Of a stretch of 64,000 nt of DNA, positions 1 through 64,000 are shown one piece after another. Each line of letters opens with the position of its first letter. Within the stretch, counting starts at the first letter, position 1. Made by a program: the position numbers and the translations under genes. Source of the stretch: Halichondria panicea (Eukaryota; Porifera; Demospongiae; Suberitida; Halichondriidae); NCBI RefSeq assembly GCF_963675165.1, contig NC_087377.1:10960632-11024631 (forward strand). The letters run 5' to 3'. The notes under the pieces were generated by a model, which searched no databases, was not told the origin of the DNA, and was given only the letters and a program-made list of their open reading frames with translations.

Positions 1-96
1 AAACTATATCTGGCTACTCAGTACTTTAAGTCAGTCAGTGACACCACACTCTCTGCTAGCCTAAGACTATATGTATATACCTGCTATCAATACATT

Positions 97-366
97 AGGC
101 CACTCCAAGTGACACTCTGGTTTCTGGTCCTGAAGTTTTTCTAATTGCATGCGGGCGGGCGGCTTTTCTCATTATGTCATTATCAATTTCACCTCATTAT
201 TTTGCAAATGAATATCATTATCACACTATTTTGTACCACATGGACCATTCTGCGCATGCGTAGTAGAAATAATGAGATAGAAATCCAATAATGAGATAGA
301 AATCCAAGAATAAAATCTGATGCGGGCGGTGGACCAGAAACCAGAGTATCACTTGGAGTGGCCTTA
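97..366. mobile_element. Foldback MITE, GGCCACTCCAA family, TTA target duplication
   Basis: The ends are inverted copies: GGCCACTCCAAGTGACACTC near 102 and its complement near 335-362. The element is flanked by TTA on both sides (atta before, ttac after). A second member of the family lies at 29071-29355. A TTA duplication is typical of PIF/Harbinger-type elements, so this is probably a non-autonomous member; that class assignment is inference. No coding sequence is seen inside. Confidence 0.75.
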
Positions 367-1470
367 CTAGTCCTACCCTCACAAAAGTGAGCAAGTTCCT
401 CCAGTGAGCAAGGTCCTCCAGCTAGGCGTAAGCATCCCTCTGAGTCTCTACTGGCCCTGTATGAGAGCTCGAGACTGTATAATTATTATATCCGACTTAG
501 GAGCGTAGCCAGGATTTTTGGAAGAGGGGGCAAAACGTAGCAGCCGCGCAGCGCCGAAATGTTGACTGGAAGCCACACCTCTTAATTATGACGTCATAAT
601 TGATTTCTCTATTTAGTTGGGTGTGGCCTGATGTTTAGAAAGCTAGTTTAGCAAAGAACAAGAACTGTCTATAGATTTAGACCAGAATAGCTCACAGTTT
701 AGGGACTAAATCGTTTTGCTTGCCTACTAGCTAGCTAACTGCAGCAAGATTGGGAAGAAAGGGAGTGCTCAGCAAGATAATCAGCTACACTAATCAGGGG
801 CGTAGCTACCATTGTTTCCTGGTTGCCCAGAAACCCCCCCAGGAGCTGCTGAGAAAATTGGGCAGGGCTCCCCAATAATTGAAATCAAGCAGCCCTGCCC
901 ATCTTTTCATGCACGTGGCTGCAAATCATGTAGAGATAGCACCGTGAATCGTTTCACGTTGGCTAGCTTTGTCTCAGCTAGCTAGCTAGCTACCTCAAAC
1001 AAAGAAGACCAAGACTTAAGTTCTAGTATCAATCCTGCATGCTCCAGTATTCTCAGACTCAGCTCTAAGCACAACTTTATTCGATATTCAGGAAGGACAA
1101 GTTTAGAACAATCTCAGCCACATGAAACCTCTCAGGTAAATGTAATGGTGCTCAGCTAGACTAGCAATACACAATTGACACCTGCCTTTTAGAATGTCTA
1201 TAGCTAGCTAGACTAGCTAGTCTAGCTAGCTTCTCACAAACAAGTAAAAAAGTCATTACAAACAATGAGCAGTAGGTGTGCCCCAATCAAGAGGGTGTGG
1301 CACAGGAAGTGGGCGTGGCTAAAATTTCCCGGCGCTACCGCGCCGCTGGTTTTTCAAAGGAAACCCCTATGTCAAAAGTCTGGCTACGCCCCTGACTAAC
1401 CTGAGCTGAGTAGTAGAGATCCAGAAAAAGGGGGGGCATTTGCCCACTTTGCCACCCCCTGCCTACGCCA
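367..1470. other. Gene-free repeat-rich stretch
   Basis: No supported gene. The stretch contains many TAGC/CTAG-rich low-complexity runs and two phrases resembling ends of degraded elements (gtagccaggatttttgg near 504 and tggctacgcccctg near 1380, one the approximate complement of the other). They suggest a decayed foldback element of about 900 bp. Similar phrases recur at 5790-5915. Confidence 0.4.
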
Positions 1471-1473
1471 CTG

Positions 1474-2010
1474 CGACTAGAAAAACATTTGCAATGTGAA
1501 AAATTGCTAGGATTGGCCAGGGGAACCACAAAAAAGCTTGGAAACAAGAAATCAGACGAGAGCATAACTCCAATCCGTTACAACGTCAATCACATGTACT
1601 GGTAGTTTTCCATGTTTTCCCGGCCATAAATACGCAATTTTTACTGGTGGGTGATGACCAATCCTTTTATTATACATCCATTTTGGAATGTGCGGGCATA
1701 TAATCATGATGATTTGTGATGAATTGATGTTCCTAGTACATGCAGTGTTGAGCACAGGTACACACAGTCCATCCATGCGTAGTAACATGCACGGACCGTA
1801 TATACTGGTGACCTGCCTGGAATGATGAGGTGGATGGAAGGAACCTGGTAGATGGATCTGGAACACAGTCTATATACTATGTATTGTACATGTTAATGAC
1901 GTTGTAACGGATTGGAGTTATGCTCTCGTCTGATTTCTTGTTTCCAAGCTTTTTTGTGGTTCCCCTGGCCAATCCTAGCAATTTTTCCCATTGCAAATGT
2001 TTTTCTAGTC
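1474..2010. mobile_element. Foldback element with ~115-bp inverted arms
   Basis: The arm at about 1474-1590 (gactagaaaaacatttgcaa...) returns inverted at about 1892-2010, almost base for base. The centre of about 300 bp has no gene. Short open frames that run through the arms are by-products of the repeat. This is a typical non-autonomous terminal-inverted-repeat element. Confidence 0.8.
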
Positions 2011-2784
2011 AGATTCCCTTTCTTTTTCAGTACAGAAGTATAAATTTACGTAATTTGTGAATCAGTATTATAAATGACAGCCATTTTAGCTCTTAAATTA
2101 AGAGCATGATATCTAGCCAGTGCATATAGCATGCCTGTCAGAGAAAGGGAGCTAGAACTGAACAATGTGAAAAAAGCAACACCTGAGACAACCACCTGTT
2201 GGACAACATCACGGGAGCACAAATATTGCTGAGTCAGGCAAGTTTTTTACATGAGTTTCCATATAAATTTTACAGACAAAGTTATTCGTTACTAGTTATT
2301 CAGAGAAGTCTGAAATAAGAGTGTAGCTTCTCAGTATTATATAAGAAACTGGTTGAAGTGACTGCCCCAGCCTGCCTACTCATTTTGTGTTGCTGCATGC
2401 TGATGAGTCATATAGACAGTAGAATCTCTCTTAGCTCCAGACATCCAGTCCTGTGTTACTAATAGTAGCTCACAAAACTATTGGAAGTGCTTACAATCTC
2501 AAGGATAGCTTCAGCGGTGATGCCGCGCCAAAGGCTTGCAAAGTAGATTTTCTCCCAAATCATGTATTAGAAAAAAATCGGTTTAGAATGAGGCTAGAAC
2601 TTCAATCTTGTTACGTAAAGGTTCACGTGACAGGTACTTCCGCTCTAGACATTGCAAATGCAAATGCAAAAACTCTGAAAACCGCTGTAGACTAGAGGAG
2701 GAATGCCAGTGTCAAAAGGTCACTAATTAAAACACCACGTGGCCCTGGCCCTATGTTTTACATGTAAAACTGAGTTTACCCTCG

Positions 2785-5710
2785 CGCCCCTGAGTTTATA
2801 CACCACCAATAGCTTGATCCTCTTTATAATCACAACAGAAATTGGTTGAGCTATCGCGCCCCAGAGGAATCAGCTTGAGAGAGGCAACCTTTGACCTTTT
2901 ATTGCATTCTTCGAAACCACGAGATATGGAAATTAGCCTTCAGGCTAGGGTATAAATTTTGATGTACTGGCATGCTGCACTGGATAGATCTAGGTATAGT
3001 AAGCTTTCCAAGCAGGCATATAAAGAACAGAAGCGCTAAGCTGCTATAGCATATGCAGCAAAGGTCAAGAACCCAGAACTTAGACAACCCTAGAGGAGGA
3101 ATGCCAGTGTCAAAAGGTCACTAATTAAAACACCTCTTCTTCTTCTTTTTTGTAGCCTCCAATTAATGAAAGAGTAGCCACGTGGCCCATGTAAAACTGA
3201 GTTTACCCTCGCGCCGCCCCTGAGTTTATACTAGACTGGAAACCACGCCCCTTTCTTTAGGGAAAGAGACTGGCCAGGTGACTATCAACGACTCGTCCCA
3301 ACGGAATGCTTGGAATGTAGAGTGTGCATGAATGCGTGGGAGATATCTAAACCACAATATTGCATAATTATTATGTGAGTATTAATATTTTTAGCTGTAC
3401 AGTTGTAGTCTCGTGGACCAGCCGATATATTATCCTCTTTCAGGGTCTGGGTCTGAGACTAGTACAGTTGCAGTATAAATGTTATGTCTACTTAGCTACG
3501 GCTAGCTGTTTGGATATAAGTTGTCTATCAGTACTTTTCCAATGAAGCAATTCTAAAGTTGCTATAACCTGGCTGGCGGGCTACAAGGCCACTGCAAAAA
3601 TAACAGACAGAAGTCAGCAGTCAGTAGCAGAGATCAGATATATTTGTCTCTCTGCCAACTGGTTTATGGAAAGTCCCTTTGCTTTGCTCTATTGCCTAGC
3701 CTCGAGACCAGCCGTTCGTTATCTGAAAGAACGCCTGGTCAAGTTCTAATGTGCAACTTGTCCAGCTGAGTCAGCGTTTTATAGCATCATAATGATATTC
3801 ATGGGTAATACACCTTGGGCGGACCTTTTGCGGGCAATTTTACCGGTCCAAGAAATTCCTGGACCGCTGGACGAGTGCTACAGTGCAACTTGTCCAGCTG
3901 AGTCAGCGTTTTATAGCATCATAATGATATTCATGGGTAATACACCTTGGGCGGACCTTTTGCGGGAAATTACCGGTCCAAGAAATTCCTGGATCGCTGG
4001 ACGAGTGCTACATTGGAACTAGCCTCGATTCAAGGCCGACTAAAATACGGCCTGGTACCTATTGCAGGGGTGATAGTGCGCATGCGCTTCAAATTACCCA
4101 GAATATGGGTAATCGTACTACGAACGTAAAACCTTAGTAAATTACACAGGAAATTAGTCCGTTTACTAAAAATATGTTCCGTAATACTTTATCTCTATGA
4201 CTGAGTTCTGTAAAGCTGTGGCTTATGCCGTCTATTGCGTTGGTCTAGAAGGCTTGAACACTAGTTTTAAGACAGAAGAGGCTCTCATCTACGTCTAGGA
4301 TGGTTCTATAGCCGGGTTGTCTTCGCAAGTAGCAGTTTGAGGCATCATACACTTCCCATAGCCTGTACAGATCCAAGGTAAGACATCCTGACCATATAAC
4401 CTTCATAGAGGTAGATGAGAGCCTCTTCTGGCTTCAGACTAGTGTGAAAGCCTTCTGGAACAACGCAATAGAGAGCTAAGCTGATGTACAAAGATAGAAA
4501 ATAGATGAGAGAAAGAAAAAGGGGATTCCCCAGATTCTGGAGAATAAACTAACGCATGCGCACTATCACCCTTGCAATAGGTACCAGGCCGTATTTTAAT
4601 CGGCCTGGAATCGAGGCTACATTGGAACTTGACCAGGCGTTCTTTCAGATAACGAACGGCTGGTCTCGAGGCTATCTATTGCCAGAGTTTCTATTACAGA
4701 CAGGACAAGAACTAGGTACATCCAGGTGACAGCTAGCTCCAGACTTGGACATAGTTTTGCAGCAGTTGACTTGTGATTGAAATTAAGTTTGGTAGGTGGC
4801 TGAGCTAGCTAGAGTACAGTACTAGTCAGTAGATCTAGCCAAAGTATACTAAACCGCAACACTGGTGACCACACCCTTTTCCTTGAACCACTTCCGCAAA
4901 ATTCAGTATACACAATTGAAGACAAGTCGTTGATCAGTGGCGGATCCAGAGGAGGGTCCATGGGGTCCCTTGACCTCCCCTTTTGAAGTTAACTTTAGAA
5001 GGCTTAATGAAACCAGCTAGCTATTTATCAGTTTTTGTAGCTATTGTAATTGATTGTACCTGTTGTTTTGATGTATCAACTGCCAAAGGAGTGTTCAGGC
5101 TAGCCTAGGCTAGCTAGTTGACTGTTCGTGGCAGCTAGCTACCTCTACTGAAGTTTATTATGGGACTTCCCCTGGCTGAGTATGGGATTTTCCCTAGTCA
5201 CGTGTGACCGGAAGTGGGCGTAACCCAAAAAATTCGCGCTGCGCGCTCGTTAATTAGTTTGGAACCCCCCCTTTCATTTTTCCTGGATCCGCCACTGATT
5301 GATAGTCACCTGGCCAGTCTCTTTCCCTAAAGAAATGGGCATGGTTTCCAGTCTAAGTTTATACACCATCAATAGCTTGATCCTCTTTATAATCACAACA
5401 GAAATCGGTTGAGCTATTGCGCCCCAGAGGAATCTAGTCTCGAATACCTGCCTCAACCTAAAAGCTTGAGGCGGGTATTCGAGACTAAGAGGAATCAGCT
5501 TGAGAGAGGATTTAATTGCAACCTTTGACCTTTTATTGCATTCTTCAAAACCACAAGATATGGGAATTAGCCTTCCGTGGCTAGGGTATAAATTTTTATG
5601 TACTTGCTGCACTGGATAGATCTAGGTATAGTAAGCTTTCCAAGCAGGCAAATAAAGAACAGAAGCGCTAAGCTGCTATATGCAGCAAAGGTCAAGAACC
5701 CAGAACAATC
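2785..5710. repeat. Nested repeat composite (direct and inverted copies)
   Basis: Three layers are visible. A direct repeat of about 300 bp occurs at about 2785-3090 and again at 5356-5710 (shared phrase aatagcttgatcctctttat). Inside it, 3232-3290 is inverted at 5297-5356 (ggccaggtgactatca). Further in, 3700-3760 is inverted at 4620-4675 (gaacgcctggtcaagttc), and 4040-4090 is inverted at 4555-4612. This looks like successive insertion of foldback elements into one another. No gene is supported in the block. Confidence 0.7.
3751..4014. repeat. Tandem duplication, two units of ~132 bp
   Basis: The unit starting gtgcaacttgtccagctgag at 3751 repeats at 3883 with only a few differences, including a short length difference around gcggg(c)aatt. 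Each unit ends with a short imperfect palindrome (ggtccaagaaattcctggac). It lies inside the nested composite at 2785-5710. Confidence 0.8.
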
Positions 5711-6282
5711 CTTCATTAAACGTGACCCTATTGACCCTGGCGTTCCTCCTCTAGAAGATTGGGCCACGCCCAACTATTAATTATTACGTCATTAATAAGA
5801 GGTGTGGCTTCTGGTCAACCAAATTTCAGTGCTGCGCGGCTAAAAATAGGGAGCAAAGCGCCCTCTTTCGTCGTTGTAGCACCCCCTTCCTCAAAATCCT
5901 GGCTACGCCCCTGCACCTTATACATTAGCCTCGATTCCAAGCCGCTGAGAAAGGCGTTTCAAGGGACTGGAGTCGAGGCTACTTATACATCAGTCATGAT
6001 GAACATTTTTGCTACTTTACTGCAGGCAGAAAACTCAAAGTGTGGGTAATGATCCACATTGATTGTTGTTGAAAACGATCAATGCCAAAAGTCCAAATAC
6101 GGTGGCTGTAATTACATCAGCATCAGCACAGCCTTGCAGCTCTCTTCTCACTCTTGCAGCCACCAATAGCTAGCGCTCTAGTACAGAGCTAACTCTTAAG
6201 TAGAGTAGCAACACTCCATGGACAAGATTTGCTACGCACTTTTCTGAAAAGGCTGCAATGGAATTCCAAGTAAGCAAAACTA
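5711..6282. other. Gene-free stretch with short palindrome
   Basis: No supported gene. A small foldback of the AGCCTCGATTCC family lies at about 5930-5982, and the phrase tcctggctacgcccctg at about 5900 matches decayed element ends elsewhere. The short open frames here show no recognisable domain. Confidence 0.4.
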
Positions 6283-6640
6283 GGCCGTAAGATCTCGCTT
6301 TAAAGCGACACTTTTTAATAATTACGAAGCCAGAGGTCGCACTTTTGGAGGTTGAAAAATTATATTGAAGTCCTGGTGTCGCATATTTAGAGGGTCGCAT
6401 CTAATTGGAGGTAACTTTACAGAGTCTACTTGCCTCGATTTCAGGCCACTTAAAAACACTGATTTTCCGGTGGGCTACAGTCGAGGCTAGTGAGTGGCTA
6501 CATTTACCTCTATTTAGAACGCGACATTAAAAAATAATTGTCAGTGCAGCTGTTGCACTTTTAGAGGTCGGAAAATTGCTGAAACTCCTGGGTGTCGCAT
6601 ATTTGGAGGGTCGCCTTAAATCGAGGTCTTACGGTAACTC
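6283..6640. mobile_element. Foldback MITE, CCGTAAGA ends, with nested palindrome
   Basis: Inverted ends: ggccgtaagatctcgcttta at 6283 and its imperfect complement ending ggtcttacgg near 6637. A short AGCCTCGA-type palindrome sits inside at about 6428-6490. The internal phrase ggtcgcactttt/gttgcacttttagaggtcgg is also repeated in inverse. No coding content. Confidence 0.65.
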
Positions 6641-6980
6641 GAGAACCAAGCATTATTGCAAATCCACGAATTAAAATCCAAGAAAACATAACTAGAAGCC
6701 TATAGAAACTCTTACTTGCACTTCATTGATCCTTGAGCAGCTGGAGCAGCCTACACACACACACAGAGACACTGACTTTTACAGCAGAGCATGCATGTAC
6801 ATGTATGTGATTCAGTATAAATGCATGTACCATTATCAAGTTCAAAAATCTGAGCGAGTAAATAGCTTTATCTAGGTGACCACAATTATACCTCAGATTA
6901 TATACATGAAAACCGTACACATGAAAGTATAAGTAGCAACGTGTATACTTCACATGAATGTCATTGGCATGTGCAAGCTA

Positions 6981-7525
6981 CTCAGGTATATTAAGGACTG
7001 GGACCTTCAATTATTGCTGAATCAGCTAAAACGCAGCCACGCCCACGATTTTTAATATGTTTTGTGTGTAAAAATTTTGTGCAGCTACTGATCTTTTTTA
7101 GTTCTAAAAACGGTGTTCTAAACCTTCCTTTTAGCTCTTAATTCTTAGTGTAGTAGGTAGTTCAAAGGCTTAAGCAGACATATCTGCTGGGAGAGAGCCA
7201 CTTCTTTGGCCAAAGGTGAGATTTTGCACAAAACTTAGTCTTACAGCTGACAATAAGTGACATTTTTATTTTTATAGGCTAATAACTTACTCTAAATAGA
7301 ACATGATGCTCTCTCCCAGCGGATATGTCTGCTTAAGCCTTTGAACTACCTACAACACTAAGAATTAAGAGCTAAAAGGAAGGTTTAGAACACCGTTTTT
7401 AGAACTAAAAAAGATAAGTAGCTGCACAAAATTTTTACACACAAAACATATTAAAAATCGTGGGCGTGGCTGCGTTTTAGCTGATTCAGCAATAATTGAA
7501 GGTCCCAGTCCTTAATATACCTGAG
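6981..7525. mobile_element. Foldback element with ~218-bp near-perfect arms
   Basis: The left arm (about 6981-7200, beginning ctcaggtatattaaggactg) returns inverted at about 7307-7525, ending cagtccttaatatacctgag. Only a few mismatches separate the arms, and the loop is about 105 bp. Very similar long arms indicate a fairly young insertion. It ends about 500 bp upstream of the protease gene at 8030, so it could influence that promoter; this is speculation. Confidence 0.85.
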
Positions 7526-8029
7526 TACACGACATTATACAAATTGTGACTCATGAGTTATGAGTACATGCATGTTACATTGCATCCCCAAGCACTGACA
7601 CAGAAAATTGAAACTGAAAATGTGGGAATTAAATATCGTTATACACTTTCACTTGTTGTTAACTTTTTAATGTCTTGCACTAGTCTTGTATAATTATGCA
7701 AAATATCGCAGCAAGATTGTATACACTGTATGTGCATTTGATCACAAATGTGCCTGTATGGTATCCAAGCACTTACCTCACATGCAGTATGTTCCGGCTA
7801 GTAAGCTGTGACCTTACCAGCACTAACATAGTTGTTCCTTGTAAGTACAATACAGCTACACAACTCTACCGGCTAGCTACAGAGTATTTACAGCACGTAC
7901 ATAGTTCTCATTTATTGTAGATGTAACAGACGAGATGCTGTTTATATAAAGTGAGATGTAAACTATCGACATCTATAGCTATAAGTCAGCCTCTAGCTGA
8001 CTTAATTCTCTGCCATTTGCATTCTTAAA
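7526..8029 (+). promoter_or_regulatory. Upstream region of the protease gene
   Basis: No gene is seen. A possible TATA-like stretch, tttatataaagtgag, lies at about 7937-7952, some 80 bp before the start codon, and would suit a short 5' leader. This is a plausible core promoter by position and composition only. Confidence 0.3.
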
Positions 8030-11000
8030 ATGGCTGGGTTATTGGACAACAACCTCTTGTGCTCGATCATCATAGCTTTAATAGCCACAGTATGGAGTTT
8101 GCAGCCATTAATCCTAGCTCCATATGGATCAGAGAAAACCGGTAGCTACATCATTGTACTAAAGAAAGGCTCATCCACCTCCAAACTTGAAGAAGTGATT
8201 ACAAAGATCAAAACTATCACAAATAATGAGGTACAGATACAGCGCTATACTGAATTCATTGAGAAGACAGTAACTGTAAAAATTCCAAGAGATGTCCTGA
8301 ACAAGGTGAGTGTGCAATTAATATAATGACAAGATAGTTAAATTTCGTTTTTAATTTCATGCAGGTTCGTGATTTACCAGAAGTCGATCATGTTGAAGAA
8401 GAAGACATGGCATATGGCTCGCATGAAGAGATCGAACTGACTCAATACTCTAGTGCAAAACGTGGTCCCTTCTGGTTTCTCGATCATCTCAATTTGCCTA
8501 CTGATGAGAATGAGCAAGAAGTCGCTGATGTGTATGTCCTGGACACTGGAATAGATTTTGAGCACTCAGAATTTGGTAATCGAGCCAAATATGCTGGCTA
8601 TGATCCAATTGATCAGTATAATATTGGTGTTGCTGACTACAAACCTCAAAGAGGAAGAGACTGTAATGGGCACGGAACTTTAGTGGCAAGTTTGATTGGT
8701 GGAAAGACATATGGTGTCGCAAAAAATGTAAATCTTTTTAGTGTTCGTGTGCTTGGGTGTGACAGAGCAGCACCTTTTAGTGTTGTTCTTGATGGACTTA
8801 ACTTCATCGTAAATGAGGTTTCTGGAAGAAAAAGGCCTGCTATTGTTAGTATGGCTCTAAGTGGAAGCCATCACGCTTCAGTGAGCTCAGCTATTAGATA
8901 TTTATATGACAGAAATGTCTTGGTTGTCGCATCTGCTGGAAACTTCGGCGATAATGCTTGCAGCTATTCTCCATCAAGCAATAATCAAGTGCTTACTGTT
9001 GGTGCTATTGGTGAAGACAACATAATTTATCCTAAATCTAACTATGGGGCTTGTGTTGATATCTTTGCTCCAGGAGAATCAATAACAGGAGCTGAGCACA
9101 CTTGTCCCACATGCACAATAGATGGTGCCAGTGGTACCAGCCTTGCTGCTGCATTAGTTTGTGGTATAGCTGCTGTTCACCTTTCTCGTTACCCATTGAT
9201 TAATCCCGCAACCCTAAAGCAAACGATTATAGACATTTCGTCAAAAGATTTGATCTACTTTACGTCTGACTCTCAAGCATCTCCAAACAGATTAGCTAGT
9301 TTTGGTAAGTTGTCTCACATAAAGTCTATATATAAGAGTCTAAAATAATAATTTTTGCAGATTGTGGAGGGACCATAAAGGCCACTACCTCTTCTATGAG
9401 CGTTATCCAGTCGTTAAATTTTCCAAGCAATTATCCAAACAGTCTCCATTGTACATGGAATATTGTGGCAGAGGCAGGACAATACATTGAGCTAATGTTT
9501 GAATTCATTAAACTGGAAGAGGACTATGACTTTTTAGCTATCACATCTGGTTCTTCTACCACACGACTAACAGGTATGCTGTATTGCCGATAATAAGCAA
9601 AAAAATTATTCATAAATTTATGCAGGCGACTATGGGGAAGTAACTTGTGGGTATGTGTCTACTTCAAATTCCCATGTTCTTAAACTGGACTTTTACTCTG
9701 ATGAGACAATTGGTTCAGCTGGATTTAAAGCTGCTTATAGATCTGTTCGTGAGACATCTGCATCTATCGACGGTAAATTATTACCCGTGTGTGAATGTAT
9801 AAATTCTACACCGTATATAGTGCTAGACGTTTCGTGATAGTATGCTACGTTAAAATCTATCATTCCAGAGTGTGTGAAGCCGCTGGTGAATGACATCCTG
9901 CAACTGGATATTTTGAGCGAGGGACAAAATGTTGGAAATAGGTTTTCGATGAGCAAAGACTGGCAAGAGTTCTTTGGTGGTCGCAGACAGGGAATAAACT
10001 TGGCTGTCCTTCAGGAAGATTCTGGCAAAGTTGTTCTTCAGAGGAATTTTGATATCTCTAAATCTCACCAAGCATCTGAACTAGCTGAAACGATTGAGAA
10101 AATAAATCCTGGTTCTATAGTCTTAGTAAGTACTAATGGACAATTAGTAGCACATAGTAATCTTCCAACAAGAACAACACGAGCCATCAGCACTCTTGGA
10201 TCATCGCAAGTACAGAATCTACGAGAAGTTTCTTCCTGGGCTCTAATTGGTATAAAAGGCCTTCAGCCAGGAAGAGGTATTGAGAAGATTAGTAATTCAA
10301 TGCCAGTAGATCTATCGACTCAAGTGAAGCTCCAACCATACCGCACAATTGGATTACCCATTATGGTAAAATCAGCCGGAACAGTGTATGGTAACTATGC
10401 AATAATAATAGTTGATGGTGTTGAAATGGAGCTTAAAAATGAAAGAGGCAGAACTACTGGACTCAATGCACTGATCATAGATGAAAAATCTGGTGAAACT
10501 TTAGAAAGCAGGCTCTTTAGCACACACTCTGAATATGCAGCTGACTCATCTCCTTCCAATGATTTCGTTGACTTCATTAGCAGTTTACCCAAAGGTCGTA
10601 TCATAGCTATTGCTATCAAGGGGGACGCCATTGCTCATCTCTCGGAAGATGCAAAGCGTGCGTGTGAGAGTATCGGTAGTCGACACATAAGACAAGTTGA
10701 AGTTGGAGGCTCCTGGGCTATTGTTGGACGCAAGGGTGCTTCAATGGGCACTGTTCCCGAGTCTGCTAGCAACTGTGCAAATGCACAAGCAATCTACTAT
10801 CTTCCTAGTACTGATGACTCATGCCAAATATCTGTTACGACATCTGGTTTTGTCAATGGCGGACAATGTTTCTTTGGAGGTGTTTCATCTTACTTATCTG
10901 TAAACAGAGAAGTCTACCCAACAACGGGGTCCACAGGCCGGGGAATTACTGTCGCTATAATACAAGAAGAAGTTTGTGCTATCAGCAGAGTTCATACTTT

Positions 11001-12273
11001 TGATACGTACCACTCAACAAGTGCCTCACAAGATTTAGTGACTTTTCTCAGTGCTCTGTCAGAAGGCCAGATAGTTGTAGCAACAACTTTTGATGAAGCC
11101 AGCCAGCATCTAAGCGAAAATGCTAAGATTTCTCTCGAAGGCATCGGAAGTGCAATGATACGTAATGTTGGGTTCAGAGATGCATGGGCCATCATTGGGA
11201 GGAAGGGAGCTGCAAAAGGCTCTGTTCCGGAGACTTACGATGCCAACACTGCATCTATTGGATATCACGTTCCTCTCAGATTTGGAATACCTATTATGGT
11301 AAAATCAGCAGGAAAAACGTATGGTAACTATGGAATGATATTTACTCACAGAAAAATTGCGAATAGTGGTAGTACGGGATTAAATGTGATCACAGTGGAC
11401 GAACATTCTGGACAAGTCTTAGATAGCAGAAACTTCAGGACACACGGTATACAAGGCTCGTCTGCTTCCAAAAGATTTGCAACGTTTATTGCCTCCCTAT
11501 CTAAGAATATTGTTGTAGCTATTGCTATCAAGGGGGATGCCATTGCTCATCTCTCGGAAGATGCAAAGCGTGCATGTGAGAGTATCGGTAGTCGACACAT
11601 AAGACAAGTTAAAGTTGGAGGCTCCTGGGCTATTGTTGGACGCAAGGGTGCTTCAATGGGCACTGTTCCCGAGTCTGCTAGCAACTGTGCAAATGCACAA
11701 GCACTCTACTATCTTCCTAGTACTGATGACTCATGCCAAATATCTGTTACGACATCTGGTTTTGTCAATGGCGGACAATGTTTCTTTGGAGGTGTTTCAT
11801 CTTACTTATCTGTAAACAGAGAAGTCTACCCAACAACGGGGTCCACAGGCCGGGGAATTACTGTCGCTATAATACAAGAAGAAGTTTGTGCTATCAGCAG
11901 AGTTCATACTTTTGATACGTACCACTCAACAAGTGCCTCACAAGATTTAGTGACTTTTCTCAGTGCTCTGCCAGAAGGCCAGATAGTTGTAGCAACAACT
12001 TTTGATGAAGCCAGCCAGCATCTAAGCGAAAATGCTAAGATTTCTCTCGAAGGCATCGGAAGTGCAATGATACGTAATGTTGGGTTCAGAGATGCATGGG
12101 CCATCATTGGGAGGAAGGGAGCTGCAAAAGGCTCTGTTCCGGAGACTTACGATGCCAACACCGCATCTATTGGATACTCTGCTCCTAAAAGGGTCTTGTT
12201 TCCTACTGTAAATATTAGTTCCTGTAGTGGTATGCCTTACCCTCTAAATTGTAGGGCTGGACTGAATGTCTGA
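8030..12273 (+). CDS. Secreted subtilase (S8) with CUB and five ILEI-like domains
   Basis: Five exons, 8030-8305, 8365-9304, 9361-9573, 9626-9772 and 9869-12273, join in frame through GT-AG introns of 52-96 bp to give about 1326 residues. Residues 1-23 form a hydrophobic signal peptide. Residues 37-108 read as an I9 prodomain (SYIIVLKKG... VDHVEEED). The proteinase K-like catalytic domain has Asp152 (VLDTGID), His195 (NGHGT), oxyanion Asn285 (ASAGN) and Ser351 (SGTSLAA), so it should be active. A CUB domain follows at about 407-525 (starts CGGT; NFPSNYPN; YDFLAI). The single long last exon then encodes five ILEI/FAM3-like domains at about 545, 681, 839, 996 and 1143, each with a version of the SWAI(V/I)GRKGA signature. 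Domains 2-3 and 4-5 are a recent duplication. I infer a secreted or matrix protease whose tail binds carbohydrate or protein ligands. The catalytic and CUB calls are firm; the ILEI call rests on motif recognition. I know of no described protein with this exact architecture. Confidence 0.9.
10609..12178 (+). repeat. Internal coding duplication, 912-bp offset
   Basis: About 660 bp of the last protease exon starting at 10609 (attgctatcaagggggacgcc) recurs from 11521 with only a handful of substitutions, for example Ile to Leu in AQA(I/L)YYLP and Ser to Pro in SAL(S/P)EG. The repeat covers the second half of ILEI-like domain 2 and all of domain 3, copied as the second half of domain 4 and domain 5. 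The upstream part of domain 4 differs more, so this is either a recent unequal crossover or gene conversion limited to the 3' part. Confidence 0.95.
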
Positions 12274-12989
12274 ATTAATTAATTGACTGAGCATGCATAT
12301 AGCACACAGACATATATATACATACAGCAAACTGACTGTAAATTAAAATCTCATTGATATACATGTAGCATAATAAATATTTTCTCAAACTCAGTTGTAT
12401 AACGAGTGGTGCAAGCTGTGCTGTGCTAAGCCTCTCGGTACGTTTTCTTATCAGAGTGTTATATACAGTAATTTTTGACAATAAATGAATTGATAAATGA
12501 CGTCCTTCAAAGGATTAAAGCATGCACATCTACAATGTATACACAACCTCCTAAGGAAGGTCAATTATAAACTGGGAATTAACTGGAGACTAATGCGGAT
12601 TGGATGATAATCAAAGCACTGACTTGTAGACTTGCAAAATAAACATGCGTAAGCACACACACACGTACATACACACCAGCCTGTTGTGCATATTACCCAC
12701 TATAACAATTTGCTGTAGTTCTATTAATCACCACAAACCCACCACCTTATATTTCCATGGAAACATTTTCGAGTATGTTGTAGCTTGGTCATTCACCTAC
12801 ACATTGGTATCAATACCATTTCTACCTAGAAATGTTCCAATCAAAAGATATTTACATTTAGGTACAGCTACTCACAAATTTGTGGTAATCTACTCTCTAA
12901 GCTGGATGCACTGCACCGCGCCTGTCGTACCTCCTCTGTGTATGGTACAAGTATGTGGATTAATATTATTAAAGTGCACTGTTGTGCAT
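12274..12989. other. Intergenic region after the protease gene
   Basis: No gene is supported. AATAAA-like polyadenylation signals occur at about 12371 (taataaatattt) and 12479 (acaataaatg), consistent with the 3' end of the protease transcript. A long open frame from 12645 crosses into the foldback element at 12990 and shows no domain. Confidence 0.4.
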
Positions 12990-14076
12990 AGCCTCGATCC
13001 CAGGCCGCTTGAACAAGGCGGCCTGGTATACCGTATAGCGGGTATATTTCGAGGGTATAAATTTTCGCGGATGGACCATTACAAAGGATTTCGCGGATTT
13101 TATTTTCGTGGTCTGAGTGCCAGCCTTTTGGCGCATGCGCACATCAACATGCAGCTGTACCTCCACACCGTTAGCCTCGAATCCAGGCCTAGCCTATACG
13201 GTGAGGCACCTCTTATTGTCGATATAGGTGTGGTCAATAATACTGAATACGCCTACTATTCAATAAAGATATAAATTTTCGTGGGTATAAATTTTCGCGG
13301 TACAGGCTCAATCCGCGAAAACCGCGAACATTTATACCCTCGAAATATACCCGCTATACGGTACCTTGTATGCGCATGCGCGAAATAATTGACAACAATT
13401 TCATCATACAAATTGTAAAAAACCGGACAAAGTTACAAAAGGGAATAATACGTATGACAATGTGACCACAATGGCAGCTTTCAGAGACACTAATCAAAGT
13501 AGAATTATGCTGCAGCAGTGTTGCTTCTTCTAGCTCTGTTTATCAAAGAGACAGTTTAAGAAAGCCTCCCAGACAGCTAGAGCTGCCAGCTAGGAAGAGT
13601 GGTGGACTCTTTAATACATCAGTAGATCTTGAGTGAATAACTTCCTGAGTGTCGAGTTAAAGCTTATTAAAAGCTTTCAGGAGTAATCATTAGCTTCTTT
13701 ATCTTCAGCAATGACTTCTTGTCGAACATAAAGGCAAGATTTAGTAGCAGAACACTTGCTTGGTCTATATTACCACAGCCTCATCAGGGGACCCACAGGA
13801 ACACATCATGCCTTTCCTATAACATCTGTAGCCTTACAGTGTAGGGTGTCGTTAAGTAGAGACTTGGCTTGATACAATAAAGGGCGTAAGAACTCAGTCA
13901 TCTTTGCACAATACTTCTATGTAACGGACTGTAAAATCAGAATACAAATAGTATACGGTTTATTTTACTGACAGTATCCACAAATACACGGATTACCCCC
14001 TTTTTGGGGTAATGTACACGCATGCGCATACAAGGTATACCAGGCCGCCTTATTCAAGCGGCCTGGAATCGAGGCT
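12990..14076. mobile_element. 1.09-kb foldback element, AGCCTCGAT ends
   Basis: The ends AGCCTCGATCCCAGGCCGCT at 12990 and AGCGGCCTGGAATCGAGGCT ending at 14076 are inverted copies, extended inward by a further ~25 bases (aaggcggcctggtata). Inside, at 13030, a second foldback element is nested. The rest is non-coding. Many much shorter relatives sharing the same end occur through the window. Confidence 0.8.
13030..13363. mobile_element. MITE, TACCGTATAGC ends
   Basis: Ends: taccgtatagcgggtatatt at 13030 and its complement aatatacccgctatacggta ending 13363; inner arms share gagggtataaattttcgcgg. It belongs to a set of elements in this window that all start with ACCGTAT and are flanked by TA. 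It is nested near the left end of the 12990-14076 element. No coding sequence. Confidence 0.8.
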
Positions 14077-14475
14077 AGGCTATGTTGTGCATAGTTTTAT
14101 GACTGCTAAGAATTTCTCGAAATAGTCTCTTTGCTTCGTAACAGTGCTAGTACTTTATTCTTGGTGTATTGTGAAGGATGGCAGTGGCGTTTCTATATAG
14201 GAATATTAATAGGAGGATTTTGATCCCGCCCACGCACCAGAAGCCACACCCACGTTTTACTGCGCATGACAGAGGACACACCCTAATTACAAAGAACAAT
14301 CCCAGAACAGAGAAGATATTAGCCTCGGTCCCCCCAGGCCAATTTTTTTTTAATAGAACGAAGTTGAAAAATACGGCCTGGTATTGATTGTATCTGGGCG
14401 TGGCAGGAACCGGAAACAAAAGCAGTGATTCTTCACATTTTGTTTCCTGCTTTTTTTCTGTAATACTAGAGGTGT

Positions 14476-14608
14476 AGCCTCGTTCCCAGGCCTTACTTTT
14501 TCTTGCTGTTGTCACTGTTCCATATAATTATCATAAACACATAGTGAGGCAGCAAAGAAAGAAATTGGCGTACAGTTAAGAAAAAGTAAGGCCTGGTTTG
14601 GGAAATCG
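14476..14608. mobile_element. Short foldback, AGCCTCGTTCCCAGGCC ends
   Basis: The left arm agcctcgttcccaggcctta (14476) pairs with taaggcctggtttgggaaat near 14587-14608, including the inner tactttttctt/aagaaaaagta. Another partial end of the same kind (gcctcggtccccccaggcca) is at 14322. It is a small non-autonomous element or a degraded pair of ends. Confidence 0.6.
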
Positions 14609-15289
14609 CGTGATCCACAAGGATTTTTATGAACGTGGGCGATATGTAGCCCACAATCGTGACGTAAGGTATTCTCCCACGCATCCGAGTAAGACTGTAC
14701 TGTACTGCACTGAGACAACCACCAAGCTGTGCTGCAAGTCAGATCAGAGAACCAGCGTGGCCAGCTCTGGTGGCAGTAGCTACCTGCTATATGATAATGA
14801 TGACTAAGCTATTCTACTATAGCATGTAGAAAGACACAAGAAAAGGTAATAGTCATAGAATCTAAACACACAATCTAGACTAGTAGATCATCTAGCTACG
14901 CCTAAGGTATAGCTAGCTATAGTGCTTGCAAACTTCCAGTTCCAAGTCCATGTCCAGCTTGCATGCTGCAGGCAAAGTTTTATTAGTCGTAGACCTCTGC
15001 GTGGGCTGCCTTCTACCACCCTCCTACCCTCACGCGACTTCCCGATACAGGCTCTCCTTTTTCCTAACTCTACGTCTATTTCTTTCTTTATTCCTCCAAT
15101 TAATACCGTATTTTATCTCATTGAACGAAAATACAGTATTTTATCTTATTGAAAGAACAGAAAAAGGAGAGCCTGTGTAGAGGCTACTAGAGGTGTATGT
15201 AGAGGCATTTTACTCCCGTAAAAGTTACAGTAATGTAGCTCCGTGTTATGTTCTCAATTTATAGCTAGCTATGGCATGCAACACGTTGT
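14609..15289. other. Gene-free stretch with a foldback at ~15035-15180
   Basis: No gene is supported. At about 15035-15180 the phrase caggctctcctttttcctaa is inverted at the right end (cagaaaaaggagagcctgtg). The same element type appears at 43335-43455. Its centre holds a duplicated TA-rich phrase (accgtattttatctcattga / acagtattttatcttattga). Confidence 0.5.
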
Positions 15290-15294
15290 CTTGT

Positions 15295-15715
15295 TTGAAG
15301 CAAGATGGCCTCACTCTCATGGCAGAACAGGCCCAGGCTCTCAAGCGCCTGTTTGAGGGAAGGGACGTGTTTATCTGGTTCCCAACGGGTATGGCAAGTC
15401 TCTCTGCTATATCAGTTGCTACCCTTTTTAATGGACTACAAGCTAGGTAGGACCAAGGCTCCTCCTGTTGACAAAAGTGTTGTTCTTGTTAATTGTCTCT
15501 CCCCTTGTATCTCTCATCATGAGATCGAGACTCATGATTGACCAGGTCAGGTGTCTAAACAATAGCGGTGTTTCTGCTGCCATCCTCAGTAGCAATAAAG
15601 GAATCGACAAAGATTTGGTTGCCACTGCCAAAGAAGTGTCTTCTGGGAAGTATTTCCTGCTGTATACTGCCCCAGAGGCTGTTGTTGAAGACCACTGTTG
15701 AAGGATTCATTTTTT
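15295..15715 (+). pseudogene. RecQ-type helicase fragment, frameshifted
   Basis: Read across frames, this encodes the start of a RecQ helicase core: an LTL..EQ..AL..LFEGRDVFIW stretch, then a Walker A region (TGYGKS, followed by LCYQLLPFLMDYKLGRTKAPP), then VSPLVSL...DQV, GVSAA and LLYTAPEAV. The Walker A is split by a 1-base loss at about 15388 (the upstream frame reads PTGMAS, the next frame GYGKSL). A second frame change lies near 15490. There is no continuation after about 15715, so the helicase C-terminal half is missing. It is a dead fragment, perhaps carried here by an element. The RecQ call rests on motif recognition. Confidence 0.75.
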
Positions 15716-15789
15716 GTTGTACCACAGAGTCCATTTGTTTTATGTATTAAAAAACCACGCCCAGATACAATCAATACCAGGCCTCAGAG

Positions 15790-16277
15790 GGAGGAGGTTG
15801 GCGATTGTTAATTAATCTTCTAATTTTCTTTGTAACCTCCAATTCTGTGGAAACTTGAGAGAAAGTAGCCAAAACGCTGCAAACGATCATAGCCTCTTAT
15901 ACTAGTAGGAAGTGATGCTAACAATACTCAGTGATACTAGAAAGTGAGTAGCATAGTCATACTCGAAGTAATAAGCCAGAAACTAAGATTAGTCACAAAG
16001 TTCCAGTTGTTGCTGCACTTTCCTTGTTTCTTTGACTCCTGTCTTAATATAGCAGGTGTAGCAACGATAGTTTTAAACTACTACAACTCATAGGCTAACA
16101 GGAGACGTAATACAAGACAGATAAACGCTCAAGAATGCCAAAATAAGATAAAAATGCTGACTCAGCGGGTTGGGTAGGTTGGGGTTCTTTCAATATGGCT
16201 TCTATGCATTTACTGTAGGAATTGGAGGTTACAAAGAAAATTAGAAGATTAATTAACAATCGTGACCAACCTCCTCT
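15790..16277. mobile_element. Foldback element with ~55-bp arms
   Basis: The left arm gaggaggttggcgattgtta (from 15791, continuing through aattttctttgtaacctcca) is inverted at 16222-16277. Its outer edges touch AGGCCT/GAGGCT phrases, suggesting insertion next to an AGCCTCG-type element. No gene inside. Confidence 0.75.
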
Positions 16278-16439
16278 GACCAGGCGACCTAGCGTTCAAT
16301 TGGAGACAGATCGGCCTGGGGTCGAGGCTAACGGAAGATATCAGACAACTCTACCATTGCCTAACTGTATAGCTATAATCAATATCTACTATACAGGTAT
16401 GTCACAGTGTATGGTGTATATGATATTTATATAGAAGAA

Positions 16440-17395
16440 ATAGTCCAGTTAGTCAATCATTCTGTGTGATCGTAAATGCTGTCCTCATTCTCTTCAGACC
16501 ACTGAAAGACCTCTCTGCTGAGCAGCTAGTGACAGACAGAGTGCACAATAATTATACTATCACAAAGAAAATCTGTATTGAAACAATTGTTTAATTATTT
16601 TATTTTGTTTTGTTTTTTGTCTTCTACCTGGTATTTAGAGTGTGATCAGGTTTCTGCTGGTGATGTTGGGTTACTTTATAGACACTGACAGTGAGAAAGA
16701 ACAACCTTCTCTGATGCAGGCTCTTGACTTTATAGTGCAGTGCAGTGCAGGCTCATGCAGCTTCCTTCCAGCAGGTTACAGTAATTAATGTAAAGCTTAT
16801 AGGGGGATGCTTGAGCACCCTGAGCCCCTAACTGGATACGCCACTGCTTCATCTATAAGATACTGCTGTTGCTGTCATAATTATCGTAACCTCGATGTAA
16901 TTATTATTTATAATGAATAATTATTATACAGAGCAAATAGCTTTATATATTGAGTGTGCACCTCTAAATAATCATGTACATGTAAAGTAAAACTGTCCGA
17001 CTGCATGCACTTACAGATTTTAATCCAGAGGATACAGTAATCAGTATAATAATTCACAGTATGATAGAGAGAAGTAGAACAACAATTAGTTCAGCATGAG
17101 CTTGTACTGCCATGCAGGCTGCATGGCAACAAATTGAAATCTCGTTACGACATACAATCTATATGTGGTTTCACACATTGTTCTTCTACTTAAGACTATA
17201 ACCACCAACCACTTACCAATGTAAACAGTCACTTAAGACCACGGATTGTATTACAATCCATGCTTAGACGCACATAATAATACGTGAGTGCACCTGTATA
17301 GTGATTCGTGCACACTGCATGCATACATGTCAGACCTCCTCTGACTCTACACCAGTCTCCTGTTCTATCTGAGGCTATAATAATTTTGGCTGCTC
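16440..17395. other. Gene-free stretch
   Basis: No supported gene or clear repeat boundary. It is AT-rich. The phrase gactggtgt(a)gag around 17330-17360 and tggtgcttacactgaagttt near 17450 lead into the degenerate plus-strand unit P1. Confidence 0.4.
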
Positions 17396-17454
17396 ACGTG
17401 TAATTCGCCAGACGTTATCACCTGATGAAAAGTCTTCATCATAATGATGATGGT

Positions 17455-18110
17455 GCTTACACTGAAGTTTCAGACTATACACAGTACAGAAGTGTACCGT
17501 CACTTTTGGAAATTACAGTATACATGTAAATCTAGCCATTATGCATGCATGCATGGACAAACTATCGTCTGTATTTGGTAGGACCATCGGCATCAAGGGA
17601 GATCTATATAATTATACATCTATACTGGTGCAAGCACTGAAAAGCCAATGTTGTAGGACTGGTATGAGAAGGTATATATTAAGTGACTGTTATATATATA
17701 GACTGCATAAATCATAGGAAGATGTCAGAATTAATGATTTCTGAGCCTGCGTTAGTGTAACATGAGATGAATGTACTACGCAATTGTGACAATTATTCTG
17801 GTTGAGTGTGTCTGTTTGGTTTGTGCTTTAACACTGTTTTGGTGTGCATGAGTGGTGTTTTCATATCATTCAATGGCTCCTATAGTTGAGGAGACAAAAA
17901 GAGGCTGGGAATGGAGGTACAGGTACAGAGCTGTATAGAGTCCCTCATGATCAACTAAAGTGTGTCTTATATTACTTCAGTATAAATGATTTTCCTGTTG
18001 AAGGTGTGCAATGTACAAACCTCTTCCCCCCCCCCCCCCACAAACACACCTTTATAGGCCTACTATGCTGCTAAGAGAGGGGCCTCACTTAAACAGGCCA
18101 CTCAGACGCT
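17455..18110 (+). pseudogene. P1: degenerate exons of the repeated plus-strand gene
   Basis: This region matches other P copies. Cagactatacacagtacaga at 17471 recurs at 28362. Gtgcaagcactgaaaagcca at 17627 recurs at 22908. Gttgaggagacaaaaagagg at 17884 corresponds to the LRRQEEALRMEVQ exon at 62425. Aggcctactatgctgctaag at 18056 recurs at 28697, 36691 and 62626. Reading frames are interrupted here. The intact gene's function is unknown to me. Confidence 0.6.
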
Positions 18111-18237
18111 AACATACCTTAATTGCTATTCCAGCCTACCCAAGGGTGACAAGATTACCGAGAGTCTACTAGAAAAGCTTTTCTTAACATGATCACAAGA
18201 TCGTAATGTTGTTATCTCAATCCACATAACAAAATAA

Positions 18238-21200
18238 CTAAGCACTTATAGATAAGAAATCTACAGTTTGAATTTTAATATTTGCATTTTCAAATGTCTG
18301 TCCTCCGGCTACAATGGCCTCTCCACTAGGAAGTACTGAGCATGTGCAGTTGAATCTTGCAGTAGGTAGGTCTCCCACTTTCACCCACCTCCTGGTGTCA
18401 GGCTGGTAGAGGTGGATCGATGAACTTGGGTGGACTCTGTCGACCTCTCCACCAACGGCTAATAGTGACCTCCCAATACTGAGAGGAGCTGAACACACGA
18501 GTGGTACTTCCTGTAAAGTCTGCCAGAGAGTGGGCGTGTCCAGGTTGGAAAGGGCCTTTGCAATGAGTTCATTGAGGTCGACATGGTGCACTGTCTTGGT
18601 TGGGCTAGTGTAATCTCCCCCTCCCCCTCCCATCAGGTAGAGGGTGTTTCCTATGAGAGTTGATTTCAGTACTGATCGTGGGTTAGGTAGTGACTGAGCA
18701 ATGTACCATCTTCTTGATGCCACGTCCAACATCTCCACAGAGGAGAGGGTACGTACTTCAGCATCATGCCCACCAGCTACAATGATGTAGTTGTTGAAGG
18801 AGACAGCTGTTGAGCAGGAACGAGCAATGTTCATTGGTGGGTACGGGTGAGTCCATTCCCCTGACTCAAACACTGCAAGTTGATTGGTGCGTTTTCTGTT
18901 TCTTGGATCATTTCCTCCTACCAGCACTAGTTGATAAGCGAGTGATGTCATAGCGAAGCACTGGGTAGTGTACTTTGGTAGTAAGGTCCATTGGTGTCGC
19001 TCGAGCTTCATCACTGTACACTTGCCACGATCATTATAATTGTCTGCAAGCCCTCCACCAACATACACCGTGTCACCGATAACAACACTCTGTACCGAGG
19101 TCATCCTCATTGGCATGCGTCTTCCTTTTCTCCATTTCAGAGTGAGTGGAGGTCTCAACTCTATGGGAAGGGGACCCTGAATAATGAATGAGTGTAATTA
19201 GGATAGTGTCTACTAACAAGCGAGTGATACTTGTAGCAATAATTGCATGCACACTAAAACGTTCTCTAATTAGCTTAAGAGGCGACGCCCACCAGTCTAA
19301 TAGTAAGATCAAAGCTTCTCTGCTGGTGCACTTCGTCTCACCTGTCTCTGCTGTTGAATAATGGCGTCTCTCTTGACCAGCTCAGCATCTTTGTGCTCAA
19401 TGAGTCCCCTGTGTGCCTGTACAGGGGAACGTTGGTGGACATTTGATTAAAACACAGACGTGAATATCATTAGTCTGCAACACTATTTTCCCCTAAATAA
19501 TTATAGGCACACTTAAATGGATGTGTAGTGTATAGTACGTTATACAGTTTATGATAATAATTATTATATTAAGCATCGATTCATGTTAAGATACAATGCT
19601 ATTGTTGCTGTGGGAATCCACACTACATGTACACACTACCTTCTTGACTGGTTGAGTGTCCTTTGACTCAATCTTTGTTGCCTCCACTGTGTCCGAGCCT
19701 CTCGTCAGGTCAGCATCTAAAGTACAAGGATCAACATTAATAAAGACAAATATGATTTTAGTTACAGTTAGGGTTAGCCGAAACGTAAAACACTTAATTA
19801 CTAGGTATACGCACACGCATAATTAGCGGCCTCATGCAGAGTTGTATTTAAGTACAATTTTAGGAGAAAGAAGGAGAGTAGACTTGCTAGAGAGTACCGT
19901 ATTACTAGAATATTTTGCGAGTGAAAAATCTTTGCGAATGAGCCAAATCAGCAGGAAATTTGACCCCCTTTGCGATCTAACTATTGCGTTCTGGAGAGAA
20001 TCATGTGTATTTACTAGTAATAATTTAGGTTTTGGGAATTTATTGTTGCGAATTGATCAATCCTCGATCGCAAAGTTCGCAAATGTTTGATGCTCGCAAA
20101 ACATTCTAGTAATACGGTATGAGTATAGAGAATGACAATTATGAAATAGCAAATACCAGGAGTGCATGAATATAATTATATATGATCAGTTTGGAGATTA
20201 ACCGAAGGTAGCCACACCCAATTTTCCGCATTCCTGAAACGTGAAATTCCTGAGCGTGACATTCCCCTGAGCGTGACATACATACATTTAAGCTGAGACA
20301 GCAGCCCAAGAAGAGCACAATAACTGCTGCTGTGCAAGAGTTTTGGAGGGGACATAACAATAAACACCCTCCTCGTTTAAACGCTCCCTCTAAAGACTTC
20401 GATATGAAATAAACGCCCGGGCGTTTAATCAAGTAAATACAGTACATACATACATACATACATACATACATACATACATACATACAAAGGTTTTCTGAGA
20501 TACGATGCAGTATTATAGTATTAGCCTCGCGCTAAAGCGGTCTGCAATAATTGACTTAGCCTCGATTCCAGGCCGATTAATGCGGCCTGGAATCGAGGCT
20601 ATAATTGACTCACAGATGTCCCTGGCAGATGGTCTCCTCCTCATGTCTTCTTGCAAACAACTGTCGATAAGTTTCCTCAACCTGTGTGTTTGAGGGATCT
20701 GGGCAACATGGTCTGATCTATCTTCCACAGATTTGACTGTCTTCAGCTTGCGAACAATCTGTACCATAATTGCACCAAGGGAAAAAACATCCACCCTATT
20801 ATCGTAATTATCTTTGTCCAATCGAATGGCCTCGAGAGGTAGATACCCCATACGGTGACCAACGGCTGTGAGGGTGTGGCTAAGCGTGGAGGAATCATAT
20901 AGCCGTGACATGCCAAAGTCGGAAATTTTTGCAACAGGCACAGGCTGTGTTAGCTTCAGCAAGACGTTATCGCCACAGAGGTCACGGTGGATAATCTGCT
21001 TGCTGTGAATGTAGGCCAGACCACAAGCCATGTTTTTGGAGAGGCTAATTTCACATTCGCTAGTGAGGGACTTTTCATCAACGCCGGAGAAATAGGATCT
21101 CAGATTGCAATCCATCAGCTCAACAATGAGGATTGTACCACCTGATTTGGGATGCTTAGCTGTCGACAAATACTGAACAACGTTTGGGTGTTGGAGTGAC

Positions 21201-21860
21201 TCGAGATACTCACACTCACGATCAAATGCTTTGCTAGCTTCTTCACTTTTGCCGGCTGGGAAACCTGTCTGCATTTCTATAGCCTCATAAATTAGAAGTT
21301 TGACTGCACAAATCTCGCTCTTGTAGCTGCCTTTGAAGACTGCTCCAAATGCACCTTTACCGAGAGGTTCGTCTAAGAAAACGGTCAAATCGTCATTGAT
21401 CTTCTGACAATTTTGGTTAACTGTATATAGAACATGTTGTTGTGTGTGTGTGTGGGAGGGGGATCATTATAGCAGCAAACAAACTATTAGGCATCATGTA
21501 TGAGATATGCATTCCTGTGCTGAACTAGTGCTTACCCTCTGTCTTCACATCAGTAGGATTGCTTGCATCAGTAGATTGTAGATGATCTTTCTCGATGGTC
21601 CTGGCTATGTCACTGTGGCCCACGATAGGACTTGACAAAGCTTTGACAACATCTTCCCAGCTTCTCTCCCCACCTTTCAGCCATTCTTTCAAACCCTCAC
21701 GATAACAGTCATCAGGATCGTCTTGCCATTTCGTACCAATGCTGTCAATAGTATCTGAGGATATTTTAAGAACCAGCAAGAAGTTTCGCCACTTGATTCG
21801 AGCATCAAAAGTAGCTATGTATAGATCTCCTAGATCTGCTATTGTGAGATAGTCAGACAT
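18238..21860 (-). CDS. Copy A: Death - kinase - coiled-coil - Kelch protein (intact)
   Basis: Exons 21860-21536, 21420-20614, 19716-19640, 19416-19342 and 19176-18238 join in frame (phases 1, 1, 0, 0) to about 740 residues. Residues 1-108 are a Death domain starting MSDYLTIADL (KEWLKGGERSWEDVVKAL, SPIVGHSDIA). Residues 109-377 are a protein kinase: glycine loop GKGAFGAVF, Lys in ICAVKLL, catalytic HRDLCGDNVLL, DFG, and YLPLEA in place of the usual APE motif. A linker (VEATKIESKDTQPVKK) and a 25-residue charged coil (AHRGLIEHKDAELVKRDA) follow. Residues 429-740 form six Kelch blades (YVGGG, VLVGG, IVAGG, YLMGG, LAVGG, IVAGG). The start is MSDYL because all Death copies share it. Likely a cytosolic signalling kinase with adaptor-binding and target-binding ends; substrates are unknown. 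A short palindromic MITE sits 13 bp past the kinase exon's donor site. Confidence 0.85.
19894..20120. mobile_element. MITE, ACCGTATTACTAGAA ends, in copy A intron
   Basis: Ends accgtattactagaatattt (19895) and acattctagtaatacggtat (to 20120) are inverted. Internal arms share gcgag/ctcgc and tttgcgaa. A related element is at 56250-56432 inside the USF-like gene. It lies in the intron between kinase and linker exons of copy A. Confidence 0.8.
20443..20486. repeat. (CATA)n microsatellite
   Basis: About eleven uninterrupted cata units lie in the intron of copy A between its kinase and linker exons. The translated open frame over it (a run of MYVC) is an artefact. Confidence 0.95.
20557..20601. 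repeat. Short perfect-hairpin element, AGCCTCGATTCCAGGCCG
   Basis: Agcctcgattccaggccgat and its complement gcggcctggaatcgaggcta are separated by only a few bases, so the DNA can fold into one hairpin. It matches the ends of the 12990-14076 element. It lies directly downstream of the kinase exon's splice donor (exon end 20614). Confidence 0.85.
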
Positions 21861-22017
21861 CTTCTCGGTTGTGTGTAGAGTGTGGGATGGGGAAATAAGC
21901 AATGAATACTGGGTGTGCCATGATATGCATGATCACACTACACAGTGTCAGTGCACTCACTGATATCAATCCTGTGCATGGCTATAGCATCTTTAGTCAG
22001 ATCATGTCACATATGGA
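21861..22017 (-). promoter_or_regulatory. Presumed 5' region of copy A
   Basis: A stretch ttctc(g/t)gt...gtgtagagtgtgg immediately upstream of the MSDYL start is conserved at the 5' ends of copies D, E and F (for example 33297, 48142, 54357). It is probably shared 5' leader or promoter-proximal DNA. No TATA element could be chosen with confidence. Confidence 0.35.
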
Positions 22018-22684
22018 ATGTTATCAGTGACAATATACCGGTATAGTACCCACCAGAAAATTACCCAAACTGTCCACAAAACGTACCCTCTAGAAAATCA
22101 TACCCATGCATGCACACACGAAAACCGACCCTCGAGAATATCATTGAGATGTACCTGTGCACAAAACAAAATCATAACCTTGCGCGCATAAAATCATATA
22201 CCCCAAACGTCACACCACCCCCCTAGTTTTACAAGCCACGCCCCTTCACGGAAAGAAGGGTCTGAAGTTGTCCCTGTGGAATTTAGCTATCAGCACGCCA
22301 ATATGTGGGTGTGGTTTGAAGATATGAGTGGGTGGACGATGACATTTCATAAATCTACAATCTGATTGATAGCGCCAACACTGGCACAGAGAATAACTCC
22401 TTCTTTCTGTGAAGGGGCATGGCTTAATTGCAAGACTAGGGGGTGGTGTATTGTTTCTGGAGTGTCTGTTTTTGTGCACAGATACAATTTTCTGGAGGGT
22501 CTGTTTTCGTGTGTGCGCAGGTATGATTTTCTCGAGGGTAAGGATTTTTGTGCATGGTGTATTTTCTCTGTTTTAACTTTTGGGTATGATTTTCTGGAGG
22601 GTATGTTTTGTGGGGGGTCTGATTCTGCAATTTCAGCATATTTAGGGTAGCATTTTCTGGTGGGTATTATTGTCACTGATAACA
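22018..22684. mobile_element. Foldback element with iterated ATTTTCTGGAGGGT motif
   Basis: Ends tgttatcagtgacaatatac (22018) and its complement attgtcactgataaca (to 22685) are inverted, with continued pairing through acccaccagaaaat. Inside, the motif (g)attttct(g/c)gagggt occurs several times on the right and inverted on the left (agaaaatcatacc). A nested pair ccacgccccttcacgg / tgtgaaggggcatggc lies at about 22234 and 22409. It sits upstream of copy A. Confidence 0.75.
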
Positions 22685-22799
22685 TTTCATAGTCGCAGAA
22701 GATCTACAAAATTAAACACGCCTTATTATATCTGCATGTCACATGCAAAAACCACACTATAGCTAGCTGGAAGAAACAGAAAATAAATTTTACTTTGGA

Positions 22800-23005
22800 A
22801 GTGAGCAATTGGCCAAACAATTATTGCCTGTATTATTCAAGTGTTTGGAGGCTTTGTCCTGTTCTATTGTGGGCAACGGTGACATAGACCATGTACAGTC
22901 TACTAGTGCAAGCACTGAAAAGCCGTCGTTGCATAGGTATACGTATGAGAAGGGTAGGCAACCTGTGTTAATGTACAGTATGTTGTACAGTCCATGATTC
23001 AGTAT
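22800..23005 (+). pseudogene. P2: plus-strand Death-domain-like remnant
   Basis: The plus-strand frame reads CLEALSCSIVGNGDIDHVQS, close to the Death-domain end of the minus-strand genes (VKALSSPIVGHSDIARTIEK, DHLQST). It continues as STSASTEKPS. Related plus-strand copies are at 33528-33600 and, split by an element, at 58770-58799 plus 62069-62150. It is a fragment without start or full domain, apparently from the divergent partner gene. Confidence 0.55.
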
Positions 23006-23235
23006 AGCATGAGATGAGTGAGTATATAATTATACCTACTGCATAGGTACCAACTTCCCCAGCTGGCCAAATTTCAGGGACAAAACATGGGGGCGTTAGC
23101 CCGCCGCCGAAGGAGGCAACTTTTGGGGAATGCACAACAATTTATGTATAGTACCACTTAAAATGCAATAACATTTTGTTGAATTAGAGCTTTTCTAAAA
23201 AGATTGTTAACGTTGTTAAATAAGTGGAACAATAA

Positions 23236-26174
23236 CTAATCACTTATAGAGAAGAAATCCACAGTTTGAATACTATTAGAATATATTTCTGTCCGTCCTC
23301 CGGCTACAATGACCTCTCCACTAGGAAGTACTGAGCATGTGCAGCGATATCGTGCAGTAGGCAGGTCTCCCACTTTCACCCACCTCCTGGTGTCAGGCTG
23401 GTATAGAGGAGGATCAATGAACTTGGGTTGTCTGTGCCGTCCCATCCACCAACGGCTAATAGTGACCTCCCAATACTGAGAGGAGCTGACAACACGAGTG
23501 GTACTTTCTGTAAAGTCTGCCAGAGAGTCGATGTGTCCAGGTGGGAAAGGGCTTTTGCGATAAGTTCATTGAGGTCGACGTGGTGCACTGTCATGGTTGC
23601 CCTCCCAATGTGATCGTGCCCTCCCATTAGGTAGAGGGTGTTTCCTATGAGAGTCGATTTTAGTTCTGATCGTGGGTTAGGTAGTGACTGAGCAATGTAC
23701 CATCTTCTTGATGCCACGTCCAACACCTCCACAGAGGAAAGGGTACGTCCTTCATCCTCCCACCCACCAGCTACAATGATGTGGTTGTTGAAGGAAACAG
23801 CAGAACGAGCAATGTTCATTGGTGGGTACGGGTGAGTCCATTCCCCTGACTCAAATACGGCAAGTTGATTGGTTGGTATGTTGTTTCTTGGATTACATCC
23901 TCCCACCAGTAGTCGATTAGCGAGTGATGTCATAGCGAACTACTCGGCAGTGTATTCCAGTAGTTTGGTCCATTTATCTTGCTTGAGCTTCATCACTGTA
24001 CACATGTCACAATCATTGTCTGCATCACCTTTACCAACATACACCGTGCCACCGATAACAACACTCTGTACTGAGTATCCCATCTTGATTGGCATGTCTT
24101 TTCCTTTTCTCCATTTCAGAGTGAGTAGAGGTCTCGAATCTCCGGGAGGGAGACGCTGAATAATGAATCAGTGTAACAAGGATATGTCTATACAGTAACA
24201 AGCGAGTGTTATACTGGTAGCATGCACGCTAACTTAAGAGACGATGCCCGCTAGTCTAATAGAATGTGTACAACAATTATATAAAAGACTATAATGGTGC
24301 ATTTCGTCTCACCTGTCTCTGTTGTTGAATGATGGCGTCTCTCCTGATCAGCTCAGCATTTTTGTGCTCAATCTGTTCCCGTACAGGGGAACGTTGGTGA
24401 AAATCTTTGAACTGAAACACAGACGTGAATAATCATTAGTGGAAATTCTACAACAGAACGAGAACAAGGACAATTTTCGCTAAAGAAAGTACATAATTAT
24501 AGGCACACTCAAACGGATGTGTAGTTACGGCTTAACACATGAGACAGCATCCATGCATATTAAGGTACAATACTATTGTTGCTGTGGGAATCTCATTCAC
24601 ACACTACATGTATACATATACCTTCTTGACTGGTTGAGTGTCCTTTGATTCCCTCTTTGTTGCCTCCACTGTGTCCGAGCCTCTTGTATCTAAAAGAAAG
24701 ATTATAGGAAATCAAGTTGGCCAAATACTCACACCTTTAGTGTCCTTCATTTGAGTGAAGGTTGTCGTGCTCGTTCTTGTATCTTTAGACATCTCCTCAA
24801 CACCTTTTAGTTTGAGTTTGTTCAGATTTCTGTACGTGACATGTACATACTTGTAATTATTATAATAATAATATTCATGTAACTAAATTATATATATAGG
24901 ACCCATGCTTGTAATTAACTTACAGTATAATTATTATAATTATGCCAGGAGTACCGGTATATAGTGCCTCTTCAAGAACTTACTGTTCCAGCAGTAATGT
25001 CTCCACCTCATCCGTACTTCTACAGGTGAGAACTTTGACCCCCATCACACTGAGAGCAGCCTGTACAGTAGGGGACACTGGGTAGATACGCTTGGCAACA
25101 GCTACAGTGATGAGAAAGTAGAGCTCCAAGCAACCTTGTTTGACTGAACAGAGTTGTAGTGCTGCTCTTTGTAGACTAAGTGCTTCAGCAATTCTTCGTG
25201 TCAGCCTTTTTACATACTCCAGTGTGGCTACTCGCTCCGTGCACTTGAGAACAAATATTTTAGCCGTTTTCATACGAGATTTTGAAGAGAAAGCTTCGGC
25301 CGGAACTTCAAACACATTTCGCTGGCAGAACTGATCAAGTGCAGAACAATACTCACACAGTTGTGTTTGGTCGTCTGGTGATCCCAGCAGCTCGATGAGG
25401 TACTCCACTATATTATTATTGAAAAAGGAGATGTAAGCACGTAGAGTCATGAAGACTTGGGCCAAATTTTTGGCATTTTTGATCTCTTGCCTATTTTCTG
25501 CATCAAAGACTTTAACTCCAATCCCGTCGTTGAAAGATTCGAGGCTGAGAAGAGAATCTTTAATCTTATCCAATGGGATCCGTTTTTCAAATGACTCTTG
25601 GATAATTAGAGTAAAAGCAGTGAAACTAATTATCATTTTCCTTGTGTCACGTATGAGCCGATCCTCCAATTCAATTTTATCATCATCATCAAGGCTAGAG
25701 TTGCGGCTGTTCAACACAGCTGGTCGCAGTCTTGTGACGCTTGTAGCTATCATATAGCTTCTTGACAACATCGTCAGTAGAAGGGCCAGCGATGGCAGCG
25801 ATAAAGCCGTGGAATACACTGGGATTGAGCTTAATTCGGTGGATAATAGTATCCAGAATCTTTCGAGATTTATCTGAGTCCATAACTCCATTCAGTCGAG
25901 AACTTAATCTGGTATGTATAGCCATTGGAGAATACAATTTTGGGTGCTGGAACGACTTGCAATTCACATTCACGATCAAATGCTTTGCTAGCTTCTTCAC
26001 TTTTTCCGGTTGGGAAACCTGTCTGCATTTCTACAACCTCATAAATTAGAAGTTTAATTGCACAAATCCCGTCCCTGTAGCTGCCTTTGAAGACTACTCC
26101 AAATGCACCTTTACCGAGTGGCGCCTCTAGGAAAACAGTCAAATCGTCGTTGATCAACTGATGATTTTGGTCAA
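23236..26174 (-). pseudogene. Copy B: kinase start fused to helical domain, with broken Kelch
   Basis: From the 5' end: 26174-25960 encodes the kinase beginning (GKGAFGVVFKG, ICAIKLL, AFDREC). It then changes frame within SFQHPK and joins a different sequence: a Death-fold-like segment (about 25920-25750, KILDTIIHRIKLNPSVFHGF) and, in another frame, a helical domain (25750-24985: ISFFNNNIVEYLIELLGS, QFCQRNVFEVP). Two linker exons (about 24829-24737 and 24689-24622), a coil exon (24411-24313) and the Kelch exon (24155-23236) follow with compatible phases. The Kelch exon has an in-frame TAG near 23940 where other copies have TGG, and a frameshift near 23405 (LYQPDT register lost). No Death exon is found upstream. 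Probably a pseudogene. The helical domain resembles one I recall from cnidarian and sponge Death/ankyrin proteins, at low certainty. Confidence 0.75.
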
Positions 26175-27190
26175 CTGTATTGGAGTGTATACAAAATGTA
26201 TATACAGTTGAGCCTGATTATTCGAACATCTGTTCCCATCTCATCCGGATGGTTGAAATATTCGGACACCAGTATGGTATAATTTTTATATAACTTTAGT
26301 GTTGGACTCAAAACTATTGTTCTAGAACTGAACAGATTATGATAATACTGAACTGTATTTATTTATAATTTCGTATATCTATAGTGTTCTAGAAGGTTCT
26401 TTCTAGTTTTGGTTTTATATAGCCTTTTATTCTGCATAATTCTGATGCAGAGTTGCTCAACCAGAATGACTTCACCTGTGCTTCCATGTGTTAATGTGTG
26501 GCTTCCGGTCAACGTTTTTTCGGGACGCTTGCTCCCCAAAAAGGGGATAGTTTAAATTTTGCAACTCTTACCTTTAGATTCCTGGGCAGCCTTGACCACA
26601 ACATTTCGTTTCCTAATAGTGGTGGTGATCTCTGGTTTCAAGTCAGGTTTCGCCTCTCTTGTTTTGGGATTTGCCCTTGGTGCTGGTATCACCCTGAGGG
26701 GGAGAAACTGTCACGTTGTGTACAAGCCTTCCCGGAATGCTATTGAATGATTTAAAGCCTTAACAATACACTGTTCATAAACACTGACACAATGAATGTT
26801 GTAAGTATGTTTTGGTCAAGTGGTGTCCGACCTCCTCTGAGGGATATCTAGTTGGTTCATGTGTTCCACTGAGGCACCAGCACTGCGGGTGCTTTCATTT
26901 TAACTCCATGCAGCCTCTGACAGGAAACTATACCGGCCGTCTCATTTGGAGTGGAATTGTAGCTCTTTTCTGACTCTTTTAGCTCTAACGCTTTGGTGCA
27001 ACGCTACCGATGACAACTCAAATAGTGCAAACAGATGATGCTACGAAAGATTCTGAGAGGCCTTCATAACTCTAGAAAGAAGCTTTAGTTTTGCAAATCC
27101 ACGAATCAAAATCCAAGAGAACGGCTATATAGAAGCTGCATGTTAGTGTTAGTTTCGTCGCATTGCAACAGTTGAGTAGTTACAATTGCA
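26175..27190. other. Gene-free stretch
   Basis: No supported gene. Around 26500-26750 a short frame (SGQRFFGTLAPQKGD) has no recognisable domain. Phrases such as gacctcctctgagggatatc at 26828 look like ends of the CAGAGGAGGT element group. Confidence 0.4.
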
Positions 27191-27195
27191 TGGAA

Positions 27196-27203
27196 TACAC
27201 AAA

Positions 27204-27255
<52 letters not shown>

Positions 27256-27283
27256 CACACACACACACACACACACATACAGT
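27196..27283. repeat. (CA)n microsatellite
   Basis: An almost pure ca run of about 85 bases, with a single atgc interruption near 27252. Confidence 0.95.
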
Positions 27284-27422
27284 TAGCTTAACTGTATTCC
27301 TACGCCTCAATTAAGCGATTAAGGCATATGGTTAAAGCTTATCCTAGCATCGGGAGATTGAGTACCAATGCATGCAACGAATATAGTTATACTCAAGCAA
27401 AGATAAGTAACGTGTTGATAGC

Positions 27423-27534
27423 AGAGGAGGTACAACAGGTGCGTGCAGCTCGATCAGCCTTTACTAATTATCTGCCCACGCGGTGTGTTAGACTAATTGC
27501 TTGAGCTGCATCACGCCAGTCATACCTCCTCTGT
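27423..27534. mobile_element. Short foldback, CAGAGGAGGTA ends
   Basis: Cagaggaggtacaacaggtg at 27423 and its imperfect complement ccagtcatacctcctctg at 27534 bracket inner inverted phrases gtgcagct / agctgcat. Similar ends occur at 49525-49640 and singly at 12926. Confidence 0.6.
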
Positions 27535-28345
27535 GTTGATAGTATAAGTATATACATGCATATTTAAGATGAAGCTCATGATCTCATTATAGAATACTGG
27601 TTTTTCTCGAGCCCATATATACATGCATAATTATAATGCATAAGGTATTAATATGCATAATTATGGCTCAAGAGAAATTAAATCAGTCTTAAGACAAAAG
27701 AGGATCAAACAATGTATTATGGTTACCTGTTTTCGGGTATTTCCTTCATTTGCCGTCTTATCAGACCTCGCCTTGGTACCTCCAGACATTGTTGACTCAT
27801 CGAAGGAAATTAGAGGGGGCTGTTTTTTCTTACCCCGTATCGCTAGGTATACGCCCATACAGTTAGTGCTGGACTATGAATATCACAAACAGTGTGGTAT
27901 TATCTAGAACCTGGGAGAGATCCATTCTTGGTTGCTCTTCTAATCAGAGGGAGGAAAGACACGATCACAACAGAAAGGACGAATTAGGCTAGATTCGGTA
28001 CAAAAGAAATACAGACTACCTTATAAGGCGACATCATTATTTTCACAGGTAGATTTTCTGCAATTTCAGTGTTTAGTTAAGGTTACTATTAAAGACGAGT
28101 AGTATAAGCTTGTAATTACTCGCGTATGTTTCATTGCATTTCCAATTATCCACGAATACAAATTGGAGGAACAAAGAAAAAAAGAAGGAAAAAATAAAGG
28201 GTCTGCCTCGATAAATTTTGTGATGCTACTGACCGATAGCCAAATTTAATTAACGTGGGGGCGAGAGTAAACCGCAATAAGGCCAATTTAATTACATGTT
28301 TCACGGATGCAAACGGGTCTCTTTTTGTGGTATCTAAAACCCATG
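27535..28345. other. Gene-free stretch
   Basis: No supported gene or clear repeat boundary. Open frames at 27653-27907 on both strands have no domain signature and no splice support that I can see. Confidence 0.35.
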
Positions 28346-28349
28346 CATT

Positions 28350-29925
28350 CCATACCCTTCCAGACTATACACAGTACAGAAGAGAAGAAATTGTACAGTT
28401 ACTTTTGAAGCATGCATGTAAATCTAGCCATTGCATGGATAAACTATTGTCTGTATTTGGTAAGACCATCGGCATTGAAGGCATTAGCTGGAAAATGCAG
28501 TTTTTTTTGTATAATTATGCATGTATAATAATTATATAGAGTCGGTTTAAAGTCATTTAGGGTAGTGTCCTATTCAGCACATGATGTGTGTTTCCCTGTA
28601 ATGTATTTGAAAATGCATGTGCAATGTACAATCATGTACCACCGCCCCCCCCCCCCACACACACGTACACACCTTTACTGTCAGTGACACTGTTAGGCCT
28701 ATCGGCTATGCTGCTAAGAGAGGGGCCTCACATAAATTGGCCACTCAGATGCTAACAGACCTCAGCAGTATGGAAAAGGGTCTGTAATCAGAGACTACAA
28801 ACTGCCCAGCCCTTACATGCAGCCCACCTCCAGTCTGGTGAGCAGCCTATAAGCAGTGAGGGACAGTCTGAAGACATGGGTCCATGGACAGGGGCTACTG
28901 AGGAACCTTCATCAAGAACAAGGTACGTGCATGTGTATAATGTGTAGTTATGCACTGCAATGAGTCAACTGTGTACTATTGAATGTACAGTACAAAGAAT
29001 GGGAACCTAGCATGCTTACTAGTCTGTATGTACATGCAATTGTATACAAGGTATGCTTCAATGTATGCAGTTTAGGCCACTCCAAAGGAGACTGTAGTTG
29101 CCCGTCAGAGACTCTATATGCGGGTGTGAGCAGTATTATCACTATGAATCTCATTATAAATGTGTTGCGTCATCAATGAATTTAATTAATCACCCACAAA
29201 AATGTTACTATACACACGTACACCCACAAACAGCAAACACAAAAAAAGTAATTTCAATATTTCATTGGATAATTAGAGAAATAATGGCCATATGATGCGG
29301 TAGCTAAAGCAGAAAGCGCGAGTTGGACGGGAAACTACATTTGGAGTGGCCTTAGGTGTGTACAGGGAAACGTCTGTCAATTGAGAACACTAGCTCACAA
29401 TATTTGTAGTGTCATGTACAGTACATGTACCAGACCCTTCATCACACTACCAGTTTGAATGTGTCCATGTGTTGTTTATCCTGGCTACAGAACACTGACT
29501 CAGGACGAGGAGGACTTTGACAAGTTCCTGGAGAGTGTCAAAGCTCAGCAGCTCTCACTCTCCACAAAAGGTATCACTTTAACTAACTCTTACGATTATT
29601 CCATAATGTAAGTACGTACATATTTTATACCAGTACATGTGTTGTTTGTGGTGTTCCTTTTATCATAGTTGAGCCATTTTGCAGTATAAATTATAGCCAC
29701 AATTATCATGTGATTTTCTTACTTCCTAAGCCCTCAAACTTCCACTTAGTATGACTATGACCATGTGACTCTAGATCTTTAACCCCTCAGTTCCCAAGCC
29801 CCACACCTCACTGTCTGACTCGGAAGAGGAGATAGACTTTGGATTCTGGGAAAAGGCGTCCATGCACCCTACCCTCGGACAAGACCCCAACCAAGGACCT
29901 GAACTTGTTATGAGACTTTAACGTA
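28350..29925 (+). pseudogene. P3: 3' exons of the repeated plus-strand gene
   Basis: Recognisable exons: about 28770-28921 (HAAHLQ-like, then SLKTWVHGQGLLRNLHQEQ in a shifted frame, donor aag|gtacgtg); about 29494-29569 (LTQDEEDFDKFLESVKAQQL then SLSTKG, donor aag|gtatcac); and about 29791-29922 (VPKPHTSLSDSEEEIDFGFW then EKAS). The last exon shifts frame after EKAS because of an extra catg, ending VMRL. An upstream part at 28362-28500 matches P1. A MITE interrupts the intron at 29071-29355. The product is unknown to me. The gene ends tail-to-tail about 110 bp before the Kelch exon of copy D. Confidence 0.6.
29071..29355. mobile_element. Foldback MITE, GGCCACTCCAA family, with paralogous empty site
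   Basis: Ends ggccactccaaa and tttggagtggcc are flanked by TTA. The matching intron in P5 reads gcagtttaggtgtgtaca at 43651 with no element. Here gcagttta is followed by the element and then ttaggtgtgtaca, which shows precise insertion with a 3-bp TTA duplication. Same family as 97-366. Confidence 0.9.
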
Positions 29926-30032
29926 ATATTATGTACGTAACACTTCATATCTAACTATGTACAATAAAAATATGTTGCAACTTATCAGAACGAGGTTAAC
30001 TCAATGCCAACATTACAAAGAGAAACAATTAA

Positions 30033-33293
<3,261 letters not shown>

Positions 33294-34227
33294 CTTCTCT
33301 GTAGAGTGTGGAATAAGATTAAACAATGAAATAATTATATAGAGCCGAAAGCTGCATCTAAATCATGTACATTGCAATCAGTGCTGTCGACTCACTGATT
33401 AAATCCAGAGACTTTATCACAGTAGTAAGTAGAAAAACAATACATGTACCGAGATACGCCCCCTTTTCTGCAATAACAATGCTGAATCAGCAAATCACGT
33501 CCAAAATCTATTGCGGGCCTGGAGGCTTTGTCCAGTCCTAGATCCTATTGTGGGCCACAGTGACATAGCCAGGACCATGGAGAGAGACCATTTCTGAGGA
33601 GGTGGGAATGGCAAGTTCCTGGCCAATCAGATGATCCATAGATACTTTATAGTATCTATGGATGATCCTACATGATGAAGCTGCTCGTAAAGATGCAAGT
33701 CTGATGACACACTCAGGATGATGAGTGAGTGATAGTGTTGTTATTTAATAGCCTGATAGGATATACCTACTGCCAACATGTTCATGTACACTGTTCCTAT
33801 AGGACGCATTTGATTCTGTTTGGATGGTCCAGAAAGCTGTTTGAAACTATTCAGTAAATAGTATGTTGAAGAGTGCGCCAGTAGACTGTACCGTCATGTA
33901 GCAAACTCTGACAAGGGCTCTAATGACACGAGTATTTGACCTTATAGCCAGGGGTCGTGTTATGGTGAAGTTGCTTGAGACTATTATAGCCATTGCCTTG
34001 GTTACATGTGCAGTGTTTGAAGACGTGCTTGTGTGTGTACAGTTATTATTGTTTGACCATAATTTGTAGTAAGTACTGTTCACGTGTTTTCTCCCTACTA
34101 GACCTGAGGATTTGTACTAACCAGGTGAGCTGGATTTTGACCCCAACAAGGAGAGCTTACTAGCGGAGCTCCACCTAGTAACCAGCGGTAGCCACGCACC
34201 CGGAATGGATCTGATCATTATAGTAGC

Positions 34228-35470
34228 GATGTCAGACCGATTTTCATTTTTGCTATTTCTAACTCCTATGTATTACTATCTCTTTTGAACACTCTAGGCA
34301 AACCAGAAAAACTTTACTGCACTGGATTTGGTCAAGCAAATGCAGAGATACAGCGTTTTGAAGAACACTAGTCAGGGAAAAATTCGTACAAAAATTTACC
34401 GCATTTTAATGTACTTGGGCGGGACTTATGAAATTTGTTGTTAATACCGGAAATGATCTTAAAGTTAGCATATCTGCTGAACCGCTTGGTCTATTCTCTT
34501 TTAAAAAAGTATGAAATGGACACTCAGGACTCAGGAGTTAACATTGTAACCATTTTATTATGAAGTTTATAATGTTTCTGTAATGTATATCTTTATGATG
34601 TCCCTATAATAGTATGATGTCTCCTGCTTCAGAGAGTTCTTTTGGATTTAAAGTAACCATGCTATCTTTTCAGTATATTGTATCATGTTTCAGAACTCTC
34701 ATCAATGTCCACCTTACGCTTGTATCTGTTTCTTGATCTTTATAAGCAACTTTTCTGTCAATTTCATTTGGTCTAAATAATTCGTTTTTAGTGTGATGTA
34801 GATTTAAGGCTATACAACTATATAAATCTATGATACAACTCTGTTGACAGCTTCTAATTAATACAGTAGATTACTCTTGTCTTTTTTGTGTGCAAATTGA
34901 ATCAGTTCTTGCAATTTAATAGTTTTGGTAGATTACATTGTTGTCCCTGGAATTCTCTCCAATCTTTCTTGTTTCTTTTCAACAGAGGCTTTCAGATTGC
35001 TTCAATAATTACTTTCAGTAACTTCTAAGAACTTCTAAGAAATAAATACAGCTATTGGTACACTTGGCTTGATTTACTGCATTTCTATTCTCAGCTCCAC
35101 CCATCTATCCATGCAATATGTGATTCCGCAAGAAATAAAAGCTTATTGTAGCAACTTTTTGCATAACCTGGAGAGAGTTAGAGATGAAAGACATGCTCAC
35201 TTGTGTTTTTGTTCATTTTCATGTTTGGTTGCCAAAATGATGATCACCTTTGAGAAAAAATCACACACAAAACAAGCGTCAAATGCTAAAATCATAAAAA
35301 ACTGTTATAAAAATCAAATTCTACGCTATTTTTTACCCCTGGGAACAGCTGTTGTTTGCTAGACTCTTCCAGGGCTTGCGGAAAGCCCTTCTTGTTCACT
35401 GGTCCCGTTTTTTACCATTGAATTACTGTGCGAAAATACGCCCACGCACTACTTCCGGTCTGACATCTCT
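34228..35470. mobile_element. ~1.24-kb element with short GATGTCAGACCG ends
   Basis: Gatgtcagaccga at 34228 and ccggtctgacatctct to 35470 are inverted. The interior is AT-rich, with one 97-codon open frame (35069-35362) that has no recognisable domain. It lies inside P4 between two exon-like fragments. Confidence 0.55.
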
Positions 35471-35891
35471 AATTATAGACAATGAGAAGTGATAGCATGT
35501 CAGACAACTACACACATTGTAGGTCTCTTTCTGAGAGCTTTGTTGACTTGTATAGTCATCTTGTGTTGTAAACCTCTGATTTTATCGTATTTAATAGCAT
35601 CTTTAATAGTGCTGCAATAATTATAGTGTGCTTAGATCAATAATTTTTTGTACATACTAACACTGTGTATTTGTACTAACAATGTTAGTTGATTAATAAT
35701 AATGTTTCTCTGTTGCACAGGATAAGTGCTGACTCGGCTCTGTTTAAGTCCAAGAGCAAAATCAAAGTGGCTCGACTAGTGAGTTGTGTCACGTCAGTTA
35801 GTGTGTAGAGTTGTAGTGAAGCTTTTCTTATTCTATAGAGATTATTATAGAATACAGTCAGGTTAATTAATGGACTCCATAGCGGACCTAT

Positions 35892-36153
35892 GCCACACAG
35901 GAAAAATATCTAAATTTCCTATACTTTCAGGATAGTACAAAATTTCCTGTAGACTTTCCTTTATGAATCTTACACATGTCCTGAACTTCTTCAGGAATAG
36001 TAAAGGAAACTATACAGGAAACGTTGCACTATCCTTTGTAAGTAGGTTGCAGGACACTTGCAGGACACCTGCCATTTTTCAGGAAATGTGCAGATTTTAT
36101 GGGCTGCAATGTAGCAGCACTGTAGCAGGAAATTTAAATATTTTCCCTGTGCC
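35892..36153. mobile_element. MITE, GCCACACAGGAAAA ends
   Basis: Gccacacaggaaaaatatct (35892) and its imperfect complement aatattttccctgtgcc (to 36153) are inverted; internal tcaggata/ttcaggaa phrases recur. No coding sequence is supported although an open frame crosses the right half. Confidence 0.7.
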
Positions 36154-37090
36154 ACCTCTAGAGTACAGCTATACTGTTTCACTGTATATCTTGAAGTAAG
36201 ATTATATCTATTAGTGTTATGATTCTACTAAAACTCGTTCTCAAAAGTTTCAGCCTATAGCCTAGTTTTATTTTATTGCTCCCGTTACTTGCTGTTTAGC
36301 CAGATCATAATTGTATAACACTCCTCTGGTTTCTATAGATCTTTATTATTTATGTGAACCAGCCGAGGGTAGCACTTCAGTGCTCTAGTTCTAATTGTAG
36401 ATTGACTGATTGATTTGTCTTCTGTACTACTGTTTGATTTTTCCACCCCTCATCTTTTCCGGCCCCCAGTTATGCGGCCATTTTTCAGCCCGGCCAAGTG
36501 TTGAGGAGACAAGAAGAGGCACTGAGAATGGAGGTAGAGGTACAGAGTACATTAGCTGGAAAATGCATTTGTGTCATACTTTGTAGAGTCTCTTAAAGTC
36601 ATTCAAGGTCAGCTATAGTTTGTCCTATTTGAAGGTGTGCAATGTACAATCATGTACGACCCCCCCCCCACACACACACACACACCTTTAGGCCTACTAT
36701 GCTGCTAAGAAAGAGAGGGGCCTCACGTAAACTGGCCACTCAGTGTGACTATGACCATGTGACTCTTTAACCCCTCAGTTCCCGAGCCCCACCCCTCACT
36801 ATCTGACTCGGAAGAGAAGGTAGACTTTGGATTCTGGGAGAAGGCGTCCACCCTACCCTCGGACAAGACCCCAACCAAGGACTTGAACTTGTTATGAGAC
36901 TGTTGCATATTATTTTGTCTGTTTTTGTACTATTTTCTGGCAATGTAATTATGTATGTACCACTTCATGTCATCATAATAACTATAATTATATGCAATAA
37001 AATTCTGTTGCAACTTAATTTCTCAACATGATAAAAAGAATATCAATATCGTTATAAACTCATCGCACAATTAACAAAATAACTAATCAG

Positions 37091-40000
37091 CTATAAGCTA
37101 CTTATAGAGAAGAAATCAACAGTTCGAATAAAATAATTATTTAACAGTTTTGTCTGTCCTCCGGCTACAATGACCTCTCCACTAGGATGTACTGAGCATG
37201 TGCAGCAGTATCGTGCAGTAGGCAGGTCTCCCACTTTCACCCACCTCCTGGTGTCAGGCTGGTAGAGGTAGATCGATGAACTTGGGTTCCCTTTGCCGTC
37301 CCGTCCACCAACGGCTAATAGTGACCTCCCAATACTGAGAGGAGCTGACAACTTGAGTGGTATTTCCTGTAAGGTCTGCCAAAGAGTGGGTGTATCCAGG
37401 TTGGAAAGGGCCTTTGCAATGAGTTCATTGAGGTCGACGTGGTGCACTGTCTTGGTTACTCCAGTGCGATAGTACCCTCCCATTAGGTAGAGTGTGTTTC
37501 CTATGAGAGTCGATTTCGGTTCTAATCGTGGGTTAGGTAGTGACTGAGCAATGTACCATATTCTTGATGCCACGTCCAACACCTCCACAGAGGTATATTC
37601 TTTATTATCATCATGCCCACCAGCTACAATGATGTGGTTGTTGAAGGAGACAGCTGTTGAGGAAGAACGAGCAATGTTCATTGGTGGGTACGGGTGAGTC
37701 CATTCTCTTGACTCAAACACTGCAAGCTGATTGGTGCGTTTGTTGTTTCTTGGATCACGTCCTCCCACCAGCACTAGTCGATTAGCGAGTGATGTCATAG
37801 CGAACCAATAGGCAGTGTACTCTGGTAGTTTGGTCCATTGATCTTGCTCGAGCTTCATCACTGTACACATGTCACGATCATTGCCTGCACCACCTCCACC
37901 AACATACACCGTGTCACCGATAACAACACTCTGTACCGAGCTACCCATCTTGATTGACATGTCTTTTCCTCTTCTCCATTTCAGAGTGAGTGGAGGTCTC
38001 AATTCTCTGGGAGGGGGACCCTGAATAATGAATGAGTGTAATTAGGATAGTGTCTACTAACAAGCGAGTGTTACTTGTAGCAATAATTGCATGCACACTA
38101 AATCACTTTCTCTAATTAGCTTAAGAGGCCACGCCCACCAGTCTAATAGAATGTACAGTACGATTATAAGAGATCAAAGCTTCTACTATAGCTCTGCAAT
38201 AATATAATGGTGCTTTTCGTATCACCTGTCTCTGCTGTTGAATGATGGCGTCTCTCCTGACCAGCTCAGCATCTTTGTGCTCAATCTGTTCCCTGTGCGC
38301 CTGTACAGGGGAACGTTGGTGGAAATCTTTGAATTAAAACACAGACGTGAAATCATTAGTGGAAATTCTACAACAGAACGAGAACAAACAACTTCCGCTA
38401 AAGGAAGTACATAATTATAGGAACACTCAAACGGATGTGTATTTAGCGGCTTAACATGATTTATACAATTGTTGAGGTATAATACTATTGTTGAAATCTC
38501 ATTGACACACTTAGCTACATGTACGCAAACAAATATCATTATTGTAATATAATACTAGCTTATAAGAGTGTGTGCATTTGGTGACTACTATAATACCGGT
38601 AAGAGAGTGGCCCTCTCAACTAGAGCAGCCTCTCTCTTGGAAATGAGATCAGTGATCGTTGACTCTTGTTCACTGAGTTGTCTGTCCTTGTCAGCAATCA
38701 TGCCATCTTTGGTGGCAGCAATAGCACGAAGACTATTCAATATCTGTATAAAGTGAAAAAAAGGTTATCAACATGCTCGTTGAACAAAATAGCTTATAAT
38801 GAACGAAGTCAACTGGTTCTGCTGACCTGTTGCTGTCTAGCCAGTTGAGTATCTTTGTCAGCTACTTCCTCATCTTTTTGTACCAGAAGTGCAGCGTTCT
38901 GTTCCAACTGGTATCCTTGCTGTTCAAGTTGATCGTCTTTTTGAACAAGTAGCTCATCTTTTTGTACCAGAAGTCCGTCTTTTTGATTCAGTTGATCATC
39001 TTTTTGCACTAGAAGTGCATCTTTCTCAGTAAGTTGCTCATCTTTTTGTACCAGAAGTCCGTCTTTTTGATTCAGTTGATCGTCTTTTTGCACTAGAAGT
39101 GCATCTTTCTCAGTAAGTTGCTCATCTTTCCTCTCCAGTATCCTGTCCTTCTCGACCATCTCTCTCTGAACAGAGTATACAGCATGCAGTGTCAGACCCT
39201 TGCACCCACTAGCTCACTGGACTGGACTCACCTTTAGAGCCTCTATCCTCTTCTCCTTTGCCCTGAGGGTCCTGGCAGTCTTCACTCGTGCAATGTCCAG
39301 CTGAAGCAGTCCTCCGTCCATCTCCCTCCCCACCTCCTCCAGAGACGAGAGGAGCTCAGCGGTGGTCGGTCTTCTCTCTGGGGTGTTGGCTAGACACTCC
39401 CTCACCAGACCAAACAGAGGGTGCTCACGTCCACCCGCCAAACTCCTCTCAAGGAGAGCCGTGTAGGGACCTCGACGCTCAAACTCTGAGCGAGCCAGGA
39501 GGTGGTCTGGGTTGTTGGGGTCACTGTACGTGGGGGCAAGGAGATCTCCTGGAAACACCTAGTCCAATGACATGAGTGGAAGAACATGTGAATACTGACT
39601 GTCATGATTGTTTTTATATAATTATGTCTGTATGTATGGAGAAAATGAGTGCACGTATATTCACAATCATACATACAAAATGCATTTACTGAAGGTCAAC
39701 AATATTAAAGGTGGATCTCCCCAACACATACAATACTTATAAGGTAATTCATTGCATGAAAGGTCACCAGGAATCTAACCTATGAATATCATTAACTACA
39801 CACGTACTTGTGTGAGTGCAAACAATTGCAGCACTCCGAAAGAGAAGACGTCCAGACTGGGTCCGTACAAACTGTGGCCTCTGTCAGAGAGGGCCTCGGG
39901 CGGCATGTACACCAGTGTCCCAGGAAACCTCGTCAGAGTCCTGGCCAGACGACCAGGCTCCAGATTCACGATACGAGAGTTACCAAAGTCTGTGATCTTG

Positions 40001-40569
40001 GCTCTCAGAGATGCCGTCAGCAGGACGTTCCTGGCAGTGAGGTCACGATGGACCACGGACTCACGATGCAGGTGGAGCAGCCCTCGAGCCACACAGACCA
40101 GAATGTACTGGGAGACGGAGAGGGGGATGTTGGGGGTGGACTCCAGGAGATCGTCTAGACTTGAGTCCAGCCTCTCCATGACCAGGAGGGGCAGTCGAGA
40201 GCCAGTTACGAAACACAGCCCAATGAACTGGGTGATGTTGGGGTGACGGATGCGAGCCATGAGTCGACACTCTCGGTGGCAGTTCCCAGCTAGGTTGGCC
40301 ACTCCACCACGCTCATTCGTCTCCAGGAGAACCTCGTGGATCTTCTTGGCTGCATACACCTCACCATTGATCATCACCTGTGCATGGAGGCAGTCACACT
40401 TGAATAGCTAGCAGATACACTAGAGACAGTGCACAGAAACAGAGCATGCAGTGCTTACCTCTTGAACAGAGCCATAAGAGCCAGTTCCTAGAACCCTCTC
40501 CTCTCCAAAGTGCTCCACATTCTCCAGCACAAACTCCCTCAAGTCAGCATCATCTCGCAAAGAAAACAT
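37091..40569 (-). CDS. Copy C: kinase - heptad coiled coil - Kelch protein (intact)
   Basis: Seven exons, 40569-40459, 40377-39808, 39558-39232, 39165-38827, 38743-38597, 38300-38226 and 38020-37091, join entirely in phase 0 to about 832 residues. There is no Death exon; the protein starts MFSLRDDADLREFVLENVEH. The kinase (about 21-300) has GTGSYGSV, Lys in AAKKI, HRDLTARNVLL, TDFGNS and a normal YMPPEA, so it differs from the HRDLCGDN / LPLEA kinases of copies A, D and E. Residues 337-498 are a long coiled coil of near-perfect seven-residue repeats (QLTEKDA, LLVQKDD, QLNQKDG). The small coil exon and six-blade Kelch exon are shared with the other copies. I infer an oligomeric kinase whose Kelch end binds the target. 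It is TKL-like by motif. Confidence 0.88.
38935..39125 (-). repeat. Coding minisatellite for heptad coiled coil
   Basis: In exon 4 of copy C, a block of about 84 bp (encoding QLTEKDALLVQKDDQLNQKD) occurs twice in tandem, and its 21-base units (cttttt-gtaccagaagt type on the plus strand) recur further. The repeat length is a multiple of seven codons, so unit gain or loss lengthens the coil without disturbing its register. Confidence 0.85.
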
Positions 40570-41049
40570 TGCTAGTACATGCTGACATGTATATCTCGCA
40601 TGTATATTAAAAGTTGAATCAGCTAGCTAGCTTGACAGCTACAAGATACGCCCCTTTTCTTCTTCAATCACATGCAAATAACAGCTGAATCAGCAAACCA
40701 CGTGTTCACCCAGAAAACAAGTCACTTTAATTTTGAAGCGTATCAGTCAGGGGCGATCCTAGGATTCAGTCAATGGTGCTCAATGCGCGCGAAGCAAAAT
40801 TTAAACCACGCCCACTTCCGGGGGGGTCACGCCCTTTTGTCGGCGACGCCCACTGTTTTCTAGATGGTGCACACAAATGGTGATATTAACAGGAAGGTTT
40901 CCATATGCTGACTTGCTCCAGCACCCCCATCCAGACTTTGGTGCTCCAGCACCCTATCCAGACTCAGAGAAGCTCAAGTAGATAGTTCAACCATCACTGG
41001 CTGGCTAGAAGGAAGCTACACTTACTGCAGCTATCCGCTACAGCTTAAC
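40570..41049. other. Upstream region of copy C, repeat-rich
   Basis: No gene. Around 40743-40975 are phrases (ggggcgatcctaggattcag, gcaccctatccagactc) that look like part of a degraded dispersed repeat. The true promoter of copy C should lie near 40570-40640; no motif could be assigned. Confidence 0.35.
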
Positions 41050-41439
41050 TACCGTATATCTTCTAATTTATCGGACAGCAAAAAATAATTATTTTGGAAA
41101 TTGTCCGGGTATAATTGGAACAGATTTTTATAGAGCATGCAAAGTGTCCGGAATAATTAGAACAAGCAAGCAGCTGCATGCGAACTAGCTAAGTTTAATA
41201 GAACAGTGTGCGACTGAATAGTTGCACTAGCTATCTAAAACTAGCTCTCAAAGCTATCTAACTGCAGCACTCTAAGTCTTACTTGCCGTCTATGAACTTT
41301 TCAAGGGTATTGTCCGGATATTTAGAACAAATGTAATATTAAAGCACTGGAGTGTCCGTTGTATTAGAACAACGAAAATTGCCCAAAAGAGTGTCCGGGG
41401 TAATTAGAAGTGTCCGATAAATTAGAAGATATACGGTAA
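41050..41439. mobile_element. MITE, TACCGTATATCTTCTAAT ends
   Basis: Taccgtatatcttctaattt (41050) and aaattagaagatatacggta (to 41439) are perfect inverted ends, followed by atcggac / gtccgat. The interior repeats the phrase gtccgg(g/a)ta(t)aatt(a/g)gaac several times in both directions. One of the ACCGTAT group. Confidence 0.9.
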
Positions 41440-41755
41440 TATAAAATCGAAAGTTGTATTCCTAACATATTTGCCACCAAAACACAACAAAATGAAGTAT
41501 TTCTCAGAACTTACTAGTAGCCCAGACTTCCGTTGAAGCTCAAAAGATGAGCAATATACTCAGGTACATACACAACAAATTTCAGATCTTAACTCAAACA
41601 AATAACTATTCCTAACATATTTTCGGAAGTACACATCTTCAGACAGCCATTTTATACTGATGATGTCATGTGATGTAACAGGTGGTGGTCCAATGGAAGC
41701 GCCAATAGTTGAACTTTAAGTACCTGCACTCAAATAGATCATATCACTTTTGTGG

Positions 41756-42864
41756 GGGTTGTTATAAAACAGGGAATGAGAAATGAGGAAATGAGGAATG
41801 AAGAAATGAGGAAATGAGGAAATAAGAAATAGGAAATGAGGAAATGAAGAAATGAGAACGAGAAATGAGCTGTTAGGCAGAGCATATCTATGGGCAGAGC
41901 AAATCTGAAGACGAAGCTAACATCTACTGAGCTACAGGTACGTACCTCCTGGTGACAAGTCTCCTGGTGCTCTGCCACCATACAGAACTTATGTTCCTCT
42001 GGTACACTGTGTGACACTCTCTACCTCTGTCTACTTGTGTGCCATGTACGACTGGCATGGTTCAGACATCATATCTACCTACGTAACGGTACTTACATGT
42101 ACTGTCCTACAGTCCCACAGTCTCAAACAATTTACCTATGCGTGGCTATACTGGCAATACATTCAATGATTTCACAATCCGGTGGGCAAGTGATAGTCAA
42201 TGGACTGGACTCAATGTCAACATCTACATGTAAGTAACAGCAAAGAAACCTCCAAAACTGTTTGTCAAACCAAGCAAATTCTAATGATCTGCCAGTCCTG
42301 TCGTAAAGTAGCCTCGATTCAAGGCCGATTAAAGTATTTTAATCGGCCTTGAATCGAGGCTAGTCGTAAAGCTGCAGGAAGTAATGACATTAGTACACTG
42401 TACTGGTATCATATCCAATCTCGCTACAGGGTGAAGAAAGCAATTCCCATTACCATTCTCACAAGCAATGCCTAGTGAAAGCTGATGCTACCTTTAATGA
42501 AGAAAGCTCACTGTGCCATCTGAAGCGATGGTAAAATTTAATTCTTACAATGTGTCCGACAACCTGTACTGTGTGGAGGTGCCACTATAATTATATATTT
42601 GATAACTAAATACTTAGTCACCTACTAGCTTCTTGGCTGATATATCAGTCATTACTTTTGTGCATCTATATTGTAATAATAATTATTATAACAATGTCAT
42701 AATTTGTGATGAAAATTAATGCCATGGTGATGATCTTAACCATAAATATAATTATTATTATTATTCTATTTCTTATTTCTTCATTTCCTCATTTCCTATT
42801 TCTTATTTCCTCATTTCCTCATTTCTTGTTTCCTCATTTCTCATTCCCTGTTTTATAACAACCC
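41756..42864. mobile_element. 1.1-kb element with minisatellite-bearing inverted ends
   Basis: Gggttgttataaaacaggga at 41756 is inverted at 42864, and each end carries its own array of a gaaatgag(g) unit (41776-41870; complement 42768-42845). The AGCCTCGATTC palindrome at 42310-42362 is nested inside. The interior has no supported gene. Confidence 0.8.
42310..42362. repeat. Short hairpin element, AGCCTCGATTCAAGGCCG
   Basis: Agcctcgattcaaggccgat and atcggccttgaatcgaggct with a loop of about ten bases form one nearly perfect hairpin. It is flanked on both sides by gtcgtaaagt / agtcgtaaagct, suggesting a target duplication of roughly TCGTAAAG. Same family as 20557-20601. Confidence 0.85.
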
Positions 42865-43334
42865 GACGAGTGGTAGACGAGTGAAAATGAACGTGGGCAA
42901 TCACTAGCTGGGCGGAGCCTGACAGAGCAAAAGCTACAGCATGCCTACGCATTGCAAACTCTAAATAAAAGCTGTTAGCATCGTAGATAGTAAGCCAGAA
43001 TCAAGCGTGGAGACATCGTAGACGAGGGCTTACCTAGTAAAGACTAAAGAGACTAAATATCTAAATTTAGCTCAGTTTTTTTCCTGAGTTCAGAACAGAC
43101 CCACTTGATTAATTATTACAGCAGTATAGTCTACTCTACTCTAGTCTTTCATACTTCCTCTACTGACTAAAGGTCTCACGAAGGCTGACTCTACTGCACT
43201 GTACTGTACTAGTTACTGTTCATAACAGATTATGTTCCTGGTAAATGCGCTCCAAGTACTGTGTGGGGGAGGACAGTTATTGAGGTTTTCTCTCGCCCAC
43301 GCTCGTTAAAATTTGTCTACGTCAGTAGGGGATC

Positions 43335-43455
43335 ACGCGACTTAGCAAGGCAGGCTCTCCTTTTTCTTAGTTGCTTCCTTCTTTTCTTTCTTTGTTCCTC
43401 CAATTTTCTCTTCTGTGACAAAGAACAGAAAAAGGAGAGGCTGCGAAGGAGGCTG
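43335..43455. mobile_element. Short foldback, GGCTCTCCTTTTTC ends
   Basis: Caggctctcctttttcttag at 43351 pairs with cagaaaaaggagaggctg ending about 43442. Inner phrases cttctttgttcctcc... and ...gacaaagaa also pair. The same element type is at 15035-15180. Confidence 0.6.
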
Positions 43456-43479
43456 ATCCACTGCTTGCACATGTGCTAA

Positions 43480-44225
43480 CCACTGAAAACTTGCATTCAA
43501 GAACAAGGTACGTGTGTATAACGTGTAGTTATGCAGTGCAATGAGTCCACTGTGTACTATTGAATGTACAGTACAAAGATGGGAACCTAGCATGCTTACT
43601 AGTCTGTATGTACATGCATGCACTTGTATACAAGGTATGCTTCAATGTATGCAGTTTAGGTGTGTACAGGGAAACGTCAGTCAATTGAGAACACTAGGTC
43701 ACAATATTTGTACATGACATTGTACAGTACGTGTACCAGACCCTTCATCACACTATCAGTTTGAATGTGTCCATGTGTTGTTTATCCTGGCTACAGAACA
43801 CTGACTCAGGACAAGGAGGACTTTGACAAGTTCCTGGACCTGGAGAGTGTCAAAGCTCAGCAGCTCTCACTCTCCACAAAAGGTATCACTTTAACTGACT
43901 CTTACGATTATTCTAGTATTCATAATGTAAGTATGTACATATTGTATACCAGTACATGTGTTGTGTGGTGTCCCTTTTATCATATAGTTGAGCCATTTGC
44001 ATTTAGCCAGTATAAATTATAGCTACTATTATCATGTGATTTTCTCACCCCTTACTTCCTAAGCCCTCAAACTTCCACTCAGTATGACTATGACCATGTG
44101 ACTCTTTAACCCCTCGGTTCCCAAGCCCCATCCCTCACTGTCTGACTCGGAAGAGGAGATAGACTTTGGATTCTGGGAGAAGGCGTCCACCCTACCCTCG
44201 GACAAGACCCCAACCAAGGAGAACT
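43480..44225 (+). pseudogene. P5: 3' exons of the repeated plus-strand gene
   Basis: Remaining parts: the end of the HQEQ exon (caagaacaag|gtacgtg at 43499); an exon at about 43799-43882 reading LTQDKEDFDKFLDLESVKAQ, QLSLSTKG; and the last exon from about 44119 reading VPKPHPSLSDSEEEIDFGFW, EKASTLPSDKTPTK, after which it diverges from the other copies (ENCHLSVF in place of DLNL) to a stop. Its intron is the empty-site partner of the MITE at 29071. It ends about 200 bp before the Kelch exon of copy E. Confidence 0.6.
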
Positions 44226-44423
44226 GTCACTTGTCTGTTTTTGTTCAATATGTATATACCACTTCATAATCACTATAATTATGATTATTCTCAATGTAAC
44301 AATGCAACATTACAAAGAGAAACAGTAACAAAACATACTGAGAATGGAGGTACGTACAGGTACAGAGTACATTATAGGTAGAAAATGTATTTTTTTTGTA
44401 TATGTAGAGTCCCGCACTGTATA

Positions 44424-47400
44424 CTATATATTAGATATATTAGAGATGAAATCCACAGTTTGAATAATATCTTTCATATATGAACTTGTCTGTCCTCCGG
44501 CTACAATGACCTCTCCACTAGGAAGTACTGAGCATATGCAGTTGCATCTTGCAGTAGGCAGGTCTCCCACTTTCATCCACCTCCTGGTGTCAGGCTGGTA
44601 GAGGTAGATTGAGGAACTTGGGTTGTTTCTGTCATCGCGTCCACCAACGGCTAATAGTGACCTCCCAACACTGAGAGGAGCTGGACTCGTGAGTGGTACT
44701 TCCGGTAAGGTCTGCCAGAGAGTGGGTGTGTCAAGGTTGGAAAACACCTTTGCAATGAGTTCATTGAGGTCAACGTGGTGCACTGTCTTGGTTGCCCTCC
44801 CAGTGTGATCGTATCCTCCCATTAGGTAGAAGGTGTGTCCTACGAGATTCGATTTCAGATATGATAGTGGGTTAGGTAGTGACTGAGCAATGTACCATCT
44901 TCTTGATGCCACGTCCAACACCTCCACAGAGGAGGTACGTCTTTTATCATCACGCCCACCAGCTACAATTATGTGGTTGTTGAAGGAGACAGCTGTTGAG
45001 AAAGAACGAGCAATGTTCATTGGTGGGTATGGGTGAGTCCATTCCCCTGACTCAAACACTGCAAGCTGATTGGTGCGTTTGTTGTTTCTTGGATTACGTC
45101 CTCCCACCAGCACTAGTCGACTAACGAGTGATGTCATAGCGAAGTACTCAACACTGTACTCTGGTAGTTTGGTCCATTGATCTTGCTCGAGCTTCATCGC
45201 TGTACAATTGTCACGATTGTCTGCATCACCTCCACCAACATACACAGTGTCACCGATAACAACACTCTGTACTGGTCCACTCATCCCGATTGGCATGTCT
45301 TTTCCTCTTCTCCATTTCAGAGTGAGTGGAGATCTCAACTCTCTGGGAGGGGGACCCTGAATAATGAATGAGTGTAATTAGAATAGTGTCTATACTAACA
45401 AGCGAGTGTTACTTGTAGCAACTAGAGCACTGAAGTGCTAACCCTCGGCTGCATGTTTACATGAATACAATAAAGCAGTTGTATGTATGAAGCATGGGTG
45501 GCTAAGTAGCAAGTAGATCTAACATGAAACTTTTGAGAACAGAGCTTTGGTATGAGACATTTACTGGTGGACTAAGGATCACAGCAAAGAGAAGCCTACC
45601 ATGTACCAGTAACCTAGAGAGTCTTAGAAATATGGCTCCTGGTACAGGTATGTTCTGGGGTAGCCTCCTTCACTAGCCTCCCCTGAAGAATCCCTATCGT
45701 TCCCAAAAAAACACAGGAGTCTATACTCTACTGAAGTAAACAATTTTGAAACATGGGTGCAGGATAGAAACAGAAGTCAGGAGGACAAAGTTGACAAATG
45801 CTACAAGTTGAAGACATGCTTTCATACTTGTGACAATGGACCCAAAACTGTTAAAATCATTGGCTCTTAGTGTTCCTCGTAGAGACAAGAAAAGATATAC
45901 TAGTGAACCCTACCATCAACCCATGCAGCAAACGCTATAGAAACTGGTAGTGAAAAAACTAAAGGCAGCCATAGCTAATTATCATGCAGCTACAGCTTCA
46001 TTTATCATTTCTGTACATTCACAAAATTATACTTGTACTTTATACCCTCAAGCTTATAATTCCCTGGGAAACTATGCTCATAATTTCCTGCTAAACACAC
46101 ACAAGTGGGATCTAACTATAACAAAGTATCCTCTGCTTAGTGTACTTGTTATAAACCATCGTCTCTCTTCTTGACTCTACTCTCGATCTCCAACTGCTAC
46201 GCGCGGGCTAATTGTTAGTGTTGCTATAGTTAGCTAGTTTGCGGTTTAAATTTTCACGATGACATCACGGTCTAATAATAACTTCCGTTTTCTTACTGTT
46301 TAGTACTAATGAGCTAAACTATCCATTCCAGATGCGTTTTTACGCGATCGTTTAAACATGCGTTTTGAAAAACGGAACGGGAACTTTTTATTGATGGGCA
46401 CTGTACATAGGCACACTCTGGATGTGTAGTTACGGCTTAAGGTTATAAGGTTATGGCTTAAGGTTACGACGCAGGTTTTCTCATGAATTATTCTCATGAA
46501 TTATTCTTTTTGTGAGACATTGTTTCTATTATTTTATGTGTCTATACTGTAGCACTGCTCATAAGTAACTATTACAGCGCTTGTTAGCTATCAATACGTT
46601 AAATAGACGGCAACACTTTACCACAAAGATCTTAGCTAACAGTGACCTACCATCAGTTTATGACATTCTGTAGGTGAACACTGCATCGTAACCTTAAACA
46701 CATGAGACAGCATCCATGCATGTTAAGGTACAATACTATTGTTGCTGTGGGAATCTCATTCACATACTACATGTACGGACCTTCTTGACTGGTTGAGTGT
46801 CCTCCCTCTTTGTTTCCTCCACTGTGTCCGAGCTTCTTGTAATGTAAGAATCTAAAATACAATTTAAATGTAATTTATTTTTTTGGAAGCATACATTTTA
46901 ATTGACTCACAGATGTCCCTGGCATATGGTCTCCTCCTCTTGTCCTCTTTCAAACAACTGTCTATAAGCTTCCTCAACCTGTGTGTGTGAGGGATTTGGG
47001 AAAAATGGAATGATCGATCCTTGGCTGATTTGATCGTCTCCAACTTGCAAACAATCTGCACCATAATCGCCCCAAGGGAAAACACATCCAGCCTACTATC
47101 GTATTTCTCCTCTTCCAATCGAATAGCCTCGAGAGGTAGATACCCTATACGGTGACCAACGGCCGTGAGGGTTTGGCTAAGCTTGGAGGAATCATATAGC
47201 CGTGACATGCCAAAATCGGAAATCTTTGCAACAGGCACTGGTCGTGTAAGCTTCAGTAAGACGTTATCGCCACAGAGGTCACGGTGGATAATCTGCATGC
47301 TGTGAATGTAGGCCAGACCACAAGCCATGTCTTTGGAGAGGCTAATTTCACATTCGCTGGTGAGGGACTCTTCATCAAGGCCGGAGAAGTAGGATCTCAG

Positions 47401-48138
47401 ATTGCAATCCATCAGCTCAACAACGAGAATTGTACTGCCTGATTTGGGGTGCTTGGTAGTCGACAGAAACTGAACAACGTTTGGGTGCTGGAACGACTTG
47501 AGGAAATGACTCTCACGATCAATTGCATCGCTAGCTTCTTTGTTTTTGCCAACTGGAATACTTGCCTGCATCTCCATAGCATCGTGAAGCAGCACTTTGA
47601 CTGCACATATCTTGCCCTTGTAGCTGCCTTTGAAGACTGCTCCAAATGCACCTTTACCGAGACGCTCGTCTAGGAAAACGGTTAAATCGTCGTTGATCTT
47701 CTGGTGATCTGTAGAAGATGTGTGTGTGTGTATGATGGGGGGGGGGGGTGAATATTATAGTAGCTAACAAACTAATTAGGCATCATGTATGAAATGCATT
47801 CCAGTGTTGAACTAGTACTTACCCTCTGACTTCACATCAGTGCCACTAGTAGACTGTAGATGATCTTTCTCGATGGTCCTGGCTATGTGAACATCACCCA
47901 CGATAGGACTTGATAAAGCTTCCACCATATCTGTCCAGCTTTTCTCTCCTTCATTAATCCATTCCTTCAAACCCTCACGATAGCAGTCATCAGGATTGTT
48001 GCTCCATTCTTTCCCAATGCTGTCGATTGTAGCCTGGGGTACATCAAGAATAAGCAAGATGTTTCGCCACTTAATTCGAGCATCAAACGTGACGAGGTAT
48101 AATTTCTTTAGATCTGCTATTGTGAGATAGTCAGACAT
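44424..48138 (-). CDS. Copy E: Death - kinase - linker - Kelch protein (intact, no coil exon)
   Basis: Exons 48138-47823, 47708-46911, 46851-46781 and 45356-44424 join in frame to about 705 residues: Death 1-105 (MSDYLTIADLKKLYLVTFDA), kinase 106-371 (GKGAFGAVFKG, ICAVKVLL, HRDLCGDNVLL, DFG, YLPLEA), linker 372-395, Kelch 396-705. The 25-residue coil exon present in copies A, C, D and F is missing, and about 1 kb of unrelated DNA (45418-46408) occupies its place. Because that exon is phase 0 at both ends, its loss leaves the frame open. No stop or frameshift was found, so this copy is probably functional. The Death domain differs more from A than D and F do. Confidence 0.82.
45418..46408. mobile_element. 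~1-kb insertion replacing the coil exon of copy E
   Basis: Sequence shared with other copies stops after acttgtagcaa (about 45420) and resumes at about 46410 (ggcacactc.gatgtgtagttacgg). The left edge actagagcactgaagtgcta is inverted at 36366-36395 (tagcacttcagtgctctagt), next to P4, marking it as the end of a dispersed repeat. No gene can be supported inside. Confidence 0.6.
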
Positions 48139-48239
48139 CTTCTCTGTAGAGTGTGGAATAAGATAAACATTTCAAGGAATGTATAATTTATATGCCAGAA
48201 TTAGATAAATATTTAGTCTAGCCACGCCCTCCCATATTC

Positions 48240-48480
48240 GAGACTAGTGTGGAGGGCGAGTTCTTGGCCAATCAGATGATCCTACATGACAAAGCTGCTC
48301 GTAAAGATGCAAGTCTGATGACAAACTCAGGATGATGAATGAGTGATAGTGTTGTTATTTAATAGCCTGATAGGATATACATACTGCCAACATTTTCATG
48401 TACACTGTTCCTATTCGATGGTCTGGAAAGCCGTTTCAGTAAATAGTTTGTTGAAGAGTGTGCCAGTAGACTACTATGGA
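48240..48480 (+). pseudogene. Plus-strand fragment of the divergent partner gene
   Basis: The frame reads EFLANQMILHDKAARKDASL, MTNSG, matching 33608-33720 in P4, and the following DNA (gtgttgttatttaatagcct) also matches. It lies about 120 bp upstream of the Death start of copy E, on the opposite strand, so the duplicated unit has a divergent head-to-head layout here. Confidence 0.5.
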
Positions 48481-48499
48481 GCTGTATTTGATTCAGTAT

Positions 48500-48690
48500 T
48501 CTGCTGGAAGCAACCACGCATTTGCCCAGGCAATTGGCGAGGCAAAACACCCACGCGCTGCTTTTGCCCAGGCAAAAATATTGCTGGGGTTACTGCCCCA
48601 GAAAACATAATTATTGCTGGGGATACTGCCTGGGCAGGCCCCTTGCCTAATATTCATTTGCCGGAGTTCCATGCCCCAGCAGTATGTTTA
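48500..48690. repeat. Cluster of TTGCCCAGGCA / TGCCCCAG repeats
   Basis: Many short direct and inverted copies of tgcccaggcaa, gctgggg and tgccccag lie within 190 bp, and can pair in several ways (for example ttgcccaggcaattggcg with gggcaggccccttgcc). It may be a degraded foldback. Function unknown. Confidence 0.55.
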
Positions 48691-48769
48691 GAGCATGCGC
48701 AGTAGATGTATACTGTATATACACATGTTTATTTTGGAGCGTTTTGACTAGATTAAAGTTGAGGCTGTC

Positions 48770-49385
48770 ATGGCTGGACAGCAAGAGGAATAACAATCAG
48801 ATGATGACTTTATGACTCCTATTCGAAGAAGGTATGTGGAGCACCATAATTATAAACACACTTATCAAATTTGATATAGGTGTTAAACCCACATACACTT
48901 GTCTGTTTTCTATTTTCCATATCTAGACATAGCTATATACGTGTGGCTGAAGGTGCTACAAGACCAGTTGATAGACTCCATGCTACAATTTCACGTGCCC
49001 ACCACTTTCTAAGTCAAGCGAGTGAGAGGAAGTGATCATGAGCAATCTAGTATTATGGAGGAAGTGAGCTCAAGATTTCCTCAGACAGCAATGTCTCATA
49101 AGAGATCAAAGAGAAAGAAATGCTGGAATGTCATTCCTGTCTGCTTACGAACCCACAGGGAAAGACGAGTTCCTACAAAAGGAAAACTGGCAAATTTATG
49201 CTTGTTAGGCTTGAGAAGCAAATGGTTTTGCAATGAAGATAAGCTGGCGATTGAGTTGCAATTCACTGCACAAGAAGAGAACTTCTTGATCGTTTGCCTA
49301 TATCCTCAGTTACGTGATGTACCATATATGAGCTATGCAAGGTCCAGGAAATTGTGTAATTGTCCCACTCATCATCAATGATCCA
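48770..49385 (+). pseudogene. G2E3/HECT-like protein N-terminal fragment, broken
   Basis: Segments: SDDDFMTPIRRR (about 48797-48831, donor gtatgtgg); HSYIRVAEGATRPVDRLHAT then ISRAHHFLSQASER (about 48928-49026); and, after a frame change near 49025, SDHEQ... VSSRFPQTAMSHKRSKRKKC, WNVIPVCLRTHRERRVPTKG, LCLLGLRSKWF, YPQLRDVPY (49030-49380). The order RPVDRL - KRKK - W..CL...RVPT - AGLG-like - YPQLRD recalls the N-terminal part of G2E3-like HECT proteins common in sponges and fishes. That identification is from memory and weak. No HECT domain follows. Confidence 0.4.
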
Positions 49386-49524
49386 AGCAAGAAAGCGAGA
49401 CTAGGACAACCCTTTATTCCTCAAACTTCTCTGTATAGAGTGTGACATAATAATAAAATGATAGTAAGTATGCATTGACAAACTCTAAACCATCTATACA
49501 GTATAAACAGTGCTGTCAGCACTC

Positions 49525-49645
49525 AGAGGAGGTACGACATCCGCGTGTCAAAGGAAACGTTTTAGATACACATTCCTTAGGTCAAAGTTCGGAATGTGTG
49601 TGTTAAAGACACGCGGATGACATGCGGATGACTCCTCTGGTCAGC
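49525..49645. mobile_element. Foldback, CAGAGGAGGTACGACATCC ends
   Basis: Cagaggaggtacgacatccg at 49525 pairs with cggatgactcctctg at 49645, with inner gcgtgtcaaag... / ...aaagacacgc and gaaacg... / cggaatgtgtgtg arms. Same end type as 27423-27534. Confidence 0.6.
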
Positions 49646-49794
49646 ACTCACTGATAATAATCCAGTAATATGTATCTTCATTCAGCTCAGATCACAGCAA
49701 GTAGATCAGGAGTGCATTCATGATCAGAACAATTTCTGTCACATCTATGATGTCAAATGATGTGGTTCTGCAGTCTAGTCTTCTCTGCATGGTC

Positions 49795-50395
49795 TAGCCT
49801 CGACTCCAGCCCCTTCAATAGCCTGGAATCGAGGCTATGCGATATGCATGGTCATGCAGAGTCTTCAACCTTGCAAGGCCGGGCGTGTAAAAGACCTTGA
49901 CATAATGTACACTGGCCTCCCATAGTGTTGTAGGAAGTCCATAGACTATCATGGTCTTTGCAGTTTGCATGCTCCAACTTAGCCTCGAGACCAGTAATCG
50001 GCCTGGATTCGAGGCTAGCTCCAACTAGACTAGTTAAGTTGGGGTGGGGCTCAATCCTTTGCAGGGGTCCAGCCAGGGATACAAAATCCCTGATCCAGCA
50101 CTACTTTGTGAGTTATCTGTAGAGTTTCAAATTTACATTGTATAATTATACACCATGTGTTTCGGTACTGTGGCGGAAAGAAAAGTTCGTTCAAATACGT
50201 CATTCTTATGTACATTGTAGAAACACATGCAAGTTGATGGTCAAATAGGTGATCGAGCGTCTCGAATAAAGAAAGAGGTGTAACGAGAAGTAGTGCTGGA
50301 CCCAACTGTTGAAGATCGCAAAGATTGACCCCAAGTTGCAACTAGTTGGAGCATGCAAAGACTTAGCCTCAATTCCAGGCCAGCAAAGACTATAC
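49795..50395. other. Gene-free stretch with several AGCCTCGA ends
   Basis: Palindromic or partial AGCCTCGA-type elements occur at about 49797-49838, 49980-50020 and 50364-50380. The interval between the last two may be one larger element. Short open frames here carry no domain. Confidence 0.45.
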
Positions 50396-52331
50396 CAACC
50401 CACAATATTGTCAGTGTGCATGCTTTTCCAATTAACCTACCCTTCCCCATTTTTTCACAAAATGTTTTTTGCACTTGTGTTATGTACCACTTCATGCATG
50501 TCATCATGAAATTCTGTTGAAACTATAATATTATAATTATATAGATCGTTAACATCAATGCACAACATATAAATGAGAAAACAAATAACTAAGCACTTAA
50601 AGTGAAAAAATCCACAGATTGAATTTTAACTAAACTCTCCTGTCCTCCGGCTACAACAAACTCTCCACTAGGAAGTACAGAGCATGTGCAGCTGTGTCGT
50701 GCAATAGGCAGGTCTCCCACTTTCACCCACCTCCTGGTGTCAGGCTGGTAGAGGTGGATCGATGAACTTGGGCTGTCTCTGTCGTCCTCTCCACCAACGG
50801 CTAATAGTGACCTCCCAATACTGAGAGGAGCTGACTTCATGAGTGGTACTTCCTGTAAGGTCTGCCAGAGAGTGGGTGTGTCCAGGTTGGAAGGGGCCTC
50901 TACAGTAAGTTCATTGAGGTCGACGTGGTGCAATGTCTTGGTTGCCCCAGTGTGATCGAACCCTCCCATTAGGTAGAGGGTGTTTCCTATGAGAGTCGAT
51001 TTCAGTTCTGATTGTGGGTTAGGTATAGTGACTGAGCAATGTACCATCTTCTTGATGCCACGTCCAACACCTACACGGAGGAGGAGGTACGTCCTTGATC
51101 ATCACACCCACCAGCTACAATGATGTGGTTGTTGAAGGAGACAGCTGTTGAGAAATGACGAGCAATGTTCATTGGTGGGTATGGGTGAGTCCATTCCCCT
51201 GACTCAAATACTGCAAGTTGATTGCTGCATGTGTTTGAATCACATCCTCCCACCAGCACTAGTCGATTAGTGAGTGATGTCATAGCGAACCACTTGGCAG
51301 TTTTGTCCATTGATCTTGCTCAAGCTTCATCACTGTAAACCTGTCATGGTAATTGTCTGCGTACCCTCCACCAACATACATCGTATCACCGATAACAACA
51401 CTCTGTACCGAGGTCATCTCAATTGGCATGTCTTTTCCTCTTCTCCAATTCAGAGTACGTGAGTAGAGGTCTCAACTCTCCGGGAGGGGGACCCTGAATA
51501 ATGAATGAGTGTAATATTAGGATAGTGTCTACTAACAAGCGAGTGTTACTTGTAGTAATAATTGCATGCATACTAAAATCACTTTCTTAAGAGGCGACGC
51601 CCACCAGCTTAATAGAATGTACAGTACGATTATATCGGATCAAAGCTTCTTGTATAGCTCTGCAATAATGTCTCACCTGTCTCTGCTGTTGAATGATGGC
51701 GTCTCTCCTGACCAGCTCAGCATCTTTGTGCTCAATCTGTTCCCTGTGTGCCTGTACAGGGGAACGTTGGTGAATTAAAACACAGACGTGAATATAATTA
51801 GTGGAAATTCTACAACAGAACGAGAACAAGAAACAATTTCGCTAGGGAGAGGTATTAGAGTTACAGCTAATAACATAGCATCCGTGGAGTGCATGCGTAC
51901 ACTACTGCGGGAATTACTACATGTACGCACTTTCTTGACTGGTTGAGTGTCCTTTGACTCCCTCTTTGTTGCCTCCACTGTGTCCCAGCTTCTTATCAGT
52001 GAAACATCTAAGGTAAACTTAATTGAAAATCGATACGTATAGTATTACAAACAAATTGTACGTGTATAACGTCATGCATAACGTGATTTTAGAGGCTATA
52101 GTTGGGCTTGGTAAATTATTAGCAACGCTAAAAACTCGCCCATGCATGCACTGTCTGTAGCATTGAACGTTTTAATTCCAGTTAGTGTTGTATTGGGTAC
52201 ACGTATATATAGCTAGAGTATACCAATGGCTATGCTGAGCGCTGCAGAATACCTACAGTCTCTTGAGTTACAGCGAGCTGCATGCTCTCTTGAATTTCTA
52301 CAAAAACAGTATATACGTATAATTATATATA

Positions 52332-52570
52332 TACCGTATAGCGCGAAATTTTCGATGGGCTTAATTTTCGTGGATTTTGTGGGTTAGCAATCCTACACAA
52401 AAATGAAGTCCACGAAAATTGTTCTTTAATTAGAATTATCTGCTATAACGTGCAAAGATTAAAGGCGTGGCTTCCGGTAAGCAGCCATTCCACGAACATT
52501 ATGCAACGAAATGCTTTTAGAGGCCATTCCACGAAATATAAATGCCTCGAAAATTTCGCGCTATACGTAT
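52332..52570. mobile_element. MITE, TACCGTATAGCGCGAAATTTTCG ends
   Basis: Taccgtatagcgcgaaattt (52332) pairs with aaatttcgcgctatacgta (to 52570). It also has inner tccacgaaaat / attttcgtgga arms. It is one of three ACCGTAT-type elements sitting where the kinase exon of copy F would be. Confidence 0.8.
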
Positions 52571-53281
52571 ATAATAATTATTGTACGTTATTATCATTAC
52601 TAATAATTTTGTGTAATAGGCTGCATTTAGTATGAGGAGAAAGAAAGCCTATGGTGTATAGAATGCATTTAGATTTTAGACAAAAGGCCTAATCAATGGT
52701 TTAAGTGTGTTTGTGGTATACAGTAGAACCTCGATTATCCTAACTCTGTGCATTTGAGGCCCGAGTCGTCTGTAAGTCGACTGTCAGTAAGCAGGCTCTT
52801 AACTCTAACTCTGTGCAGTCAGGCTCTCAATGCCCAAATGTAACACTACTACTATTTCCAACATACAGTTCAGTTTATATGCTATACATCAACATTTTTC
52901 AAAAAAATAATTATGAAAATGGTGATCGATGACGTCATGTAAGAGAAGTGCAAATACGGCTATGAAGATGCTAAGATCAGCTTCAAAAATAAGGCCAGAT
53001 GAAAATCTCATGCATGTCATATATTCTTAAGATACATAACATAGCCTACCTTTAGGGTAGTAAAGAAGCCAGCTAAAGGCAGTTTTGCACATAATAATAT
53101 TGACTTGTTACCAATTTAGAAAACATAATCATGACATAATCTATCTTTTGAGGGCCTAACAGCCTTATTTAAGTCAGCTGCTAATTGTATCAGTATAGTT
53201 CCAGCGCTATCATATAAGGCCATGCAAAGTCGATTTGTAGTTTCTCAGATAGCAAGCGGAATGGTGAAAGTGTATTAATCA
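52571..53281. other. Gene-free stretch
   Basis: No supported gene. The phrase cagtagaacctcgattatcc near 52721 and the region to about 52830 read like a decayed repeat (ctcttaactctaactctgtg / cctaactctgtgcatttgag). Confidence 0.35.
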
Positions 53282-53493
53282 TACCGTATAGCTCTAGAAA
53301 TTTCTGTGGCCCAAAAATTCTGCGAATTCTGTGAATGAATGAGTAAACACAGAAATATTATCCGCAAATGCTTATTAACCACACCTAATGTAACAGTTGA
53401 AAGTTCAATTCGCAGAAATATTATCCGCAGAAGGTTGGTCCTTTTACAGCTATTCGCAGAATTTTTGGGCCGCAGACATTTCTAGCTACGGTA
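53282..53493. mobile_element. MITE, TACCGTATAGCTCTAGAAATTTC ends
   Basis: Taccgtatagctctagaaat (53282) is imperfectly inverted at 53493 (catttctagctacggta). Inner arms share ggcccaaaaattctgcgaat / attcgcagaatttttgggcc almost perfectly. No coding sequence. Confidence 0.85.
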
Positions 53494-53795
53494 ATTATGA
53501 TTATTCATCATACAAAACACACTTTTTTTAGTCCCTCTAAATTGGGTCACATGATATTTTTTTTGAAAGCAGCTGTCAAATTCCAAGCGCGAGCTAGGGC
53601 AGAGAGAATTAGATGAATCTGTACCAACATACACATGCTTCTATAGTACACGCATTGTTCAATGTCATAATGGATATAGTAAAGAAATTTATCAAGATTT
53701 TACCTATGGGACCGTAGAAATCTAAGCTCCACTGAGAAGCTTTCAAGGAGTCTGTCTGGCAGTCACCTTCTTTAAAATAAAATATAAACTTGTAA

Positions 53796-54012
53796 TACCG
53801 TATAGCAGGTAATTTTTATGGGGTAAAAATTCATGATTTTCGTGGTCAAGCTTGACCTCCACGAAATTTTAACGTAGGCGTGGCTTACCGTAACGTATGA
53901 ATGCAGTAAAAGCAACGAGACTATAAACGAAATTTATACTCACGAAAATCACAGTTTTCCAGACAAACGAATTTTTTTACCCCACCCCACGAAAATTACC
54001 CGCTATACGGTA
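53796..54012. mobile_element. MITE, TACCGTATAGC-GGTAATTTT ends
   Basis: Taccgtatagcaggtaattt (53796) pairs with aaattacccgctatacggta (to 54012), with inner ggggtaaaaattc / gaatttttttacccc arms. Its right end lies just before the splice donor of the copy F Death exon, so it has replaced almost all of the original intron start. Confidence 0.85.
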
Positions 54013-54353
54013 CTGAACTAGTGCTTACCCTCTGACTTCACATCAGTAGGATTGCTTGCATCAGTAGACTGTAGATGATCTTTCTCGATGGTATTGGCTA
54101 TGTCACTGTGGCCCACGATAGGACTGGACAAAGCTCTGACAACATCTTTCCAGCTTCTCTCACCACCTTTCAGCCATTCTTTCAAACCCTCCCGATAGCA
54201 TTCCTTTGGATCGTCACGCCATTCTTTGCCAATGCTGTCGATTTTATCAGAGGGTATTTTAAGAACCAGCAAAAAGTTTCGCCACTTGATTCGAGCATCA
54301 AACGTGGCTACGTATAGTTTTCCTAGATCTGCTATTGTGAGATAGTCAGACAT

Positions 54354-54930
54354 CTTCTCTGTAGAGTGTGGAGTAAGATAAGCAATGAAGATACAAGTAA
54401 TTATGTATAAATATTTGGAGATCTATATGCAGAAAATAAAACAGTGCTGTCTGCACTTACTGATAATAATCCAGAGCTACAGTATCTTCACAGCTTGATA
54501 CCAGGCACGATACAGAAGTACAGGACAACAGCTAGATCAGCTTGCGCTTGTAATGCGAGACACTCTTTCTCTGCAGAAAAACAATAGCTGTCACGTGCAA
54601 TAACAAATAACATTGCTAAACCACGTGGCTGGTCTTCCAGAGCTAGAGAAACATTGTGCAGTCAGTTTTGAAGCTCCGAACGCTCGAGCCAAGTGGCAAA
54701 CTATTGTCTGTATTGGTGGAGGCTAAAGACATGTGTCCATGGACAGGGACTACTAAGAAACCTTCACCAAGAACAAGGTACCGTACTTATTCGACAATTT
54801 TACATTCAGAAAACAGCTAACAAGACACGCCCTCTTTCCTCTGCAGAATAAACAATAATTATCATCTCTCACGTGAAACAGAAAAGAAAAAATTGTGCAG
54901 TTAGTTTTGAAGCTCTGAGCATGCAAGTGG
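54354..54930 (+). pseudogene. P6: two degenerate partial plus-strand copies
   Basis: Phrases gtcagttttgaagctc...aaactattgtctgtattggtgg at about 54660-54720 and again at 54898-54955 are tandem relatives of each other and of 28440-28460. Each is followed by agacatg(t/g)gtccatggacaggg, the SLKTWVHGQ exon region. Frames are not maintained. Confidence 0.5.
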
Positions 54931-54935
54931 TCAAA

Positions 54936-55340
54936 CTATTTGTCTGTATTGGTGGAGGCTGAAGACATGGGTCCATGGACAGGGACTACTGAGGAACCTT
55001 CATCTCCCCCCCCCCCCGTTACCCTGACTGCACTGTTGCCTGGAAACACATCAGGAGTGACAGTATCCTCGACTCCCTTCACACTTTTACTAGGGCTCGG
55101 ACTCAGACCCATGGCAATCGGAGCTTGTACAAGTAACCATTGTTCTCCTTGACTTTGTTTCACAATTTTAGCTAAACTTGAATCTGTACTGGTAGTGGTC
55201 ATTTCAAATGGTGCGGGGAAGCTATGACTAGTGTCCAATTCAGTTTCTATTTTTACCAGAGTGGCAGAAAGGTCTTGCACAACCTCTTCTTCCTCTTCCT
55301 CAGGCACAGTTGGTACTTTTCTAGTTGGCTTTATGACCAC
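54936..55340 (-). CDS. Possible exon of unknown minus-strand protein
   Basis: An open minus-strand frame of 134 codons contains an acidic run (VPEEEEEEVVQDL), then LVKIETELDTSHSFPAPFEM, KQSQGEQWLLVQAPIAMGL, and TVTPDVFPGNSAVRVTGGGG. Composition looks protein-like, but I see no domain. Its 3' part overlaps the repeated P6 phrase (gtccatggacagg), so that end is unlikely to be coding. It could be one exon of an otherwise unseen gene or a chance frame. Low confidence. Confidence 0.25.
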   Translation of the reverse strand: MVIKPTRKVPTVPEEEEEEVVQDLSATLVKIETELDTSHSFPAPFEMTTTSTDSSLAKIVKQSQGEQWLLVQAPIAMGLSPSPSKSVKGVEDTVTPDVFPGNSAVRVTGGGGDEGSSVVPVHGPMSSASTNTDK

Positions 55341-55649
55341 TTGTACATGTACAGTACGTGTTAATTATGACTTGGGCCCTATTAAACTTGGCCTTGTGTA
55401 TGATATACAAGTAACATAAGTTTTTTATATGTTTCGTTTTGTAGTACATTGTGTATACCGCAGTTGATGTAATCACAGCGCCACTCTAATTATACGAAAT
55501 TCGAAATTGTTGACCATAATTATTATACCATCATATAAATTCATTTGTGTTATGTACATAGTCTCGCAAAAATAATTTTTCCCTGGCGTTGTATTTACAC
55601 CAATTACGGTAACACACACACACGCTTGTCGTGTCCACCCACTCACATA

Positions 55650-57598
55650 GGATCTCCACACGCTAACGGGCGATGGTGGTTTGCCCTCTGACATGACCTC
55701 TGAGGATGGTTCTACCCTCAACGCTATAGGCCACGCCCTCATCCAGATGCAGCAAAGTGGACAGACCACCCCCTGATCTCAGTTCCTCATCACTAGGAGC
55801 ACCTCTTCTGGTTCAGAGTCTGGCCAAAATGGTGAGTAATGGAGGCCAAATTTATCAGTGTGACGATTCATTTTTGAGGCAAATCCAAAAGTTATATATA
55901 GGCCTTGATAAGAGTATGCAAGTAGAACCATGAGTATTATTGCTAATGTTTGAGGTTTCTTGGAAGTGGTGTTGAAAAATTGTTCTATAAAAAAAGTAAT
56001 TTAATAGTCAGTTTTTACTATGTTGTTGTGTGTGTTCAGGTCCTCTGTGTGTGATGATCCCACCATCTAGTAGTGCTGAGATACTGCATGCAATGGGTCG
56101 ACCTATAGCACCCAAGATGAGCGGGATATCAACTATGGATTATCACACGGCCGACCCCATCGTTCAAATGCAGTTGTGAGTTCATGTGATTGCCTACCTC
56201 TGCATAACATGTATGAAAGTGTGTTAGGGAAAGCATCATTCTTGCTAGGTAACGTGTTACTAGAATATTTTGCTGTTGGTGAAAAACTTTTGCGAATCAG
56301 CCAAATCGGCAAATAAGTGCTGGGTAAATACACACGATCCTTGCCAGAACGCAGGTTTGGGTTTTGCGATTTTATTGTTTCAACTCTCACAAAATTCGCA
56401 TATGCTCACAAAACATTCTAGTAATACGGTAACTGTGAGGAGTGTTGTTATTATGGTGGTTGGTTTGCAGGTCTGGGGATATGGCTGCCAACAGGGAAGC
56501 TCAGAGGAAGGCTACATACAATGAAGGTGAATATTTTTCATACTGAAAGTTATAGTGTACAACAGATGACATGTACATACGTGGTCATAATGAAATAGAA
56601 GCGTTTCCCACAAAGTACAGTTACGAAACTTTAACATTAAAATCTGCCACTTAATAACATAATTATTTGTTGTGTGGAAGCCATGCTCTAAACGCAGTAG
56701 ATGTGAACACAGTATAATAATATTAATTATCAAGTATGCCTTGGATTTTATACTAGGTGTACGTGTGTGAGGTCAAGGTTCATTCATTTGCCAATTGGCT
56801 CAGCTTCATTGTACATGCCCTAAACACGATAATTACCAGTTGTAGTTGTTCTTCCCACGCCCAGTTGAGCGTCGGCGTCGGGACAGGATCAACGAGTTCA
56901 TCAAGGTACTGGCTCAGATAGTGCCTGCTTGTCAGAAGATAGACGCAACTACTGGTTCCATTGTCAGGGTGAGTGTGTGTGTGTCTGTTCATGTATGTAC
57001 TAAAGTACTATTGGAAAGCCATCGGAATATCTACTAACTTTAAAGACCTTAAATTTCCTAAATTATATTGCTCATTAGTGTAGAGCACAGTGTTATGTTA
57101 GTTACTAGTAGCATAGAATCCAGCAGAGTTCATTGTATATAACACATGTACATGTAGCTGCACATAAAATTAGTATGCTATTTTTTAGCATGTTTTTGTT
57201 ATCTCCACGTACATGTCTCACCTCACGTCATGTTTCCCTGACTGCAGTATGTGTACAGCAAGGGAACGGTACTGGACAAGACAGTGGACTACTTGAAAGA
57301 GCTCGTGTTTCAAAACAAACAACTCACAGCCAGTGCCAAAATCGCAGAGAAATCAACCAATGCTTTAGCAATGAATCAAAACCAGATCCAAGTCCTAGAG
57401 AAAGAGAACGCATTTCTTCGAGCACAGATTATCCAGTTTAGAATCGATGCAGCTGCCTCCTCTGGTCAGAAACAACCTAACCAGCAACTTCTAAACTCTC
57501 CTCTGGCCCAGAGTCTCCTCAACACAGTAGTGACCCACTCACCACGACCACTTCTGTCTCCCCTCCACAACAGTCCACACAACAAACTAACAATGTAG
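55650..57598 (+). CDS. USF-type bHLH-leucine zipper transcription factor (5' end uncertain)
   Basis: Well-supported exons are 56040-56175, 56471-56526, 56865-56968 and 57248-57598, joined in frame with good GT-AG sites. Two shorter exons precede them, ending at 55831. They encode an N-terminal tail (MIPPSSSAEILHAMG), a basic region (YNEVERRRRDRIN), helix 1 (EFIKVLAQIVPAC), a loop, helix 2 (SKGTVLDKTVDYLKEL) and a leucine zipper (LTASAKIAEKSTNALAMNQN, VLEKENAFLRAQI). The order and spacing match the USF family, E-box-binding nuclear factors acting as dimers. The usual His of the basic region (HNEVERRRR) is Tyr here. The upstream exon at about 55650-55785 (TGDGGLPSDMTSEDGSTLNA) meets an in-frame TGA, so either an extra splice acceptor near 55784 is used or that exon is not translated. 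The first coding exon was not found. Confidence 0.82.
56250..56432. mobile_element. MITE in intron of USF-like gene
   Basis: Aacgtgttactagaatattt (56251) and aaacattctagtaatacggt (to 56430) are inverted ends, the left end with one difference from the accgtattactagaa of 19894-20120. Inner phrases gaaaaact(t)ttgcgaat are also shared with that copy. Confidence 0.75.
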
Positions 57599-58190
57599 CA
57601 GCACAGCAACTACTACTATCCCTGGCACAGAACCTCACCAACAGTCCTCACTGGCACAAAACCAAACACCAAGTTCTATCTCATCCCTACAACAACTCGG
57701 TGGCATTGTCTCCAGCCTGGCACCTTTGCAACACAACCTATATGCACTTGTCAGCTTCGTCACAATTCTCTCCTCTCTTACAATCATCGCTGCCGACTGG
57801 AGCCTCTAATCCAAACACACCACTCTTAAGCTCACTCGTACAAACTCTATCCTCCATTGCGAGTACGACCACTTCTCTCCGTCCACTCCTGTTACCGAAA
57901 TCCTCCAACCTGTCACAAGCCAACAACAATGGTGGTGGTGGGTGGTGGTGATGGTGGTGGTCTCTCTGCCGTGGCTGCTGCTAGTCTGCTCAACACTCTG
58001 ATTCTAGCTCAGAATGTGCTCACAAGCAACTCAAGTGCTGGTAGCCCCGTGCAATGTCTATGGAAACGGTGGACCAATCCTCTCAACAGTAGTGTACAGT
58101 ATATTATAATTATGAACTGTTTATGCTGTTCTAGTTTTAACGTTTGTTTTTTAGTAATCTCTCCTTCACTTATACTATAGCTACATTGTC
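57599..58190 (+). other. Protein-like low-complexity stretch after the USF stop codon
   Basis: Beyond the stop at 57596-57598 a different frame reads TTTSVSPPQQSTQQTNNVAA, QQLLLSLAQNLTNS and, after more DNA, SSQFSPLLQSSLPTGASNPN, LLSSLVQTLSSIASTTTSLR. The Gln/Ser/Leu-rich composition resembles activation-domain sequence and continues the style of the coding exon before it. This may be coding sequence put out of frame by an indel or joined by an unseen splice, or a 3' untranslated region that is repetitive. A ggtggtggtggg run lies at 57930-57961. Confidence 0.35.
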
Positions 58191-58309
58191 AGTATTATTA
58201 TTTTTATACATGTTATTTGTGTCTTAATAATTGAGCTCTCAAAAAATGTTTATGTACATAGCTACGCCCATTAATAATAAGACCACGCCATTATAAGTGC
58301 AGCCTACCT

Positions 58310-58799
58310 CGATTCAGATCTCAACCTGGACTGCTTAGTACAGTTGCCAACCCTAAGACTTGGCATTGAGAGGAACCTCCTTCATCATGCAAGAACAAGG
58401 TACCATCAAGAACAATGCAGTGCGACTGTGTACCATTGAATGTACAGTACAAAGAATGGGAACCTAGCATGCTTACTAGTCTGCAGTATGTATACATGCA
58501 CTTGTATACAAGGTATGCTTCAATGTAGGCAGGTGTGTACAGGGAAACGTGTGTCAATTGAGATTACTAGCTCACAATATTCGTAATGACATTGTACAGT
58601 ACTTGTACCAGACCCTTCATCACACTACCAGTTTGAATGTGTCCATGTGTTGTTTATCCTGGCTACAGAACACTGACTCAGGACGATGGGGACTTTGACA
58701 AGTTAGATTGTTCAACCACATGATGCACAGAAAAAAGAATTTGTACATGCAGTCACTTTTGTGTCTGTATTTGGTGGAGGCTTTGTGTTGTGATCCACA
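58310..58799 (+). pseudogene. P7: partial plus-strand copy, interrupted by an element
   Basis: Shared phrases: aggaacctcc...caagaacaaggtacc (58370-58402), the intron phrase catgcttactagtctg (58468), exon start acactgactcaggacgatgg (58671), then ttggtggaggctttgtg (58770). The last corresponds to the Death-like exon of P4 (33530). That exon is cut at 58800 by the 3.27-kb element and resumes at 62069. Confidence 0.6.
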
Positions 58800-61700
58800 C
58801 ACTGTAAAAACAAACGTGTTACCGTAACACACGTGTAGCGTGTCACATGTGTGCTAAATTGCTCTACGTATGTCAAATCAGCACATTAGTAAGTGCATGC
58901 GTGCTATTTTAGCCCACTGGTACCACTTTAACCCATGTGTATTGTGTTACACATGTGCTAATTGACCCAACGTGTGTTATATAAGCACAGTAGTAAATTT
59001 CATGTGTGCTATTTCAGCACTGGTATTACAGCAATAGAATGTGGTATATTACGGTTTATAATCAAGTGTAGTGATAATTGTAGTGATATTTGAGCCATTT
59101 CTGAGAGTGAGTAGCATCACTAACTTGATTAGTAAATGATTATGGCATGTGAGCACTGATCTAAGTCAACATAAGAAAGTTTGGATCATGTCTAATTATA
59201 GATATCTTGCTGACAGGTGGTACAGTCTTTATCCTTCATAAAAGAGCAAGAGAAGACCATTGAGTTCTCATTTATAAAGTATTTAGTTTGTTGGCTGTTT
59301 TAAATCTTTTTTAGCTTTTCTATATAAAGCCCAGTGCAGAAGTTGCTACGCGCATGCGCAGTTTCTAGTTGCTATAGCTCCTTCGCAGCTGGATTCTAGA
59401 ACAAAAGCAGAAGAGTCAAAAGCAGTCTAAAGGATACCACCAAGGACCAAGAGTTGTTTAAAAGCTGAAAGAGCTGAAAGAGGATGGTGTCAAAGCAAGT
59501 GGTGAGTTTCTCCAGACAGTTGTTCTGGCTAGCTGTACACAACAGTACAAAAATAATAATACCTATATTTATACTTCGCAGCTGAAGCTTGTAGCCTATA
59601 CTACTAAGATACTACTAGGAGACTACACTATAGAGTGTCTAAAATAAGGAGGGACCAGGAGTTATTCATATCAAAACATTTTGTCAAATGAATGTAAAAA
59701 ATATGTAAAAGTTGTCATCAAACATTTAATCTACAAGTATACAAATGCAGTAAAAAGTGAGACAAAAACACACAATTTGTACTTCAAACACTAAAAAAGA
59801 AGGAATTTTACCTAGAAATAATTTTAGTTTGCTCTCTATTGTATAATTTAGCTATTACTCTTTCCAATGATACCTCACATGCAGTTTCTACATGAGCTGC
59901 ATACAGTGTTTTTCAGGTTTGAAATATAACAGTGATGACAGTTTTACCATTGAATTGCAGTGACTGGAAAGGGACTGTCCCATACTTTACATCATAAATT
60001 TTTGTGGGAAGGGTATTTACCTTTAGTTCGGTGCTAGGCAGCACAAGCAATTCCTAAGGATTCATATGAATGTGGGTTGCCTAGTTTCCTGTTAGTGTTA
60101 AGCAGCGTTAATTTTGCATAAGTGCATGTAAGTAGAGCTAGCTAAAGTTTATTGTGCCAGCTAGACTACTGTATACCTACTGAGGATGACAGAACAGCCC
60201 AAGTAACAGCCAAGGTATACTACTGTAACATAGAGCTGATGTCAAGTTTCCAAGACAAGCAAGGCAAAGCAAAGACAGTGCCCAGGAACTGAAGAAAGCC
60301 CCTGAGAAACTCTCTCCTGGTGGGATTTACCGACACTGACAATCCATCAAGAGATAGTTAACATACATATATTGGATATGATGATGGGTTAGAGTAATTA
60401 TGAATGGAGAGAATAGCTGGTAGACTTGATGGACTGGATGAAAGTTCGAACAGTGACACTGATAACTGATTACAGACTTAGTTTATTCTCTTTTCATTGT
60501 ATTTTGAGTTAGGAACCAAGATTGAAGTATAATCTGGTCTGCAGAAGAAAGGTACAGATGCTAACTTGAATCTGTGCTACCTTGTTTGCTAATTACACTG
60601 CAGTACTTTTATTATTTATTATTTATTATGAAGAGGAAATGACAAATATGACAAGTTATGACACGAAACGTCACAAATATTGAGTGGGCGGTTACAATTT
60701 TAATTTGACATTTCCCATTGCAATGTTTTGATATGTTAAAAGCTGAAAGAGGATTGTTTCACGACCAGACTCGACTAGAGTAAAGCAAGTGTTTTTCTAG
60801 GTGAGTTTCTCCAGGCAGTTGTTCTGGCTATAGCTGTTGACTGAAAATGATAATACCTACCTGTTTGTATTAATGGCAGGCATTGACGGAAAAAGGCTAT
60901 GGTTATTTGTGGATATGATGACTTTGACGAGCTGTATATAGTTCCAACCCAGTGGACAGGCTTCAGCACCTTGTTCATGTTCACACCCAACTGTACTTCG
61001 GCACTCAACTTGATATGGTAAATCATTCTATTTGTACTATAAAATTAGCAACCCATTCACAATTAGTCTTGGCTCTAACAGTAATATTCGAGGCAACCAG
61101 GTCACTGTAGCGTTGTTAGCTCCACCCTATTCTAAGAACTATAAACACTCTTTTAGAATATTCTAACAATTGTATAGCCTCGATTTCATGCCGCGCGTTG
61201 TAATTCTAACCTAAGCGCCAGAAAATATGTACCGTGTGAGGTGAAAAATTTTGTGTTTTTCGAGGCCAAGTAAAAACTGCACCCACTGGTATTTCATTCT
61301 TGGTAGGTGGTTTCCTGTCATTGAAACATTACAACTGCGAGCATCTATTCTGAGGGCTCTAGAGCCAAATAGCACTCGCGAAATGTTCTCGCTATACATG
61401 TACGGTACTCGGTGCTCAAATTGAGCAAAGCAAAAATTGGGACTTGCCCCTTTATTGTAGGTAGTAGGGAGACACTGTGTGTAATTATTGTGTGCCTTTT
61501 ATTTAAACAAAAGGTGGTGCGTATGTTTTGATAGCCCATAATTATGACATAAACAACAATTGGAGTGGCATGGTCATCACATCAATATACGTATGGTGCA
61601 TGGTCTTCATTTGTCTTCATTTCGATCCTTTGTAGGCATGGCTCCATCCTGAAATTTCATCACCGAAGACGATTGCCAAGAAGGCCGTACCTGCCTCTGT

Positions 61701-62068
61701 TGTAGCTTCTAACACTTTATAACGAAGAAGCAGACAATGGTACTTATAATTTGCTGCAACAATACTCTGTACTCATGCAGGACATACTTTATGTTCCTGT
61801 ACATTTTCAATCACTTTTTTTGCTGTTTCATCGAATGTACGTATAATTTAATTGCACCTCCATTTATCTTTTCACAGTCACATGCTAACAACGTCACTAT
61901 TAATAATTTATTGCATGCTACATACGTGCTGGTTTAACACAAAAATCAATGACACGGGTGCTGTTTTAACATTGATATCAAGTAACACGTATGTATAGTG
62001 TGCTATTTTAGGAGACATTCGAACGACACGCTACCACGGGTTAAAATAACACGTTTGTTTTTACAGTG
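58800..62068. mobile_element. 3.27-kb terminal-inverted-repeat element
   Basis: Cactgtaaaaacaaacgtgt at 58800 and acacgtttgtttttacagtg ending 62068 are perfect inverted ends, extending to TTA / TAA. Subterminal DNA carries many copies of an acacgtgt / (c)acatgtgtgcta motif (58815-59030 and 61940-62050). The interior (59040-61930) has no long open frame, no transposase motif and no recognisable gene. It appears to be a non-autonomous element, inserted in a P-unit whose uninterrupted relative is at about 33530-33600. Confidence 0.85.
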
Positions 62069-63567
62069 CAGTGACATATATAGCCCAGCAGGAACATGGA
62101 GAGAAACCATAATGATACAGTCTACTGGTGCAAACACTGAAAATTCATTGTCGTATAGGTATGAGAAGGGTAGGTAACTAAATGGGTGACTCTAGACTGC
62201 ATAGGAAGATGACAACTCTGAGCCTGTGTTAGTGTACAGTGTGTTGTACACTAACAGTACATTATAGCATGAGATGAGTAGTGCCTACTGCAATGGAGTC
62301 TTGTATTAAAGCAATGGTGACAATTCCGAGCTGCTTCTGTTATTCTGATAGAGTGTGTCTGTTTGGTTTGTGCTTTACACTGTGTTGGTGTGAGTGGTTG
62401 TTTTCAATGGCTTCCTCTCTCCTACAGTTGAGGAGACAAGAAGAGGCACTGAGAATGGAGGTACAGGTACAGAGCACATTAGCTGGAAAATGCATTTGTG
62501 TCGTACTTTGTAGAGTCCCTTAAAGTCATTCAAGGTCAGCTATAGTGTGTCCTATTTGAAGGTGCATGCATGTGCAATGTACAATCATGTACGACCCCCC
62601 CCCGCCCCTATACACACACACCTTTAGGCCTACTGTGCTGCTAAGAAAGGGGCCTCACGTAAACTGGCCACTCAGACGCTAACATACCTCAGCAGTATGG
62701 AAAAGGGTCTGTCATCAGAGACTAAAAACTCCCCTGACACCCAGCCCTTGCATGCAGCCCACCTCCAGCCTGGTGAGCAGCCTATAATCAGTGAGGACAG
62801 TCTGAAGACATGGGTCCATGGACAGGAGCTCCTCAGGAACCTTCATCAAGAACAAGGTACGTGTGTTTATATAATGCATGTGTAGTTATGCAGCGCAATG
62901 AGTCGACTGTGTACTATTGAATGTACAGTACAAAGAATGGGAACCTAGCATGCTGTATGTACATGCAATTGTATACAAGGTATGCTTCAATGTATGAAGT
63001 TTAGGTGTGTACAGGGAAACGTGTGTCAATTGAGAATATACTAGCTCACAATATTTGTACAGGACATTGTACAGTACATGTACCAGACCCTTTATCACAC
63101 TACCAGTTTGAATGTGTCCATGTGTTGTTTATCCTGGCTACAGAACACTGACTCAGGACGATGGGGACTTTGACAAGTTCCGGATAGTGTCAAAGCTCAG
63201 CAGCTCTCGCTCTCCACAAAAAGTATCACTTTAACTGACTCTTACGATTATTCTAGTATTCATAATGTAAGTACGTACATATTGTATATACCCGTACATG
63301 TGTTGTGTGTAGTGTCCCTTTTATCATAGCTGAGCCATTTTGCAGTATAAATTATAGCTACTGTTATTATGTGATTTTCTCACCCCTTACTTCCTAAGCT
63401 CTCAAATTTCCACTCAGTATGATATGATCATGTGACTCTTTAACCCCTCAGTTTCCGAGCCCCACCCCTCACTGTCTGACTCGGAAGAGGAGATAGACTT
63501 TGGATTCTGGGAGAAGGCGTCCACCCTACCCTCGGACAAGACCCCAACCAAGGACCTAAACTTATGA
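62069..63567 (+). pseudogene. P8: near-complete 3' half of the repeated plus-strand gene
   Basis: After the Death-like remnant (62069-62150) come exons at about 62428-62470 (LRRQEEALRMEVQVQSTL); 62690-62856 (MEKGLSSETKNSPDTQPLHA, LQPGEQPIISEDSLKTWVHG, QELLRNLHQEQ, donor aag|gtacgtg); 63144-63220 (LTQDDGDFDKF, then one base missing compared with P3 and P5, so KFLESVKAQQ becomes KFRIVSK); and 63451-63567 (VSEPHPSLSDSEEEIDFGFW, EKASTLPSDKTPTKDLNL, stop). The single-base loss at about 63181 makes this copy doubtful. Product unknown; the conserved end is acidic and then aromatic (DFGFW). Confidence 0.6.
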
Positions 63568-63740
63568 AGTGGTAGTTATATACATATTTACATCGACTAC
63601 AAAACAGTCAAAATAATATTTATTATGTATATAACAGTCTCTTAGAAGTGTACTTAATAAGTTCATAATAACCATAAAATGTTGATAATAATTATTTCTC
63701 AACATGATAAAAAGACAGTTAATGTCAATGCACAACATTA

Positions 63741-64000
63741 TTAAAAGAAACAACTATAATCACTTATAGAGAAGAAATCAACAGTTTGAATATTAGTATA
63801 TACATTTGTTTGTCCTCCGGCTACAATGACCTCTCCACTTGGAAGCACTGAGCATGTGCAGCGGTATCGTGCAGTAGGCAGGTCTCCCACTTTCCCCCAC
63901 CTACTGGTGCCAGGCTGGTAGAGGTGGATTGATGAACTTGTGATGAGTTTGTCGTCCCGTCCACCAACGGCTAATAGTGACCTCCCAATACTGAGAAGAG
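63741..64000 (-). CDS. Copy G: Kelch exon of another paralogue, cut by window edge
   Basis: The last Kelch blades are encoded (VKVGDLPTARYRCTCSVLPS, GEVIVAGGQT, VDFFSISD), with the end extended to DYSCFF and stop at 63741 because the usual terminal codon is changed. The frame is open to the window edge. It carries small differences from other copies (for example WGKVGD-type change near 63896, caggctggtgcc). Whether the rest of the gene is intact cannot be seen. Confidence 0.75.
   Translation of the reverse strand, partial: LLSIGRSLLAVGGRDDKLITSSSIHLYQPGTSRWGKVGDLPTARYRCTCSVLPSGEVIVAGGQTNVYTNIQTVDFFSISDYSCFF

Follow-up and report, generated by a model that had tools for sequence, protein, structure and literature searches.

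What kind of genes are repeated along the minus strand of this part of the Halichondria panicea genome, do their Death, kinase and Kelch modules belong to one polypeptide, and what could such a polypeptide be for? The window analysed here is a stretch of 64,000 nucleotides (C1:10960632-11024631), and the genome searched comprises 131.5 Mb in 39 contigs. Self-comparison reveals minus-strand copies arranged in tandem across the window with a DNA identity of about 79-91%. The preliminary description counted seven such copies, A to G; their tandem arrangement stands, and the number does not, because the tandem family is real and consists of more than a hundred related genes in the genome, so that its scale had been underestimated more than 10-fold.

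The genes of the family fall into three types. Type I combines Death with kinase I, type II has a different kinase and a coiled coil without Death, and type III carries a module without annotation; all three of these N-terminal chassis are joined to a common 3' cassette of coil and Kelch. Gene A is of type I, and its five exons (Death, kinase, linker, coil, Kelch) have GT-AG borders at 4/4 introns and join in frame into a product of 740 residues followed directly by a stop codon. It is thus intact, as initially proposed, and the presence of Death, kinase and Kelch in one predicted polypeptide is confirmed by this gene model. Gene D, initially taken for a broken copy, is an intact type II gene whose different kinase had been overlooked and which lacks Death: its seven exons are separated by GT-AG introns (6/6) and encode 832 residues before the stop. 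Its kinase is followed by a long coiled coil, its coil exon reads AHREQIEHKDAELVRRDAIIQQQRQ, and the coil and Kelch exons are common to types I and II. Copy C had been read as intact and is rejected as such, since both its kinase and its Kelch contain frame changes. Copy B is broken, having a fragment of the kinase-I exon and a frame-shifted Kelch, and yet it is not a mere fragment, as it also bears the type III module missed before. Copy F was correctly described as broken: there is no kinase between its Death exon and the linker, coil and Kelch part, and the latter has two frame changes. In gene E, the coil exon was looked for and not found, while gene G runs off the window, as had been noted, and its kinase and Death are located outside. 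The birth-and-death pattern suggested for the family is supported.

Table 1. Features of the tandem copies (positions are those of the window unless a contig is given).
Feature	Position	Strand	Details
Gene A (type I), exon 1, Death-like domain	21536..21860	-	
Gene A, exon 2, kinase I	20614..21420	-	
Gene A, exon 3, linker	19640..19716	-	
Gene A, exon 4, coil exon common to type II	19342..19416	-	
Gene A, exon 5, Kelch propeller	18238..19176	-	stop codon 18240-18238
Copy B, kinase-I exon	25933..26175	-	N-terminal part only
Copy B, ORF with most of type III module	24983..25891	-	ORFs of intact relatives 376-385 aa
Copy B, linker, coil and Kelch	23242..24687	-	linker 24687-24616; coil 24381-24313; Kelch 24146-23242 with one frame change
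Copy C, Death exon	32970..33293	-	
Copy C, kinase I	31942..32722	-	frame change near 32467
Copy C, coil exon	31220-31146	-	
Copy C, Kelch	30039..30961	-	frame change near 30690
Gene D (type II), exons 1-3, kinase II	39232..40569	-	40569-40459, 40377-39808, 39558-39232
Gene D, exons 4-5, coiled coil		-	39165-38827, 38743-38597
Gene D, exon 6, shared coil exon	38300-38226	-	exons 4-6 together 38226..39165
Gene D, exon 7, Kelch propeller and stop	37091..38020	-	
Gene E (type I), Death and kinase exons	46912..48138	-	splice sites read by eye
Gene E, Kelch exon	44427..45359	-	linker 46843-46781
Copy F, Death exon	54030..54353	-	
Copy F, linker, coil and Kelch	50592..51999	-	coil 51751-51677; Kelch 51456-50592 with two frame changes
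Gene G, last part of Kelch	63762..63995	-	cut by window end
Gene G, beyond window	C1:11025960-11026757 (kinase), C1:11026888-11027196 (Death)		

Two of the three domains named in the preliminary description are certain, as Kelch_1 scores 71-107 bits against a Pfam cut-off of 20.1 and whole kinase domains score 126-131 bits against a Pkinase cut-off of 31.7. The Death exons are divergent: those of A, C and F reach 15.6, 14.4 and 17.7 bits, under the Pfam cut-off of 22.6, and that of gene E has no Pfam match. The Death assignment is nevertheless retained because a profile of four Death exons searched against the PDB gave FADD as 11 of the 13 matches with E not above 1 (the best at 0.001), and because on contig C28 (L001) a family Death sequence, 72% identical, shares one 372-aa ORF with a Death domain scoring 64.2 bits in Pfam. 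This ORF directly precedes a family kinase; on C6 (L007), an ORF with a 53.1-bit Death domain stops 46 bases ahead of the family kinase ORF. Death and kinase occupy a single uninterrupted ORF at 6 loci, and a seventh such ORF has one stop; one of these loci, L069, was read directly. Together with the in-frame joins of gene A, these ORFs bear out the proposal that the modules are parts of one polypeptide.

The PDB matches of kinase I are about equal across many kinase groups, the best being EGFR, TAO, CDK6, LIMK and others, with IRAK4 matched at 7e-15. In 26 kinase-I ORFs chosen for the presence of HRDL and DFG, the glycine-loop and lysine patterns are present in 26/26 and P-x-E in 24/26. The N-terminal order of type I, Death followed by a kinase, resembles that of IRAK/Pelle (with the reservation that the Death exons of the window, taken alone, remain below the Pfam cut-off); unlike IRAK/Pelle, however, the family has a C-terminal Kelch, and types II and III lack Death. 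BTB, BACK, NACHT, NB-ARC, LRR and WD40 gave no match at E 0.05 in the whole products of genes A and D. Neither a signal peptide nor a membrane span was noticed by eye in these two products, and the proteins are presumably intracellular.

The genome search scored the best 150 of 672 candidates for Death, 144 of 746 for kinase I, 126 of 456 for Kelch and 150 of 809 for kinase II. At least 118 kinase-I exons have 70% or more identity, from 135 of the 144 matches counted after two fragments and seven matches under 40% were left out; at least 124 Death exons have 60% or more, among 147 of 151 matches counted after leaving out three 38-residue fragments and one further match. There are at least 48 kinase-II places (48 of 150 matches, 84% or more) and at least 126 Kelch exons, all matches being counted. 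A second Kelch query gave 125 places among the matches listed, at least 4 of them absent from the first set, with which they were not merged. Most members lie in megabase clusters, and the window is a small outlying group; the main clusters, by the features listed, are C1:15.48-16.14 Mb (minus strand only), C1:16.50-17.39 Mb (plus strand only) and C6:0-0.80 Mb. When the 118 listed kinase-I exons were inspected for Death up to 3 kb upstream and for a listed Kelch up to 6 kb downstream, both were present for 66, Death alone for 45 and Kelch alone for 4, and 3 exons had neither neighbour. Stop codons interrupt 4 of the 126 listed Kelch matches and 4 of the 101 near-full kinase-I matches.

The kinase II of gene D and the kinase I of gene A are 31% identical over 157 aligned columns. 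The Kelch exons (at least 126, among those listed) divide by chassis into 69 of type I, 37 of type II, 12 of type III and 8 without type. Four of these 8 have Death about 2.3-2.4 kb upstream, as at L097, where no kinase ORF was seen on reading. The type III module is found at 15 places at 82% or more identity, the 14 that lie beyond the window having ORFs of 376-385 aa, and in 108 matches when distant relatives are included, one of which stands behind a Death exon on C7 (L094). Searches of Pfam, NCBIfam and the PDB returned nothing significant for this module; a match to TRADD-like_N in 1 of 9 members, at E 0.15, is no more than a lead. Among the Kelch exons used for the selection analysis below, L044, L045, L053 and L058 have no listed kinase, and the type III module as in copy B lies upstream of all of these except L045. 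Of 30 Kelch loci, only 10 conform to a strict coil-exon pattern, and several of the others carry, by eye, a slightly different coil exon.

How the same cassette came to stand behind different chassis is suggested by the Kelch exons themselves. The Kelch tree has low resolution, with stars on 3 of its 27 branches. On it, the type I labels (15 sequences) and the type II labels (11 sequences; 4 more are unlabelled) take 9 changes each, against shuffled means of 8.6 and 8.7, and the mean DNA identity is 0.917 within type I, 0.923 within type II and 0.920 between them. Since the labels are as mixed as if they had been shuffled, the simplest reading is that the Kelch exons of types I and II come from a common pool and that the 3' cassette has frequently been exchanged between gene types.

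The preliminary description assigned ligand binding to Kelch and proposed computing dN/dS across it. We analysed codons on a grid with our own implementation (MG94-type, FUBAR-like), calling a site when the posterior for dN>dS was above 0.9. The Kelch set was not sampled at random, as it took in the 30 places closest to gene D and five more; 34 exons were extracted, 30 of them distinct, L046 and L063 being missed by the extraction motif. The other sets held 13 distinct sequences of 31 stretches for kinase I, 22 distinct of 30 loci for Death, and 15 distinct of 16 extracted from 19 for kinase II. Diversifying selection was detected at 36 of 331 Kelch codons; kinase I had 3 such codons among 258 and Death 5 among 108, and none of the 183 codons of kinase II was called. 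The pooled pN/pS is 0.96 for Kelch, 0.35 for kinase I, 0.36 for Death and 0.13 for kinase II, and the respective ML omegas are 1.01, 0.72, 0.67 and 0.17; because the ML values for kinase I and Death are well above the counting ones, the constraint on these two domains may be only moderate. The method works with a single tree for each segment, whereas recombination has probably occurred; with separate trees for three segments, 31 of the 36 Kelch sites were retained and 1 was added. The most variable Kelch columns contain 12 different residues among 30 sequences.

The position of these codons was compared with Keap1, whose contacts with Nrf2 or inhibitors were taken from PMC4668279 and PMC6891428; the former describes a pocket formed by the DA and BC loops. 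Counted from the first G of the blade GG, the contacts fall at offsets -15, -14, +2, +4 and +7, one of the 18 contacts used (Ser602) having no usable offset. Applied at the six GG landmarks of the family Kelch, which are landmarks of sequence and not of structure, these offsets designate 30 of 309 positions, and this set was not drawn from the selected sites. It contains 20 of the 34 selected positions that can be mapped (Fisher 1.9e-15), the remaining 14 lying outside; none of 308 circular shifts reaches 20 overlaps, the best having 11. The 30 codons have an omega of 5.75, and the 279 remaining ones an omega of 0.58. A broader loop set (offsets -15, -14 and +2 to +9) takes in 31 of the 34 sites, and a face/core split gives omegas of 3.73 and 0.34, both having been drawn after the sites were seen. 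The family sites thus concentrate in what correspond, by sequence, to the Keap1 DA and BC loops, and most of the selected, hypervariable codons fall on the predicted ligand face of the propeller, in line with the ligand-binding role assigned to Kelch.

Could this signal arise from a relaxed, largely non-functional amplification in which pseudogenes and gene conversion imitate selection? The broken copies B, C and F and the few starred branches of the Kelch tree would be expected in this case, but relaxation does not produce such an omega at face codons next to 0.58 in the same exon, most sites survive the separate segment trees, and stops are found in just the few Kelch and kinase-I matches mentioned above, which makes this explanation very improbable. 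It is also conceivable that the genes encode signalling adaptors without an immune function, paralogues that became specialised for host substrates and were selected after duplication. Kelch domains often bind host substrates, as Keap1 does Nrf2 (PMC4668279, PMC6891428), and the kinases retain their catalytic motifs; up to 12 residues per face position and the omega of the face codons suggest continuing diversification and not one burst, and we find such specialisation rather improbable.

We consider it likely that the genes form a large diversifying family for recognition and signalling, a cytosolic non-self repertoire in which a variable propeller is placed on swappable signalling ends. We favour a recognition family because of its size, clustering, conserved exon order and the splice fit of genes A and D, because the face codons are hypervariable whereas constraint is stronger in the remainder of Kelch and in the signalling domains, and because the Kelch pool is shared and the catalytic patterns of kinase I are kept. 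In such a family, each propeller would bind a different target through its variable loops, and binding would gather the proteins via the coil and the Death fold. The kinase would then phosphorylate partners and pass the signal on, the Death fold could recruit death-fold adaptors, type III proteins would use their own module for signalling, and the outcome may be an anti-microbial or other non-self response; beyond the variable loops, these steps, like the immune or recognition role itself, are what we infer from knowledge of the domains. The hypervariable codons provide direct testable predictions on ligand binding, and the family is a candidate repertoire by which an early-branching animal may tell microbes or other individuals from self.

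The HNWD proteins of fungi are built of a NACHT core and WD40 repeats and form a family of 10 members. For the het-d/het-e multigene family of Podospora anserina, each WD repeat is reported to have four residues under diversifying selection, which belong to the surface of interaction and are exchanged between members (PMC1805685). The family described here likewise unites many genes, a propeller surface (assigned by landmark mapping) under diversifying selection and probable exchange between members, and differs in having Kelch, kinase and death-fold ends and more than 100 members, with WD40 and NACHT not found in the products of A and D. Our best reading is that the two are functionally alike, het-d/het-e being the nearest working analogue that we found. 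This likeness raises the possibility of allorecognition instead of anti-microbial defence, the propellers reading polymorphic molecules of the same species at fusion, as HET-D and HET-E do. The resemblance of the selection pattern to that reported for the het-d/het-e propellers (PMC1805685) and the tandem clusters with shared Kelch cassettes agree with it, yet more than 100 paralogues per genome exceed the need of a recognition locus, and we regard allorecognition as unlikely to be the main role. More tentatively, a hypervariable Kelch pool recombining among three or more chassis might constitute a system of intracellular, kinase-bearing receptors for non-self in sponges, with more than 100 specificities per genome, a propeller counterpart of NLR repertoires that possibly includes allorecognition receptors.

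Animal systems offer partial parallels. With Keap1 and other KLHL BTB-Kelch proteins the family shares a Kelch propeller whose ligand loops are DA and BC; it differs in its hypervariable face, in having kinases in place of a Cul3 adaptor, and in that BTB and BACK were not found in the products of A and D. A large expansion of death-fold-bearing receptor candidates exists in the sponge Dysidea avara, for which PMC12909245 gives 128 DEATH and 230 NACHT genes; unlike the sponge NLRs, with NACHT and LRR, the products of A and D showed neither domain. In two sponges, genes responsive to microbial patterns include 'Kelch motif containing', DEATH-domain and kinase genes as separate entries (PMC6208332). 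The word 'kelch' does not occur in the main text of PMC11229196. Among the open-access matches listed, no paper named a Death-kinase-Kelch architecture or a hypervariable Kelch repertoire, and a Kelch propeller with kinase or other death-fold ends was not found described for such recognition in the literature searched.

A separate observation concerns a gene at C2:658600-660400, which reads GDCGASYAFSAMGALEG, with Ser in place of the catalytic Cys. We take this substitution to mark the gene as silicatein; cathepsin L, which the best full match of the silicatein probe (52%) had suggested, is rejected on account of the Ser form. The predicted silicatein gene fits, and supports, an origin of the DNA from a silicatein-bearing sponge.

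The unannotated module that defines the type III members of the family, most of which is held in the window by the broken copy B, is matched at 108 places across the sponge's own genome, and no significant match to it was obtained in Pfam, NCBIfam or PDB. It has been observed next to Kelch, as in type III genes, and in one case next to Death.

Features located in the window and at other family loci of the genome
Feature	Location	Strand	Basis or remark
Unannotated protein module, ~228 profile positions	window 24983-25891	-	copy B
Subtilase ORF, then 810-aa ILEI ORF	window 8338-12270	+	Pfam
Near-perfect short palindrome	window 20557-20601
Near-perfect short palindrome	window 42309-42362
Type I gene L001	C28:38134-41361		additional, strong Pfam Death
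Type I gene L007	C6:729663-732905		additional, strong Pfam Death
Type I gene L098	C28:40600-43600		additional, strong Pfam Death

The cluster at C1:15.48-17.39 Mb consists of two arms that lie on opposite strands and face outward. Because some of the Kelch exons, those of loci L055, L056 and L057, are identical between the arms, their sequences point to a recent inverted duplication, gene conversion or an assembly effect.

At the three tabulated type I (Death and kinase I) loci, the additional Death match lies upstream of the kinase. Long ORFs, one of them the 676-aa ORF of L098, lie upstream of these genes and may be parts of them; two others were scanned and lack a Pfam match. A separate cluster with dozens of Pfam Death matches lies at C12:1.04-2.08 Mb. 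Among the matches listed for the kinase II query (best 150 of 809), dozens of additional kinase ORFs, ~45-52% identical to kinase II, form two further clusters at C3:0.87-1.71 Mb and C11:4.4-6.5 Mb.

Elsewhere in the window, Subtilase (PF00082) is matched with 127 bits in the first of two ORFs and ILEI (PF15711) with 400 bits over five stretches of the second; the two are possibly one gene. The two palindromes are of the same kind and resemble small inverted-repeat elements; one lies shortly after the kinase exon of the type I gene A.
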